A stretch of 45,231 nt of DNA from Candidatus Aenigmatarchaeota archaeon (GTDB lineage Archaea > Aenigmatarchaeota > Aenigmatarchaeia > QMZS01), in assembly GCA_016932615.1 (NCBI GenBank), contig JAFGCN010000029.1:1-45231 (forward strand). Reading direction: 5' to 3'. Each line of letters starts with the position of its first letter. Within the stretch, counting starts at the first letter, position 1. A program made the translations under genes and the position numbers. The notes beneath the pieces were generated by a model. The model was not told where the DNA came from, made no database searches, and saw only the letters and a program-made list of their open reading frames with translations. Positions 1 through 45,231 of the stretch are shown one piece after another.

Positions 1-806
1 TGGATAAGGAACTTGTAAAGGAAGCGGACAAGCAGGTTGATAGCGTGCATTTCAGCTCACGGTCTGAATTTGTTGAGGAGTGCATAAGAAAGTACCTTAA
101 GGACTCCGAGACCGCGGTCATACTCGGCGGAGGCGACCCCGAAAAGCTGAAAGTCGACGGAAAGTTCAAGTTCCTGGTGCCTGTTTTCAAGGACAAGTGC
201 ATGCTGGAGCTTCTCCTTGAAAAACTGTCTTACTTCGGAAAAATTTACATAATTGCCCAGAAGGAAGTAGTGGATGCCTGCTTTGAAACGTTCGGCGACA
301 AGTTCGAAAACGCCGAGATTATCTACATTGAGGAGCGTAAAGAGATGGGAAACGCCAAAACCCTTGAGCTTGCAAAAGACAAGCTCGGCCAGAAGTTCCT
401 CATACTTCCAATCGACCAGTTCTACGAGTTTGACTTTTCTGACCTTATCAGAAAGCACGAAATCAACAGCGCAATATTCAAGGGGACAGTCACGCTTGCG
501 GTAACGCCCGGAAGCTCTGACAAGAAGCTTGGAAGCATCTCTATGTCCGGAAACCAGATTATCGGGCACTATGAAGGTTCCGGCGAGAAAAGGAATATTG
601 CTTCTGCCTTTGCGGCAGTCTGCGACAAGAAGATTTTCGAGTACATTCCCAAGGGCTCGGTAAAGTGGACTTTACAGGAGGATGTTTACCCGAAAATTAT
701 CAAGAACGGCGGCATGTTCGGCTATATCACAGAGCACCCGATATTCAACATACACTCCAGAAAGGAACTGCTTGAGCTGAAGCGATACCTGGACAGCAGG
801 AAATGA
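1..806 (+). CDS. RHH-domain/sugar-nucleotidyltransferase fusion (5' partial)
   Basis: The reading frame is open from base 3, so the gene starts before the window; a GTG at 45 is in frame but would cut a folded domain. The first ~35 visible residues (KELVKEADKQ, then FSSRSEFVEECIRKYLK) match the two helices of a CopG/Arc-type ribbon-helix-helix DNA-binding domain, whose beta strand would lie just upstream. From about base 115 the protein is a nucleotidyltransferase: AVILGGGDPEKL is a variant of the glycine-rich NTP loop, LPIDQFYEF takes the place of the metal-binding Asp region, and GHYEGSG and QEDVYPK lie towards the C-terminus. It probably transfers a nucleotide to a sugar phosphate or similar, and may bind DNA. 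Substrate unknown. serS follows 24 bp downstream. Confidence 0.75.
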   Translation, partial: DKELVKEADKQVDSVHFSSRSEFVEECIRKYLKDSETAVILGGGDPEKLKVDGKFKFLVPVFKDKCMLELLLEKLSYFGKIYIIAQKEVVDACFETFGDKFENAEIIYIEERKEMGNAKTLELAKDKLGQKFLILPIDQFYEFDFSDLIRKHEINSAIFKGTVTLAVTPGSSDKKLGSISMSGNQIIGHYEGSGEKRNIASAFAAVCDKKIFEYIPKGSVKWTLQEDVYPKIIKNGGMFGYITEHPIFNIHSRKELLELKRYLDSRK

Positions 807-808
807 AA

Positions 809-819
809 TTTAATATATT
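809..819 (+). promoter_or_regulatory. TATA box of serS
   Basis: TTTAATATATT sits just after the stop of the upstream gene, its centre 17 bp before the serS ATG. It fits an archaeal TATA element for a leaderless or very short-leader mRNA. Confidence 0.45.
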
Positions 820-830
820 CCACTAACATT

Positions 831-2087
831 ATGCTTGACATAAAACTTTTCAGGGAAAACCCTTCGGTGATTCTGGAGAGCGAGAAAAAGAGGTTTAAGG
901 ATGTTTCTGTTGCCCAGAAGGTAATAGAGCTTGACGATGGCTGGAGGGCCCGGCTTAAAGACCTTGAAGAGCTTAAGGCGAAAAAGAACAGGATTTCAAA
1001 GGAAATCGGCATGAAGAAAAAGAACGGGGAAAATGCTGACAGCGAGATTGAAGAGTCCCTTAAGCTTGACGAGGAGATTACGATTAAAAACGCGGAGCTT
1101 GACCGGCTGCTGGAAGAGCGGGACTCTTACAGGTACCGGGTAGGGAATATTCTTCACGACTCCGTTCCAACTGCGCCAAGCGACCTTGGAAACGTCACGG
1201 TGAGGACCTGGGGAACGCCAAGGGAGTTTGACTTCGAGCCAAAGGGCCACGCGGACCTTGTCGAAAGGTTTGCCGAGCTTGAAAGGGCTGCCAGGATATC
1301 CGGCGCCAGGGCATACTTTCTTAAGGGTGACCTTGCCCTTATGAACCTTGGGCTGATAAAGCTTGCGCTTGACACGCTTGGCAAAAGCGGCTTTACCCCA
1401 CTCTGGACGCCTTACTTCATTAAGGAAGAGTTCATGAAGGGTGCTGCGGAGCTTGGAGACTTCCAGAGTTCGCTCTACAAGCTTGACGGCGAAGACGCCT
1501 ACATGATTGCAACCTCCGAGCAGTCGATTGCTTCATTTCACTCGGGAGAAGTCCTGGAGGAAGCCCTGCTTCCAATCAAATATGCGGGTTACTCCACGTG
1601 CTTCAGGAAAGAGGCCGGAAGCCATGGAAAGGACACCAAAGGCATTTTCAGGGTCCACCAGTTCGATAAAGTCGAGCAATTTATCCTGTGCAAACCTGAA
1701 GACTCCTGGAAGCTGCATGAGGAACTGATTGCAAACGCAGAGAAGATTTACCAGGCACTCGAGCTTCCTTACAGAATCGTAAACATCGCGAGCGGCGACA
1801 TGAACGACAACGCCGCAAAGAAGTACGACCTTGAGGCATGGTTTCCTGCACAGAAAACATTCAGGGAGCTTGTGTCCGGCTCGAACTGCACGGACTACCA
1901 GCCAAGAAAGTTGAACATCCGGTTCGGGAAATTCGGGGGGGAAAAAGAGTTTGTCCACGCGCTTAACTGCACTGCCTGCGCAACCGAAAGGACGCTTTCC
2001 TGCATCCTTGAAAACAACCAGCAAAAGGACGGAAGCATAATCGTGCCAAAAGTTTTGAGGCCATTTGTCGGAAAAGACGTGATATGA
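831..2087 (+). CDS. serS: Seryl-tRNA synthetase
   Basis: Charges tRNA-Ser with serine in the cytoplasm; class II synthetase of the common (not methanogen-rare) type. 418 aa, the usual length. Residues ~30-110 form the long antiparallel coiled-coil arm that contacts tRNA-Ser. Motif 1 is around PLWTPYFIKEEF, the Ser/ATP site includes ATSEQS, motif 2 is FRKEAGSHGKDTKGIFRVHQ, and motif 3 is near the C-terminus (NCTACATERTLSCILENN). The ATG follows a TATA-like element. The next gene starts within its stop codon (ATGA overlap), so the two are co-transcribed. Confidence 0.97.
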   Translation: MLDIKLFRENPSVILESEKKRFKDVSVAQKVIELDDGWRARLKDLEELKAKKNRISKEIGMKKKNGENADSEIEESLKLDEEITIKNAELDRLLEERDSYRYRVGNILHDSVPTAPSDLGNVTVRTWGTPREFDFEPKGHADLVERFAELERAARISGARAYFLKGDLALMNLGLIKLALDTLGKSGFTPLWTPYFIKEEFMKGAAELGDFQSSLYKLDGEDAYMIATSEQSIASFHSGEVLEEALLPIKYAGYSTCFRKEAGSHGKDTKGIFRVHQFDKVEQFILCKPEDSWKLHEELIANAEKIYQALELPYRIVNIASGDMNDNAAKKYDLEAWFPAQKTFRELVSGSNCTDYQPRKLNIRFGKFGGEKEFVHALNCTACATERTLSCILENNQQKDGSIIVPKVLRPFVGKDVI

Positions 2088-2521
2088 ATATCGAAGTCGA
2101 CAGTAACCCAACTCCAAGCGAACAGTTTTTTATTTCCATATCCATCAGTGATACTGAAGTTATCTCTTTCGACTGTACCTCAAAAGGGCCTCGGGTGATA
2201 CGACAGGCTTTAGTCGAAAGAAAGAATTTTCCGAAAAGCAGGCCGCCTACCTCTGAATGGGACGTCCTCATCCTGGAAAGCGGACAGTTCGTAAGAAAGT
2301 ACCACGCAAAATGGATTGACCTTGGAAAGCGGGACTGGGTTAATGATGAAATCTGGGAAACCACCCAAGAGAAGCCAATTTCAAAAGAGCTTAATGAAAA
2401 ACTGCTTTTCTACTCCCGCCTCATCTCCGACAATTACAAAGCGCTTGGCCTGTTCTCCCGAGAGATGTCGGACTTTGAAGAAGTCCTAACAAAAGAGATT
2501 TCCGGCAAGCAGGGATTCTAA
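2084..2521 (+). CDS. Hypothetical protein, 145 aa
   Basis: I do not recognise the family. The start overlaps the serS stop by 4 bp, which supports translation coupled to serS. No signal peptide or membrane segment is visible. The sequence is mixed alpha/beta in character, with a charged helix-rich C-terminal half (EIWETTQEKPISKELNEKLL and a final acidic helix). Composition matches its neighbours. The start and the overlap are well supported; function is unknown. Confidence 0.7.
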   Translation: MNIEVDSNPTPSEQFFISISISDTEVISFDCTSKGPRVIRQALVERKNFPKSRPPTSEWDVLILESGQFVRKYHAKWIDLGKRDWVNDEIWETTQEKPISKELNEKLLFYSRLISDNYKALGLFSREMSDFEEVLTKEISGKQGF

Positions 2522-2542
2522 AATTAATCTGCCAGGATAATA

Positions 2543-3409
2543 ATGGCCGGGTTTGTCTTCGCAATCCTAAATGCCGCGTTCTCCTCGGCCAAGGACATCC
2601 TAAGCAAGAATTGCCTCAGGGAATTTGACGAGTATATCTCCGGCTGGTCGCTAAGGTTTTTTGCGTTCCTTGTGCTGTGCCCACTCCTGCTGTTCATTGA
2701 AATACCTCCGCTGGGCTCCTCGTTCTGGCAGGCGCTTTTCCTTGGCGCCCTGCTAAATGTCGCCGCCACAATACTCTTCATGAAAGCCCTCAAAAAATCC
2801 GAGATATCAAGAGTCATCCCCCTGATAAGCCTTGAGCCGGCGTTCCTCTTAATTACTGCTCCCCTTGTCCTTGGAGAGTACCCAAATATTTACGGGCTTG
2901 TGGGGGTACTCCTAATGATTGTAGGAACGTATTCCCTGAACGTCAGGAAAGAATGCGACAGCCTTCTTGACCCATTCAGGACCCTGGCAAAACACAAGGG
3001 CTCCAGGATAATGATTGCCGTTACAATAATATGGGGCGTAACCACTCTCATAGACAAGGTAGGCATTCTCAATTCCTCACCCGTCTTCTGGGCGATAGCA
3101 TTTAACGGCATGCTGACGCTTTTGCTTACTCCAGTTATGCTTCTGAAATCTGGCAAAAAAATAAGGGCTATTCCAAAAAACATAAGAAAGCTTCTGCCAC
3201 TTGGAGGGGTAAACGCCCTCAGCCAGGTCTGCCAGGTGATTGCCTTCAGCATGACTCAGGTTTCATATGTTGCGGCTGTAAAGAGAACCGGCTCGCTTCT
3301 TACTGTATGCTATGGCGGGATGGGGCTTAAGGAAAAGCATTTCAAGAGGCGCCTCTTTGCAACAGTGCTCATGCTTGCCGGAGCACTGCTGATAATCCTA
3401 TTTAGCTAA
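2543..3409 (+). CDS. EamA/DMT-family transporter
   Basis: Integral membrane permease of the drug/metabolite transporter superfamily, made of two EamA repeats of five helices each. 288 aa is typical of the ten-helix type. The first repeat starts FAILNAAFSSAKDILSKN and ends near NVRKE; the second starts at IMIAVTIIWGVTTLIDKVG, and the last helix is LMLAGALLIILFS. An AGGA stretch lies 5 bp before the ATG, a possible ribosome binding site. Substrate cannot be told from sequence. It ends 8 bp before the thioredoxin-reductase-like gene and is probably in one operon with it. Confidence 0.9.
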   Translation: MAGFVFAILNAAFSSAKDILSKNCLREFDEYISGWSLRFFAFLVLCPLLLFIEIPPLGSSFWQALFLGALLNVAATILFMKALKKSEISRVIPLISLEPAFLLITAPLVLGEYPNIYGLVGVLLMIVGTYSLNVRKECDSLLDPFRTLAKHKGSRIMIAVTIIWGVTTLIDKVGILNSSPVFWAIAFNGMLTLLLTPVMLLKSGKKIRAIPKNIRKLLPLGGVNALSQVCQVIAFSMTQVSYVAAVKRTGSLLTVCYGGMGLKEKHFKRRLFATVLMLAGALLIILFS

Positions 3410-3417
3410 CTTCTATT

Positions 3418-4341
3418 ATGGCATATGACCTCATAATTATCGGCGCAGGTCCTGCAGGCATTGCCGCAACAATCTACGCTGCAAGAAAAAAGATGAAGAC
3501 ACTGGTGATTTCAGAGTCCATTGGAGGGCAGGCCGCCTGGAGCTCGCAGATCACAAACTACCCTGGCTTTCAGTTCATAACCGGGCCTGAGCTTGCCCAG
3601 AAGTTCGAGGAGCATGTAAATTCCTTCGGGCTTGAAGTCCTTCTCGACAAGGTCACTTCAGCCGAAAAAAAGGGAGGGCTTTTTGAGGTAAAAACTGAAG
3701 ACTCAACATTTACTGCCAGAACGCTTCTTATCGCCCTTGGAAGAAGCCCCAGAAAGCTTAATGTAGCCGGTGAGGAGGAATTATTTCATAAAGGAATAAC
3801 TTACTGCGCAACCTGCGACGGGCCACTCTACAAGGGCAAAACTGTGGCGGTTATTGGAGGCGGAAACTCTGCGCTTGACGCAGCCCTGCAGATGACAAAA
3901 ATCGCAAATAAGGTTTACCTGATAGACAAGGGCGAAAAAATCTCCGGGGACGCAATAGTGCTTGACAAGATAAAGGCCTCAGGCAAAGTGGAAATATTTT
4001 CAGGCGCCTTCGTAAGGGAGATTGCCGGAAGCAGGTTTGTCGAAAAGATAAAAATATCCTCACAAGAGAGCGGCGAAAAAGAGCTAGGTGTTGGTGGCGT
4101 CTTTATCGAAATCGGCTCAGCCCCGGCAAACCTTCCCTTTAATCCGGAAGGGGCGCTTAAAATAAATGAAAGGGGAGAGATAATCGTAAACGACCGGTGC
4201 GAAACCAGTGTCGGGGGGCTTTTTGCTGCCGGAGACGTCACAAGCATTCCTGAAAAGCAGATAATCATCGCCGCAGGCCAGGGCGCAATGGCATCCATTT
4301 CCGCGTTCAAATACCTGGCAAGAAAGCCAGAGGAAAATTAG
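3418..4341 (+). CDS. trxB: Thioredoxin reductase-like flavoprotein (AhpF-type cofactor site)
   Basis: FAD-dependent disulfide reductase that passes electrons from a reduced pyridine nucleotide to a thioredoxin-like partner. 307 aa. GAGPAG at residues 9-14 binds FAD, the redox-active pair is C130-A-T-C133, the second dinucleotide loop is GGGNSA (147-152), and the C-terminal FAD motif is FAAGDV. The HRR-x-x-R signature that binds the 2'-phosphate of NADPH in bacterial TrxB is absent; IDKGEK stands there. The flanks (CDGPLYKGKTVAVIGGGNSA, then GEIIVNDRCETSVGGLFAAGD) resemble the C-terminal part of AhpF, so NADH may be the donor. No peroxiredoxin gene is in the window. Confidence 0.92.
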   Translation: MAYDLIIIGAGPAGIAATIYAARKKMKTLVISESIGGQAAWSSQITNYPGFQFITGPELAQKFEEHVNSFGLEVLLDKVTSAEKKGGLFEVKTEDSTFTARTLLIALGRSPRKLNVAGEEELFHKGITYCATCDGPLYKGKTVAVIGGGNSALDAALQMTKIANKVYLIDKGEKISGDAIVLDKIKASGKVEIFSGAFVREIAGSRFVEKIKISSQESGEKELGVGGVFIEIGSAPANLPFNPEGALKINERGEIIVNDRCETSVGGLFAAGDVTSIPEKQIIIAAGQGAMASISAFKYLARKPEEN

Positions 4342-4350
4342 CCCGGCCGG

Positions 4351-4992
4351 CTATTTCAGGACTTTTCCGGTTTCCATATACCAGAGGTAAAGGTCAAGCT
4401 CTGCCGGGTTAAGGCCTGCTTTCTGTCCAATAGCTCTTAATACTTCCTCAATTTCAAGATACTTCTTCTTTGTAAGGCACTTCGACTTCGGCGGCTCTAT
4501 GAGCTTGTTTTCCGCCAATATGTCAACGATATGAAAATCAATTATTGCAAGGTTTTTCCTGCCAATGTTTCGGAGAAAGTGGCTTGCTTCCTTGTAACCT
4601 AATCCCTTTACGTTGCACACCAGCCACTCCCTTGCCGAAAAATCGTCAGGCATTCCTTCGAGGTTTTCCTTGAGAGTATCTTTGTGTTTTCTTGCTTCGA
4701 AAATGTACGCCGCCCTTGCGTTCGGGTAGCGGTGTCCAAAAGAGGCAAGCTTTTCGGAAAGTTCCTCCAAATGGAGAGTGATAAACCCATCGCCAATTTC
4801 CTTCTGTATCTTGATGCTTCGCTCTGCATTGAAGTTTGCTGTCAAGAGGCAGAAACAGAGTTCCTTGAAAATTTCGGTGCCAGACATTTTTCCTGCATGT
4901 TCGAACTCCTTCATCCGAAAATCAATTATGTTTCTAACCTTGGAATTTTTTAGTTTCCGGACCCTTGACAAGATCCTACCAATGGAATTCAT
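4351..4992 (-). CDS. N-glycosylase/DNA lyase, Ogg2 family
   Basis: Base-excision repair enzyme expected to remove 8-oxoguanine and nick the abasic site. 213 aa, typical of the archaeal Ogg2 family. The signature FKELCFCLLTANF is near residue 43, FGHRYPNARAAYI follows, and the helix-hairpin-helix region is VKGLGYKEASHFLRNIG, whose Lys is the expected Schiff-base residue. The catalytic Asp is in AIIDFHIVD. It ends convergently 9 bp from the thioredoxin-reductase-like gene and lies 32 bp downstream of the bicupin gene on the same strand. Confidence 0.9.
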   Translation of the reverse strand: MNSIGRILSRVRKLKNSKVRNIIDFRMKEFEHAGKMSGTEIFKELCFCLLTANFNAERSIKIQKEIGDGFITLHLEELSEKLASFGHRYPNARAAYIFEARKHKDTLKENLEGMPDDFSAREWLVCNVKGLGYKEASHFLRNIGRKNLAIIDFHIVDILAENKLIEPPKSKCLTKKKYLEIEEVLRAIGQKAGLNPAELDLYLWYMETGKVLK

Positions 4993-5024
4993 AAGATATT
5001 ACCGGAAATAGCTAAAAAACCTCC

Positions 5025-6149
5025 TTACTGAGAAGCTGTCTTTTTATGGTATTCTCCCCAGTAGCTTGAAACACTCCCCACATTTCCTTTTTTCAGCTCT
5101 TCTGAGAACTTCCTGTTTAAATTGTATTTCAGTGACCCCTTGCCCCAAAATTCTCCCATCCAATGCTCAAACTCCTTGTTTTTATTTATGAAAACCAAAT
5201 AGAGGGCATCCTTGCCATGAAATACACCATGAGCACATCCTGCTGGGGAAAAATAGATATCTCCCACCCCCAACCGCCTTATCGTCAGATTTTTAAAATT
5301 TCTTTTCCTCACTTCGCTAGCAGAATCCAATTCATAAACAGATCCGTTGTTAGCTCTCATTAGCTCTTTTATCTCTTCGCTGGGCTCAAATTCAACAAAG
5401 GTCAATTCTCCAGAAATAACGATAAATAATTCGTCCCATACATTTCCGTGAATGTCTCGGTCATCACCGTTCAGCAGTCCTCCGCTCCTATTCAAGGCGG
5501 TTTCATTTAATTTTACAAGAAACTGGTCAAAATCGTTCCCAAGAGTCTTACTTGCTTTCTCTATGCTTTTAATGGAAGGCACAAATACCTCTATCAATGC
5601 CGCAAAGCTCAGGTCAACATAGCCGCAACTCTTCAAAATTGATTTTGGTGTATAGACCTCTCGTGTCATCCCCAGGTTAGTGGTAATGTTTATCGGAAAT
5701 TTGTTTTCTGGATTGCTCTCTGATTTCTGCTTCATTAAGTAATCAGTCGCTCTATTCCTGTCCAGCAAAACGATTTCCTTTCCGTTGCCACCGCCATCCA
5801 GATTAGAACCAGATTCAAACCTGCAGAATAACGCTTTATGGTCTTGATTACCCTCAATTACATAAGGAGTTCCTCCCGTTATGAATCTGAAATTTCCGCT
5901 TCTCAGTTCCTCTTTATGCGCTCCATGACTAAACATTACTGGCCCACTAAGAACAACTATCAGCGAGTCACCTTCATGCAAGTACTCCTTGGCGCAACCT
6001 TTTGGAACGGACACTTCAAAAATTGCCATTTCTGAAGAGGAAGATAAGAGCTTTTCGTTCAACCTGCCAGAAATTTGCTCCTGGCAAGGTTTAATTTTAG
6101 AAGAGATTACTGAATTCTTTGGAAAAGTGCTGACTATTCTAAGGGTCAT
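5025..6149 (-). CDS. Bicupin protein of unknown function
   Basis: 374 aa with two cupin barrels. The N-terminal barrel (about 40-115) runs from EGDSLIVVLSGPVMF to GGTPYVIEG. The C-terminal barrel (about 230-325) has DELFIVISGELTF and a clean second cupin motif, GDIYFSPAGCAHGVF, ending in the metal-type His. Cupin families include sugar-phosphate isomerases, dioxygenases and regulators; nothing here picks one. The gene is more AT-rich than its neighbours. Its start is only 14 bp from the divergent Nudix gene start, so the two promoters must lie inside the opposite genes or the true start is internal. Confidence 0.75.
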   Translation of the reverse strand: MTLRIVSTFPKNSVISSKIKPCQEQISGRLNEKLLSSSSEMAIFEVSVPKGCAKEYLHEGDSLIVVLSGPVMFSHGAHKEELRSGNFRFITGGTPYVIEGNQDHKALFCRFESGSNLDGGGNGKEIVLLDRNRATDYLMKQKSESNPENKFPINITTNLGMTREVYTPKSILKSCGYVDLSFAALIEVFVPSIKSIEKASKTLGNDFDQFLVKLNETALNRSGGLLNGDDRDIHGNVWDELFIVISGELTFVEFEPSEEIKELMRANNGSVYELDSASEVRKRNFKNLTIRRLGVGDIYFSPAGCAHGVFHGKDALYLVFINKNKEFEHWMGEFWGKGSLKYNLNRKFSEELKKGNVGSVSSYWGEYHKKTASQ

Positions 6150-6163
6150 TATTAATTATATTT

Positions 6164-6580
6164 ATGAAAAACAAAGACCATCCTTACGTGGGCGTGGATG
6201 CCATAATCACAGATGAAAAGGGATATCTCCTTCTCGTTAAGCGCTCAGAAGAGTCCAAGGTATTTCCTGGGTTCTGGGGGCTTGTTTCGGGGCATGTCGA
6301 ATGGAACGAAACCGTAAAAGAGGCGCTTGCTAGAGAAGCACAAGAAGAGATTGGTGTGGAATTAGAGGTTATTAGATTCACAGGAAGATACTATGACAAA
6401 ATTGGAAGGCACCCAACGGAAACAATAATCTGCCTTCCAAGCATTTGCCGGATAAAAAAGGGAATTCCAAAGCCCTTAGAAAAAGGCACTGAAATTAAAT
6501 GGTTTTCCCCAGAAAAAGTAAGAAATATGAAACTTGCGTATGACCATAAGCAAATGCTTATTGACGAAGGTTTAATCTAG
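6164..6580 (+). CDS. Nudix hydrolase
   Basis: 138 aa single-domain Nudix protein that hydrolyses a nucleoside diphosphate linked to another moiety. The Nudix box is complete: it begins at GHVEWNE, and the catalytic REAQEEIG core follows after seven residues. The N-terminus (YVGVDAIITDEKGYLLLVKRS) gives the first strands, and KWFSPEKV near the C-terminus is common in ADP-sugar or nucleotide-cleaning members. Substrate unknown. It is divergent from the bicupin gene and convergent with the HAD gene. Confidence 0.92.
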   Translation: MKNKDHPYVGVDAIITDEKGYLLLVKRSEESKVFPGFWGLVSGHVEWNETVKEALAREAQEEIGVELEVIRFTGRYYDKIGRHPTETIICLPSICRIKKGIPKPLEKGTEIKWFSPEKVRNMKLAYDHKQMLIDEGLI

Positions 6581-6587
6581 AGGAATT

Positions 6588-7346
6588 TCAACCCGGCAAC
6601 TTTTCAAGAAAGTAGGCAGACATTTCAGGCACATCCCGAAATAGATACCAGGGGCGTTCCCTCTCAAGGTGCTTTTTAAGACCCATGCCCCCATAAAGAG
6701 CCACTGCATTGACTCTTGCTTTCTTTGATGCAATAACATCGCTGACGGAATCACCAACATAGTAGACCTGACCCTTGTTGCGGGAATATCCACATTCATC
6801 CACAACCTTTAAAATTCCTTTTGATGAAGGCTTAGGCGCAGGAACAGATTCCCGCCCATAGACTTTATCAAAGTGTTTCGTGAACGGTATATCCCTCTCG
6901 ATTGTTTTTTTAGATGAATTTGAAAGAATCACCATATCATAAACTTCTGCCATCTTGCCAACTGCCTCTTCGCAGCCAGGATAAATTGTCATGTACTGCC
7001 GGGCTTCTTCAGAAGAAAAAAATTTTTTATACTGGCCCCATATTCGATCAATCGTTTTTTTGTCACGGCCCGAAGTCAAGTCCCAGATTAGGGTGGTGAT
7101 TTCACTGGTAGGCTTGTCCCCTTCAAGTATTTTCCCAAGGTCAAGCCCGGCTCTTTGAACCGAAAAAAGAGCCAAGGCAGCTCTGCGGGAATTGTTAAAT
7201 CCCTCTATACCTCTCAGGTGCCAGACATCATCCACCTTGAACTCATAAGGCAATCCTTCCAGCTCGAACCCTCGCCTAAACCCTTCATATATTGCCCTTG
7301 AAGAGTCCCTGAAAATTCCACCAACATCGAAAATGAAAAGCGACAT
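6588..7346 (-). CDS. HAD-superfamily hydrolase (altered motif I)
   Basis: Rossmann-like phosphohydrolase fold with an alpha-helical cap. Motif I is FIFDVGG, motif II is VILSNSS, the motif III Lys is in PAPKPSSKG, and motif IV is YYVGDSVSD. The second Asp of the usual DxD (general acid/base in phosphatases) is replaced by Gly (D7-V-G9), so the reaction may differ from phosphate-ester hydrolysis. An upstream ATG at 7364 would add six residues. I prefer 7346: GGAG lies 8 nt before it, and a TTTAAATAA TATA-like box is centred about 23 bp upstream, overlapping the earlier ATG. Confidence 0.85.
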   Translation of the reverse strand: MSLFIFDVGGIFRDSSRAIYEGFRRGFELEGLPYEFKVDDVWHLRGIEGFNNSRRAALALFSVQRAGLDLGKILEGDKPTSEITTLIWDLTSGRDKKTIDRIWGQYKKFFSSEEARQYMTIYPGCEEAVGKMAEVYDMVILSNSSKKTIERDIPFTKHFDKVYGRESVPAPKPSSKGILKVVDECGYSRNKGQVYYVGDSVSDVIASKKARVNAVALYGGMGLKKHLERERPWYLFRDVPEMSAYFLEKLPG

Positions 7347-7364
7347 AAAATAAGCTCCAAGCAT

Positions 7365-7373
7365 TTATTTAAA
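7365..7373 (-). promoter_or_regulatory. TATA box of the HAD gene
   Basis: On the minus strand TTTAAATAA is centred about 23 bp before the ATG at 7346 and overlaps the alternative ATG at 7364. This favours 7346 as the real start. Confidence 0.45.
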
Positions 7374-7386
7374 GTACCACCCAGTT

Positions 7387-7902
7387 ATGGTAAATGAAAT
7401 TGCATGGGGGTATGTAAAAAGGGAAACTGCCTTAGAAGGCAAAAATCCCAAGAAAGAGATTCTTATCGCAACAAGGCAGAAAAGAAGCGACCCAACCCAG
7501 TACGGCAAATATGTAATTCCCGGAGGAGGGCGGAAGGATACCGACAAAAGCGAGTACGAAAACGCCATCCGGGAGGTAAAGGAAGAAACAGGCATCGACT
7601 CAAAGCCAATTTACGGCTATCGCTTTCCAGATGGCTCCAGAAACATTGAAGGTGAAAACTTCATTGCAACGGTTAATGAAAACGAGGCGAGTATTTCCTA
7701 CAGCGACAGCGGAAAATCTTACCACGGCTACTTGGTGGCGCTTGAGCCAGTTGACCCCAAGCAGGAGCCAAAGGAAACTGTGTCTGACGCGGCAAACCCC
7801 AGATATGTTTCAATCGAAGACGCCTTCAGGGACATTGAAAAATTCACGCCGGCAGCCCAGGTGCTTCTTGGAATCATAAAAGAGGCGGAAAAGATTAATT
7901 AA
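7387..7902 (+). CDS. Nudix hydrolase with an atypical Nudix box
   Basis: 171 aa. The Nudix box is recognisable (IPGGGRKDTDK, then REVKEETG), but aligned to GX5EX7REUXEEXGU the first Glu is Lys, or there is a two-residue insertion. The catalytic REVKEE is intact. The N-terminal region (KKEILIATRQKRSDPTQYGKY) resembles members acting on large nucleotide derivatives. It is divergent from the HAD gene with a 40 bp gap, and convergent with mevalonate kinase 8 bp away. Confidence 0.88.
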   Translation: MVNEIAWGYVKRETALEGKNPKKEILIATRQKRSDPTQYGKYVIPGGGRKDTDKSEYENAIREVKEETGIDSKPIYGYRFPDGSRNIEGENFIATVNENEASISYSDSGKSYHGYLVALEPVDPKQEPKETVSDAANPRYVSIEDAFRDIEKFTPAAQVLLGIIKEAEKIN

Positions 7903-7909
7903 TCCGGAT

Positions 7910-8857
7910 TTAATCACAAGACTCTACCCTTGCGCCTTCTGAAACCTTAATCTCAAGAGGAATGCCGCCATGCTCCTTTATTGCAGACATTACTGAATCC
8001 TTTGTTTCGGGCGTTACCAGCGCAATCATGCAGTCGCCGCCTCCGGCCCCCGAAAGCTTCGCCCCAAGCGCACCCGCCTTTCTTGAAGCAAAGATAAGCT
8101 CCTCAAGTTTCGGGTGAGATACGCCCATGCCATTCAGGAGACCGTGCACAAAATTCATCATGTCTGCGATTCCTTCAAGGTCGTCGTTTTCAAGGGAAAT
8201 TTCTGCCTCGTCAACGCACTGTTTGGTAAGCCACAAAACCTCATTGAAAAAGTGAGGATAATGATCCTTCTTTTTTGCAACCCTGTCGATTAGTTCAACA
8301 GTGTCTGCCTTGATATTGGTGTGCCCCATTACAAGCAAAAGGTCTCTAGGGCAGCCCAATTCCTGGGGAATCTGGCCCTTGAGATATTTGATAAATCCCC
8401 CATAAAGGGAAGTTGCAACATCATACCCAGAGCCCTTTCCCTGAACGTCAAGAACTGTCTTATAAGCGATATGGAACATCTGCTCCTTGGACAAATTAAG
8501 TTTGAAAAGCTCATTCAAGGCAACTATCAGCGAAACCACGCAGCCGGAAGAAGTGCCTACTCCCTTTTTCATCTCCGAGCGGGTCTCGACCTCAAAGCCG
8601 CCATGAGAATACGGGTCTCCAAGGGTGTTTAGGATGGCCCTTGCAATAAAGCATACCCTCCGGTCGTTTGAGCCGGGGCGGTATTCATAATTCTTAAGCT
8701 CCAGATCCGGAAAGTTGAAGATAATTTTTCCGTCCTGCCTTTTTTTGACAGTGCAGTACAGTCTTTGGTTTATTGCCAGAGCTATGCATGGAACTCCATA
8801 CACCGCCGCATGCTCCCCAAAAAACATCAGTTTTCCTGGTGCGCTTACCGTGACCAT
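7910..8857 (-). CDS. mvk: Mevalonate kinase
   Basis: GHMP-fold kinase that phosphorylates mevalonate in isoprenoid (archaeal lipid) synthesis. 315 aa. The N-terminal motif is APGKLMFFGEHAAVYG, the ATP-binding glycine loop is KKGVGTSSGCVVS, the catalytic Asp is in GSGYDVATSLYGG, and the C-terminal GHMP motif is AKLSGAGGGDCMIA. A TATA-like CTTAAATAA lies about 30 bp upstream of the ATG. diphosphomevalonate decarboxylase lies directly upstream on the same strand with a 68 bp gap; the TATA box suggests mvk has its own promoter. Confidence 0.95.
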   Translation of the reverse strand: MVTVSAPGKLMFFGEHAAVYGVPCIALAINQRLYCTVKKRQDGKIIFNFPDLELKNYEYRPGSNDRRVCFIARAILNTLGDPYSHGGFEVETRSEMKKGVGTSSGCVVSLIVALNELFKLNLSKEQMFHIAYKTVLDVQGKGSGYDVATSLYGGFIKYLKGQIPQELGCPRDLLLVMGHTNIKADTVELIDRVAKKKDHYPHFFNEVLWLTKQCVDEAEISLENDDLEGIADMMNFVHGLLNGMGVSHPKLEELIFASRKAGALGAKLSGAGGGDCMIALVTPETKDSVMSAIKEHGGIPLEIKVSEGARVESCD

Positions 8858-8925
8858 CTATTATGAACACTGCTAGTTATTTAAGTGAACCTAGTTTAGA
8901 CAATTGACGAAAAATTCAAAAATAC

Positions 8926-9927
8926 TTAAAATAGGTGTTCTCCGGTAAGCTTCACTCCTGATCCGGGTTTTGAAACGATAATCTCTTCAGTGATTCCAAG
9001 CTTCTGCACCCTGCCCTTTATCTCCTCAAGGTCTTTTTCAAGGCACATTATCTTTACCTGAGGCCCCGCGTCCATCGTAAAATAAGACTCAAGCCCATCA
9101 TCTCTCCAGTCCATCACAGCGTGCATTAATTTGACGGTTTCGGGCTTCCAGTAGATTATCGAGGGCTTTGTGGTAATCATAGTTGAGTGCATCTTAAGGC
9201 AGTTTTCCTCGGCAGTTCTTCCTACAACGGTAAAATTCCTGTCCTTTATACCCTGCCGGACCTTGTTTAGGTCCTCGCCAACAGTTGAAAGCCACCCCGG
9301 GTACATTGGAGAGGTCTTCAGGGTCTGGCTCATTCCCGCGCGGGATTTTACCTTCTTTTCCTTCAGGCTCGTGATGCAGAAAAGCATCCGAAAGTCCTGC
9401 CAGTAGTCGGGCGGCACAATTTGCTCCCCGTAAGAGTCAGTACCATCTTCCTTTTCGCCCCTTTTCCACTCAACAAAACCGCCCGAAATCGACCTTGTAG
9501 CCGAGCCAGAGCCCCTTCTGGCAAGCATGCTTAGCTCTTTTTCGTTAAGCCCAAGGCCCAAAGCGCCGTTAACTGCCGCCGCAAGGGCTGCAAAACCGGC
9601 GGCTGATGAAGCTAACCCGGCGGCAGTCGGGAAGTTGTTGTTGCTTGAAATCTTCACCTTGTCCTTGTTTTTGGTCATTTTCCGGACAAGCCCCAGGAAA
9701 AACCCCACATACTCCTTGTATGCGTCAGTTGTAGTGTCCTGAAGCAAGCCATTGAAGATAAACTTGTCCTCCTTGAACGAAGGGTTAAATTCGACGGTAG
9801 TGTGGGCAAAAAGCCCGTCTGTGGTCATGCTGATGCTCCCGTTCTTGGGAAGCATAAGGCCTGTATCTCTCTTGCCCCAGTACTTTACCAAGGCCATATT
9901 CGCGTTTGCTATTGCTGAAACTTTCAT
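8926..9927 (-). CDS. mvaD: Diphosphomevalonate decarboxylase
   Basis: Converts mevalonate diphosphate to isopentenyl diphosphate, using ATP, with loss of CO2. 333 aa, normal for the family. Visible signatures: ANANMALVKYWGKRD, LPKNGSISMT, the ATP loop FPTAAGLASSAAG, RRGSGSATRS with the conserved Arg, and TMDAGPQVK with the catalytic Asp. The usual DAGPN is DAGPQ here. A phosphomevalonate decarboxylase (halophile type) is a possible alternative, since the same fold serves both; the conserved Lys, Arg and Asp fit either. Adjacent to mevalonate kinase. Confidence 0.92.
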   Translation of the reverse strand: MKVSAIANANMALVKYWGKRDTGLMLPKNGSISMTTDGLFAHTTVEFNPSFKEDKFIFNGLLQDTTTDAYKEYVGFFLGLVRKMTKNKDKVKISSNNNFPTAAGLASSAAGFAALAAAVNGALGLGLNEKELSMLARRGSGSATRSISGGFVEWKRGEKEDGTDSYGEQIVPPDYWQDFRMLFCITSLKEKKVKSRAGMSQTLKTSPMYPGWLSTVGEDLNKVRQGIKDRNFTVVGRTAEENCLKMHSTMITTKPSIIYWKPETVKLMHAVMDWRDDGLESYFTMDAGPQVKIMCLEKDLEEIKGRVQKLGITEEIIVSKPGSGVKLTGEHLF

Positions 9928-9953
9928 AATTTAAGAGAAAAGTTAAGAAAAAG

Positions 9954-10232
9954 TTACCTTGTGTGAGCCAATTCAGAATGAGGTCTTAATGGCCCTGAAG
10001 CAGTCAAGTCTGGCAAATTAGTACGTTGCTTCTGCGTTCCACCTATTAGGCCAAAATGATACTTCTGCAGGGCAGCCTCCACACTTAAATCTCCATCATC
10101 TGGTCCTAGGATAACATCAACGCCATCGGGCCCCAAAATCCTCCTAACTGAGGGCACATCTTGTGGGTTGGCATACATAGGTGTCAGAAGCCGATCTGGG
10201 ATATATACTGGTCCATTTGGTTGTTCGGGCAT
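9954..10232 (-). CDS. Small hypothetical protein, 92 aa
   Basis: Unrecognised. It is rich in Pro, Gly and Asp (VPSVRRILGPDGVDV, ILGPDDGDL) and has no membrane segment. Support for a real gene is a well-placed TATA element (TAATATATAA at 10251-10260 on the minus strand), centred 23 bp before the ATG, as in other leaderless genes here. The C-terminal end is low in recognisable structure. It could be an orphan peptide or a spurious ORF between mvaD and rnpB. Confidence 0.45.
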   Translation of the reverse strand: MPEQPNGPVYIPDRLLTPMYANPQDVPSVRRILGPDGVDVILGPDDGDLSVEAALQKYHFGLIGGTQKQRTNLPDLTASGPLRPHSELAHTR

Positions 10233-10250
10233 TACCTACACTAGGGAAAA

Positions 10251-10260
10251 TTATATATTA
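10251..10260 (-). promoter_or_regulatory. TATA box of the 92-aa ORF
   Basis: TAATATATAA on the minus strand, centred 23 bp before the ATG at 10232. Confidence 0.45.
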
Positions 10261-10294
10261 CTGTTGATTCCCCTAAAGGCAATTGACGTAAAAA

Positions 10295-10304
10295 ACAATA
10301 AATA
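10295..10304 (+). promoter_or_regulatory. TATA box of rnpB
   Basis: ACAATAAATA is centred about 27 bp before the first paired base of the RNase P RNA, the usual archaeal distance. Confidence 0.5.
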
Positions 10305-10326
10305 GCAGGCAATCATAGATAATAAT

Positions 10327-10618
10327 GGTGAGCCGGAGTCGGACCGCCCCTGCCCGGCAGGGAGGAAATTCTGCCCATCGACTGAAAGCGTGCCTGAGAA
10401 GGCCATGGACTGCCGATACAAGAAAAGCTCTTTAGGCGTTCAACAAATGAGCGAAAAAAGGCGATGGAACGCCCGAAAGATTGGAAATTGCGGCTATCCC
10501 GGTATGAGATGCAAGCCCTAAGAACGGCGCCTAGACAAATGTCCGAAGCTTCCCTTGTGACCGCCTGCCCTTGGCAGGCGCGAAGAAGCCACAAAAGGCA
10601 GATTATTGCGGACTCACC
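10327..10618 (+). ncRNA. rnpB: RNase P RNA
   Basis: Catalytic RNA that removes 5' leaders from pre-tRNAs. About 292 nt. Terminal helix P1 is GGTGAG at 10327 pairing with CTCACC at 10613-10618. Conserved region I is GGAGGAAATTCTGCCC near 10370. The CR-II/III region reads CAACAAATGAGCGAAA, then GGCGATGG. ATGCAAGCCCTAAG and CCTAGACAAATGTCC resemble the P10/11 and CR-IV parts of bacterial/archaeal type A RNA, and CACAAAAGGCAGATTA near the 3' end takes the CR-V place. A GC-rich hairpin (GCCTGCCCTTGGCAGGC) lies just before it. The 3' end stops 2 bp before the stop codon of the opposing cca gene. Confidence 0.93.
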
Positions 10619-10620
10619 AA

Positions 10621-11970
10621 TTATATTTCCAGGTACTTTCCGGCAAGGTAAGAGTTAAAGTCCTTGTTTTCCCTCGACAATTCAATTATCTCCTCTTCCT
10701 TAAGAACCCTTATCTTCTGTTCGGAAATTTTTCCCGGAATTTCCTCGCGCCGGTTGCTGAGAAAATCCTTTACTGCGGTATCCACGTTCTGGAGCCGCCG
10801 CTTCACTGTTGCAAAAAACTGGCCGCGCTCAATGTAGGGGGGGTACTTTCCACCAAGGTATTTTTCAAGAAAGTTATCTATCTCTCCGGAAAATATCGTA
10901 GGGCCTGCCTGCGACCTGTATCTGGAAAGTGTAGAGCTCTCGACTTCCACCACAATTACGGCAAGATTTTCCTCATCTGTCCAAGACAGGTGGCGCACAA
11001 CACCAAAGCCATTTTCGTGCAGGTGCCTTGCAAGGTGGCGCTCAAACCTCCGAAGCTGGGGGTAAAGATTTTCCGGCACCATCTCGGGCGGGCGGAACCT
11101 GGCTCCCGCAAAAGAAGTCCCTCTCTCGCTTTTCAGCTTCTCCACAAGGAGGTTCACAACTTTCTTTTTGAGGGCTGGAAAGCTTCCGCCTTCAGTGTAC
11201 TTTTTTGCCTCCTTTTTCAGCCGGAAAAAATTCTGCGGGGAAAGAGGGGATGCGACATTTCTGTCCTTGTCAGTCGGGTCTATAAAGATAAGGGCTTCCC
11301 GAAACTGCTTTTTTGCCTCCCTTTCTGAAGAGATTCCATCAATGTCGATATAAGACCTAAAGTCAAGCTTTGAGATTTTTTCGAGGGCTTTTGCAAAGCT
11401 TCCCCACTGGATTATGAAAAGCTCGCAGAGATATCCGCTGACGCCTTCATGCCTTGCGTCCGCCCCGTAAACATCTGTCTGCTTGCAGAAATATTTCATG
11501 AGCCGTGCCTGGTCTTTCATGTACCCTGTCAGGTGCTCCTTTACATATCTCGTGTGAAGCGGGGAGCGGTCAACTGCGGAAATCACCTTATTTCCAGCAG
11601 TAAATTCATAGCAGGGCACGATATCGACGCTGTGGCCGGATATTTCCGCCCTTACGTAAGGGTGCTCAGCATATTTTAGGTTGTACTTTCCGCCCATGTC
11701 CTCAGAGATAGTAGTTCCTATCAAAAGACCGAACTCCTCCAGCTTTTCGCGTTTTATCTTTTCGCGAAAGACGATAAACAGGTCGACATCATAGCCATTC
11801 TTTAAAAAAGTGTCCTTTGCAATCGAGCCGACTATTACAGGGTATGCCGAAAATGGCTTTGCTACCCTCTCGGCAACAGCCAGGAGCTGGTCGACAAAAA
11901 AGAATATCGCGTTAGATTCGTCCTTTTTCGGCTTTATCTTTTCGATTATCCTCAGCTCGAGGTCATCCAT
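10621..11970 (-). CDS. cca: CCA-adding enzyme (class I tRNA nucleotidyltransferase)
   Basis: Adds or repairs the 3'-terminal CCA of tRNAs without a template. 449 aa, the archaeal class I length. The nucleotidyltransferase head is near residue 45: VGSIAKDTFLKNGYDVDLFI has the G-S and D-x-D metal ligands. A second acidic residue is in VDIVPCYE. The central and tail domains (DARHEGVSGYLCELFIIQWG, FRPPEMVPENLYPQ) match archaeal enzymes. None of the four tRNA genes here encodes CCA, so this activity is needed. It is convergent with rnpB. Confidence 0.96.
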   Translation of the reverse strand: MDDLELRIIEKIKPKKDESNAIFFFVDQLLAVAERVAKPFSAYPVIVGSIAKDTFLKNGYDVDLFIVFREKIKREKLEEFGLLIGTTISEDMGGKYNLKYAEHPYVRAEISGHSVDIVPCYEFTAGNKVISAVDRSPLHTRYVKEHLTGYMKDQARLMKYFCKQTDVYGADARHEGVSGYLCELFIIQWGSFAKALEKISKLDFRSYIDIDGISSEREAKKQFREALIFIDPTDKDRNVASPLSPQNFFRLKKEAKKYTEGGSFPALKKKVVNLLVEKLKSERGTSFAGARFRPPEMVPENLYPQLRRFERHLARHLHENGFGVVRHLSWTDEENLAVIVVEVESSTLSRYRSQAGPTIFSGEIDNFLEKYLGGKYPPYIERGQFFATVKRRLQNVDTAVKDFLSNRREEIPGKISEQKIRVLKEEEIIELSRENKDFNSYLAGKYLEI

Positions 11971-12007
11971 AAGCTATTATATCAAAGCCAATATTAAACC
12001 CCCATTC

Positions 12008-12358
12008 TTAATTCCTGATGCCTGATTTCCTGAAGGAAAGCCGATCGCCAACCTTGACTGAAAGCTCTCCTGCGTTTGCCTCAAGAAGATGCGCTGCCTT
12101 CTTTTTTGGAAGGTAAATTCTCCAGGGAGCAAGTTTTGCGACTTCGACTACTTTGCCCCGGGCATCCAGGAAAAAGAGGTCTATCGGGAAAAAGACAAAC
12201 ATTGTGTGTATGCTCACCCTGCAGTTTGGAATCTTGAGTATAAGCCCTTCGCCTCTTTTCAGTTTTCGGCGAAACATCAGCCCTGTCTTCGCGCCAATGC
12301 CCGCCACCATCTCTGCAAGGCAAAGCTTTCTTTTACCGCGAAAAACTGCATAACTCAT
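12008..12358 (-). CDS. DUF192 family protein
   Basis: 116 aa DUF192 domain. Hallmarks are GLMFRRKLKRGEGL, IHTMFVFFPIDLFFLDARGKVV and a C-terminal AAHLLEANAGE helix. Function is not established for the family. Its start overlaps the stop of the SdpI-like gene by 4 bp, so the two are co-translated. No signal peptide is visible, unlike the second DUF192 gene at 35963. Confidence 0.88.
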   Translation of the reverse strand: MSYAVFRGKRKLCLAEMVAGIGAKTGLMFRRKLKRGEGLILKIPNCRVSIHTMFVFFPIDLFFLDARGKVVEVAKLAPWRIYLPKKKAAHLLEANAGELSVKVGDRLSFRKSGIRN

Positions 12359-12996
12359 TTTTTTATTTTCCTGAACTCAAGGTATGAATACACAAACAGG
12401 CCAAAAACAAGAAGAAGCACCACAGCAATAAGCTCGATAACAAGCGGCTTATAGAAGATTGCGCCAATCGCCATTACTATTCCTATTGCCCGAAAAGCCC
12501 TGCCGCCAAGCTTGTTTGTCTTCTCCCAGACCCTGTCGCTTACAAGAGTCCAGGGAGTCCGCACGCCAACAAACCAGTTTCGCTTCGACTTCTCAAGAAT
12601 ATCCCCTATGAAGAAAAACAGGATTCCAATGCCGGCAAAGATAAAGCGGGACATGTCAAACAAGTATCCCAGGTTCCAAGCCAGAACCATTGCCTGAATC
12701 GCTGCAAGGAACGCAGAAAGCAAAACCACAAAGCGGCCATACTCTCCGGAAAATTTTTTGATGTTTTCCTTGTAGGGGTCAATTCGGGGGATAACTTCAA
12801 AGATAGCCGCCATGGCAAGAACGACGAGGGGAATGAAAATCACCCCGAGAAATTTTGGCATGTATCCATTGACCTCCCCCTGAAGCCCCCAATGGGAAGC
12901 AAGCTCTTCCGGAAGGGCGGGGTAAAGAAATAGCCCTGCGGCAAGCAAAACAATCGCCACCAGAATTGAAACCCCTGTCGACTTACGGATAGCCAT
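12355..12996 (-). CDS. SdpI-like membrane protein (DUF1648)
   Basis: Six or so membrane helices. The N-terminal DUF1648 part has LPEELASHWGLQGEVNGYMPK, and the SdpI signature is NWFVGVRTPWTLVSDRVWEKTN, with LGGRAF after it. In Bacillus the family gives immunity to a secreted toxin; in archaea the role is unknown. The ATG at 12996 (MAIRKSTG) leads directly into the first helix; an ATG at 13011 would add five residues and is possible. nurA starts its run just upstream with a 4-20 bp gap. Downstream it overlaps DUF192. Confidence 0.88.
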   Translation of the reverse strand: MAIRKSTGVSILVAIVLLAAGLFLYPALPEELASHWGLQGEVNGYMPKFLGVIFIPLVVLAMAAIFEVIPRIDPYKENIKKFSGEYGRFVVLLSAFLAAIQAMVLAWNLGYLFDMSRFIFAGIGILFFFIGDILEKSKRNWFVGVRTPWTLVSDRVWEKTNKLGGRAFRAIGIVMAIGAIFYKPLVIELIAVVLLLVFGLFVYSYLEFRKIKK

Positions 12997-13015
12997 AATT
13001 CTAATAGACAATCTG

Positions 13016-14011
13016 CTAAAAAGGCCGGTTTTCGCGCCTCAGGAAAAACAGGTCGTGGATGCCAAGCCGCGCTGCAATGTGGTTTGTGTAGTACAAAAAG
13101 TCCGCTTCGGACAGCTTTGCCCTCTGGTCTGCCTCAATCAGCACGTTTGGAAAGCCATAAGTCCGGCTCTCGCAGGACAGGGTAAAGATTATTTCAGCAA
13201 CGCGCTTTCCGTCGCCCATATACTCAATTCTTATTGGGCGGTCAAACTCGGCGGTTTTCATGTAAATGCATTTTATCCCGTCTCCAAGCTCAATTTCGGC
13301 TGTTGCCTCTCCCTTTTTGAGCATGTAATGGAGCAGGTTTGTGTCTTTTGTCTTCCTGAACACTTCAATCCACTTATTAAGCTTCGAGGCAGGATTTTTT
13401 TCCAGGATTTCCTTTTTGACAAAATTGCAGAAGGCCGAACTCCTGCTATCCTCCACAACTCCCGCGATAAGGCAACTTTTTTGCCGGCCAAGTTCGTAAA
13501 GCTCAGCTATTTTCGCCTTGACCTCTTCATAATCCCCATAAACCGCGCTTTCGCTCTTTGGCACGTCCCCTGGGTGGATTATCAAGCTTCCGTCAAGAAG
13601 AAAGACGTCAGGCGCGTGCTTTTTTATAGTGTCTACGCTAAGCCCCAGCTCTTTTTTAAGCCGCCGGAGACTCCAGAAAATGCCAAATTCCGCTTCCGAA
13701 AGGGGGTCTGTGGAGTAGTCCATTTCAGGCGAAGGGCTCATGGAGGGGTAATATTTGACGTCAAATAGCTTTCCGCCCCGGTACTCGAAAATGGCGGAAA
13801 CCGCCCTCAAGAACACAAAATCGACCAAGTGCGTGCATTTTTTCGTAATTCCGCCGTCCTCTCCCCCAATCCTGAGGTTTCCCAAGGGGACCTTATTTAC
13901 TGTCCAGATAAGCTGTTTTTCCTCCCTCAAAGCCAGAGCCGCCTCCCTTTTCTTGGACTCCAATGCCTGGATTTTCTCGACCAAAGTGTCAATATTTCGC
14001 AAATGCTCCAT
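13016..14011 (-). CDS. nurA: NurA-domain nuclease
   Basis: Single-strand endonuclease and 5'-3' exonuclease of the NurA family, which works with the HerA helicase, Mre11 and Rad50 in resection of double-strand breaks. 331 aa. The metal-binding motif is IGGEDGG near residue 50, followed by FLLDGSLI, VVEDSRSS and the C-terminal LIEADQRAKLSEADF. An N-terminal helix region (residues 1-35) is charged. herA is not next to it here. It is divergent from rpsJ, and genes downstream (SdpI-like, DUF192) follow in the same direction. Confidence 0.88.
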   Translation of the reverse strand: MEHLRNIDTLVEKIQALESKKREAALALREEKQLIWTVNKVPLGNLRIGGEDGGITKKCTHLVDFVFLRAVSAIFEYRGGKLFDVKYYPSMSPSPEMDYSTDPLSEAEFGIFWSLRRLKKELGLSVDTIKKHAPDVFLLDGSLIIHPGDVPKSESAVYGDYEEVKAKIAELYELGRQKSCLIAGVVEDSRSSAFCNFVKKEILEKNPASKLNKWIEVFRKTKDTNLLHYMLKKGEATAEIELGDGIKCIYMKTAEFDRPIRIEYMGDGKRVAEIIFTLSCESRTYGFPNVLIEADQRAKLSEADFLYYTNHIAARLGIHDLFFLRRENRPF

Positions 14012-14088
14012 AATTTCCCAAGAATACTATAGATTTGGCTGAAAAAAGGGAGCAGAATGTGTGCATTTTAAATTTATCATATACTTTT

Positions 14089-14406
14089 ATGCAAAGGGCT
14101 AGAATTAAGCTGTGGAGCAGAGACCCGGAAAAGCTTGAAGAGGTAGCCAGGAAAATAAAGGAGGACGTCGAGAAATTCGGCGCTTCTGTCAGAGGGCCTG
14201 TGCCGCTTCCAACAAAGAAGCTTAAAGTGCCTGTTCTAAGGCAGATGAAGACCGGAACCGGCCACGGAAACTCGAAGTTTGACCGCTGGGAACTCAGGGT
14301 GCACAGCAGAGTCCTTGAAATCGGCGAAAGCGAACGGGCCCTTTACCAGATTATGCGGATCCAGATTCCAGAAGACGTAAACATCGAAGTCAAGATGATG
14401 AGCTAA
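14089..14406 (+). CDS. rpsJ: 30S ribosomal protein uS10
   Basis: Small-subunit head protein. From the ATG at 14089 it is 105 aa, the archaeal length, beginning MQRARIKLWSRDPEKL. An in-frame upstream start at 14035 would add 18 residues with no counterpart in the family. The core VRGPVPLPTKKLKVPVLR and the C-terminal HSRVLEIGESERALYQIMR are typical. A TATA-like TTTAAATTTAT lies about 19 bp upstream. It stands alone, not in an elongation-factor operon. Confidence 0.95.
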   Translation: MQRARIKLWSRDPEKLEEVARKIKEDVEKFGASVRGPVPLPTKKLKVPVLRQMKTGTGHGNSKFDRWELRVHSRVLEIGESERALYQIMRIQIPEDVNIEVKMMS

Positions 14407-14549
14407 TCTAAAAAAGGCAATTCCATTTTGATGGTCTTAAAATCTCAGTTTTATGCTACTAAAATTTCTGCTTGGCCGCCAGGACATATTAAAATAGCTC
14501 ATAAGTCTCGATAAAATAATACCAACTATTCGCCGATTTTTTAGCCTAA

Positions 14550-14906
14550 TTACTCCGCCATTCCAGCGCCTTTGCCGCCCTGAAGCATACCCATAAGCTT
14601 TCTCTGCTGCTCGTCAAGGGATTTCTTTATTGCGGACTCCTGCTCAGTGAACTGCTTTTTCTTGAGCTTCAGGAATTCAAGGGTTTCCTCAAGCTCCTCC
14701 TGCACCTTCTTTGCGTCAGACTTTACCAAAAGGCCGGCAATTTCCTTATAAACCTCATCCTTTCCTTTTATTTCCTTAAGTGCTTCGTTTATTTCCGCAA
14801 CCTGCATCTCGATATTCTGGTTCTGCACCATTATCGACTGAAGCTGCTGGTTTTCGGACTGCACTTTCATGAGCAGTTCCTGGCCTTCTTTAGACAATTC
14901 CACCAT
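14550..14906 (-). CDS. pfdB: Prefoldin subunit beta
   Basis: Component of the hexameric chaperone that delivers unfolded proteins to the thermosome. 118 aa. Two long coiled-coil helices (about 5-50 and 65-110) flank a short beta-hairpin region (KEIKGKDEVYKEIAGLLVK). The C-terminus is a Gly/Met-rich tail (MLQGGKGAG). It is convergent with rpsJ across a 143 bp gap in which I see nothing firm, and divergent from pyruvate kinase. Confidence 0.93.
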   Translation of the reverse strand: MVELSKEGQELLMKVQSENQQLQSIMVQNQNIEMQVAEINEALKEIKGKDEVYKEIAGLLVKSDAKKVQEELEETLEFLKLKKKQFTEQESAIKKSLDEQQRKLMGMLQGGKGAGMAE

Positions 14907-14976
14907 AATTAGGAATGTTTAGGATATATAGCCAAAAGAACTGAGAGCATATATATTTTTAGAGCCATTTAATCTA

Positions 14977-16395
14977 ATGAAAAAGACAAAAATTGTTGCG
15001 ACTATCGGGCCCTCAAGCGAGCCGCCTGAAATGATAAAAAAGCTTATAGAGGCAGGTCTGAACGTCGCGCGGCTCAACTTCTCGCATGGCGGTTTTGACG
15101 AGCAGGGACCAAGGATAAAGAACTTCAGGGCAATCGACCCCAGCATTGGCATAATGCTAGATACTCAGGGGCCAGAGCTCAGGACGCTCCAGTTCGAGAT
15201 TCCTGACCATGAATACCCCATTAAGGAGGGGGACATTCTTACAATTAAATTCGAGGACGTTTTGGGAAACGAAAAACAGTTCTCGATGAATTACAAGGAT
15301 TTTTACAAGGACGCAAAGCCCGGTGACAGGGTGCTTATAGACAACGCCCGAATCGAAATCAGGGTTGTCGAAGTCCAGGGAAAAGACGTCATATGCAAGG
15401 TAATGAACAACGGAGTCATTTACTCGAAAAGAAGCATAAACCTTCCTGACTCTCAGGTGCGCCTTCCCAGCATGAGTGAAAAGGACAGGGGAGACATAAA
15501 GTTCGGAGTAGAACGGGGAATTGATTTTATAGCATACTCTTTTGTAAGAAACATAGAAGATGTCCAGAAGCTTCGCGATTACCTTAAAGAGCTTAATGCC
15601 GAGCACGTTGAAGTCATATCAAAAATCGAGACCTCACAGGCAATCGAGAACCTTGAGGAGATCGTAAAGGTCTCTGATGGCATAATGGTTGCAAGAGGCG
15701 ACCTTGCAGTTGAAGTTGCCATGGAAAAAGTTCCCATTTTGCAGAAAAAGATGATTGAGCTTGCAAACAAGCACCACAAGTTCTGCATTGTCGCAACCGA
15801 GATGCTTGAGTCCATGAGGAAAAACCCCCGGCCAACAAGGGCAGAGATAAGCGACGTCGCAAACGCGGTTTTCCAGGGGGCTGACGCAACCATGCTTTCA
15901 GGAGAAACGACTCTTGGAAAATACCCGCTTGAGACAGTCTCGACAATGGCAAAGATTGCAAAAGAAGCCGAGATTTCGGACATCGAGCACTGCACTCTCT
16001 GCAAGGACCCCCGCTGCCTTGCCGACTGCATCGCCCGTAATTTTGTTTCCATGTCAAACGAGCTTAAGCTCAAAACCCTCATAGTCCCAACAAAGACAGG
16101 CCTTTCTGCAAAAGTCGTTTCCCGCTACAGGCCAAGGGCAAAGGTCTTCGCGCTAGTGCCGAATGAAATCATACTCAGAAAAATGTCACTTCTCTACGGA
16201 GTTGAAGGCGTTTTGGCCGACCACTCAAAAACGATGTTCGACCTCATTCAGGAGGGCGTTACAAAGCTTGTAACAAGCGGCAAAATCGACCCCAAGGAAA
16301 AAATCGGCATAATCGGGGAATATAAGGAAGCCACCACAAACGCGATGATGTTCGTGGAGGCCGAAAAGCTCCTTACAAGAAACTCCAAGAAATAG
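14977..16395 (+). CDS. pyk: Pyruvate kinase
   Basis: Last step of glycolysis, phosphoenolpyruvate plus ADP to pyruvate plus ATP. 472 aa. Motifs: IGPSSEPPEM, ARLNFSHG, MLDTQGPELRT, the catalytic Lys in VEVISKIETSQAI, GIMVARGDLAVEV, and ATEMLESM with PTRAEISDVANAVFQGAD. The C-terminal regulatory domain is present. A Cys cluster (CTLCKDPRCLADC) lies at about residue 343-355, between the barrel and the C domain; I do not know it from bacterial enzymes. A fermentative, sugar-using metabolism is implied. Confidence 0.96.
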   Translation: MKKTKIVATIGPSSEPPEMIKKLIEAGLNVARLNFSHGGFDEQGPRIKNFRAIDPSIGIMLDTQGPELRTLQFEIPDHEYPIKEGDILTIKFEDVLGNEKQFSMNYKDFYKDAKPGDRVLIDNARIEIRVVEVQGKDVICKVMNNGVIYSKRSINLPDSQVRLPSMSEKDRGDIKFGVERGIDFIAYSFVRNIEDVQKLRDYLKELNAEHVEVISKIETSQAIENLEEIVKVSDGIMVARGDLAVEVAMEKVPILQKKMIELANKHHKFCIVATEMLESMRKNPRPTRAEISDVANAVFQGADATMLSGETTLGKYPLETVSTMAKIAKEAEISDIEHCTLCKDPRCLADCIARNFVSMSNELKLKTLIVPTKTGLSAKVVSRYRPRAKVFALVPNEIILRKMSLLYGVEGVLADHSKTMFDLIQEGVTKLVTSGKIDPKEKIGIIGEYKEATTNAMMFVEAEKLLTRNSKK

Positions 16396-16416
16396 TTTTT
16401 CTTTCTGCCTGAATAT

Positions 16417-17151
16417 TTAGGACCAAGCGCACTTATTCCCAATGCACTTGCAGGACTTATTGTATTTTGATGCGTCGTAGCAGTCCCTCCATTCGCAGTC
16501 CGTGACCATGCCGCCCCTGCTTTTTGACTGGCACACCTGCCCGGAACACCCGCCGGTTATGCAGTCGGAATCTGTTTCGCACGGGTCGCCTGTCGAATAG
16601 CCGCAAAAGTCTTCAGTGGTTGCCGCACTTTTCTCGTGCTGTGTTACGTTCGCGCTGACAACCACATTGTCCGAGATTATGAGGTCAACATCGAAGAGCT
16701 TTATGTTGTCCGGGAGAAGCGGCGTGTCCACGTCAAACTGGTAAGTCACCTCATAGATTCCGCTGTGCTCATCTGAGACTTTTTCAAAGCCCTTCAGCAC
16801 GAGGTTGCTTGAATTGTAATTGTTAAAGCAGTAAAGCCGCCTCACATAATCGTCTGCCATCTGCCTGATTTCGCTTTCGCTCATCACAAACCCACTCTGG
16901 CAATCCTTCGGGCAGGACTCTGGCGTTTCCAGGCACGGGCAGCCGATTGCTTCGCAGACGACATCCTGGCAAACACCATCTCCGCACTTATTGGTGCATG
17001 GAACTCCCCTTTCAGGAGCATGGGAGGCAAAAATGACAACTGAAGCAATAAACACAAAAACAGCCAGAAGCTTGAGGTTTCTTTCGCTCGACAAGTCGAA
17101 ACCCTTTGATTTTTGTTTTGGCTTTGCTTTGGAAGAAACTTTTGAAGGCAT
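16417..17151 (-). CDS. Membrane-anchored Cys-rich protein (eight-cysteine-cluster type)
   Basis: 244 aa. A basic Lys/Ser-rich N-terminus (1-25) precedes one membrane helix (about 27-43), so the rest is extracellular. Residues ~50-75 hold a Cys repeat (CGDGVCQD, GCPCLET, SCPKDC). The middle is a beta-rich segment. The C-terminal ~60 residues are an eight-Cys module (CETDSDCITGGCSGQVCQS, then CEWRDCYD and CKCIGNKCAW). I recall this as an archaeal eight-cysteine-cluster domain of unknown role. Disulfide-stabilised surface function is inferred. The next gene upstream is also Cys-rich and secreted. Confidence 0.82.
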   Translation of the reverse strand: MPSKVSSKAKPKQKSKGFDLSSERNLKLLAVFVFIASVVIFASHAPERGVPCTNKCGDGVCQDVVCEAIGCPCLETPESCPKDCQSGFVMSESEIRQMADDYVRRLYCFNNYNSSNLVLKGFEKVSDEHSGIYEVTYQFDVDTPLLPDNIKLFDVDLIISDNVVVSANVTQHEKSAATTEDFCGYSTGDPCETDSDCITGGCSGQVCQSKSRGGMVTDCEWRDCYDASKYNKSCKCIGNKCAWS

Positions 17152-17195
17152 AATTAATTCCGGTTTGTGGATTTAAAGCGAAACGTCCAAGCAGC

Positions 17196-18203
17196 TTAAC
17201 GTTCTTTCCTGCCTTTGCCAGACAGTCCTTTCTCCGGAGCTTGCCTGCCATCTTTGACCCTGTATCTGGATGGAGGAGGGGTTTTTGGAGAGTCGTGTAT
17301 AAACCGGTACCTGAGATAGTAGTATATAGCGGCCACGATTGCTGCCAGAAGAACTACCAAAGCAAGGCCAATTGCTATCAAGGTGGCGCCTTTCGAAGAC
17401 CCTTCGGGGAGTTTTGAATCCAGAATATTTTCCAGCCGCTCTTTAATGGCATTGCCCTGGTCCAAATGCACAGCAGCATTTTCGCAAAGCCCTGTTTCAG
17501 CATTGAGGTATTCTGTGGTGCATTCCTGTGGCAAGCCGCATATAGTCGCAGAACCTATCGGAACTGAATTGGCCCTGACGCAAGACATATTAACTGTGCA
17601 GAGCACTTCACCCTCCGGGCAGGTGCAATTACCACCAGGGCAGCTTTCGTTGTTAGAGCAGCGCCCTATGACGCAAAAGCCGCCTCCGCACTCGCTGGAG
17701 AGCTTGCATGCGTCTCCGTCATTAAGGCAGACTTTTCCGGAACACTCCCTGCAGATTTCAACCACAAAAGTCATGTTTTCCCGACCCATAGTTATTCCAT
17801 CAGGAGAGGATATGTTAAACGTGATGCTGTTGAAGTCCGGGCCAACGCCGCCGCCTCCCCTCCCCACAACTGGCTCGTATTGCCCCGGAGCGATTGTCAG
17901 ATCGGCGTAATATATAACTCCATCCACACGATATTGCACCTGAACATCAAGGTAGCTTGTGTACATATTATAGACTTTGAACTGGTAAGTCCACCTGTAA
18001 GAAGCGTCCTGGCTGTTGCCCTGGTAAACCGCATCCCTTACTTCAAGCAACGGCGAATCGAGAGGAACTCCCCTGAAATAAAACACGATTGTCTCGTTAG
18101 TTACATTCTGAGTTGTCCTGTATTGGCAGGTGAGGTTATCTGCCAAGGTTGGCGAAATGACAAAGATTGCAAATATCAGCCAGGATAAGATTCGCCTATC
18201 CAT
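17196..18203 (-). CDS. Secreted Cys-rich protein with C-terminal membrane anchor
   Basis: 335 aa. A signal peptide (ILSWLIFAIFVISPTLA) is followed by a beta-rich domain with FKVYNMYTSYLDVQVQYRVD, reminiscent of a bacterial/archaeal Ig-like fold. A Cys-rich stretch follows (about residues 155-230: CSGKVCLNDGDACKLSSECG, CPGGNCTCPEGEVLC). A C-terminal helix (TLIAIGLALVVLLAAIVAAI) is followed by a long basic cytoplasmic tail. Function unknown; the architecture is that of a type I surface protein. It lies 44 bp upstream of the other Cys-rich gene on the same strand. Confidence 0.8.
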   Translation of the reverse strand: MDRRILSWLIFAIFVISPTLADNLTCQYRTTQNVTNETIVFYFRGVPLDSPLLEVRDAVYQGNSQDASYRWTYQFKVYNMYTSYLDVQVQYRVDGVIYYADLTIAPGQYEPVVGRGGGGVGPDFNSITFNISSPDGITMGRENMTFVVEICRECSGKVCLNDGDACKLSSECGGGFCVIGRCSNNESCPGGNCTCPEGEVLCTVNMSCVRANSVPIGSATICGLPQECTTEYLNAETGLCENAAVHLDQGNAIKERLENILDSKLPEGSSKGATLIAIGLALVVLLAAIVAAIYYYLRYRFIHDSPKTPPPSRYRVKDGRQAPEKGLSGKGRKER

Positions 18204-18250
18204 AACTTAGGTTATTTTGATGTAAGTTAAAGAAAATGCGGCCACCGGGA

Positions 18251-18312
18251 GTTTCGCCAACAGCACCTTTTTGGGGTGCAGACCTTTTAGCCAAACTGGC
18301 CGAAAGGGTTGC
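18251..18312 (-). other. T-loop intron of tRNA-Gly (59/60)
   Basis: 62 nt. Starts GCAACCC. A hairpin closed by CCTTT/AAAGG is followed by AAGGTCTGCACCCCAAAA, the conserved core of the T-arm introns in this window. CAAC near the 5' end can pair with GTTG near the 3' end. Confidence 0.85.
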
Positions 18313-18333
18313 TTCGAACCCGGGTTACTGGCT

Positions 18334-18418
18334 GTTTCCGGCGTCAGGTTATACTTCCGCGAAGCGGGAATATGCTTTCTTTGACGTTGAGGACTTTCTT
18401 TCGCAAAGAAAGTCTTCA
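18334..18418 (-). other. Anticodon-loop intron of tRNA-Gly (37/38)
   Basis: 85 nt. Starts TGAAG, then the hairpin CTTTCTTTGCGAAAGAAAG, an AAAGAAAG stretch, the hairpin CCGCTTCGCGG, and the 3' end GCCGGAAAC. The same elements recur in the tRNA-Glu and (less closely) tRNA-Trp introns. Confidence 0.85.
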
Positions 18419-18483
18419 TGGGAAGCCAGTGTCATGCCACTAAACTATGGCCGCATAATTAATAGTCATAAAAATACTTGATT

Positions 18484-19332
18484 ATGTTACAAGAAATTGA
18501 TAATCTAGACCAAAAAATGAGAGACCTAATACTGAAAAAGGTTAAAAATGGAATTGCTTTGCTTGATAGGTATGACCAAAACTCAGGAGAACAGAAGAAA
18601 GATGCTCTTGCTGAAATTGAGGTAGCGATACACTATATTGAAGAGAGTTATACTTTAGAATATGAACCCGGTCAACTGAAAAAACCTCCCGAATTTAAGA
18701 TATCGGGGACTAAAGATCCATTCTACGTAGAGGTAAAAAGAATCCATGATCCAGTTTACATAAAACGACAAACAGGCATAAATGATCTTAATTCAAGACT
18801 AGAAAAAATACTTCTACCCTATGTAGTGCAGTTCTATCCAAACCAAAACTACAAACTTTCTCAAAACAAAAAAATAGTCGACATCATTCATAAAGAAATG
18901 AACCCCCAAGTAAAATTATTGGAGAAGGAGCTAATTCTAAACTCAACCCGCATTGGAAAGTTCATTTTGGAGAAAAATGATGGATCCTCCAGATGTCAAC
19001 TGGGATTGTGCGGAGTGCAACTAGAATCAAGAATAGACTCCATTAGAACAAATTTAGAAGATGCGAATCGCAAAGATATTCCCAAGGGTAGCAAGTACAT
19101 ACTATTTATCAAAATAGATTACACGTTCACACCCGGAGAACTAGAGGTTGCACCTTGGGGAGATGATGTTCTAAGGATGCAATTCAATAAACAAAACGGC
19201 AGTTGCATTAGAGAAGATTATCTAAAACAAAATAAACGACTAGGTCATTCTAAGCACTTCAAAAAAATTGGTGGGCTTGTGTATTTTGGAAGCAGACTAA
19301 AATATCCATGGACGTATATTAACCCAAAATAA
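18484..19332 (+). CDS. AT-rich hypothetical protein with an ExK motif
   Basis: 282 aa from the ATG at 18484 (an in-frame TTG at 18478 is less likely). The gene is clearly more AT-rich than its neighbours and uses different codons, which suggests transfer. No signal peptide or membrane segment. Around residues 70-90 PPEFKISGTKDPFYVEVKR resembles the core of PD-(D/E)XK nucleases (P-E/D, strand, then E-V-K), preceded by an acidic helix. That is suggestive only. It starts 30 bp from the 5' end of the divergent tRNA-Gly gene; ATAATTAATAG at 18455-18465 may be its TATA box. Confidence 0.7.
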   Translation: MLQEIDNLDQKMRDLILKKVKNGIALLDRYDQNSGEQKKDALAEIEVAIHYIEESYTLEYEPGQLKKPPEFKISGTKDPFYVEVKRIHDPVYIKRQTGINDLNSRLEKILLPYVVQFYPNQNYKLSQNKKIVDIIHKEMNPQVKLLEKELILNSTRIGKFILEKNDGSSRCQLGLCGVQLESRIDSIRTNLEDANRKDIPKGSKYILFIKIDYTFTPGELEVAPWGDDVLRMQFNKQNGSCIREDYLKQNKRLGHSKHFKKIGGLVYFGSRLKYPWTYINPK

Positions 19333-20136
19333 TCAATGCAAACTTATTTCCTTAATTTTAAGCCCGTGTTTTTTCTCAAGAGCCCTTGCCTCGACCTGCA
19401 CCTGGCGGTAAAAGGTGCCCGGGTCGGCTATGTAGCCCCTCAAAAGAGGCACCTTATCCGGAAAATTCGCTTCAAAGACCGGCATTAGACGATCAAGAAT
19501 ATATTTCTTGGTGTTCAAAAGCTCAATGTAGCAGTAGTCGCAGAAACTAAGCTCCCTAAAAAGCTCTTCCAGGTTTGTGATTCCGGGCATCACAGGCGAG
19601 ATAAAAGCGTAAACCCGAAGTCCCTTTTCTTTTGCCTCCTTCAATGTATTGACTCTTTCCGGGGGTGAGGAAGCAAGTGGCTCCAGAACACGGGAGGTTT
19701 TTTCGTCAAGCGTATTAACTGACATTCCAAGCTCGGCGTCAATGGCCTTAAGCAAATCAAAGTCCCTCCTTACAAGAGAGGACTTTGTCAGAACCTCTAC
19801 AGGGAAATCCTTTTTGCGGGGCGACTTTTCAAGCACTTCAAGGATTTTTCGGGTCAGGCCATATTTTGCCTCAAGCGGCATATAGCAGTCGGTAACGCTT
19901 GAAAGCCAAATGTCGCCGGGTCTTGCTAAAAGCAGCTCTTTTTCCAGAAGCTCCGGGCAGTTTACCTTGGCAAAGACAAACTTTCCCCATTCGGCATCGA
20001 TATGCTGGAACCGCTTTATAAACGTTGCGTAGCAGTAGGCGCAGCCGTGCTGGCACCCGGTGTAAGGATTAATCACATAATCGGTGATTTTGCTCTCATT
20101 CAGGCAGGACTTGGCCTGGATTTCCCTTACTTCCAT
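19333..20136 (-). CDS. Radical SAM protein, SplB-like (COG1533)
   Basis: 267 aa. The [4Fe-4S]/SAM motif is GCQHGCAYCYA (C-x3-C-x2-C) near residue 28-36, the spacing of the spore photoproduct lyase-like/Rv2578c group rather than the general CxxxCxxC with Phe. Other family features are KVNCPELLEKEL, DIWLSSVTDCYMPLE and PVEVLTKSS, and PVMPGITN. The reaction is unknown for archaeal members; photoproduct repair is not implied. Its stop meets the end of the AT-rich gene back to back, and it is divergent from the cysteine desulfidase-like gene. Confidence 0.88.
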   Translation of the reverse strand: MEVREIQAKSCLNESKITDYVINPYTGCQHGCAYCYATFIKRFQHIDAEWGKFVFAKVNCPELLEKELLLARPGDIWLSSVTDCYMPLEAKYGLTRKILEVLEKSPRKKDFPVEVLTKSSLVRRDFDLLKAIDAELGMSVNTLDEKTSRVLEPLASSPPERVNTLKEAKEKGLRVYAFISPVMPGITNLEELFRELSFCDYCYIELLNTKKYILDRLMPVFEANFPDKVPLLRGYIADPGTFYRQVQVEARALEKKHGLKIKEISLH

Positions 20137-20227
20137 AAGATTCTGGTGCTGGTTATTGAATATTTCAAAATACCTAGTCCGACGAAAGCACCCAAGCAGA
20201 TTACTTTTACTTCAAAGGGTTATTCTT

Positions 20228-21676
20228 ATGAGCCAAACATTCAACCTGAGTGAATTTTTAGCAGCCAATGTCAGGCCGGCACTGGGCTGCACCGAAGTTG
20301 TGGTGATAGGTCTTGCCAGCAGCGCAGCTTTTTTAGCCTCCCAAGGCAAGTTGCCCTGCTTCCTGCAGAAAAAGCCAGAAGAGACTCAAGCACTGGCTAC
20401 AGCATCCGCTTCAGAAGCAGAGTTACTGTCCCAGCTAGAGGCAGTAAGAATTGAAGTCGACAGAAATGTTTTCAAGAATGCTCTATCAGTAAACCTGCCG
20501 ATGCCTGATGAGCTAATCGACCAGATGGAAAAGGGTATCGAGTTTGCAGCAGCGCTTGGGATTTTTTCTCCATTGGGTCAAAAAAGCGCTGGAGAAATGC
20601 TTAATTTGTTTTCAGCTATCAACCCTGAGCTAATCGCCAAGGCCAAATCCCTAAGGAGGAATGTCCGGTTTAATGTTGAGGTGGTGGATTCCTGGACTGG
20701 ACAGGCCGACCTCAATGTTCGTGTGCAGCTAAGCTTCAAAACCGAAGACAAAACTAAATGCTCAGAAGCAAGAATAAGCCACTCGCATACGCACTTCTCT
20801 TACATTGCCAATTCTATGGAAGTCCTGTACAAGGACGAAGCAAACGATATTGCAACGGAAAACCAGGACAATCAGCTTCTGAAGCTGTCTAAAATGTCCC
20901 TGAGAGACATGATTGATACAGCGCAAAATTTGGACTCGCAGGCGTGGATCCTGCTTGAAAAAAATATCCAGATAAACACCGACTTAAGCCTGAAGGGTTT
21001 GGAGGGGCGCCACGGATTAAAGCTTGGTAAGTCCCTTCAAAAGCTGGTCGATGACGGGATTTTGGCAGATGACATGACAAATTATGCCAAGATAAAAGTG
21101 GCAGCGGCAGCCGATGCCCGAATGGGTGGGGCAATGCGGGCGGCCATGAGCACGGCAGGTTCTGGCAACCAGGGAATTGCTGCCACGCTCCCAATCATGG
21201 CCGTGGCAGACAGAATTGGCGCAGAGCAGCTAAATATTAGTGCAACCGAGCAAAAAAAGCGCTTGATGTCAGCATTGGCTCTGTCCCATTTGCTGACTTC
21301 CTATATTGCTTATTACGCCGGACACTTGTCCGCACTTTGCGGCTGCGCAGTAAAAGCTGGAATCGGCGCGGCAGCAGGGATAAGCTTTTACCTGGGAGGA
21401 GACGAAAAAAAGATCACTGGCGCCATCAACAATGTGGCCGCTAACATTATAGGAATTATCTGTGATGGCGCCAAAGAAGGATGCGCCCTTAAGCTGGCCA
21501 CCTCATCAGAAGCAGCAGTTGAAAGCGCACTGCTTGCCATGCAAGAGGTTACTGTGCCATTGGACAACGGCATTCTGGCTGAAACCGTTGAACAGACGCT
21601 GCAGAATATCGGCAAAATCTCCAACGCCATGGTCAAAACTGACCAGGTAATTGTTCAGGAAACCATGTTGAGGTAA
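20228..21676 (+). CDS. L-cysteine desulfidase / serine dehydratase-like (UPF0597)
   Basis: 482 aa from the ATG at 20228. The frame extends upstream but that part is antisense to the SplB-like gene. Family members use a [4Fe-4S] cluster to split L-cysteine to pyruvate, ammonia and sulfide. Conserved sites: PALGCTEVVVIGLA near the N-terminus, DARMGGAMRAAMSTAGSGNQG, CGCAVKAGIGAAAG, and IICDGAKEGCALKLA, which supply the cluster cysteines. It could provide sulfide for Fe-S or tRNA thiolation. Codon choice (frequent CTG, CAG, GCA) differs somewhat from neighbours, which may mean acquisition from bacteria. Confidence 0.88.
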   Translation: MSQTFNLSEFLAANVRPALGCTEVVVIGLASSAAFLASQGKLPCFLQKKPEETQALATASASEAELLSQLEAVRIEVDRNVFKNALSVNLPMPDELIDQMEKGIEFAAALGIFSPLGQKSAGEMLNLFSAINPELIAKAKSLRRNVRFNVEVVDSWTGQADLNVRVQLSFKTEDKTKCSEARISHSHTHFSYIANSMEVLYKDEANDIATENQDNQLLKLSKMSLRDMIDTAQNLDSQAWILLEKNIQINTDLSLKGLEGRHGLKLGKSLQKLVDDGILADDMTNYAKIKVAAAADARMGGAMRAAMSTAGSGNQGIAATLPIMAVADRIGAEQLNISATEQKKRLMSALALSHLLTSYIAYYAGHLSALCGCAVKAGIGAAAGISFYLGGDEKKITGAINNVAANIIGIICDGAKEGCALKLATSSEAAVESALLAMQEVTVPLDNGILAETVEQTLQNIGKISNAMVKTDQVIVQETMLR

Positions 21677-21767
21677 GTGCAAATGATCCCTTGATATGGA
21701 GTGGAGTTTAGGAAAAATAATTTTTCTTTGGGGTAAAGCCACCCTATTTCTAAAAAGAAAGGTTTTT

Positions 21768-22778
21768 ATGATTGAAATCGACGGAAGCTACCTTGAAGGC
21801 GGAGGGCAGATTCTTCGGACAAGCGTTGCCTTGTCAGCTCTTACTAAAACTCCGGTCAGGATTTACAACATCCGGGCAAACCGGCCGCAGGCGGGGCTTA
21901 AGGCACAGCACCTCTCAGCGATAAAGGCGGTTTCCATGCTCTACAACGGCAAACTTACGGGGGACGAGCTTGGCTCGACAGAGATAACCTTCAGCCCGGG
22001 TGAGATGAAAGAAAACCACCTCAAAATCAGCATCGGCACAGCCGGGTCAATTGGGCTTCTTTTGCAGGCAATAATTCTTTCCTCGGTGAACACAGAAAAA
22101 GAGCTCATTGTCGAAGTCGAGGGAGGCGCGACTTTCGGAAAATGGGCGCCGTCTGTTCCGTACCTCCAGAACGTTTTTCTCCCGACAATCAGGAAATTTG
22201 GATTTAGGGGCGAAATCGAAATCATAAAGCACGGCTTTTACCCTAGGGGGGGCGCTAAAGCCATTGCAAGAATAAGCCCCTCAAAAATGAAGGGCCATAT
22301 TTTCGCCCACGAAATAAAATCAGTGAGTGGGCTTTCAGTTGCAACCGAAAACCTCAGGGGCGCAAAAGTCGCAGAAAGGCAGAAAGCAGGCGCAGAGGAA
22401 CTATTGAAAGGGCTGAAAACCCCAATTGAAATAAAAACCAGGTATGTTTATTCCCCGTCGACTGGAACCGGAATCGACCTCTGGTCTGAGCCGACGCTTC
22501 TTGGCGGAAACGCCCTCGGAGAAGTCGGAAAAAAAGCTGAAGACATTGGAAAGGCGGCCGCCAAAACCCTAAAGGAGCTCATCGAGTCTAAGGCGACAGT
22601 TGACAGAAACCTTGCAGACCAGATTCTTCCCTTCATGGCCCTGGCGGAAGGCCACTCCAGCTTTCTTGTAAAAGACTTGTCAAACCACGCAAAGACAAAC
22701 ATCTGGGTGATTGAGCAGTTTTTGGATAGGAAATTCAAAGTAGCTGAAAAGGACGGGTTGGTTGAGGTAGGGATATGA
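21768..22778 (+). CDS. rtcA: RNA 3'-terminal phosphate cyclase
   Basis: Converts RNA 3'-phosphates to 2',3'-cyclic phosphates with ATP, through a covalent adenylate on His. 336 aa from the ATG at 21768; 24 upstream residues open in frame have no counterpart. Motifs: DGSYLEGGGQILRT, ANRPQAGLKAQHLSA, GGATFGKWAPSV, KHGFYPRGGAKA and, near the C-terminus, SNHAKTNIWVIEQFL, whose His is the likely nucleophile. In archaea tRNA halves with such ends arise in splicing, relevant beside intron-rich tRNA genes. The next gene overlaps it by 4 bp. Confidence 0.95.
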   Translation: MIEIDGSYLEGGGQILRTSVALSALTKTPVRIYNIRANRPQAGLKAQHLSAIKAVSMLYNGKLTGDELGSTEITFSPGEMKENHLKISIGTAGSIGLLLQAIILSSVNTEKELIVEVEGGATFGKWAPSVPYLQNVFLPTIRKFGFRGEIEIIKHGFYPRGGAKAIARISPSKMKGHIFAHEIKSVSGLSVATENLRGAKVAERQKAGAEELLKGLKTPIEIKTRYVYSPSTGTGIDLWSEPTLLGGNALGEVGKKAEDIGKAAAKTLKELIESKATVDRNLADQILPFMALAEGHSSFLVKDLSNHAKTNIWVIEQFLDRKFKVAEKDGLVEVGI

Positions 22779-23590
22779 AAACCAATATTAACAACATTAA
22801 AATTATGAAAAAATCCGAGTTCTTTAAAATAATATTTAACCTATTCTGCATCCTCACAGGGATACTGTTTTTAGGACTTATCCTCATATACCCCTACAAT
22901 GCAATCTCCTATTATTTTGGTAAGTCTTTAACAAACTTAATCCTATACATACTAGTACTACTGATAGCTCTATTCTTACTCCTCAGAACTAACTTGGAAG
23001 ATTTTTTCAGATATTTAAGTAAAAAAAGAATATTACGAAACATACCAAATCATTGGTTTATAGATACTGTTCTAGTAATGTTCATATTTTTTTGTATAGG
23101 TCTACTGTTCATAACTTCTGTCTTGGGGGGTTATGAACTCAACTTGGTACTGAGAAATGAAAATCAGCCAAATCTCATCGAAGGAAACATAAACTGCACT
23201 GCATCGGGAAATATTATATTTGTAGGAGAAAAAGTATATTGCAAGTATTCTCCAACCTTATATAATACTACATCTAAAGTCAAATTTAGTTATTTGAACA
23301 AAAGTTTCGAAACTGAAATTTTTTCTGACCAGATAGCCTTCATAGCCCCGGCCAATGTTACAAGCATAGAATTCAGGATAGAAGGCTATGATTCCGAAGG
23401 CAAATTTAGGAAATTAATTGTAAGTAACTCTTATAATTTCCTAAAACCCGAAGAATTTGAGCAGTCTAGAGAAAAATTCATCCAATATCTAATTGCTCTC
23501 CTAGGCGTGATATTTATCTCAGTACCTAGCGCAATGGTAAACCTCAAAAATCTATATTATAATGAGAATAATAAAAAGAGGCGTAAATGA
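22775..23590 (+). CDS. AT-rich hypothetical membrane protein
   Basis: 271 aa. Hydrophobic segments at about 19-45, 52-72 and 93-118, then an extracellular beta-rich domain (about 120-225, with several NxS/T sites), a fourth helix (about 235-258) and a Lys/Asn-rich tail. No family recognised. Overlap with the rtcA stop (ATGA) implies co-translation, but its base composition is far more AT-rich than rtcA. It ends 6 bp before the 3' end of the opposing tRNA-Glu gene. A foreign gene placed between rtcA and the tRNA is a fair reading. Confidence 0.75.
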   Translation: MKTNINNIKIMKKSEFFKIIFNLFCILTGILFLGLILIYPYNAISYYFGKSLTNLILYILVLLIALFLLLRTNLEDFFRYLSKKRILRNIPNHWFIDTVLVMFIFFCIGLLFITSVLGGYELNLVLRNENQPNLIEGNINCTASGNIIFVGEKVYCKYSPTLYNTTSKVKFSYLNKSFETEIFSDQIAFIAPANVTSIEFRIEGYDSEGKFRKLIVSNSYNFLKPEEFEQSREKFIQYLIALLGVIFISVPSAMVNLKNLYYNENNKKRRK

Positions 23591-23616
23591 AAAATATGTC
23601 CCTGCCGGGATTTGAA

Positions 23617-23710
23617 TACCCTAGCCAATTTCGCGGTGATATTCCCGCGAAAGCGGCAAAACCCCTTTCTTGGAGTTGTCAGACCTTCTTTCTGGGAAAG
23701 AAGGAATGAC
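23617..23710 (-). other. T-arm intron of tRNA-Glu (53/54)
   Basis: 94 nt. Starts GTCATTCC; nine-base-pair hairpin CCTTCTTTC/GAAAGAAGG; then GGTCTGACAACTCCAAGAAA and a GC-rich 3' part with a CCGCTTTCGCGG-like hairpin. The 5' half matches the tRNA-Asn and tRNA-Trp T-loop introns although the insertion site differs. Confidence 0.85.
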
Positions 23711-23725
23711 CCCGGGTCTTCGGCT

Positions 23726-23823
23726 GTCTCCGTCCAGCGCTCGGGGCGCTATTATTCCGCGAAGCGGAAAAATCCCCTTTCTTTTGCGCCTGGGGCTTTT
23801 CTTTCTGGGAAAGAAAAGCTTCA
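23726..23823 (-). other. Anticodon-loop intron of tRNA-Glu (37/38)
   Basis: 98 nt. Starts TGAAG; hairpin CTTTTCTTTC with GAAAGAAAAG; AAAAGAAAGG; hairpin TTCCGCTTCGCGGAA; 3' end GGACGGAGAC. It shares order and sequence of elements with the tRNA-Gly intron. Confidence 0.85.
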
Positions 23824-23890
23824 CGAGAGGCCGATATCCTGGACCGGACTAGACTACAGGGACATATAATAAAAAAGACTAAAATAACTT

Positions 23891-24355
23891 ATGGCCACAC
23901 TTCTGCCCCCAGGGATGGTGGAATTAGTCGTTCCCTTCGCCCTTACGTTCGCTTTAGTTCTTGGAGCGCTTAACTTGTCGGGGGTATTTAAAGGCCAAAA
24001 ACAGGTCAATTTCATCATAGGGCTTGCCGTTGCGCTTCTTGCATCCTCATCGGAAGAATACTCAAAAATGGTTCTGGAATGGGCGCCAATACTTGCGACC
24101 GTAATGATTGTCGTTTTCCTTGTGGTTTTCCTCAAAAACATGTTCGGGACAGAAAAGAAGGCAAGCTGGGAGATGCTGGTAATACTTGCCCTCCTGTTTT
24201 TGGTGCTTCTGGCGGTAGGGCCGTACCTGCCGCTTCCTTCTGGCTCTTCGATAAAATCAGATGACATTCTGCTGGTTGGAGGAATTCTTCTGGTAATCGG
24301 GATAATCGCAATAGGCGCCCGGCTTAAAAATGAGGGGTTTGGTGGGGGCAGCTAA
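23891..24355 (+). CDS. Hypothetical four-helix membrane protein
   Basis: 154 aa, almost all membrane. Helices at about 10-30, 40-52, 66-86, 94-112 and 127-145, with a short Lys/Glu loop (NMFGTEKKASW) and a Gly-rich end. No family recognised. It ends with a 4 bp overlap with the convergent Pus10-like gene. It starts 28 bp from the divergent tRNA-Glu 5' end. Confidence 0.75.
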   Translation: MATLLPPGMVELVVPFALTFALVLGALNLSGVFKGQKQVNFIIGLAVALLASSSEEYSKMVLEWAPILATVMIVVFLVVFLKNMFGTEKKASWEMLVILALLFLVLLAVGPYLPLPSGSSIKSDDILLVGGILLVIGIIAIGARLKNEGFGGGS

Positions 24356-25488
24356 TATAAGTCTTTTGGCTTCATTGTCTTGAACCGTCTCAAAACTATC
24401 GACTCAACTTCAAATGGCTTTCCAAGAATCCCCTCAAGGTTTGGCCTGCTTTTCCCTGTAAGAAAGGAGTTCACTGAAAATCCGACAGTGGTTTCCACTT
24501 CAAGAAGCATCTTGTCTCCTTCAAACTTTGGTGAAATCTTTCTCATGTAAGGCCTTCTTGTTTTCTGCTTTAATATCTGGACAACCCTCTTTTTCCTCAA
24601 AGCCCTTATCGCCTTAATGGCCTCCTTTTTCTCCTCCTCGCTAAGTGGCTCAAACTTGAGGGTTATGAGAAAATTGGCTGCAATCTTGTCGCTTTTCATG
24701 GCATCAAGCTCCTCTTTGCTTGAAAAAGACATTTTAGAAACCGAGATGGACTTTCTCTGGTTTATTTCGCTGCGGATTTTTCCGAGCTTGAGCTTTCTGA
24801 CCTTTGGTGTCCTGAGCATGAGGACAAACGGGCGATAGGCAGCCGTAAGCGTGTTTTCCTCGAGCCGCCCTACTGAATAGAAAACCGCCTCTCTAGCGCC
24901 CGACTTTTCAAGGAAGGTTCCTTCAATATACTTTTGCACCTTTCCTTTCGGGAGAAGCTTCTTGTACCCACCCTTTATGTAAAGCGGGGAAACCTGGGCA
25001 ATTATCTTGCCGTTTGGAATATCTATGATAGCAGTCATATCGGGCCCGTCAAACTCTATTTTCTTTCCTGTCTTTTCCCTGACCTTGAGCCCCACGGACC
25101 GGTTGAAATTGGACTTTATGGACTCGCAGGAGCCGACGCCGTGCTCTTCCCAGAACTCTTCCTCTATCGTGAACAGCTCAGGAGGCAGTATGGAGCCCAC
25201 AAGAAAGGTCTCATAGTCAAACTCCTTCACGGCTTCGGCTACCATTTCCGAGTACGTCTCGACCTCCCTGAAAAGGTTCTTGCACAGGCAGCAGTTCTCG
25301 ACCTTTTTGTATTCTGCCGGCTTTTCTCTTGCAGCGTCCTCCAGGATTATAAAATTCCTTATGGCCCGCCCAATCTCAAAATTGGGAAGCTTTGGGTTAA
25401 GGGCATGAAACTGCCTGCCGAGGCACTCGTCGCATATTTCGCAGCTCTTGATTATTTCCCTGGCCCTTCCAGACAAGTCCGCTTCCAT
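24352..25488 (-). CDS. Pus10-like tRNA pseudouridine synthase, catalytic Asp apparently lost
   Basis: 378 aa. Archaeal Pus10 makes pseudouridine at tRNA positions 54 and 55. Homology: N-terminal zinc-type Cys (CEICDEC and CCLC), the THUMP-like middle, SPLYIKGGYKKLLPKGKVQ, YRPFVLMLRTPKVRKLKL, and the C-terminal VGFSVNSFLTGKSRPNLEG. In known Pus10 a GREDxDxR stretch before GRPF carries the catalytic Asp. Here the stretch is GRLEENTLTAAYRPF (207-221), without Asp, and the Cys-rich insert after the IPQ-like site is missing. It is probably inactive as a synthase, or divergent in mechanism. Confidence 0.82.
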   Translation of the reverse strand: MEADLSGRAREIIKSCEICDECLGRQFHALNPKLPNFEIGRAIRNFIILEDAAREKPAEYKKVENCCLCKNLFREVETYSEMVAEAVKEFDYETFLVGSILPPELFTIEEEFWEEHGVGSCESIKSNFNRSVGLKVREKTGKKIEFDGPDMTAIIDIPNGKIIAQVSPLYIKGGYKKLLPKGKVQKYIEGTFLEKSGAREAVFYSVGRLEENTLTAAYRPFVLMLRTPKVRKLKLGKIRSEINQRKSISVSKMSFSSKEELDAMKSDKIAANFLITLKFEPLSEEEKKEAIKAIRALRKKRVVQILKQKTRRPYMRKISPKFEGDKMLLEVETTVGFSVNSFLTGKSRPNLEGILGKPFEVESIVLRRFKTMKPKDLY

Positions 25489-25518
25489 AAGATAAAGGCG
25501 GGCAAAATGGTTAAGAAG

Positions 25519-26685
25519 TCAGTTCAGGCCGCTCAAAAGCGCCTCCTTTTCGGCAAAAGCCCCGTCAAAATAAGAGTATGACTTCCAGGAAAGGGTTTTG
25601 CTGTCGAAAAGGAAAAAATCCTTGTCAGTGATTACTGTCGAAATCCAGGATTTAGGGCGCTTGTCTACCCAAAGCTCTTCATCGAGCAGGTAAACGCCGC
25701 TGTTTTCCCGGTTTAAGTTCCCAAAAAAAGACCCGTCCTGCGGCTCGATTAGGTACGCCCCGTCAAGCTCTTCCAGGTCCCCGATGGATTCCAGGGGTGA
25801 GCTGCTAAAGGCAATCATGCAGTGGCCGGAAATGCTCCTGAGAACCGGGTCGTAGAGGTTTCCGCAGACGATGTTTGGGTAAATATAGTCCTGAAAGTCG
25901 ATTTGGGAGACGCCCTCCAGAAACCAGCCCTTCTGGAAGTTAAGCCAGTATGTCCCGCCCAAGTCTCCTTCTTCAGGCACGAACCAGCCCTCGAGGATAA
26001 CCTCCTTTCCTTCGCAGCGGCTTACAGCGTAATTGTACTCTGCCTTGTAAAACAGCGAATAGTCCTCGCAGTCACCGCCACCGTTAGCCAGGAATTCCTG
26101 CAGGGACAGCAAACGGTCAATCTCGCCCGAGGATTCAACATCCGAAATATACGAAAGGTGAAGCTTTTTCGAGTTCACCAGATAAAAGCAGCCAAGCTTT
26201 ATGCGGCAGGTGCTGCTTTTTACCTCGTAGCAATTTTCATCGATTTTCCTCTTCGCATCATTTTCCTTTTTCGAGTCGCCCAGTAGCGCATTCTCGCTAA
26301 ACCACTCCATGGAATCCTGAATCTGCTGGCGGTAATCCTGCACTTCCTCTATCAGCCCGGAAGTTTCCTCCTTGAGGTTTCCATAAGCCGCCTTTATTGC
26401 CGCGCACTCTTCTTCGAGCCGGGACATGTTTGACTCAAGAGCGGAAAAATCTTCTTCCAGGAGGGAATAATCGTTTTGGATAACCGATAAATTCTCTTTC
26501 AGTAAAGACGCTTCCCTTTGGAGGGAAGAAACCTGCGTTTCTTTGCCGGAAAGCTCTGATGAAAGCCCTATTATTTGCGCCTGCTGAAGAACTGCCAGGA
26601 AAAAGAGGGCTAGAGCCAAAGCCGCCAGAACAAGATTAACCCGGGAAGGAAACCTGCCTAATGTCTGTAATCCTGACACGCCCAT
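25519..26685 (-). CDS. Membrane-anchored coiled-coil protein with transglutaminase-like domain
   Basis: 388 aa. One N-terminal membrane helix (about 17-40), a long coiled coil (about 41-125), then a C-terminal globular part. NGGGDCEDYSLFYKAEY puts Cys206 in the position of the transglutaminase-like nucleophile (GDCxD). His288 in SGHCMIAF and Asp317 in LIEPQDG can complete the triad. Families with this fold include proteases and amidases. It probably lies outside the cell, cleaving or linking peptides; the substrate is unknown. It begins 54 bp from the divergent DNA ligase gene. Confidence 0.8.
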   Translation of the reverse strand: MGVSGLQTLGRFPSRVNLVLAALALALFFLAVLQQAQIIGLSSELSGKETQVSSLQREASLLKENLSVIQNDYSLLEEDFSALESNMSRLEEECAAIKAAYGNLKEETSGLIEEVQDYRQQIQDSMEWFSENALLGDSKKENDAKRKIDENCYEVKSSTCRIKLGCFYLVNSKKLHLSYISDVESSGEIDRLLSLQEFLANGGGDCEDYSLFYKAEYNYAVSRCEGKEVILEGWFVPEEGDLGGTYWLNFQKGWFLEGVSQIDFQDYIYPNIVCGNLYDPVLRSISGHCMIAFSSSPLESIGDLEELDGAYLIEPQDGSFFGNLNRENSGVYLLDEELWVDKRPKSWISTVITDKDFFLFDSKTLSWKSYSYFDGAFAEKEALLSGLN

Positions 26686-26739
26686 AATATAATTTAGGGA
26701 TTTGGAGAGAAAAGGTATTGATTTGAAAATAGGTTCTTT

Positions 26740-28398
26740 ATGGACTATTCAAAACTCGCTGAAGTTTATGAAAAGCTCGAAGGGACGACAAAAAAGCTGG
26801 AAAAGACTGCCATCCTGGCCGAGTTCATCAAAGGCATTGATGACGATTACGAGCTTAGAATCGTGATGGCGCTTCTCCAGGGAAAAATATACCACGAAAG
26901 CGAGGAGATGGAGGTGGGGGTTGCAAGCAAAATTGTTGTCTCTGCCCTCCAGAAACTTGGATTTTCCAAAAAGGCAATTCTCGACATCCTAAAGGAAACC
27001 GGAGACCTGGGGCTGACAGCAGAAAAGCTTGTGAGGGAAAAAAAGCAGATGAGCCTGCTTAAGCGAACCCTTAATATCGAAAAGGTATATGACTCCCTGA
27101 GGGAGCTCGCAACGCTGACCGGGAAAAACTCCCAGGGCAAAAAGCAGAACGTGATGATTGAGCTTCTGAATTTCGCTGAAGGTTCTGAAGCAAAGTACAT
27201 TATCCGAACTGTCCTTGAGGAGCTGCGGCTTGGAACCGCTGAAGGGATACTCCGGGACTCCATTGCAAAGGCATACGAAATACCTTCCGAAACGGTTGAA
27301 GGGGCGTACAACCTGAAAACGGATTTTGGCGAGGTTGCAGTTATAGCTAAAAATGAGGGCTCGGAAGGACTCCTAAAGGCAGAGCTTGAGATAGGAAAAC
27401 CCATCCGGGTAATGCTTGCCGAAAAATCCGAGAGTCTCGAAAAAGCCCTTGAAAGCGCTGAGGATCCCGCAATAGAGGTCAAGTATGACGGGCTTCGGAC
27501 ACTGATTGAAAAAGACGGGAAAAAAATATGGGTGTTTACAAGGCGTCTTGAAAACGTGACAAAGCAGTTTCCCGACCTCGTAAAGCTTGCAAGGGAAAAT
27601 ATCCTGGCAGAAAAAGCGATTGTCGAGGGCGAAACCATAGGGCTCCGGGAAGGAAAACCACTTCCCTTCCAGGAATTGTCAAAACGAATACACCGAAAAT
27701 ACGAAATCAGGGACACTTCAAAGGAAATACCTATCCAGGCAAACCTTTTCGACTGCCTTCTCATTGGCGACAGGGAGATTATGATGCTGCCTTTCAGGGA
27801 AAGGCGGGCGGAGCTTGAAAAAATTATCAATGTGGTGCCAGGCAAGTTCCAGCTTGCCGAGCAGATTGTGACAAAAGACTTAAAAAAAGCAGAAAAATTC
27901 TACAAAAATGCCCTTGAGTTAGGCCAGGAAGGCGTTATGGTCAAAAATTTGAGTAAGCCCTACCAGCCGGGAAAAAGGGTAGGAAATATGTACAAGGTCA
28001 AGCCCGAAAAGGAAACGCTTGATGTTGCAATAACTGGCGCTGAGTGGGGAGAAGGAAGGCGCGCCCAGTGGCTTGGCTCGTTTACTCTCTCCATCAGGGA
28101 CCCTGAAACCGGAGACCTCCTGGAAATTGGAAAGCTTGGAACCGGGCTGACTGATGAGCAGTTCAGGGAAGCAACAGAGATTCTAAAGCCCCTGATTGAG
28201 CTTGAAAAGGATAATTCCGTGCGGCTCCGTCCCAAAATAGTAATAGAGGTCGGCTACCAGGAAATACAAAAGTCTCCAAACTACAAATCCGGCTTTGCGC
28301 TGAGGTTCCCTAAACTGGTGAGGTTTCGGGACGACAAAAGCATTGATGATGTCGATTCCCTTGAACGGGTGGAGGGGCTTTTCAGAAAAGGCGCCTGA
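26740..28398 (+). CDS. lig: ATP-dependent DNA ligase
   Basis: Seals nicks in DNA replication and repair. 552 aa, the archaeal LigI length. The N-terminal DNA-binding domain covers about 1-210. The adenylated Lys is K248 in EVKYDGLRT (motif I). Motif III is DCLLIGDREIMM, motif IV EGVMVKN, motif V LDVAITGAEWGEG and motif VI RFPKLVRFRDDK. It appears complete. Neighbours are unrelated; 127 bp of AT-rich sequence with promoter elements follows before the glycosyltransferase. Confidence 0.97.
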   Translation: MDYSKLAEVYEKLEGTTKKLEKTAILAEFIKGIDDDYELRIVMALLQGKIYHESEEMEVGVASKIVVSALQKLGFSKKAILDILKETGDLGLTAEKLVREKKQMSLLKRTLNIEKVYDSLRELATLTGKNSQGKKQNVMIELLNFAEGSEAKYIIRTVLEELRLGTAEGILRDSIAKAYEIPSETVEGAYNLKTDFGEVAVIAKNEGSEGLLKAELEIGKPIRVMLAEKSESLEKALESAEDPAIEVKYDGLRTLIEKDGKKIWVFTRRLENVTKQFPDLVKLARENILAEKAIVEGETIGLREGKPLPFQELSKRIHRKYEIRDTSKEIPIQANLFDCLLIGDREIMMLPFRERRAELEKIINVVPGKFQLAEQIVTKDLKKAEKFYKNALELGQEGVMVKNLSKPYQPGKRVGNMYKVKPEKETLDVAITGAEWGEGRRAQWLGSFTLSIRDPETGDLLEIGKLGTGLTDEQFREATEILKPLIELEKDNSVRLRPKIVIEVGYQEIQKSPNYKSGFALRFPKLVRFRDDKSIDDVDSLERVEGLFRKGA

Positions 28399-28462
28399 AA
28401 AAAGATATGCCTCCATAGGACAAAGTGAGCTTAAAAAAGGTAAAATGGGTCGAAATAAGGCA

Positions 28463-28492
28463 TTTTAAATATATATAACCCAGGGGTATCAA
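28463..28492 (+). promoter_or_regulatory. TATA-like element followed by ACCCAGGGGTATCAA
   Basis: TTTTAAATATATATA is followed directly by ACCCAGGGGTATCAA in the DNA ligase-glycosyltransferase gap. A near copy with the same TATA-first arrangement lies on the minus strand at 35943-35968. It could be an upstream promoter, an operator or an RNA start. Confidence 0.35.
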
Positions 28493-28498
28493 TCCATA

Positions 28499-28508
28499 AG
28501 TATATAAT
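28499..28508 (+). promoter_or_regulatory. TATA box of the glycosyltransferase gene
   Basis: AGTATATAAT, centred about 23 bp before the ATG at 28526. Confidence 0.5.
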
Positions 28509-28525
28509 TTTGACTAACTAATAGT

Positions 28526-29554
28526 ATGAAAATATCCATTTTAATACCCTGTTATAATGAGGAAAAAACCATAAAGGCATGCATAGAGTCATGCTTCTGC
28601 CAGACCAGAAAGCCGGACGAAATCGTAATTGTCGATGACGGAAGCACTGACAGCACGCCCCAAATCCTGAAATCCTTCGGGAAAAAAATAAGGGCAGTAA
28701 GGACTCCAAAAAATACGGGAAACAAAAGCAAGGCCCAGGAATTCGGCCTGAAATACGTGACTGGAGATGTTTTCATTACTGCTGATGCAGATACCCTGCT
28801 TCACTGCGACTTTGTAAAGCAAATAGAGCGAGACTTTCAGGACAAAAGCATCGCCGCAGTGGCGGGCTATGTCAAAAGCTTGAAGGAAAACTGGCTCACC
28901 TCCTGCAGGGAGCTGGATTATATTATCGGACAGGATATCCACAAGGTTGCCCAAGCGCATATAGACGCGCTTTTTGTAATGCCTGGCTGCTCAAGCGCCT
29001 TTCGAACCGGGATATTCAGAAAATACATCTCATTTGACCACGACACTCTCACTGAAGACCTGGACTTTACGTACAAGCTGCATGAAAACAACCTGAAAAT
29101 AAAATATAACCAGAACGCCATATCCTATACGCAGGATCCAGCAACAATTAAGGCATACATACGCCAAATGAAGCGCTGGTACAGCGGCGGCTGGCAGAAC
29201 CTGGTAAAGCACAGAAAAGTGGCATCCAAAAGGCCGGGAAACGCACTTGAGCTATCACTAATATATATGGAAGGGCTGACTTTCTCACTGCTTATTTTTG
29301 TAGTGCCTTTGCTGAGCATGTCTTTCTTTGTGAACTTCATGGCTTCCTACTTTGTCCTGCTTTTCCTGTTTGCGTTCTACGGCTCCTACATCAGAAAGAG
29401 AATGGACATTCTAATCTACTTTCCTCTTTACACACTGCTCATATTTCTAAACGCATCGCTCCTTCTCATGACCTTTACAAGCGAGGTCGTCCTGAAGAAG
29501 AAAAACAACGATTGGGACAAGCTGGAGCGGAGGAAAATAAAATGCAGTTTGTAG
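28526..29554 (+). CDS. Family 2 glycosyltransferase (processive type)
   Basis: 342 aa, GT-A fold then C-terminal membrane helices. Motifs: ISILIPCYNEEKTI, IVIVDDGSTDST, the DxD-like ITADADTLLH, TEDLDFTYKL (catalytic base region) and QMKRWYSGGW (QxxRW, typical of processive enzymes such as chitin, cellulose or PgaC synthases). Helices at about 252-272, 276-290 and 303-322. It probably makes a cell-surface polysaccharide. It overlaps the start of the deacetylase gene by 13 bp, so the two work together. Confidence 0.92.
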   Translation: MKISILIPCYNEEKTIKACIESCFCQTRKPDEIVIVDDGSTDSTPQILKSFGKKIRAVRTPKNTGNKSKAQEFGLKYVTGDVFITADADTLLHCDFVKQIERDFQDKSIAAVAGYVKSLKENWLTSCRELDYIIGQDIHKVAQAHIDALFVMPGCSSAFRTGIFRKYISFDHDTLTEDLDFTYKLHENNLKIKYNQNAISYTQDPATIKAYIRQMKRWYSGGWQNLVKHRKVASKRPGNALELSLIYMEGLTFSLLIFVVPLLSMSFFVNFMASYFVLLFLFAFYGSYIRKRMDILIYFPLYTLLIFLNASLLLMTFTSEVVLKKKNNDWDKLERRKIKCSL

Positions 29555-30483
29555 GGGGTCTTTCATTGGCGGTGCACATACTGATAATTATCGTGTTTGC
29601 TGTAAAAAAGAAGCTGAACATTGCGCTAGGGCGCTTTAGTTCAGGGCCTCTTAAGAAGATACTCCCTCTAGTCATTATCTCCTGCCTTTTCTTCATAATC
29701 TCGACCAGCTCAATTGCCGCACTCAATACCACCTTAAATAGCCGCCCTAACTGGGAATTGCTTGAGACGCCCGAAAAGTGCCAGGAAATAACACCGGAAA
29801 TAAGCCAGAGAACCGTTGTTCTGAGAATTGATGACGTGCAGGCATTTGCCTGGAGAAACGCTACCATTACGTTACTTGGCGACTCCCTGCAGAGAGGAAT
29901 TCCCCTTTCCGTGGGATTAATCCCTTATGCAATCGAAAGTGATGCCGAGATGTACAGATTTCTCTATGAAAACCGGTGCAAAATCGAAATATGCCTTCAC
30001 GGCTGGAGCCTGACTTCAAAAGCGCATAGCCGGTATGAAATCGAAAGGCAGGAAATAGACAAAAGCGCAAATGACCTAATGCGTGCAAAGTCAAAAATGG
30101 AGCAGCTTTTCGGGGTAGAAATTGTCACCTTTATGCCGCCCGAAAATGTTTACCCGGAAGCGCTTGAAAGCGTTATCCAAAATGCAGGATTTAGTATAAT
30201 CTCCTCGGAAGGAAGTGGATACTATGACTACACTGCTTCGACATACAACTTCCAGAAGAATGAGATTGTAAGCACCCAGGAGATAATTGAATTGTGCGAG
30301 AAGGCCTTCTATGAAGGCCAGCCATGTATCATAATGGTCCACCCACAGGATTACACAACTGGCGGCATGCTCGACAAGGAAAAATATAAAAATTACCTCC
30401 AGATGCTCGATGAGCTTGAAAAAAGAGGAGTAAGCTTTGCCCGGCTTAAAGATTTGCCAGAAGAGGCGTTAGCTGGGGAGTAA
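29542..30483 (+). CDS. Polysaccharide deacetylase-like protein (DUF2334 type)
   Basis: 313 aa from the ATG at 29542, inside the end of the glycosyltransferase. N-terminal helices at about 8-21 and 40-57, so the catalytic part faces outside. LRIDDVQAF gives the D-D pair, IEICLHGW the metal His (153), KAHSRYE a second His (162), and CIIMVHPQDY the late His. MPPENVYPEA resembles the conserved Pro segment. It probably deacetylates the product of the preceding glycosyltransferase, as PgaB does for PgaC. Convergent with the DUF2330-like gene. Confidence 0.85.
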   Translation: MQFVGGLSLAVHILIIIVFAVKKKLNIALGRFSSGPLKKILPLVIISCLFFIISTSSIAALNTTLNSRPNWELLETPEKCQEITPEISQRTVVLRIDDVQAFAWRNATITLLGDSLQRGIPLSVGLIPYAIESDAEMYRFLYENRCKIEICLHGWSLTSKAHSRYEIERQEIDKSANDLMRAKSKMEQLFGVEIVTFMPPENVYPEALESVIQNAGFSIISSEGSGYYDYTASTYNFQKNEIVSTQEIIELCEKAFYEGQPCIIMVHPQDYTTGGMLDKEKYKNYLQMLDELEKRGVSFARLKDLPEEALAGE

Positions 30484-30506
30484 GTAGGCAGCAGGCGTAA
30501 GCCAGA

Positions 30507-32225
30507 TTACAGCAACAAACCGTAGAATATCCAGGTGGCAAAAATCATGGCCAGGAAAATCACCGAGAACAGTATCGTAAGCTTGAGTAGGTTCTTGTTT
30601 TTGTAGTAGCCCCAGGTGACTGGAAGTATGAACAGCAGAAGAAAGGTTATCATGACAGGCCAGGCCATCAGGAACTCCATCAAATCGAAAAGACTTGGAT
30701 AGCGCAAAAGGCGTGGAAGTGTAGACAGCGCCAGGATGAGCATCGGCAGGATGCTTAAGGCAACAGAAGCCAGAAACGCCTTGAACATAATCTCCCCGTG
30801 GCTTACTTTTGCCTTAACAGTTTCCTTCACGCTTGTAAAGCGGGACTCCACCTTGAAAACGTAAGCTGCCAGCAGGTAACCGATTATAGTAAGCGAATTT
30901 GCAAGCCCCAGAAGCGCAAATTTCCTGCCATCGGGCTTATTTTTCCTGAAAAGGAAAGTCCCGGCAACAAAGCTTGCGGCAGCTGAAAGCACAAGGAAGG
31001 TAACCAGCGCCCACCAGAAGGTGTGCTCATAAATAACATCTGCTAATGCCACCTTCAAAGGAGCCCGGGAGGCAATCCAAAGATCATCTATCAGATACTT
31101 GGAGGGGGCGTTTATCTCAATTTTGGTGTATTCCTCTACTGAAGAAGAGGAGCCCCCATAGAAACTTGACAACTCCCGGGAGTAAGGGGCATAGCTAGAA
31201 ACCTGATAAGTGGTTGTAGCGTAGGGCTTTATCTTGGAGTAAACCTCTGGAGTTACGTGTCCTAGGACATATACCTTCATAGGTATAACTTTGCTTTCAT
31301 AGGTGCTTGTAAGCTTCATCGGGAAGAATATCTTTTCTGTTGGAAAGCTTACAAATATGCTCAGGCGCTTTGCAGGGTAATTTTTATAGTCATAATAGGT
31401 CTCTGGATAGTTTTCCCAGTAGTACTCCTCACACAGTTCGATTGGAACTGTTCTACCGGCATCACAATGAGAGTCCGACCAGTAGGGAATTCTATCGGAT
31501 GACCTGCAGCAGTAATCTCCTCTATAGATGGGGTCTCTTGTGCTGTCGCCCTGAGAGCCGAGGTTTCCGGTGTACCAGGAAACGACAAACGAATAATCCT
31601 TTTCTAGATAAGTCTCTGCAACATTGTTGAACTTTTCAGGTATTGTCAGGTTCTTTGAAAGCAGGTACCTGTAAAATGATTCCTTATCCTCAGCAGTTAT
31701 AAGCTCAGTAGTGAGCCCAAGCTTTTCAAGGTGCTCATAGACCATAACTCCCTGCACGGAATCGTAACCTGAGAGGGCCTTTGTATTTTCAAGAACTGAT
31801 ACGCTCATGGTGCCCATGAGCCAGAAGGGAATTCCAATCGGGAAAGTGTAGACTTGTGTAAGAGACATCATGAATAGAGATTCTGAAACCTTCTCTTTTG
31901 CCTCACCGCCAACTTCGTTTCCGTAAAAAGATGGAAACTCATTAAAAGTGTCAATAAGCACGTCATCCGGCTTTGCGGGAACCGGAAAAATCCAGACTGC
32001 GCCGCTTGAAGCAAAATCTTCCGACTCGATTGACAGAAGCATCCTTTCCATCCCGCCCGCATAGTTTATTGCGCAGACCTGGTTATTCATGTCCTGAAGC
32101 TCATAAACTAACAGGTCATCGTAACTTGGCCTGAAAAGCCCGCCATCGGCAAAAGCACAAGCCGAGAATGCAAAAAACACGGATAAGAGTAGACCAAACA
32201 GGGCAACTATGCCTCTGCACTTCAT
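30507..32225 (-). CDS. DUF2330-like secreted/membrane protein
   Basis: 572 aa. A signal peptide (GIVALFGLLLSVFFAFSACAFA) is followed by DGGLFRPSYDDLLVYELQ, a DUF2330-like start, with ERMLLSIESED and VWIFPVPAKPDDV typical of that family. The outer region (to about 395) contains a Cys pair cluster (DYCCRSSD). At least four membrane helices follow (about 402-425, 440-460, 488-507, 520-545 and 550-570). Function unknown. It is a large surface protein, transcribed divergently from the DHH gene. Confidence 0.78.
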   Translation of the reverse strand: MKCRGIVALFGLLLSVFFAFSACAFADGGLFRPSYDDLLVYELQDMNNQVCAINYAGGMERMLLSIESEDFASSGAVWIFPVPAKPDDVLIDTFNEFPSFYGNEVGGEAKEKVSESLFMMSLTQVYTFPIGIPFWLMGTMSVSVLENTKALSGYDSVQGVMVYEHLEKLGLTTELITAEDKESFYRYLLSKNLTIPEKFNNVAETYLEKDYSFVVSWYTGNLGSQGDSTRDPIYRGDYCCRSSDRIPYWSDSHCDAGRTVPIELCEEYYWENYPETYYDYKNYPAKRLSIFVSFPTEKIFFPMKLTSTYESKVIPMKVYVLGHVTPEVYSKIKPYATTTYQVSSYAPYSRELSSFYGGSSSSVEEYTKIEINAPSKYLIDDLWIASRAPLKVALADVIYEHTFWWALVTFLVLSAAASFVAGTFLFRKNKPDGRKFALLGLANSLTIIGYLLAAYVFKVESRFTSVKETVKAKVSHGEIMFKAFLASVALSILPMLILALSTLPRLLRYPSLFDLMEFLMAWPVMITFLLLFILPVTWGYYKNKNLLKLTILFSVIFLAMIFATWIFYGLLL

Positions 32226-32293
32226 AAGTATATCCAGGGTTTTATATATTACAATTCAATAGGCAGCCCTTTAATTGCATTCAGAATATACTA

Positions 32294-33589
32294 ATGGACT
32301 TTAAAGAAGCCGTTCAAAAAACAAGAAACGCAAAAAAAATCCTTGTCGTGTCGCACTACGACTGTGACGGCATATGCTCTGCAAAGATTCTCTCCGAGGC
32401 CCTGAGAAGGGAAGGAAAAATTGTGGAGGTCATGGTTGCAAAAGAGATAAGTGAAGAGATTATCGAAAAGGTGAAAAAAATTGAGTCAGACCTGATAATA
32501 TTTTCAGACCTTGGCTCCGGATACCTCTCCCTTATCCCAAAAGACAGAAACATCGTGATACTTGACCACCATGAGCCGGAAACGCCTGAAGTTTCTCCCA
32601 ACATAACCCACATAAACCCCTGCACGGAAGGAAAAACGCTTTGCGGCTCGGGAGTCTGCTACTGCTTTGCAAAAGGGCTTAGCAAGAACAATTTTGACCT
32701 TGTGGACTTTGCGGTTGTCGGCTCTATCGGTGACAACCAGGTGCAGGAAGGGGAAAACAAGAATATTGTCGATGAAGCCGAAAAACTCGGGCGGCTCCAG
32801 ACAGAAAAAGGCCTGAACATTTTTGGGCATGTGAACCGCCCCCTCAGCAGGTCGCTTATGAACTCAAACCACATACCACTTAAAAGCGAGTCCGAAGCAA
32901 TACAGTTCCTGAGGGAACTGAACATTGAAATCAACGGGAATGGCAAGATCAAAAGCTACTGCGACCTTGCCGACAGGGAAAAAGAAATACTGAAAAACGA
33001 AATCCTGAAGGAAGCCCTAAGGCAGGACCTTGCAGAGCCATCAAAAGTATTTTCAAATATTTACATTCTCACACAGAAGCCAAAAAAGATTATGGACGCA
33101 CAGGAGCTTTCTACAACTCTCAACGCTTTTGGGCGGCTTGAGAAGTTCGACGAGGTTTTCGAGGTCCTTTCGGGAAACCTAGAAAAAATAGATGAAGTCA
33201 TGTACGAGTACCGCCAGAAAATCTCAAGCGGGCTTTCGTGGCTTAACAAAAACCTGCCCAGTTTCCCCACTGATGAGCTTGCAATGTATATAGACGCCAA
33301 AAACAATGTAGACGAAAATATCATAGGCACAATTGTCTCCATCTACATAAACAATGCCGAAAGCAGGCCGGTCGTCATCGGGCTTGCAGAAGGAAAGGAA
33401 GGCATAAAGATTTCGGCGCGCTCGAAAAACGATAAGGTGGACCTTGACGAAGTGATAAGCAGGGTTTGCGCCGAGTGCGGTGGCTATGGGGGAGGCCACC
33501 CCAAGGCAGCCGGAGGAAAAATAGCCCTCGGAAAAGCCGGGGAATTCATCGAAAAAATGCAAAAAGGGCTTAAAGGGCATTCCTGTTGA
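32294..33589 (+). CDS. DHH-family phosphoesterase (RecJ/GAN-like)
   Basis: 431 aa. Motif I is VSHYDCDGICSA, motif III VILDHHEPET, motif IV VVGSIGDNQ, and the C-terminal DHHA1 motif is GGYGGGHPKAAGG. Archaeal relatives are single-strand exonucleases tied to the replisome (GAN, which binds GINS) or repair enzymes; oligonucleotide phosphatases are the alternative. A linker region (about 195-300) resembles the archaeal RecJ-like proteins. It precedes the eS1 gene by 31 bp, so the two may be co-transcribed. Confidence 0.9.
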   Translation: MDFKEAVQKTRNAKKILVVSHYDCDGICSAKILSEALRREGKIVEVMVAKEISEEIIEKVKKIESDLIIFSDLGSGYLSLIPKDRNIVILDHHEPETPEVSPNITHINPCTEGKTLCGSGVCYCFAKGLSKNNFDLVDFAVVGSIGDNQVQEGENKNIVDEAEKLGRLQTEKGLNIFGHVNRPLSRSLMNSNHIPLKSESEAIQFLRELNIEINGNGKIKSYCDLADREKEILKNEILKEALRQDLAEPSKVFSNIYILTQKPKKIMDAQELSTTLNAFGRLEKFDEVFEVLSGNLEKIDEVMYEYRQKISSGLSWLNKNLPSFPTDELAMYIDAKNNVDENIIGTIVSIYINNAESRPVVIGLAEGKEGIKISARSKNDKVDLDEVISRVCAECGGYGGGHPKAAGGKIALGKAGEFIEKMQKGLKGHSC

Positions 33590-33620
33590 GTTTTTAAAGA
33601 TTAGGGGGAGTATTATTATA

Positions 33621-34187
33621 ATGAAAGCCAAAGCAGAGTACCCCATAGTAGCCCCCAAGTTCTTTGGAGAGAAAGTTATAGGCACCACTTCAGCGGACAA
33701 GCCCCACAAGTGCTTTGGAAGAAACGTGATGATTTACGGAAGGGCTCTTGAGAGGAACTTCCCAAAACAGTACTACAAATTCACTTTTAAGATAGGTCAG
33801 CTTGAGGATGGCGTTTTCAAGACAGATTTCGTGGGCCACGAGGTTTCAAGGGCCTACATGTCAAAGAACGTCAGGGTTCTCACCACAAGGATAGATACAG
33901 TCATAAAAGAGGTTTCCGAGGACGGATATGACATTACGCTTAAGCCGGTAATCATTACTTCCAAGAATATATGTTCGAGTGTATGCTTCAAGCTTAGAAA
34001 AGAGCTTTCGAAGTTCCTTCGGCTTTACATCCAGAAAAACGACCTTGAGACCATTACAAAGGAAATTATGAGTGACGAACTTCAGGGATACCTCAAGAAA
34101 AGTTTGAATGCCATTTACCCGATAAACACGCTTGAGATAAGGAAAAGCGAGGTGAAAAAGCACGTCGCAAAGGAGCAGCAAAAATAA
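33621..34187 (+). CDS. rps3ae: 30S ribosomal protein eS1 (S3Ae)
   Basis: 188 aa archaeal eS1, a small-subunit platform protein near the mRNA exit. Recognised by PKFFGEKVIGTTSADKPHK, RNVMIYGRALERNF, GHEVSRAYMSKNVR (family signature), RIDTVIKEVSEDGYDI and the C-terminal PINTLEIRKSEV. It is shorter than some archaeal forms by trimming at both ends. A 47 bp gap leads to the next gene in the same direction. Confidence 0.95.
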   Translation: MKAKAEYPIVAPKFFGEKVIGTTSADKPHKCFGRNVMIYGRALERNFPKQYYKFTFKIGQLEDGVFKTDFVGHEVSRAYMSKNVRVLTTRIDTVIKEVSEDGYDITLKPVIITSKNICSSVCFKLRKELSKFLRLYIQKNDLETITKEIMSDELQGYLKKSLNAIYPINTLEIRKSEVKKHVAKEQQK

Positions 34188-34234
34188 GGGCTTGTGAGAA
34201 CTTAATTCCTAATACTCCAATTGGCAAGATAATT

Positions 34235-34696
34235 ATGGCCTTTGTTGGAGTTATCATTGAGGAAAGTCTTGAAGACAAGGAAATTCTCCAGAAGGTAAAA
34301 ATCATAAAGACTGTTGTCGAGAAAGTAACTGCAAAACATAAGACTCCCTGGATAAAGCATTGGACGCTTCACACAGTTGAAGTCCCGGAAAATCGGGCAG
34401 AAGCAGTTGCCAAAGACTTAAGCAAAGCCCTCGACTCAAGGCACGACTGGTACGCCGACTTCAAGGATGAGCATACTCACTATATAATCTTCAAAAGCAA
34501 GGTATTTTTGATAGACCGGACAAGAAGGGAGCAATATGAAGAAGCTACAAAATATGGCATATCCCTAGGCATACCGAAATACCAGGTGGATTTTTCTCCT
34601 CAGGTCAAATTAGAGAAGACGCAAGGCCACGCTAAACAAAATCCAGGTAAGACCTCAGTTTTCTGTGCCATGGAATCTGGTAAGCCCTCCCGGTAA
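34235..34696 (+). CDS. Conserved hypothetical protein
   Basis: 153 aa, soluble. I recognise the pattern of a small conserved protein with no known function: KHKTPWIKHWTLHTVEVPE, then a hydrophilic helix, HDWYADFKDEHTHYIIFKSKVF and EATKYGISLGIPKYQVDF. Two His-rich stretches are prominent. The last ~20 residues overlap the 3' end of the convergent MinD-like gene by 65 bp and may be less conserved. Confidence 0.78.
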   Translation: MAFVGVIIEESLEDKEILQKVKIIKTVVEKVTAKHKTPWIKHWTLHTVEVPENRAEAVAKDLSKALDSRHDWYADFKDEHTHYIIFKSKVFLIDRTRREQYEEATKYGISLGIPKYQVDFSPQVKLEKTQGHAKQNPGKTSVFCAMESGKPSR

Positions 34697-35399
34697 TTCC
34701 TGCGGCAAGCTTCATTATCTTGAGAGATGACCTCCCATGCGGCTTGAAGTGGATTACCGGCATCCTTTTTGAAAGGGCATAGCGCATGTTATCGTCGTCG
34801 GGTATCGTTTCAAGAATTGGTGTTTCTTCCAGAAGGGACAGGACATGCTCTTTTTTTGTTTCATATGGCTTGTTTCTGTGCATGTTTATGACCGTTCCAA
34901 GATAGCTGCGGTCTGACTTTTTAATAAGCTCTATTGATTTGAGAAGGTCTGTAAGCGCCGGAAGGTCAGGAGTTGAGACCCCTATTATCTCATGGGAAGC
35001 TCCAAGAACGCCCATTGCCTCCCCCCCAAGCCCAGGCGCTCCGTCGATAAGTATATAGTCCAAGCGCCCCAATAGGTCCCGAAGCCGGGAGCCAAGGTAC
35101 ATTGGGTTTGTCCCCTCAAGGTCGCTTACATTCAGAGAGGCGGGAATTATTTTCATTCCCGAAGGGAGAAGCTTCATCACATCGTATATGTCGACCCTTC
35201 CCTTTAAGACATCATGGAGGGAAATGTTGCCGGGCGCAAGGCCTGCATGTATTGATAGGTTTGGGGTGGTCACATTGCCATCAACTATTGCCACATTCAT
35301 TCCAAGATCAGTCATGGCAGCGCCAAGGTTAAAGGTCAGGGTAGTCTTTCCGACTCCGCCTTTTCCGGAAAGGATACCTATAACTCTGGTATAAGCCAT
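34632..35399 (-). CDS. MinD-like P-loop ATPase
   Basis: 255 aa ParA/MinD family. Deviant Walker A GKGGVGKTT at about 11-19, switch I VDGNVTTPN, Walker B YILIDGAPG. The C-terminus (LRSYLDFV) is a poor amphipathic membrane-targeting helix, so membrane binding is uncertain. MinD-like proteins position surface or division structures in archaea; the partner is not in the window. The gene overlaps the opposing gene's 3' end. The tRNA-Trp gene lies directly upstream on the same strand. Confidence 0.9.
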   Translation of the reverse strand: MAYTRVIGILSGKGGVGKTTLTFNLGAAMTDLGMNVAIVDGNVTTPNLSIHAGLAPGNISLHDVLKGRVDIYDVMKLLPSGMKIIPASLNVSDLEGTNPMYLGSRLRDLLGRLDYILIDGAPGLGGEAMGVLGASHEIIGVSTPDLPALTDLLKSIELIKKSDRSYLGTVINMHRNKPYETKKEHVLSLLEETPILETIPDDDNMRYALSKRMPVIHFKPHGRSSLKIMKLAAGITGRAYQIPWHRKLRSYLDFV

Positions 35400-35456
35400 A
35401 ACTATAACCTACTGGATAGATTAAAGAAGCTTTTGAAAAGAGTGGGGTTGCAGGGA

Positions 35457-35575
35457 TTTTCCCTATCCCTTTCTTTGAAAAAGAAAGGTCTGTGGTTCAC
35501 CCCAAAGAAAAAAGTTTCGCTTCTTTCTTTGGATTTCCAGACCTTCTTTCCTGTTTTTAAGAAAGAAGGGATGAA
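35457..35575 (-). other. T-loop intron of tRNA-Trp (about 59/60)
   Basis: 119 nt, the longest of the four. Starts TTCATCCC; hairpin CCTTCTTTC/GAAAGAAGG; then AAGGTCTGGAAATCCAAAG. Its 3' half adds AGAAGCGAAACTTTTTTCTT and a CAGACCTT that can pair with the AAGGTCTG core. ATCCC at the 5' end can pair with GGGAT near the 3' end. Confidence 0.82.
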
Positions 35576-35596
35576 TTTGAACCCCGATTAATTGGT

Positions 35597-35730
35597 TTCT
35601 CCGGCAATCTTTGCCCTTTTTTCATCCGGCCGTTTTTTGGTCGTCAAAGCTCCATTATAAGCATTTGCTTCGCAAATGCAAAGTTGCTTCTTTTTGGCTG
35701 AAGCATTTTTCTTGCAAGAAAAAGGCTTCA
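35597..35730 (-). other. Anticodon-loop intron of tRNA-Trp (37/38)
   Basis: 134 nt. Starts TGAAG; hairpin TTTTTCTTGCAAGAAAAA; AAAAAGAAG; hairpin CATTTGCGAAGCAAATG; 3' end GCCGGAGAA. In several euryarchaea the tRNA-Trp intron is a box C/D guide RNA; I see no convincing C and D box pair here. Confidence 0.8.
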
Positions 35731-35768
35731 CTGGAGCCAATTGTGCTGCCTGGTTACACCACAACCCC

Positions 35769-35962
35769 ACAATAGTATTTAGGCAAAGCTTTTAGAATAA
35801 AATTTCGGGTTCCAGCGTTCCGAAAAAGGCGCGATGTCTTAAAAAGAGCTAAATTCACCCGGGAATTCTTTGGAGAGTAGGATACGCCAAGAAAAGGGCC
35901 GGAAGAGAGCCATATGCCTTTATTAGCTTGCCTTCAAAGCGCTTGATACCCCAGGGTATATT
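35769..35962. other. Intergenic stretch between tRNA-Trp and DUF192
   Basis: 194 bp without a convincing ORF. On the minus strand (toward tRNA-Trp) it begins with a TATA-like TTAAAATATA followed by CCCTGGGGTATCAA at 35943-35968. A GC-rich middle follows, then AT-rich DNA just before the tRNA, the likely tRNA promoter. It could encode a small RNA, but I see no class signature. Confidence 0.3.
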
Positions 35963-35968
35963 TTAAGG
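35943..35968 (-). promoter_or_regulatory. TATA-like element followed by CCCTGGGGTATCAA
   Basis: Minus-strand near-copy of the element at 28463-28492. It lies at the stop codon of the DUF192 gene and points toward the tRNA-Trp gene. Confidence 0.3.
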
Positions 35969-36493
35969 CAAAAATAACCGGGCGGCGCGGCCTTCTGAAA
36001 TGCCTTCCTGGGCAGTAGTCCCTGCGTTCAGCTCCAGAACGTACCGGGCAGCCCTTTTTGGGGCGTAGGATGGGCAAAACTCCTCCCTGCAGGGCAGAGC
36101 AGTAATCACCTCTACAACAGACAAATTGCTGTCAAGCCAGATTATGTCCAGGGGAATAAGAGTATTTTTCATCCAGAAGCTCCATTTCTCCTCCCTTTCA
36201 AATATAAAGAGCATGCCCTCTTTTTCCCCAAGAGCATCTCGAAACATGAGTCCCTTCGACCTGAGCTCAGGCGTGTCTGCAATCTGAAGGGCGTAGCAGC
36301 TTTCGCCAAAGCACAAACAGGAACTGGAATTAAGCCCATTTTCAGAACAGGCCAGTGTTTCCTGCGGATAGTTGGTATAGAAGCCCCAAATCCTGAGGGC
36401 AAGAAGACTTGCAAAAACAGTTAAAATAATCAGGCCTGCGCCCCCAAATAAAGTGCGTTTCCGGTTCGAAATATTGCACCTGCCGCCAGCCAT
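35963..36493 (-). CDS. DUF192 family protein with N-terminal membrane anchor
   Basis: 176 aa from the ATG at 36493. A basic segment and one helix (LFGGAGLIILTVFASLLAL) anchor or export it. The DUF192 domain follows: RSKGLMFRDALGEKEGMLF, KWSFWMKNTLIPLDIIWLD, SYAPKRAARYVLELNAG. An upstream ATG at 36565 would add 24 residues with no clear role. A TATA-like AAATATATATTATAAT overlaps the region just before 36493, so the start is not certain. A Cys pair (CLCFGESC) precedes the domain. Confidence 0.8.
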   Translation of the reverse strand: MAGGRCNISNRKRTLFGGAGLIILTVFASLLALRIWGFYTNYPQETLACSENGLNSSSCLCFGESCYALQIADTPELRSKGLMFRDALGEKEGMLFIFEREEKWSFWMKNTLIPLDIIWLDSNLSVVEVITALPCREEFCPSYAPKRAARYVLELNAGTTAQEGISEGRAARLFLP

Positions 36494-36598
36494 ATTATAA
36501 TATATATTTCCTGAGTCAGTTAAGGCCTGCGAAGACCCCCCAGGAAAGCCTAAATGCCATAACATTACGCAAAAGAGGCATTTTTGGCTCGAAAGCAG

Positions 36599-36611
36599 TA
36601 ATTTATTTTTA
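36599..36611 (+). promoter_or_regulatory. TATA box of tRNA-Asn
   Basis: TAATTTATTTTTA is centred about 23 bp before the first base of tRNA-Asn. Confidence 0.5.
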
Positions 36612-36626
36612 CCCTATGTAGGTTAT

Positions 36627-36758
36627 GCCTCAGTAGCTCAGTAGGTAGAGCGAGTGGCTGTTAACCACTAGGTCGAAGGTCCGAGGTCATCCCTTTTCTT
36701 AAAAGAAAAGGTCTAACAACCCCAAAAGAACTGAATGGTGGATATCCTTCCTGAGGCG
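36627..36758 (+). tRNA. tRNA-Asn(GTT) with a T-loop intron
   Basis: Exon 1 (36627-36685) is GCCTCAG, TA, GCTC D arm, AGTGG/CCACT anticodon stem around CTGTTAA, variable AGGTC, T stem GAAGG and loop TCCGAG. Exon 2 (36745-36758) is T, CCTTC, CTGAGGC and G. All stems pair. No anticodon-loop intron, unlike the other three tRNAs. The T loop starts T54-C55-C56, so the near-universal U55 is C; no choice of splice site restores TTC. A T-run (CGCTTTTTTAC) after the gene is a likely terminator. Confidence 0.92.
36686..36744 (+). other. T-loop intron of tRNA-Asn (59/60)
   Basis: 59 nt, the shortest form and so a guide to the minimal element. Starts GTCATCCC; hairpin CCTTTTCTT/AAGAAAAGG; then GGTCTAACAACCCCAAAAG; 3' end GGTGGATA. 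ATCC near the 5' end can pair with GGAT at the 3' end. Confidence 0.85.
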
Positions 36759-36850
36759 CTTTTTTACATCTGCGATAGGGTTAGTTGTTTTGTGAGGTCT
36801 GGCTTTCTTTAGAGAAGAAATGATGCTTTGATATAATTTCTATATCTGGG

Positions 36851-37534
36851 CTAGCTGCCATTTTTCTTGCCCGACAAAATGACAAACTTGCAATCCAACC
36901 TGTAAGGAGGGTTGGCCCTTTCATAGTCTTCCGTAACCTCTGACTCAAACATATTTGTTTCGTAATTCCTGAAGATGCTCTTTAGAAGGCACTTCGCCCT
37001 TTCCATTGTATATAGCGGCTCGTCTCCAAAAGTGATTAGATTTCCTTCAGGGGATTTTCGCGTTATATCTGCTGCAAAGTCAATAATGACTTTTCCATTT
37101 GGCTTGAGCACCCTGTCCATCTCTGCAAATATCTTCTTTAAGACTTCCTTTGGAAAAAGATGCAGGGTTCCGCTGCAAAATATCCCATCAAAATAATGGT
37201 CTTCAAAGGGAAACTTCCGGGTTATGTCAAAGGTTTCAGTGCAAAGCTTTGCCCTAAACTTTTCAGGCGTGTTTCTCCGCAATTTACAAAGGGCGCTTTC
37301 GTCAATGTCGCAGGATATAACTTTCTTGGCTTTCTCAAGCAAAATGGAGCTGTATCGACCGTCACCGGCAGCAAGGTTAAGCCAACTTCCGGAAATCTCT
37401 GTCCCTAACAAAAAATTCAGCATGTCGGGGTCGCCCTTCCCCCAGATTGAGACATCTCCGGTTCTGGAGTAGTCTATTCCCTCGGAAAAAATATAATTTT
37501 CATCATCCGGCTTGCATATTTTTTTCGACCCCAT
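36851..37534 (-). CDS. Class I SAM-dependent methyltransferase
   Basis: 227 aa. Motif I is WLNLAAGDGRYSSILL, the acidic residue after strand 2 is in VISCDIDESAL, and motif IV is FDGIFCSGTLHLFPKE, followed by VLKPNGKVIIDFA. This is the type 11 methyltransferase fold for small molecules or lipids. Substrate unknown. It stands alone between tRNA-Asn (opposite strand) and the TadC-like gene. Confidence 0.88.
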   Translation of the reverse strand: MGSKKICKPDDENYIFSEGIDYSRTGDVSIWGKGDPDMLNFLLGTEISGSWLNLAAGDGRYSSILLEKAKKVISCDIDESALCKLRRNTPEKFRAKLCTETFDITRKFPFEDHYFDGIFCSGTLHLFPKEVLKKIFAEMDRVLKPNGKVIIDFAADITRKSPEGNLITFGDEPLYTMERAKCLLKSIFRNYETNMFESEVTEDYERANPPYRLDCKFVILSGKKNGS

Positions 37535-37596
37535 AATAGCATCGTGGGCGCAGATAAATTATTTTTGAGGGATGGGAAAAATAGTAAAATGCGCAG

Positions 37597-39726
37597 CTAT
37601 ATCGCAGTGCCAAGCCCTACTTTCAGGATTTCCAGGAACGGGCTGAAAATCATCACAGATATTACAGCAATCAATATGTAGAGAAGCCCCCCAACGAGAA
37701 GGTTCTTTCCAATGGAGTTGTGAAGGCTTATTTTGTCTGTTCCCCTGAGGATTCCGTTCATAAACCAGGAAAGAATTATTATCGTCTCTATCGCATATAT
37801 GCCGACTGCAAACTGAAACATGGCCGGGGACATCTCAACCTTCTTGAAAAGTGTAAGAAGCCCCGCGTAGCCCGAAACCGCCTGGTTTGCGGAAAGCGCT
37901 CCTATCTGGTAGCTCAGAAAATTCATCATCTGGACGATCATATAGGTAATGACGCTCATTATTGCGCAGATAAGGGGAAGGAGAATTTTCGCCTGCATGC
38001 TCATGCCCCCAAGTATCTCGGAAAACTTGTCCTGGATGTTTTCCTGAGTCCTGTGAATGTCGGAAAGATACTTGGAAATGGAAATCATGATCTCAGCAGA
38101 AATCTTTGTGCCCTTTTTTGATGAATCGGTCACCGCCTTGAGTACAGAGCGAATTAGCTTTGATGGAAAGTACCTTATCGCACCCTCATTTTCATCAAAT
38201 ATCGCCCGCTCGAAAGTCATGCCCCGGTAGTTTATGTTCTGCATTACCTTGTCGATGAGCTTTACGGAAAACTGTCCCCGAAGAGTTGGCGCAATCTTCT
38301 GGAGCGCGACTTCGATGGGTATGCCCCTGTCTATCTCCTGGCCAAGCCCAAACAAAACCTCCCTGAACTCATCCTCCATCTCGAGAATCTCCTTTCGGAA
38401 TTTTATTTTCTGGAAAGAGTTGAGAAGGAAATACGAGGAAATGGAAAGGAAAAGACCAAGGACGATAAAGTAGGACAGGTATAGCCCCTGGTCTATTATC
38501 GCGCCTCCCGATAGCCCAGTTGCGCCCATAGCCGCTCTCTCCTGTGCGGTAAAGTACTTATTAATGTCCTCTTCGGAAGCGATAACCATGTACTCGTAAT
38601 GGGTGCAGGCAAGATAAGCGAAGGGCAGAAGAATCAAAAGCGCAGGAATAAGAGAGCGGATGTTTATGCCCTTGAAGGAAAACATGTTCTGGGGTGGGAT
38701 ATTTGGATTCAGGGAGAGGTCCGGCTCCGGCAAGGTTACGACCCTCTGGTCAAGTATGTTCTTTATGACAAACAAAAGAGTCATCGGGAGGAGAATATCA
38801 TAAAGCCCGAAAATCACCTCCGGAGGAATATTCTCCAGGAATATCGTGATAATAGGAAGCATCGTAAGGACAAGTATTGGAAGAAGTATTCCAAGCGCGT
38901 TTACAAGTGTAATTGGGGATTTAAGCTGAGTCACGTAACTGTTTGACCTTTCGTCCAGTGAGTCAAGGATAATCTTAACTGACTCATCGAGAAGCTCAAT
39001 TCTTCTGTTTCCTGAGGTATAGAGGGAATATACTATCGAGTTAATGGAATCCGAAAAAGACCGGAAAGTGGTCTTCCACTTCTGGGAAAAAGCAAGAATC
39101 CCCTGCTCCATGGAGTCGTAAGTTCCTATGTGAACGTCCCACATCAGCTTTTTGAGGTCAAGGGCAAGAGGCCCTGTAATATTTGAAGCAGAAAACTTCA
39201 CGGCTCCTTCAAGGTTCGGGTAATTTCTCATGAAGATTACCATGTGAAGAACCATCATCACTATTTCAGACCCGACTCTAAGCTCGTATATTTTCTTGAG
39301 GCGGAAAGGGTATGTGTAAAGGTAATAGGAAAGGCCAGCCACAACGCAGAAATAAATTACCGCCATGGCTAAGGTGAAAAAGCCCATTACCACCAAAAGC
39401 CCGCCGGCAAAAAACAAAAGAGCGCCCAGAAGGAAAGTAACCGACAGCACGCCTCTCGGGGTAACGCTGATGTGCGCAAACTCTATTGCCTCCTGCAGCT
39501 TCTCTTTTGCCTTCTTATCCGGGTCAAGGGGAAGAATTTTTTCCGAAAAGTTTGCCGCCCGCTCGTAAAGAGACTTTGGAAGAGTGTTCATCTTCTCCTC
39601 ATCCTGGAATATTTCGTACTGAAGGGATTTTATGTCAGACCCACCGCCAATTTCAGAATCAGGAATCTCATACTTGTCCTTTGCAGAAGAAGATGCTCGC
39701 GACTCTCTTGAATCCTTAGAGCCCAT
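37597..39726 (-). CDS. TadC/FlaJ-like membrane protein (T2SF domains)
   Basis: 709 aa from the ATG at 39726 (an in-frame TTG at 39741 is less likely). Two GspF/T2SF-type cytoplasmic domains are each followed by membrane helices. The first has NYPNLEGAVKFSASNITGPL and later LKSPITLVNALGILLP; the second has EFREVLFGLGQEIDRGIPIE and TLRGQFSVKLIDKVMQNINY. About nine helices in all. FlaJ/TadC forms the platform of archaeal type IV pilus or archaellum machines with a FlaI/TadA ATPase. No such ATPase or prepilin gene is in the window. Confidence 0.88.
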   Translation of the reverse strand: MGSKDSRESRASSSAKDKYEIPDSEIGGGSDIKSLQYEIFQDEEKMNTLPKSLYERAANFSEKILPLDPDKKAKEKLQEAIEFAHISVTPRGVLSVTFLLGALLFFAGGLLVVMGFFTLAMAVIYFCVVAGLSYYLYTYPFRLKKIYELRVGSEIVMMVLHMVIFMRNYPNLEGAVKFSASNITGPLALDLKKLMWDVHIGTYDSMEQGILAFSQKWKTTFRSFSDSINSIVYSLYTSGNRRIELLDESVKIILDSLDERSNSYVTQLKSPITLVNALGILLPILVLTMLPIITIFLENIPPEVIFGLYDILLPMTLLFVIKNILDQRVVTLPEPDLSLNPNIPPQNMFSFKGINIRSLIPALLILLPFAYLACTHYEYMVIASEEDINKYFTAQERAAMGATGLSGGAIIDQGLYLSYFIVLGLFLSISSYFLLNSFQKIKFRKEILEMEDEFREVLFGLGQEIDRGIPIEVALQKIAPTLRGQFSVKLIDKVMQNINYRGMTFERAIFDENEGAIRYFPSKLIRSVLKAVTDSSKKGTKISAEIMISISKYLSDIHRTQENIQDKFSEILGGMSMQAKILLPLICAIMSVITYMIVQMMNFLSYQIGALSANQAVSGYAGLLTLFKKVEMSPAMFQFAVGIYAIETIIILSWFMNGILRGTDKISLHNSIGKNLLVGGLLYILIAVISVMIFSPFLEILKVGLGTAI

Positions 39727-39829
39727 AACTAAATAGGTCAATGACTAATACGGAGTTTTCCTCTGGATAATCAAAGGGTAGCAATTGAAGATTTAACATT
39801 TGCAGACTGCCATGGTCGAGCTAAAGGCA

Positions 39830-40153
39830 TCACTCCTGCGAAATGTTGTCTTTCGGCTGGCTGAAAACAATACGGCAAAACCCGCAGTACTCTTTTTCCA
39901 ATTCCTCCTTTGGCACTGGGTGCTCAAAAATCTGTTTAGCAAGCGCCTCAACCTTTTCCCTTGCCCCGGGAATTTTCTCAAGCTCCTTGGTTTTCTTTCC
40001 CCTTGCAGCTTTTCGGTAAAAAGCGATTGCCGGCTGGGTGAGATATATCCTCTCAGCCGCCTCCTGCTGGGTGAGGCCTCTTGAGGTAAGCTCCTTTGAA
40101 AGAAGCGCCCTGATTGCGGGAAGGTGCTCCCTCACAAAAGTTTCGCACTTCAT
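39830..40153 (-). CDS. Archaeal HTH transcriptional regulator (COG2522-like)
   Basis: 107 aa from the ATG at 40153; an upstream in-frame start at 40195 would overlap the preceding gene's end. The N-terminus is CETFVREHLPAIRALLSKEL and the HTH is GLTQQEAAERIYLTQPAIAFY with a basic RKAARGKK end, as in archaeal COG2522-type regulators. The C-terminal half is helical, with a CGFC pair that could bind metal. It lies 16 bp after the kinase-like gene in the same direction. Confidence 0.85.
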   Translation of the reverse strand: MKCETFVREHLPAIRALLSKELTSRGLTQQEAAERIYLTQPAIAFYRKAARGKKTKELEKIPGAREKVEALAKQIFEHPVPKEELEKEYCGFCRIVFSQPKDNISQE

Positions 40154-40169
40154 AACTATTATTGGCTCG

Positions 40170-40732
40170 CTATATTTGATTAATTCCTGATTCAAAATAA
40201 CCTAGGTCAAACGCCCTTTCAAGTATTGGATATGCGCCTGGTCTGCCAATTTCCCTTAGTTTATCCGCAGTAGCACTTAAAAAATACTTCCTGTCCCCAT
40301 TTTCGCCCGATCCGAGTTCCCCTGCCTTGCTCCAGTCTATAATTACCGGCCGGCGATCTGTTTCCCTGACAATAACATTTCCAAGGTGAAGTCCTTATGC
40401 CCAATCAGCTTGCCGTTAATGATTGTGGCATACTCTCCAAGGGTCTTGTATATTGAGTTAAGCTCGATAAGCCCCCTGTTGAAATCTGACTCCAACTGAA
40501 GCTCAATGTACTCTCCAAGCCGCGGACCGTTCACTCTCTCTATCTTGACTGCCCAAAAACCACGAGGAATGCTTCTAGAGTCAACTGCATAGATGTCAGG
40601 CACAATTCTCGATCCGCTTTTTACCAATTCAATATACCCCGGCACTACCGGAAGCTCAATAGTCTCGTTAACAAGCTCAACTCCTAGTTTCCTTGGCTTA
40701 ACCCATTGAAGAAAAACTTCCTCTCCTTTCAT
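40170..40732 (-). pseudogene. Kinase-like (APH-type) gene with a single-base frameshift
   Basis: The intact N-terminal part (40732-40388) ends at LIGHKDF. The next codons run out of frame, but shifting by one base at about 40387 gives LGNVIVRETDRRPVIIDWSK and continues to a stop at 40170. Together they restore HKDF-H-LGN, the HxDxxxxN catalytic motif, and an IIDW metal motif, as in APH/RIO-type kinases. One missing G in the plus-strand stretch AAGGTGAAGTCC explains it (probably a His codon lost). It could be a real pseudogene or a read error. Full length is about 188 aa, short, with little N-lobe. Confidence 0.8.
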
Positions 40733-40766
40733 TAAAGGATTTATAAAAATAGCTACTTATAAGTAT

Positions 40767-41939
40767 TCACTTACTAAAATGCGCATAAATCAGCATCGCA
40801 GCAGACCAGGTCTGGTCTGCAGAGCCGCCCGGCTTTCCGTCAGGGCCTATCCACTCGGGAAACCTCCAGTTCTCCATCTCACAAGACTTGACAAGAGAAT
40901 CGAAAGCCCGTTCATATGGCCTTTTTTCCTTCTTTAATGCGGCTATGTAAAAACCGCCAGCAAAAGGCCAGATTCCTCCGTTATGAAAGTTCCCAGGTTC
41001 CTGAAGGCATGGCAGGTCCGTCCAGCGGAAGTAAAAATTCCAGAAAGGGTCGTACCTTGAGATTGCAGGGTGAAGCACCTTTATCGGGTAGGGCTTATTC
41101 ACAAGCTCAGACTCTATTGCATCGAGTATTTTTTTCCGTCGGTCTTTTGGCGCGACATCGAAAAGAACTGCCAGTGTGTTTGCGAACGCGTCAAAGCGCG
41201 GGTCGTATGTGCGAAAGCCAAGCTCAGCAAGGTAGAAATTCCGCTCTCCTTTTTCGTTTGACATCACGGTTTCCACATCCTTTTCAAGCCCTGTGTGGCC
41301 ATAACGCGTTCTCACTTCCTCCAGGGATTCCTGTGTGGGCCACAGGAACATGTTTATGTGCTCACGCAGGTTTTCTGCAATCCAGCCCCACTTCTGCTCA
41401 AACCCCAAAAAGCGGTTTATTTCGTCAGCGTCCTTAAGCGCCTTGTATAGAAGGACATTGTCATAGAGTACCCTTCCAGACCGGAGAAGCATATCCATCC
41501 AGTCGCTTCCAAAGTTAGTCTCAATCATCCAGTCGCTGTTCTGGTCAAGGCAGATTGCCCAGCCCATTGCATGCTCGACCCGTTTGTGGTGCTCCTTTAA
41601 AAATGCCAGGTCTTTTGTGCTCTTGAAATAATTCCAGGCCGCTATCGGGTACCACAAGCTTGAATCAATGCACCCTCCTTCGCCAAAGCAGATTTTCTTC
41701 CCGTCAGGAGTTACCTTATTTGGCATCTGGCCGGTGAACCTTTGGAATTTTGCAGCAGTCTGTATGCATGCTTTTGCGATTTTTTCCAGGCGCGCATCGC
41801 CCGATAGGGATAAGCCCATTGACGAAATAAGCCCGTCCCTCACCCAAAAATCAGGATAGTAATATCCGGCCTTTAGGCCAATGCCAATATCATTCTTAAG
41901 CAAAAGCTCAGATGCCTTCTGGACAAAAACTTCCGGCAT
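40767..41939 (-). CDS. Six-hairpin glycosidase-like protein
   Basis: 390 aa of (alpha/alpha)6-barrel type. YYYPDFWVRDGLISSMG matches the W-x-R-D signature of glycogen debranching-like and GH100/GH63-like enzymes. GGCIDSSLWYPIAAWNYF carries a candidate catalytic Asp, and LQEPGNFHNGGIWPFAGGFY and FPEWIGPDGKPGGSADQTWS are typical late motifs. No signal peptide, so it probably acts inside on stored or imported glycans. It may be amylo-1,6-glucosidase-like; the substrate is not certain. Confidence 0.82.
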   Translation of the reverse strand: MPEVFVQKASELLLKNDIGIGLKAGYYYPDFWVRDGLISSMGLSLSGDARLEKIAKACIQTAAKFQRFTGQMPNKVTPDGKKICFGEGGCIDSSLWYPIAAWNYFKSTKDLAFLKEHHKRVEHAMGWAICLDQNSDWMIETNFGSDWMDMLLRSGRVLYDNVLLYKALKDADEINRFLGFEQKWGWIAENLREHINMFLWPTQESLEEVRTRYGHTGLEKDVETVMSNEKGERNFYLAELGFRTYDPRFDAFANTLAVLFDVAPKDRRKKILDAIESELVNKPYPIKVLHPAISRYDPFWNFYFRWTDLPCLQEPGNFHNGGIWPFAGGFYIAALKKEKRPYERAFDSLVKSCEMENWRFPEWIGPDGKPGGSADQTWSAAMLIYAHFSK

Positions 41940-41971
41940 ATATTATATTGCCTGCAGGTAATACTTATAGC

Positions 41972-42586
41972 TCAAAGGTAAAACGCGCGATAGAACTTTT
42001 CGACCCCCTTTACCACAATTCCATTAAGGTACCGGGAGTCGTCTCTTTTCCTTGAAATTGACTCGATAGTTTCAAACTGTGCGTCAAAGCGAAGGCCGCA
42101 GCGGTACTCCATTTTAAGAAGCTCCTCTGAAAGATATTTGGGGCCTAAAACCATAAGAGCCACTTTTTTTACAGGCATTATCGAAAAGTCCAGGACAGAT
42201 ACCAGTTCAGCATCCAGCTTTTCAAGTCCGGAAAGGCAGGAACTGATTTCGCCAGGCGTCCTCTCATGGACACTTCCGGAATCCTGCACCTTTCTTGCCT
42301 TCTGGGACAAAATTCCCATTGAATCTGTGTAAAACCGGGACTTTGACTCAGTAGTATAGTGGACAAAACCCAGAAATGCAAAATCAGAATGGTAGTTTGG
42401 AAAGGCGACTATTACATTCCCGTATCTCTTTGTGCCAACAATGCCTTTTTCGCTTAGCGACTGGACTGCAGAATGAACCCTCTCATAGGAATAACCGCAC
42501 TTTTTCTGTATTTCCTTAAGCGTTTTAAAATGTTTTTCGGGAAACAAGCTCACCAAAACGCCAAGCTCGTTTGGGGGCAGCACCAT
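41972..42586 (-). CDS. Winged-helix DNA-binding regulator
   Basis: 204 aa. The N-terminal wHTH (about 5-65) has TLKEIQKKCGYSYERVHSAVQSLSEKGI with the wing KRYGNVIVAF. The remainder (about 75-204) is a mixed domain of no known family that could sense a ligand. It is divergent from a secreted-protein gene, and the shared gap holds a palindrome present also before the paralogous secreted gene, so it is a candidate regulator of both and of itself. Confidence 0.78.
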   Translation of the reverse strand: MVLPPNELGVLVSLFPEKHFKTLKEIQKKCGYSYERVHSAVQSLSEKGIVGTKRYGNVIVAFPNYHSDFAFLGFVHYTTESKSRFYTDSMGILSQKARKVQDSGSVHERTPGEISSCLSGLEKLDAELVSVLDFSIMPVKKVALMVLGPKYLSEELLKMEYRCGLRFDAQFETIESISRKRDDSRYLNGIVVKGVEKFYRAFYL

Positions 42587-42607
42587 AATGTAGCAATAGT
42601 ATTATTA

Positions 42608-42627
42608 TTTCAATAGGTTTACTGAAA
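42608..42627. promoter_or_regulatory. Palindromic operator upstream of secreted protein 1
   Basis: An imperfect inverted repeat, TTTCAATA-GGTT-TACTGAAA, 15 bp before the TATA box of the 42670 gene and next to the divergent wHTH promoter. A matching palindrome lies at the same distance before the paralogue at 43774. Confidence 0.5.
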
Positions 42628-42642
42628 TTTCATTAGCGCCAG

Positions 42643-42654
42643 AATATATATATG
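42643..42654 (+). promoter_or_regulatory. TATA box of secreted protein 1
   Basis: AATATATATATG, centred about 22 bp before the ATG at 42670. A leaderless transcript is implied. Confidence 0.6.
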
Positions 42655-42669
42655 CTAAGTTAGATAGTT

Positions 42670-43644
42670 ATGAACTCTGAGTTACGCAAAAAAGACTGCG
42701 CTGCCTGTGCAGGCAAGTTTGCAAGAATAACCTTAAGCTTACTTCTCATTGCATCGGCAGCATCACTTTTGGCAATCCCGGCAATAGCGGCGGAAAATGT
42801 TTCCGACACCATTAACATTACCGTGCAGGTCGGCTCAAAGACTATCGTTGTAATTGACCCGGACACGCTTTCCTGGACAGGCGCTCAGGCAGTAGACCCT
42901 GGCAGGGAGGGTGTCAGCAAAGAGATACAAATAGAAAACATGGGCTCAACAAACATCACCCACCTCTGGGCAAACACGACCTATGAAACAGCACCCCCCT
43001 TCGGGACGGGTGTCGCGGCAAACTACAATGCAGGAAACTTTGTGGCGCTTAGCAAGACAAACGGAACAAGCGACTATTACTACTTCGTAAACCGCGTTGA
43101 GTACAATGAAACCCACCCGGATATCTACCTTACACTTCCTGCAAGCTGGGAGGGCTATGGACGGTTCAGGGACGGCGGAAAGGAATACTTCTGGGCGGTT
43201 GTTCCAAACACAAACTGCACCGACGGAACCTTCTACATAGGAAAAGAGCCACATAACGAGACTCAGTCCGGAACGGTTGATATCTCGGCTTGCGACGCAA
43301 CCCTGAATGACTCTTCGGGAGGTCAGGCCTGCAGAAGCGGCACACTTACACCCAACGCAGAGGGAACCTGGGGCTACGCACTTCAGGTATATGTTGGCTC
43401 TAACGCGGAATACCACAACTACTCTGTATCCGTCAATGCAGACTGCAACACAACAATGTTCAGCCACTGGAATAAAGACGCGCCTGGAGGAACAGCAGCG
43501 GGAAGCCACATAGACTACCTGTCCTCTACGACGCTTTACCCTGGCGCTGCAGCGATAATGTACGCAAAGGTAAAGGTTGCTTACGGCACCGCGGCAGGTA
43601 ATATCGCGCAGGGGCAGCTCACGATAATTGCCGAGTCGGCATAG
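42670..43644 (+). CDS. Secreted surface protein, paralogue 1
   Basis: 324 aa. A Lys/Cys N-terminus, then a signal peptide (ITLSLLLIASAASLLAIPAIAA) and a beta-rich mature domain with many NxS/T sites. It shares a layout with the next gene: a start like DTINITVQVGSKTIVVIDPDT, then IQIENMGSTNITHLW, YNAGNFV, GYGRFRDGGKEYFWAV, and a final GAAAIMYAKVKVAYG and QLTIIAESA. It is likely an exported filament or S-layer-type protein; no known family is certain. It has a strong TATA box and an upstream palindrome. Confidence 0.82.
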   Translation: MNSELRKKDCAACAGKFARITLSLLLIASAASLLAIPAIAAENVSDTINITVQVGSKTIVVIDPDTLSWTGAQAVDPGREGVSKEIQIENMGSTNITHLWANTTYETAPPFGTGVAANYNAGNFVALSKTNGTSDYYYFVNRVEYNETHPDIYLTLPASWEGYGRFRDGGKEYFWAVVPNTNCTDGTFYIGKEPHNETQSGTVDISACDATLNDSSGGQACRSGTLTPNAEGTWGYALQVYVGSNAEYHNYSVSVNADCNTTMFSHWNKDAPGGTAAGSHIDYLSSTTLYPGAAAIMYAKVKVAYGTAAGNIAQGQLTIIAESA

Positions 43645-43709
43645 CTCATTTTATTTTTTGAAGTATTATCTGAACTTGCCAGACGGTACAAAAACACAGC
43701 TTATCGATA

Positions 43710-43730
43710 TTTCAATAAGCTTATTGGAAA
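43710..43730. promoter_or_regulatory. Palindromic operator upstream of secreted protein 2
   Basis: The core CAATAAGCTTATTG is a perfect palindrome, flanked by TTT and GAAA. It lies about 14 bp before the TATA box of the 43774 gene, and matches the repeat at 42608-42627 in sequence and spacing. Confidence 0.55.
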
Positions 43731-43744
43731 GTATATAATCCGAA

Positions 43745-43757
43745 ACTATATATATAG
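43745..43757 (+). promoter_or_regulatory. TATA box of secreted protein 2
   Basis: ACTATATATATAG, centred about 23 bp before the ATG at 43774. Confidence 0.6.
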
Positions 43758-43773
43758 ACATCTAAATATATGT

Positions 43774-44742
43774 ATGGAAAAAAGGTCCAGCAACATACTT
43801 TTAGCAATAGCAATACTTGCAGCCACTATTTGTTCCCCTGCACTTGCAGTCGACTGGAACGATACGGAAACGGCAAACGTCTCGATAACCATATCAACAA
43901 AGACAATGGTAAACATCGACCCCTATCTTCTGACCTGGAATGCATTGGAACCGGGAAGCATTGGAAACTATTCCAATGAAGCCAATGGGTACTTTGCAAT
44001 ACAGGTAGAAAATATCGGTTCACACAACATCACCTACATATGGTTCAACGCAAGTTACCCGACAGCAAGGCCATTTGCAACCGCCAGTGCCCAGAATTAT
44101 GACGCAGGAAACTTCATAGTAATCGCAAGAGAACCAGCGGGCGGAGCAAACTCCAGCAACTGCAATGACCTAAACAAATACAGCGACTTCAAGTTCCCTA
44201 ACCTTGTTGAATATCCTGAAGTAAGAGCGCTTGTTTACGTAAAAGATGACGCAGGAAACATGCCACCCCAAAACAGGGACTACGGAAGGTTCAGGTTTGC
44301 AGACGAGGAATACTTCTGGATGATAAGTAACGCAACAGACTGCGGCGGCGGAAGCTTCATGATTGGTAACAATGCCCACACGGAAGCCACAACCGGTACA
44401 GTAGACTTCCAGGCGGCAAACCACGTGACAGTTTCCCTCAATGCGGCAGGTGAAGATGGATGGTGCTACGGAACAGTCGGAGCAGGGCACAACCTTACCG
44501 GATACGGAGTCCTTGTGCAAAATGCCACATCAGGCGCGACAAGAAAGGTCATGCTTGTTTGGTGGAACAAGGATGCAATAAACTCCGGAAGCGTAGGCAC
44601 TTACTTCTGGAACACAACGAATGACGGCCCAATAGTCCCAGGAAACTCAACTGCAGCATGCATAAAGGCCTATGTGCCGTACGGAGTTAACGAAGGAACC
44701 GTAAAGGAAGGCGTTATTACAGTATTTGCAAGCAGCGCATAA
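43774..44742 (+). CDS. Secreted surface protein, paralogue 2
   Basis: 322 aa. Signal peptide (ILLAIAILAATICSPALA), then a beta-rich mature domain parallel to paralogue 1: ETANVSITISTKTMVNIDP, ENIGSHNITYIWFNASYP, YDAGNFIVI, RDYGRFRFADEEYFWMI, and the same type of end (GVITVFASSA). Sequence identity to paralogue 1 is modest but collinear over the full length. Shared operator and TATA spacing point to one regulation. Probably an abundant exterior protein; function unknown. Confidence 0.82.
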   Translation: MEKRSSNILLAIAILAATICSPALAVDWNDTETANVSITISTKTMVNIDPYLLTWNALEPGSIGNYSNEANGYFAIQVENIGSHNITYIWFNASYPTARPFATASAQNYDAGNFIVIAREPAGGANSSNCNDLNKYSDFKFPNLVEYPEVRALVYVKDDAGNMPPQNRDYGRFRFADEEYFWMISNATDCGGGSFMIGNNAHTEATTGTVDFQAANHVTVSLNAAGEDGWCYGTVGAGHNLTGYGVLVQNATSGATRKVMLVWWNKDAINSGSVGTYFWNTTNDGPIVPGNSTAACIKAYVPYGVNEGTVKEGVITVFASSA

Positions 44743-44822
44743 TTGCTTTTTGTTTTTTTTCTGGTTTGTTTATTTTTTAGCTTAAGCTATCAGAGCTAAC
44801 TAAACTATATGAATATTAGTTT

Positions 44823-45231
44823 ATGAATAGCAATATTCAGACACACAAAATCAAGATTTCTGAAGTAAAGCGGGAAATTCATAAGGCGGTGCTAGGTCAG
44901 GATGCCGTAATTGATGACGTGATAAAGTGCTTGCTGTGCAACTCGCACGCGCTTCTTGAGGGAGTTCCGGGCGTTGCAAAGACCCACCTGATCAAGTGCC
45001 TCTCAGAAACGATAGAGGGGGCTATTTTTTCCAGGGTGCAGTTTACGCCGGACCTTCTTCCAAGCGACATTACCGGAGTCCAGATTTACGAGGAGGCGCG
45101 CGGGTTCTACATACGAAAAGGCCCCATCTTCTCAAACTTTACACTGGCTGACGAAATCAACCGGGCGCCTCCTAAAGTGCAGGCAGCGATGCTCCAGTGC
45201 ATGGCTGAGCGGCAGGTTACTATCGGCACCA
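44823..45231 (+). CDS. MoxR-family AAA+ ATPase (3' partial)
   Basis: Starts at the ATG 44823 and runs off the window with no stop. MoxR-type: IHKAVLGQDAVIDDVIKC, Walker A variant LLEGVPGVAKTH, QFTPDLLPSDITG, the insertion FYIRKGPIF, and Walker B LADEINRAPPKVQAAMLQ. These proteins act as chaperones, often with VWA-domain or DUF58 proteins, which would lie outside the window. Confidence 0.95.
   Translation, partial: MNSNIQTHKIKISEVKREIHKAVLGQDAVIDDVIKCLLCNSHALLEGVPGVAKTHLIKCLSETIEGAIFSRVQFTPDLLPSDITGVQIYEEARGFYIRKGPIFSNFTLADEINRAPPKVQAAMLQCMAERQVTIGT

Follow-up and report, generated by a model that had tools for sequence, protein, structure and literature searches.

A conserved folded core in the tRNA introns of an aenigmatarchaeal genome points to a probable family of small DPANN insertion elements

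In Thermoproteales, transposition of tRNA introns has been inferred (Fujishima et al., 2010, as summarised in PMC4090602), with a mechanism of insertion that the same summary gives as unknown, and P. calidifontis has more than 70 tRNA introns (PMC3218864). Disruption of tRNA genes by integration of a mobile element is reported for Caldiarchaeum (PMC3293823), and the Asgard archaea Atabeyarchaeia and Freyarchaeia, in the account of PMC11291895, have introns in 92-95% of their tRNA genes. The origin and movement of tRNA introns are an open question. Intron transposition itself is already known, to go by the passage on Thermoproteales in PMC4090602, and was overlooked in an earlier note on the DNA studied here, which held that archaeal introns share only the bulge-helix-bulge (BHB). 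For the intron family described below, we found no description in the literature.

The window, by which we mean the whole stretch of 45,231 nucleotides analysed, is part of a 1.26-Mb Aenigmatarchaeota MAG. ARAGORN found no tRNA in the window, and the Rfam tRNA model recovered tRNA-Asn alone and missed the other three tRNAs. The genes were rebuilt with a purpose-written intron-tolerant tRNA finder, with the following result.

18238..18454, minus strand: tRNA-Gly(CCC) gene, discriminator A at 18237 (intron-tolerant finder)
18251..18312, minus strand: tRNA-Gly T-arm intron, 62 nt, site 59/60; core at 18263-18312
18334..18418, minus strand: tRNA-Gly anticodon-loop (37/38) intron; second core flavour at 18375-18418
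23598..23863, minus strand: tRNA-Glu(CTC) gene (intron-tolerant finder)
23617..23710, minus strand: tRNA-Glu T-arm intron, 94 nt, site 53/54; core at 23665-23710
23726..23823, minus strand: tRNA-Glu anticodon-loop intron; core at 23777-23823
35444..35768, minus strand: tRNA-Trp(CCA) gene (intron-tolerant finder)
35457..35575, minus strand: tRNA-Trp T-arm intron, 119 nt, site 59/60; direct core at 35523-35575, inverted core at 35461-35513
35597..35730, minus strand: tRNA-Trp anticodon-loop intron; core at 35686-35730
36627..36757, plus strand: tRNA-Asn(GTT) gene (Rfam tRNA model and intron-tolerant finder)
36686..36744, plus strand: tRNA-Asn T-arm intron, 59 nt, site 59/60; core at 36686-36730

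The finder thus returned the four T-arm introns of the earlier note at exactly the lengths it had given (62, 94, 119 and 59 nt) and at the same sites, 53/54 in Glu and 59/60 in Gly, Trp and Asn. Removal of the introns yields a standard tRNA from all four window genes and from 33 genome-wide; tRNA-Asn, a single locus in the genome, then has C55 in place of U55. Uninterrupted copies elsewhere, the alternative considered in the note, were not present for the window tRNAs among the genome's tRNA-model matches (E <= 10). The T-arm introns start with GCAACCC (Gly), GTCATTCC (Glu), TTCATCCC (Trp) and GTCATCCC (Asn), and the pattern AAAGGTCTR(2-12)CCAAA occurs three times in the window, where 0.02 would be expected. 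One core is common to the four, as the note had claimed; the additional introns at 37/38 in the anticodon loops of Gly, Glu and Trp hold a second flavour of it. A covariance model (CM) built on the core gave E = 0.09 for the T-arm copy of Gly, which is the most divergent and lay outside the training set, and E = 1.5e-9 for the T-arm copy of Glu, a member of that set; the T-arm intron of Trp has an inverted copy at its end, and the CM recovered both its direct and its inverted core. At the junctions, the Asn intron forms all BHB pairs (4/4 central, 3/3 outer, 4/4 inner) and the Gly intron 4/4 central and 3/3 outer pairs, the junction being present in its MFE fold together with two intron hairpins. 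The central helix is 3/4 in both Glu and Trp, each with a fold z of -4.9. An Rfam scan of the window (E <= 1) placed the core in no curated family, whether group I/II intron, C/D or H/ACA RNA or riboswitch; its matches were to tRNA and RNase P, with one chance hit to a SNORD. A further 11 loci gave tRNA matches only, and the core is missing from Rfam. A box C/D or k-turn motif (TCTGA...TGATGA) occurs in one Thr intron only, without conservation, and a hammerhead-like three-way junction has neither a conserved catalytic core nor an Rfam match; both were rejected.

Of the tRNA genes of the genome that were rebuilt by script, 33 of 33 have introns, 54 introns in total, of which 27 lie in the T arm, 18 in the anticodon loop and 9 in the D loop. 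Introns of the D loop and the anticodon loop in this genome contain the core as well, so that the family proposed in the earlier note stands for T-arm introns, while its restriction to the T arm and to tRNAs does not, the core being present in D and anticodon introns and at the ends of protein genes. The central BHB helix is perfect (4 bp) in 35 of 45 introns of the genome, and central and outer helices are both formed in 28 of 45 (62%) versus 14% in displaced controls; the intron-side inner helix is weak in many. The genome has one splicing endonuclease gene, EndA (PF01974, E 2.9e-26), closest in sequence to M. jannaschii EndA and with 1a79 as the nearest solved structure. We infer that the T-arm inserts are BHB introns of the archaeal type and would be excised in vivo.

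The D, anticodon and T introns of the genome share sequence, as seen by blastn across positions. For Asn, the only tRNA for which intron similarity was compared with tRNA orthology, the intron scored 80 (Thr-TGT), 64 and 58 when compared with introns that its own genome has in other tRNAs, versus 13-26 against the Asn introns of six genomes of the same family, which occupy the identical site but carry other core flavours. Because the Asn intron has its nearest matches in different tRNAs of the same genome and is more distant from orthologous Asn introns, copying from tRNA to tRNA within the genome, as the note had proposed, is well supported by these sequence comparisons.

The defining part of the core is a hairpin whose lower helix covaries; above this helix come an internal loop of UC/UC type and then CC plus seven pyrimidines facing seven purines plus GG. 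On the 3' side of the hairpin follow a short linker, which has CC(CC) as its last letters, and a purine tract in the same register as the stem. Pairs of the lower helix are formed in 98-115 of 133 copies, where shuffling gave at most 67-78, and this pairing is kept though the helix sequence is not; a conserved folded core is supported. The purine tract is in register with the pyrimidine strand of the hairpin in 140 of 145 copies, in five registers, more than one of which is present in 16 of 31 genomes. Permutation within genomes gave a mean of 73 and a maximum of 92 in 5000 trials, figures that are not exact probabilities because core copies are kin. Watson-Crick pairing of the tract with the pyrimidine strand was rejected because their relation is parallel, with no antiparallel register among the 145 copies. 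This retention of register, which is new in the present analysis, is what a triple-stranded fold would need, and the likeliest arrangement, judging from the sequences, is one in which the tract lies alongside the hairpin and forms the third strand of a putative triplex. We know of no stable RNA triplexes with a purine third strand; the classical U.A-U form would come from the complementary strand, not the tRNA strand. An alternative helix downstream of the core is weakly enriched (12% versus 3% permuted).

The CM scan of related genomes found the core in 52 of 145 Aenigmatarchaeota genomes, a patchy distribution, and in other DPANN groups, so that several DPANN phyla are covered; the 93 genomes without a match (E <= 0.001) served as a negative control. 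The window's own genome has the highest copy number. Outside tRNA genes, core copies lie at gene ends, often those of ribosomal-protein genes, at both start and stop codons and in both orientations relative to transcription. Among 115 copies found by the pattern, 23 are in antisense orientation close to an ORF start, which is 3-9 nt (mostly 7-8) away from their hairpin; the annotated ORFs include L19e, S15, L31e, S6e twice, L21e, L6 and S17e, and also an L7Ae/L30e-type protein, RNA polymerase A', Rpb4, TFS, RfcS and FEN1. Some leaders carrying the core have the alternative helix. A conserved S6e leader was rejected, the core model having no match around S6e in 30 relatives, and leader positions are therefore sporadic.

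In other DPANN genomes, 79 copies include 10 that are flanked by direct repeats of 16-26 bp, where 0.4 would be expected. Most of these lie at the 3' end of a tRNA, with repeats that begin in the T loop and finish just past the tRNA; one tRNA has a tandem pair of insertions. No direct repeats were seen at the window's own copies. The search for a mobility enzyme, covering Y1 transposase in the window's own genome and recurrent genes beside core copies, found none: the Y1 transposase (RAYT) had 0 matches, by which a REP/RAYT system was rejected, and no gene recurred beside the copies.

We consider it likely that these BHB introns belong to a DPANN family of structured insertion elements, small in size (about 45-160 nt) and copied at the DNA level, an explanation in which splicing, the triplex and a mobility enzyme are all presumed. 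It builds on features of the sequence, namely the shared core, the BHB fit, the copying between tRNAs, the three-strand covariation and the direct repeats at some copies. Copies would spread between tRNA genes by transposition or gene conversion through a putative enzyme, and would also insert at gene ends. Inside tRNA genes they could persist because exon and intron ends would together form a BHB that the single EndA can cut, after which ligation would give back the intact tRNA. The hairpin, 1-5 nt past the 5' splice site, probably substitutes for the intron-side helix, and the purine tract would lie alongside it as third strand.

Other readings account for part of these observations. Descent alone, with ordinary BHB introns diverging from ancient shared ones under selection for a hairpin near the 5' splice site and with no mobility, would suit the good junction fit, the constant site of the Asn intron across the family and the vertical inheritance of introns that is common in many archaea. 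However, copies in different tRNAs of one genome are closer than orthologous introns, protein genes too have the core at their start and stop codons, some copies have flanking direct repeats, and hairpin selection alone predicts no in-register third strand; this reading is very improbable and already disfavoured. It is also quite improbable that the core works as an RNA or DNA structure regulating the gene-expression machinery, here tRNA and ribosomal-protein genes, with introns and 5' leaders as two settings of a single device. The antisense copies near ORF starts (23/115), with ribosomal-protein, RNA polymerase, TFS, RfcS and FEN1 genes among those concerned, the alternative helix in some leaders and the classical U.A-U / C.G-C triplex geometry that an antisense RNA would have speak for such a role, but positions are sporadic, as around S6e in the 30 relatives, the opposite strand is transcribed in tRNA introns, and the distribution is patchy (93/145 Aenigmatarchaeota genomes without a match).

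A single-stranded DNA element resembling integron attC or REP/RAYT, whose folded strand would be the substrate of a recombinase and whose introns would be by-products, overlaps with the insertion-element explanation and specifies its mobility step. We rate it as unlikely. Conservation of base pairing but not of lower-helix sequence, copies in either orientation to transcription, BIME-like paired inverted copies, and direct repeats from the T loop, a crossover site of some integrases, are consistent with it, but Y1 (RAYT-type) transposase is absent from the very genome that is richest in copies.

Returning to insertion elements, we suggest tentatively, as an extension that we hold to be rather doubtful, that they are DPANN-wide non-coding mobile elements recognised through the triple-strand fold of a single DNA or RNA strand. 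They would insert at the termini of genes for tRNAs and ribosomal proteins and duplicate the target, and a T-arm intron would arise when the duplicated tRNA 3' end, from the T loop up to the acceptor, serves as second exon. If true, tRNA introns could be born directly through such insertion at tRNA 3' ends. The many copies, recognisable core, several sites per tRNA and occasional direct repeats open intron birth to testing, and the three-strand covariation would add a structural theme that is new among small genomic elements. Because the inserts interrupt tRNA genes, the tRNA sets of DPANN MAGs may seem incomplete to standard tools solely through them.

MITEs, REP/BIME elements and integron attC sites are short, non-coding, hairpin-based and multi-copy, with inverted pairs and with repeats at some insertion sites, and the core elements resemble them in each of these respects. 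Unlike REP systems, they occur here in a genome without Y1 transposase, and their tRNA-internal copies appear from sequence to behave as BHB introns. As in Caldiarchaeum (PMC3293823), there are direct repeats at tRNA ends and intron gain would be linked to integration at tRNA genes, but the element there is large and encodes a recombinase, whereas the inserts here are non-coding and measure about 75-160 bp. Atabeyarchaeia and Freyarchaeia similarly have intron-rich tRNA genes, often with several introns and at non-canonical positions, and the account in PMC11291895, as far as it could be consulted, mentions no shared intron core for them. In Thermoproteales, similar BHB introns likewise occur across tRNA identities and positions; compared with what is summarised in PMC4090602, the present family belongs to a distant host clade, DPANN, has a defined core, in which the hairpin covaries and a third strand keeps in register, and extends outside tRNAs, with direct repeats at some copies.

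No tRNA was called in the window by ARAGORN, and the Rfam tRNA model detected Asn alone there. We rebuilt the tRNA genes with a script that seeks the parts of the cloverleaf and tolerates interruption of the D, anticodon, or T loop by an intron. All four genes for which an earlier note had proposed a T-arm intron (Gly-CCC, Glu-CTC, Trp-CCA, and Asn-GTT) were recovered with one; the lengths and start sequences given there agreed exactly with the boundaries set by the script, and the sites were 59/60 for Gly, Trp, and Asn and 53/54 for Glu. These introns have a common core, a hairpin followed by a linker and a purine tract; the core sequence pattern given in the note occurred three times in the window against 0.02 expected by chance. 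A second intron at site 37/38 is present in the Gly, Glu, and Trp tRNAs, and the 3' end of the Trp T-arm intron is a second, inverted core copy. The observation is real, and the phenomenon is wider than was first seen: judging from sequence, the T-arm segments would be bulge-helix-bulge (BHB) introns that were copied from a structured insertion element of DPANN archaea. Other features of the window are as follows.

10328-10617 (+): archaeal RNase P RNA, 58.9 bits, under the Rfam cut-off of 84
10621-11970 (-): CCA-adding enzyme gene, adjoining the RNase P RNA
36681: T loop of tRNA-Asn, the mature form of which would be UCCGAGU, with C55 replacing the near-universal U

Six Asn genes of the same family have TTCGAG, in contrast to UCCGAGU in the window, and C55 is a sequencing error, an edited position, or genuine.

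Extension of the reconstruction to the source genome (1.26 Mb assembly, 97% complete), as the note had proposed, gave introns in 33 of 33 rebuilt tRNA genes, although the candidates were drawn from tRNA-model and core-model matches and the sample is therefore not blind. The 54 introns lie in the T arm (27), the anticodon loop (18), and the D loop (9), with a few Ser and Gly boundaries uncertain. By eye, a few additional tRNA genes have further D, anticodon, and T introns, and Leu-CAA (contig C18, near 49 kb) carries the core in all three arms. A tRNA-Cys gene (L195, G000:C27 70.3-71.5 kb) has an anticodon-loop intron and an extra core copy right at its 3' end.

Among the anticodon and T introns, 35 of 45 have a perfect 4-bp BHB central helix, in nearly every case precisely where the tRNA fold places the boundary, and central and outer helices occurred together in 28/45 (62%) against 14% in displaced controls. 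Among the T introns of the window, the central helix was 4/4 in Gly and Asn and 3/4 in Glu and Trp. For Gly, energy minimization of the T arm gives both the outer and the central helix together with two hairpins in the intron, an arrangement of BHB type that was not obtained for the full Asn pre-tRNA by energy folding alone. The genome has a single gene for the splicing endonuclease EndA, a 320-aa ORF whose C-terminal part is nearest to M. jannaschii EndA. Because the intron hairpin starts 1-5 nt downstream of the 5' splice site and the classical inner helix of the BHB is often weak, we infer that the hairpin may stand in for this helix.

The core has the consensus NNNNA-UC-CC-Y7-loop-R7-GG-UC-UNNNN, followed by a short linker, CC(CC), and the tract R7, and had no Rfam match in the window or at further loci. 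Its lower helix covaries; each of four positions is paired in 98-115 of the 133 copies, and shuffling gave at most 67-78. Read in parallel orientation, the tract is complementary to the pyrimidine strand of the stem in 78/87 pattern matches and in 167/195 copies (permuted mean 68, maximum 88). In the strictest form, with one C in Y7 and one G in the tract, tract and stem share the register in 140 of 145 copies over five registers, against a mean of 73 and a maximum of 92 in 5000 within-genome permutations, although such figures are not exact probabilities since the copies are related; the antiparallel register occurred in 0 of the 145. More than one register was found in 16/31 genomes. This geometry is that of a putative third strand along the hairpin stem. 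On the tRNA strand, it would be a purine strand antiparallel to the purines of the stem; on the opposite strand, it would consist of pyrimidines and run parallel to the stem purines, as in the classical U.A-U / C.G-C form.

A covariance model of the core, trained on 22 copies, matched 88 places in the source genome at E up to 1, and 56 at E 0.01 as run in the survey of relatives; training copies match by construction, and untrained places also score high (e.g., C22:4186 and C4:16958, E near 1e-9). The scan of relatives suggested in the note found the core in 29/60 at E 0.01. At E 0.001, 52/145 Aenigmatarchaeota genomes have matches, the source genome being the richest (40), and the 93/145 without a match double as negative controls of the model. 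When 84,980 species genomes were scanned for the core pattern, at least 114 stretches were found; among 80 listed, 79 were from archaeal MAGs, labeled Aenigmatarchaeota, Micrarchaeota, Altiarchaeota, Nano-, Pace-, and Woesearchaeota, and Diapherotrites, some with other labels (unnamed or 'Euryarchaeota'), and one was bacterial.

The core is common to the D, anticodon, and T introns of the source genome. In six same-family genomes, tRNA-Asn is likewise interrupted in the T loop at this site, and the Asn genes examined from other families of the class mostly have no such intron. Although the site is shared, the Asn intron of the window scored only 13-26 against the six orthologous introns, versus 80, 64, and 58 against the T introns of Thr, Gln, and Arg in its own genome. 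This indicates copying or conversion between tRNAs, the first of which the note had argued for.

Among 115 core copies, a few of which are possibly misassigned (e.g., L144, a stretch at the 3' end of a tRNA), T-loop introns account for 35 and tRNA 3' ends for 13; of the others, 23 are antisense beside an ORF start (CAT-to-hairpin gap mostly 7-8 nt), three are antisense at a non-ATG start, 10 come after a stop codon, and 31 have no automatic class, several of these being anticodon or D introns. The adjacent ORFs show a strong information-processing bias: ribosomal proteins L19e, S15, L31e, S6e (twice), L21e, L6, S17e, and an L7Ae/L30e-type protein, RNA polymerase A' and Rpb4, TFS, RfcS, and FEN1, and, by eye, L40e and a second RpoF. 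The core model found nothing around S6e in 30 relatives, so positions at protein genes are sporadic. Also by eye, the start codon of an RfcL-like gene of the source genome directly adjoins an antisense core copy (L055, C11:42449), and another copy lies at the start codon of an S12-like ORF that is seemingly interrupted by an intein (L135:2057-4015). In L145 and in G032 contig 2 (L226-L228), repeats with the common stretch TAGAATGGACCGAGTGGGA cluster around core copies and look array-like. The stretch CTGACCACACCCCA, common to two genomes (L116 and L157) just beside core copies, had no Rfam match and is possibly the end of a new RNA.

Flanking direct repeats of 16-26 bp were found at 10 of 79 core copies in other DPANN genomes against 0.4 expected. 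Most of these copies sit at the 3' ends of tRNA genes, with repeats that usually run from the T loop to just past the tRNA, and L144 (about 260-460) holds two tandem insertions at one such end, with the tRNA end repeated between them. These repeats suggest that the element inserts with target duplication, a possible route to T-arm introns in which the first of the two tRNA ends so produced would decay and the second would become exon 2. No mobility enzyme was found: the source genome lacks a Y1 transposase, and no gene of any kind was recurrent beside core copies.

In the open literature, we found no prior description of the core-bearing intron family or its presence in DPANN, of the core at protein-gene ends, or of the three-strand covariation. 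For Thermoproteales, non-canonical introns, including those at 53/54 and 59/60, and large-scale tRNA intron transposition have been described (PMC4090602). Asgard archaea have been shown to possess tRNA sets very rich in introns (PMC11291895), and in Caldiarchaeum, intron gain has been ascribed, as a proposal, to integration at tRNA genes (PMC3293823).

Follow-up and report, generated by a model that had tools for sequence, protein, structure and literature searches.

What controls the two adjacent secreted-protein genes near the end of contig C29 of a Candidatus Aenigmatarchaeota archaeon? The contig was analysed over its whole length of 45,231 nucleotides (the window) and belongs to a 1.26-Mb genome of 29 contigs that is 97% complete. 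To our knowledge, transcription control of cell-surface structures is almost unexplored in DPANN archaea, because nearly all of them are uncultured and live by host contact; the locus supplies a testable regulator, operator and target set for such genes. A regulator gene (41972–42586, minus strand) encodes a 204-aa protein with an N-terminal winged helix-turn-helix (wHTH, residues about 5–63); its C-terminal domain, which lacks the GSx10DxD motif, has minimal nucleotidyltransferases (NTases) as relatives. Facing away from it on the plus strand are the genes of two secreted proteins, SP1 (42670–43644, 324 aa) and SP2 (43774–44742, 322 aa), each with a signal peptide recognized by eye and 11 N-glycosylation sequons. 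The start of a MoxR-type AAA ATPase gene follows (44823–45231, plus strand, truncated by the window end); it had been missed in the original prediction. That prediction was right in calling the two secreted proteins paralogous, as they are 34% identical over 319 columns (E 2e-45). We consider it fairly probable that the locus is a surface-structure regulon, in which an exapted antitoxin-like regulator represses its own gene and jointly activates the genes of two subunits that belong to a single surface structure.

Among the 39 window ORFs of at least 150 aa, sequons are densest in SP1 and SP2. Shuffled sequences contained on average 3.7 (SP1) and 4.5 (SP2) sequons, and the observed 11 was reached by 0 and 2 of 2000 shuffles respectively, suggesting that both proteins are probably glycosylated. 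A genome search with SP1 returned no family member beyond SP1 and SP2 themselves. Among 60 genomes, that of the window included, 11 carry members of the family, and 25 loci were named from the genomes of 22 records labelled Aenigmatarchaeota, Altiarchaeota, Nanohaloarchaeota, Micrarchaeota (one) or just archaeon. At least two members stand together in 15 of these 25 loci and a MoxR gene is present in 11, both counts being lower bounds because contigs end. A tree was computed from an alignment (A4) of 44 of the 49 SP-like ORFs of the named loci, two of them with a later start; L050:2-586, L060:5632-7008, L064:5660-6718, L065:2-829 and L067:1100-2176 were left out. In this tree, which was rooted at the midpoint and has SH-aLRT as its only support measure, SP1 and SP2 fall into separate lineages, each with its orthologue from G004, a genome of the same family and a different genus, and SP2 groups with altiarchaeal proteins (support 97). 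Judged from these sequences, SP1 and SP2 are old, long-diverged separate lineages.

The fold of SP2 was examined on an AlphaFold2 model (pLDDT 89, pTM 0.84). The nearest solved structures were TLP-1b (so named in its title), TasA, FimG and a complex of FimA, followed at lower scores by Caf1, CupE and CanA (Z 3.5–6.0). Of the first 13 structural neighbours, 8 can be recognized from their titles as fibre subunits or complexes of such subunits (TasA, FimG, FimA, Caf1 three times, CupE and CanA), and TLP-1b, the first of all, could be a ninth; rows 5, 6, 10 and 12 are filled by unrelated proteins. With TasA fibres, chaperone-usher pili and CanA (8aur, 5iqm, 1p5u and 9hdi; Z 5.8, 5.2, 4.5 and 3.5) the likeness is that they are among the top neighbours of the SP2 model; the differences are that Z is low and that the SP sequences have no match in the PDB. 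The superposition on TasA (8aur) covers 143 aligned residues at Z 5.8 and an rmsd of 4.5, and its Foldseek probability of 0.35 (E 0.14) is the highest of the best 50 rows. DSSP assigned no strand before residue 46 in the single-chain model. Literature searches for TLP-1b with cryo-EM and for DPANN with donor strand and filament found nothing. The fold matches are a lead, not proof; on this model, they hint that SP2 may form a donor-strand fibre.

The same comparisons leave almost even room for a plainer explanation, only slightly less probable than its opposite, namely that the SPs are ordinary secreted proteins (e.g. S-layer parts) and that the fibre-like matches reflect nothing but a common beta-sandwich. 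The best Z of 6.0 lies in the range below 8 that the structure-comparison tool itself annotates as common; Foldseek returned nothing at E 0.001 or better, and its E-values put a mannosidase ahead of TasA at the top of the list; and a PDB sequence search with the SP family gave no match even at E 10. Against it stands the predominance of fibre subunits among the first 13 neighbours, with TLP-1b perhaps adding to them.

A likeness of the N-terminal start of the SPs to TasA was not counted as evidence. Neither SP1 nor SP2 matched the TasA/camelysin families (PF12389/TIGR04088), and PF12389 is absent from the families matched by any of 46 SP family members at E 0.05. The window's genome (G000) does encode tandem TasA/camelysin-type proteins with PF12389 and TIGR04088 signal on contig C7 (about 50222–51973; L106, L107), one of them with a vWA-like C-terminal part. 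This fibre-like locus is separate from the SP locus; a relationship between its proteins and the SPs was considered and dropped, as profile comparison gave it no support (probability 0.9).

Both SP genes are preceded by the palindrome TCAATA-n4-TATTGA with one mismatch in each copy. The first, TTTCAATAGGTTTACTGAAA (42608–42627), and the second, TTTCAATAAGCTTATTGGAA (43710–43729), are identical at 16 of 20 positions and begin 62 and 64 bp before the respective ATGs, exactly as had been predicted. As also predicted, one of them lies between SP1 and the divergent regulator, with its centre 31.5 bp from the regulator ATG. A third half-site beside each palindrome had escaped the original prediction, so that each operator appears to consist of three half-sites in 10-bp steps. 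Operator 1 (42610–42635, plus strand) reads TCAATA-n4-TACTGA-n4-TCATTA (half-sites at 42610–42615, 42620–42625 and 42630–42635), the TCATTA being present also in G004 and G005; operator 2 (43702–43727, plus strand) reads TATCGA-n4-TCAATA-n4-TATTGG (43702–43707, 43712–43717 and 43722–43727), and its counterpart before SP2 of G004 is TATTGA-n4-TCAATA-n4-TATTGA. When the half-sites are read as TTGA/TCAA, their spacing alternates between 4 and 8 bp. On such three-part forms the five SP promoters found in three genomes score 10–12 of 12, values equalled by 0–4 of 300 shuffles; as the pattern was defined on these same promoters, such figures are descriptive.

With the consensus of both sites and up to 3 mismatches, a scan of the window gave 4 strand-matches, all at the two SP sites (expected 0.17; 4 reached in 0 of 100 shuffles). 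The 20-base consensus, again with up to 3 mismatches, gave 10 strand-matches in the whole genome versus 0 for the pattern read backwards. As for the genome scan called for in the original prediction, the only matches without mismatch in the 1.26 Mb are at the two SP places, from which the consensus had itself been drawn. The next-best match, on contig C23 with 1–2 mismatches, is within an ORF that resembles a methylase by eye, and four further places have 3 mismatches. The shorter core TCAATAnnnnTATTGA, with up to 1 mismatch, occurs at 8 places in this genome versus 2 for the reversed control. It is also enriched in G004 (16 versus 7) and in G001 (18 versus 9), a genome without regulator match, and scarcely or not at all in G003 (15 versus 13), G005 (11 versus 11) and G006 (11 versus 11), which are of the same family. 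Of the six core places outside the SP locus, five are inside ORFs of 151–649 aa (the 158-aa one may be spurious). The sixth, on contig C28, is a one-mismatch core with a possible third half-site (L110, 1503–1518) that lies across the end of a glycosyltransferase-like gene; a methyltransferase-like gene begins 80 bp further on (both named by eye). It is a possible extra target, though left out of the target count.

G004 has the genes in the same order, regulator–SP1–SP2–MoxR, and its palindrome is perfect at both SP promoters; in G005 the palindrome is perfect between the regulator and SP1, inside which the contig stops. The sites are thus conserved in relatives, the point on which the original prediction had staked itself. 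A matrix built from the three G004 and G005 sites put the two SP sites at the top of all window positions (18.7 and 17.9; next 12.3), with scores reached by 1 and 3 of 2000 mononucleotide shuffles of intergenic sequence. This result is partly circular because the relatives' sites were chosen with a pattern derived from the window, its independent part being their place in orthologous promoters. In G002 and G006, a one-mismatch site lies between the regulator gene, which is broken by stop codons in G006, and a gene for a different secreted protein that faces the regulator; no SP match was obtained in either genome. Sequence comparison thus bears out the conservation of operators and gene order within the compact surface-protein regulon that had been proposed under a divergent wHTH protein, with perfect sites in two relatives and one-mismatch sites in two more; that the regulator is the protein binding both operators is the part of that proposal which we infer.

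In the window's genome, contig C28 encodes a 56% identical relative of the secreted protein of G002 and G006; its gene shows no such operator by eye in about 200 bp of upstream sequence. This type of protein was tried as an SP homologue: profile comparison gave a probability of 56 over 93 columns at the start, which was not taken as homology because the signal peptide is included. This second family, of about 320 aa (L037, L041, L092), is the one that faces the regulator in G002 or its broken remnant in G006, and it adjoins a 404–425-aa protein with sub-threshold ASH/filamin matches.

The only Pfam match of the regulator was to the TrmB family (PF01978), at 19.8 bits under a gathering cut-off of 25.6 bits, and no NTase match was obtained in Pfam for the regulators themselves. 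To TrmB regulators the likeness is weak and concerns the wHTH, whereas the C-terminal part is NTase-like. In the 60 genomes, the window's own included, 13 had a regulator match at E 0.001, with close full-length orthologues only in G002, G004 and G005; in 156 genomes of the class, again with its own, a profile search matched 10 at 1e-8, and over all 156 the orthologues are few, 4 intact genes and 1 broken one. The three weakest matches from the 60 genomes were not counted: G009 (L043) has no wHTH-NTase-like ORF, that of G044 (L045; E 5e-4) is another protein, and the third is in G042. The distant relatives (L099–L104 and L042, the latter in G003) are wHTH-NTases, and the four that were checked in Pfam (L038–L040 and L042; L038, L039 and L040 are the genes of L099, L102 and L100) all exceed the PF01909 cut-off. 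Aligned by hhalign as profiles of four rows each, regulators and wHTH-NTases match over 185 columns with a probability of 99 (E 4e-18), and an HMM of the wHTH-NTases recovers the four regulators at E 6e-25 to 4e-18. In PDB searches the regulator profile found nothing but the penicillinase repressor wHTH, which the wHTH-NTase profile matched as well, together with nucleotidyltransferases that include MntA-type ones. AlphaFold2 modelling of the regulator from three sequences reached pLDDT 51 overall (up to 91 in the wHTH part), and the model was left out of the fold search because of this value.

GSx10DxD is present in all seven HEPN-linked relatives and absent from all four surface-linked orthologues. 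The latter have S-T or S-I in place of GS, and in the DxD region a 6-column gap followed by residues without an acid. In all seven relatives examined (L042, L099–L104) a HEPN gene directly follows and overlaps the wHTH-NTase gene. No HEPN gene was found in the 2.5–3.6 kb around the four surface-linked orthologues, the longer loci L046 and L070 gave none either, and PF05168 has no match in the window's genome. From its sequence, the regulator looks like a full-length relative of the wHTH-NTases of HEPN/MNT-type modules that now lacks catalytic motif and partner. The likeness to Class II HEPN/MNT (HepT-MntA) modules (PF05168/PF01909) is in the NTase protein, of which the regulator is a full-length relative; the differences are the loss of the motif, the absence of a HEPN gene, a pair of surface genes as presumed target, and the N-terminal wHTH that the relatives additionally bear. 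In Class II modules a tyrosine replaces the histidine of RX4H, according to PMC7641770. The HEPN proteins of all seven modules here have R-x4-Y and thus lack the RNase histidine, for which reason the word antitoxin-like is used with reserve.

Most promoters of the HEPN modules carry arrays of the form TTGn-n4-nCAA-n8-TTGn-n4-nCAA, close to the start codon. Their best four-part matches cover 10–15 of 16 positions, scores that describe the arrays rather than prove them because the pattern was defined on the same sequences. Dinucleotide shuffles did as well in 0 of 300 cases in L042, L099, L100 and L102, in 2 of 300 in L104 and in 5 of 300 in L103. In L101 the four-part form was equalled by 179 of 300 shuffles and the three-part forms by 1 and 3 of 300; in L103 and L104, where the half-sites are TTGG/CCAA or TTGT/ACAA, the three-part forms are weak (33–40 of 300 shuffles as good). 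The module of G003 and SP1 of G004 share 16 identical bases, TCAATATATTTATTGA. By comparison of these sequences, the regulator would descend from the wHTH-NTase of a HEPN/MNT-type two-gene module, and would have lost the nucleotidyl-transfer motif and the HEPN partner while retaining the operator type, with its wHTH binding TTGA/TCAA half-site arrays of alternating 4/8-bp spacing.

The direction of regulation may be read from the promoter geometry. In the window, the palindrome centre is 52.5–54.5 bp before the ATG of SP1 and SP2. From the core centre to the TATA centre the distance is 30–32 bp for SP1 (ATATATATAT, 42644–42653, plus strand) and 31–33 bp for SP2 (CTATATATATAG, 43746–43757, plus strand), and from TATA to ATG it is 20.5–23.5 bp. 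The 14–15 bp originally given between palindrome and TATA box had to be corrected to 16–17 intervening bases. All five SP promoters, from three genomes, have a TATA 8-mer 29–33 bp and the ATG 52.5–56.5 bp from the core centre; SP2 of G004 has a second, equal-scoring TATA 8-mer directly before the ATG. This spacing is compatible with leaderless transcripts. On the regulator side, the core centre is 31.5 bp from the ATG in the window versus 22.5 bp in G004 and G005, a place where the core promoter of a leaderless regulator gene is expected. At the intergenic operator the regulator would therefore overlap its own promoter, which makes self-repression probable. From the same site and from the second one before SP2, it would probably activate two leaderless promoters, acting from a fixed position some three turns of the helix before the TATA box. 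Similar operator cores at corresponding distances predict co-expression, and SP1 and SP2, produced at the same time, would build a single glycosylated surface polymer or coat as its two subunits. Against this reading count the incomplete identity of the two sites with their single mismatches, the uneven enrichment of the core among genomes, the small number of regulator orthologues and the differing distance from operator to regulator ATG.

The regulator might instead repress both SP genes as well as itself, until a ligand or partner on the degenerate NTase domain lifts the repression. The arrays of the HEPN modules lie near the start codon, where repression is expected, and operator 2 adjoins a second TATA-like stretch (TATATAAT, 43732–43739), closer to it than the one assigned to SP2. 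We nevertheless hold this to be unlikely, as the TATA box is beyond the operator centre by 29–33 bp in every one of the five promoters. In archaea, an operator at such a distance upstream of the TATA box is more usual for activators.

Activation by the neighbouring regulator also has to be weighed against binding of the palindromes by some other factor, the adjacent wHTH protein being a mere neighbour. The assignment of binding to the regulator is inferential, and many SP loci in other families lack it: 8 of the 10 SP-carrying relatives have no close regulator orthologue, while G002 and G006 have the regulator or a remnant and no SP, so that neither depends on the other. Yet a similar palindrome stays with the regulator gene in G002 and G006 despite the different surface gene, and half-site arrays precede related wHTH-NTase genes in 7 genomes (clear in 6, weak in G006), making another factor improbable. 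A switch by the regulator between SP1 and SP2 as alternative coats, which the original prediction had envisaged as one option for two similar adjacent exterior proteins with a promoter each, is the least probable reading of all, given that the two promoters share an operator core at equal spacing, that members occur together in most named loci, that the lineages are old and separate, and that an inverted-repeat search of 41900–45231 found only operator 2 itself.

Combining these readings with the fold of SP2, we tentatively propose that a HEPN/MNT-type module was domesticated in Aenigmatarchaeota, and that its NTase, without motif and partner, kept the operator code and co-activates a two-subunit, glycosylated donor-strand-type fibre of an undescribed family spread over Aenigmatarchaeota, Altiarchaeota, Nanohaloarchaeota and one Micrarchaeota-labelled genome; this full chain may well not hold. 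The locus also bears on the HEPN/MNT pair itself, one wHTH-NTase branch of which appears to be reused for running surface genes. A 2009 survey of the pair considered it unlikely that its parts act as regulators and proposed that the DNA-binding part is encoded elsewhere (PMC2701414); unlike this proposal, the NTase here brings a wHTH of its own and stands behind an operator-like array. In archaea, a regulatory role of an antitoxin is already known: in Sulfolobus acidocaldarius the antitoxin VapB14 is reported to serve additionally as a transcription regulator for biofilm and for motility structures, and in one species a homologue of it is unpaired (PMC10127717). VapB14 differs in being of the VapB type, not an NTase relative, in having a cognate toxin, VapC14, and in being described in the abstract without a divergent surface-gene pair. 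New here are the origin of the regulator and the operator code. Among the matches listed, published titles and abstract starts on HEPN/MNT with wHTH, winged helix or surface protein held none with this arrangement.

Some further features of the relatives concern the neighbouring genes. In G004 a partial array, TATTGATATTTCAATA (L004, 2526–2541), precedes the MoxR gene, where none is seen by eye in the window. DUF58 and vWA/BatA-like genes come after MoxR in the G004 locus (L046). The gene right after the regulator is MinD/ParA-like in G004 and G005 (L046, 3246–4813), and a similar gene is located in the window at 34632–35399, about 6.6 kb off.
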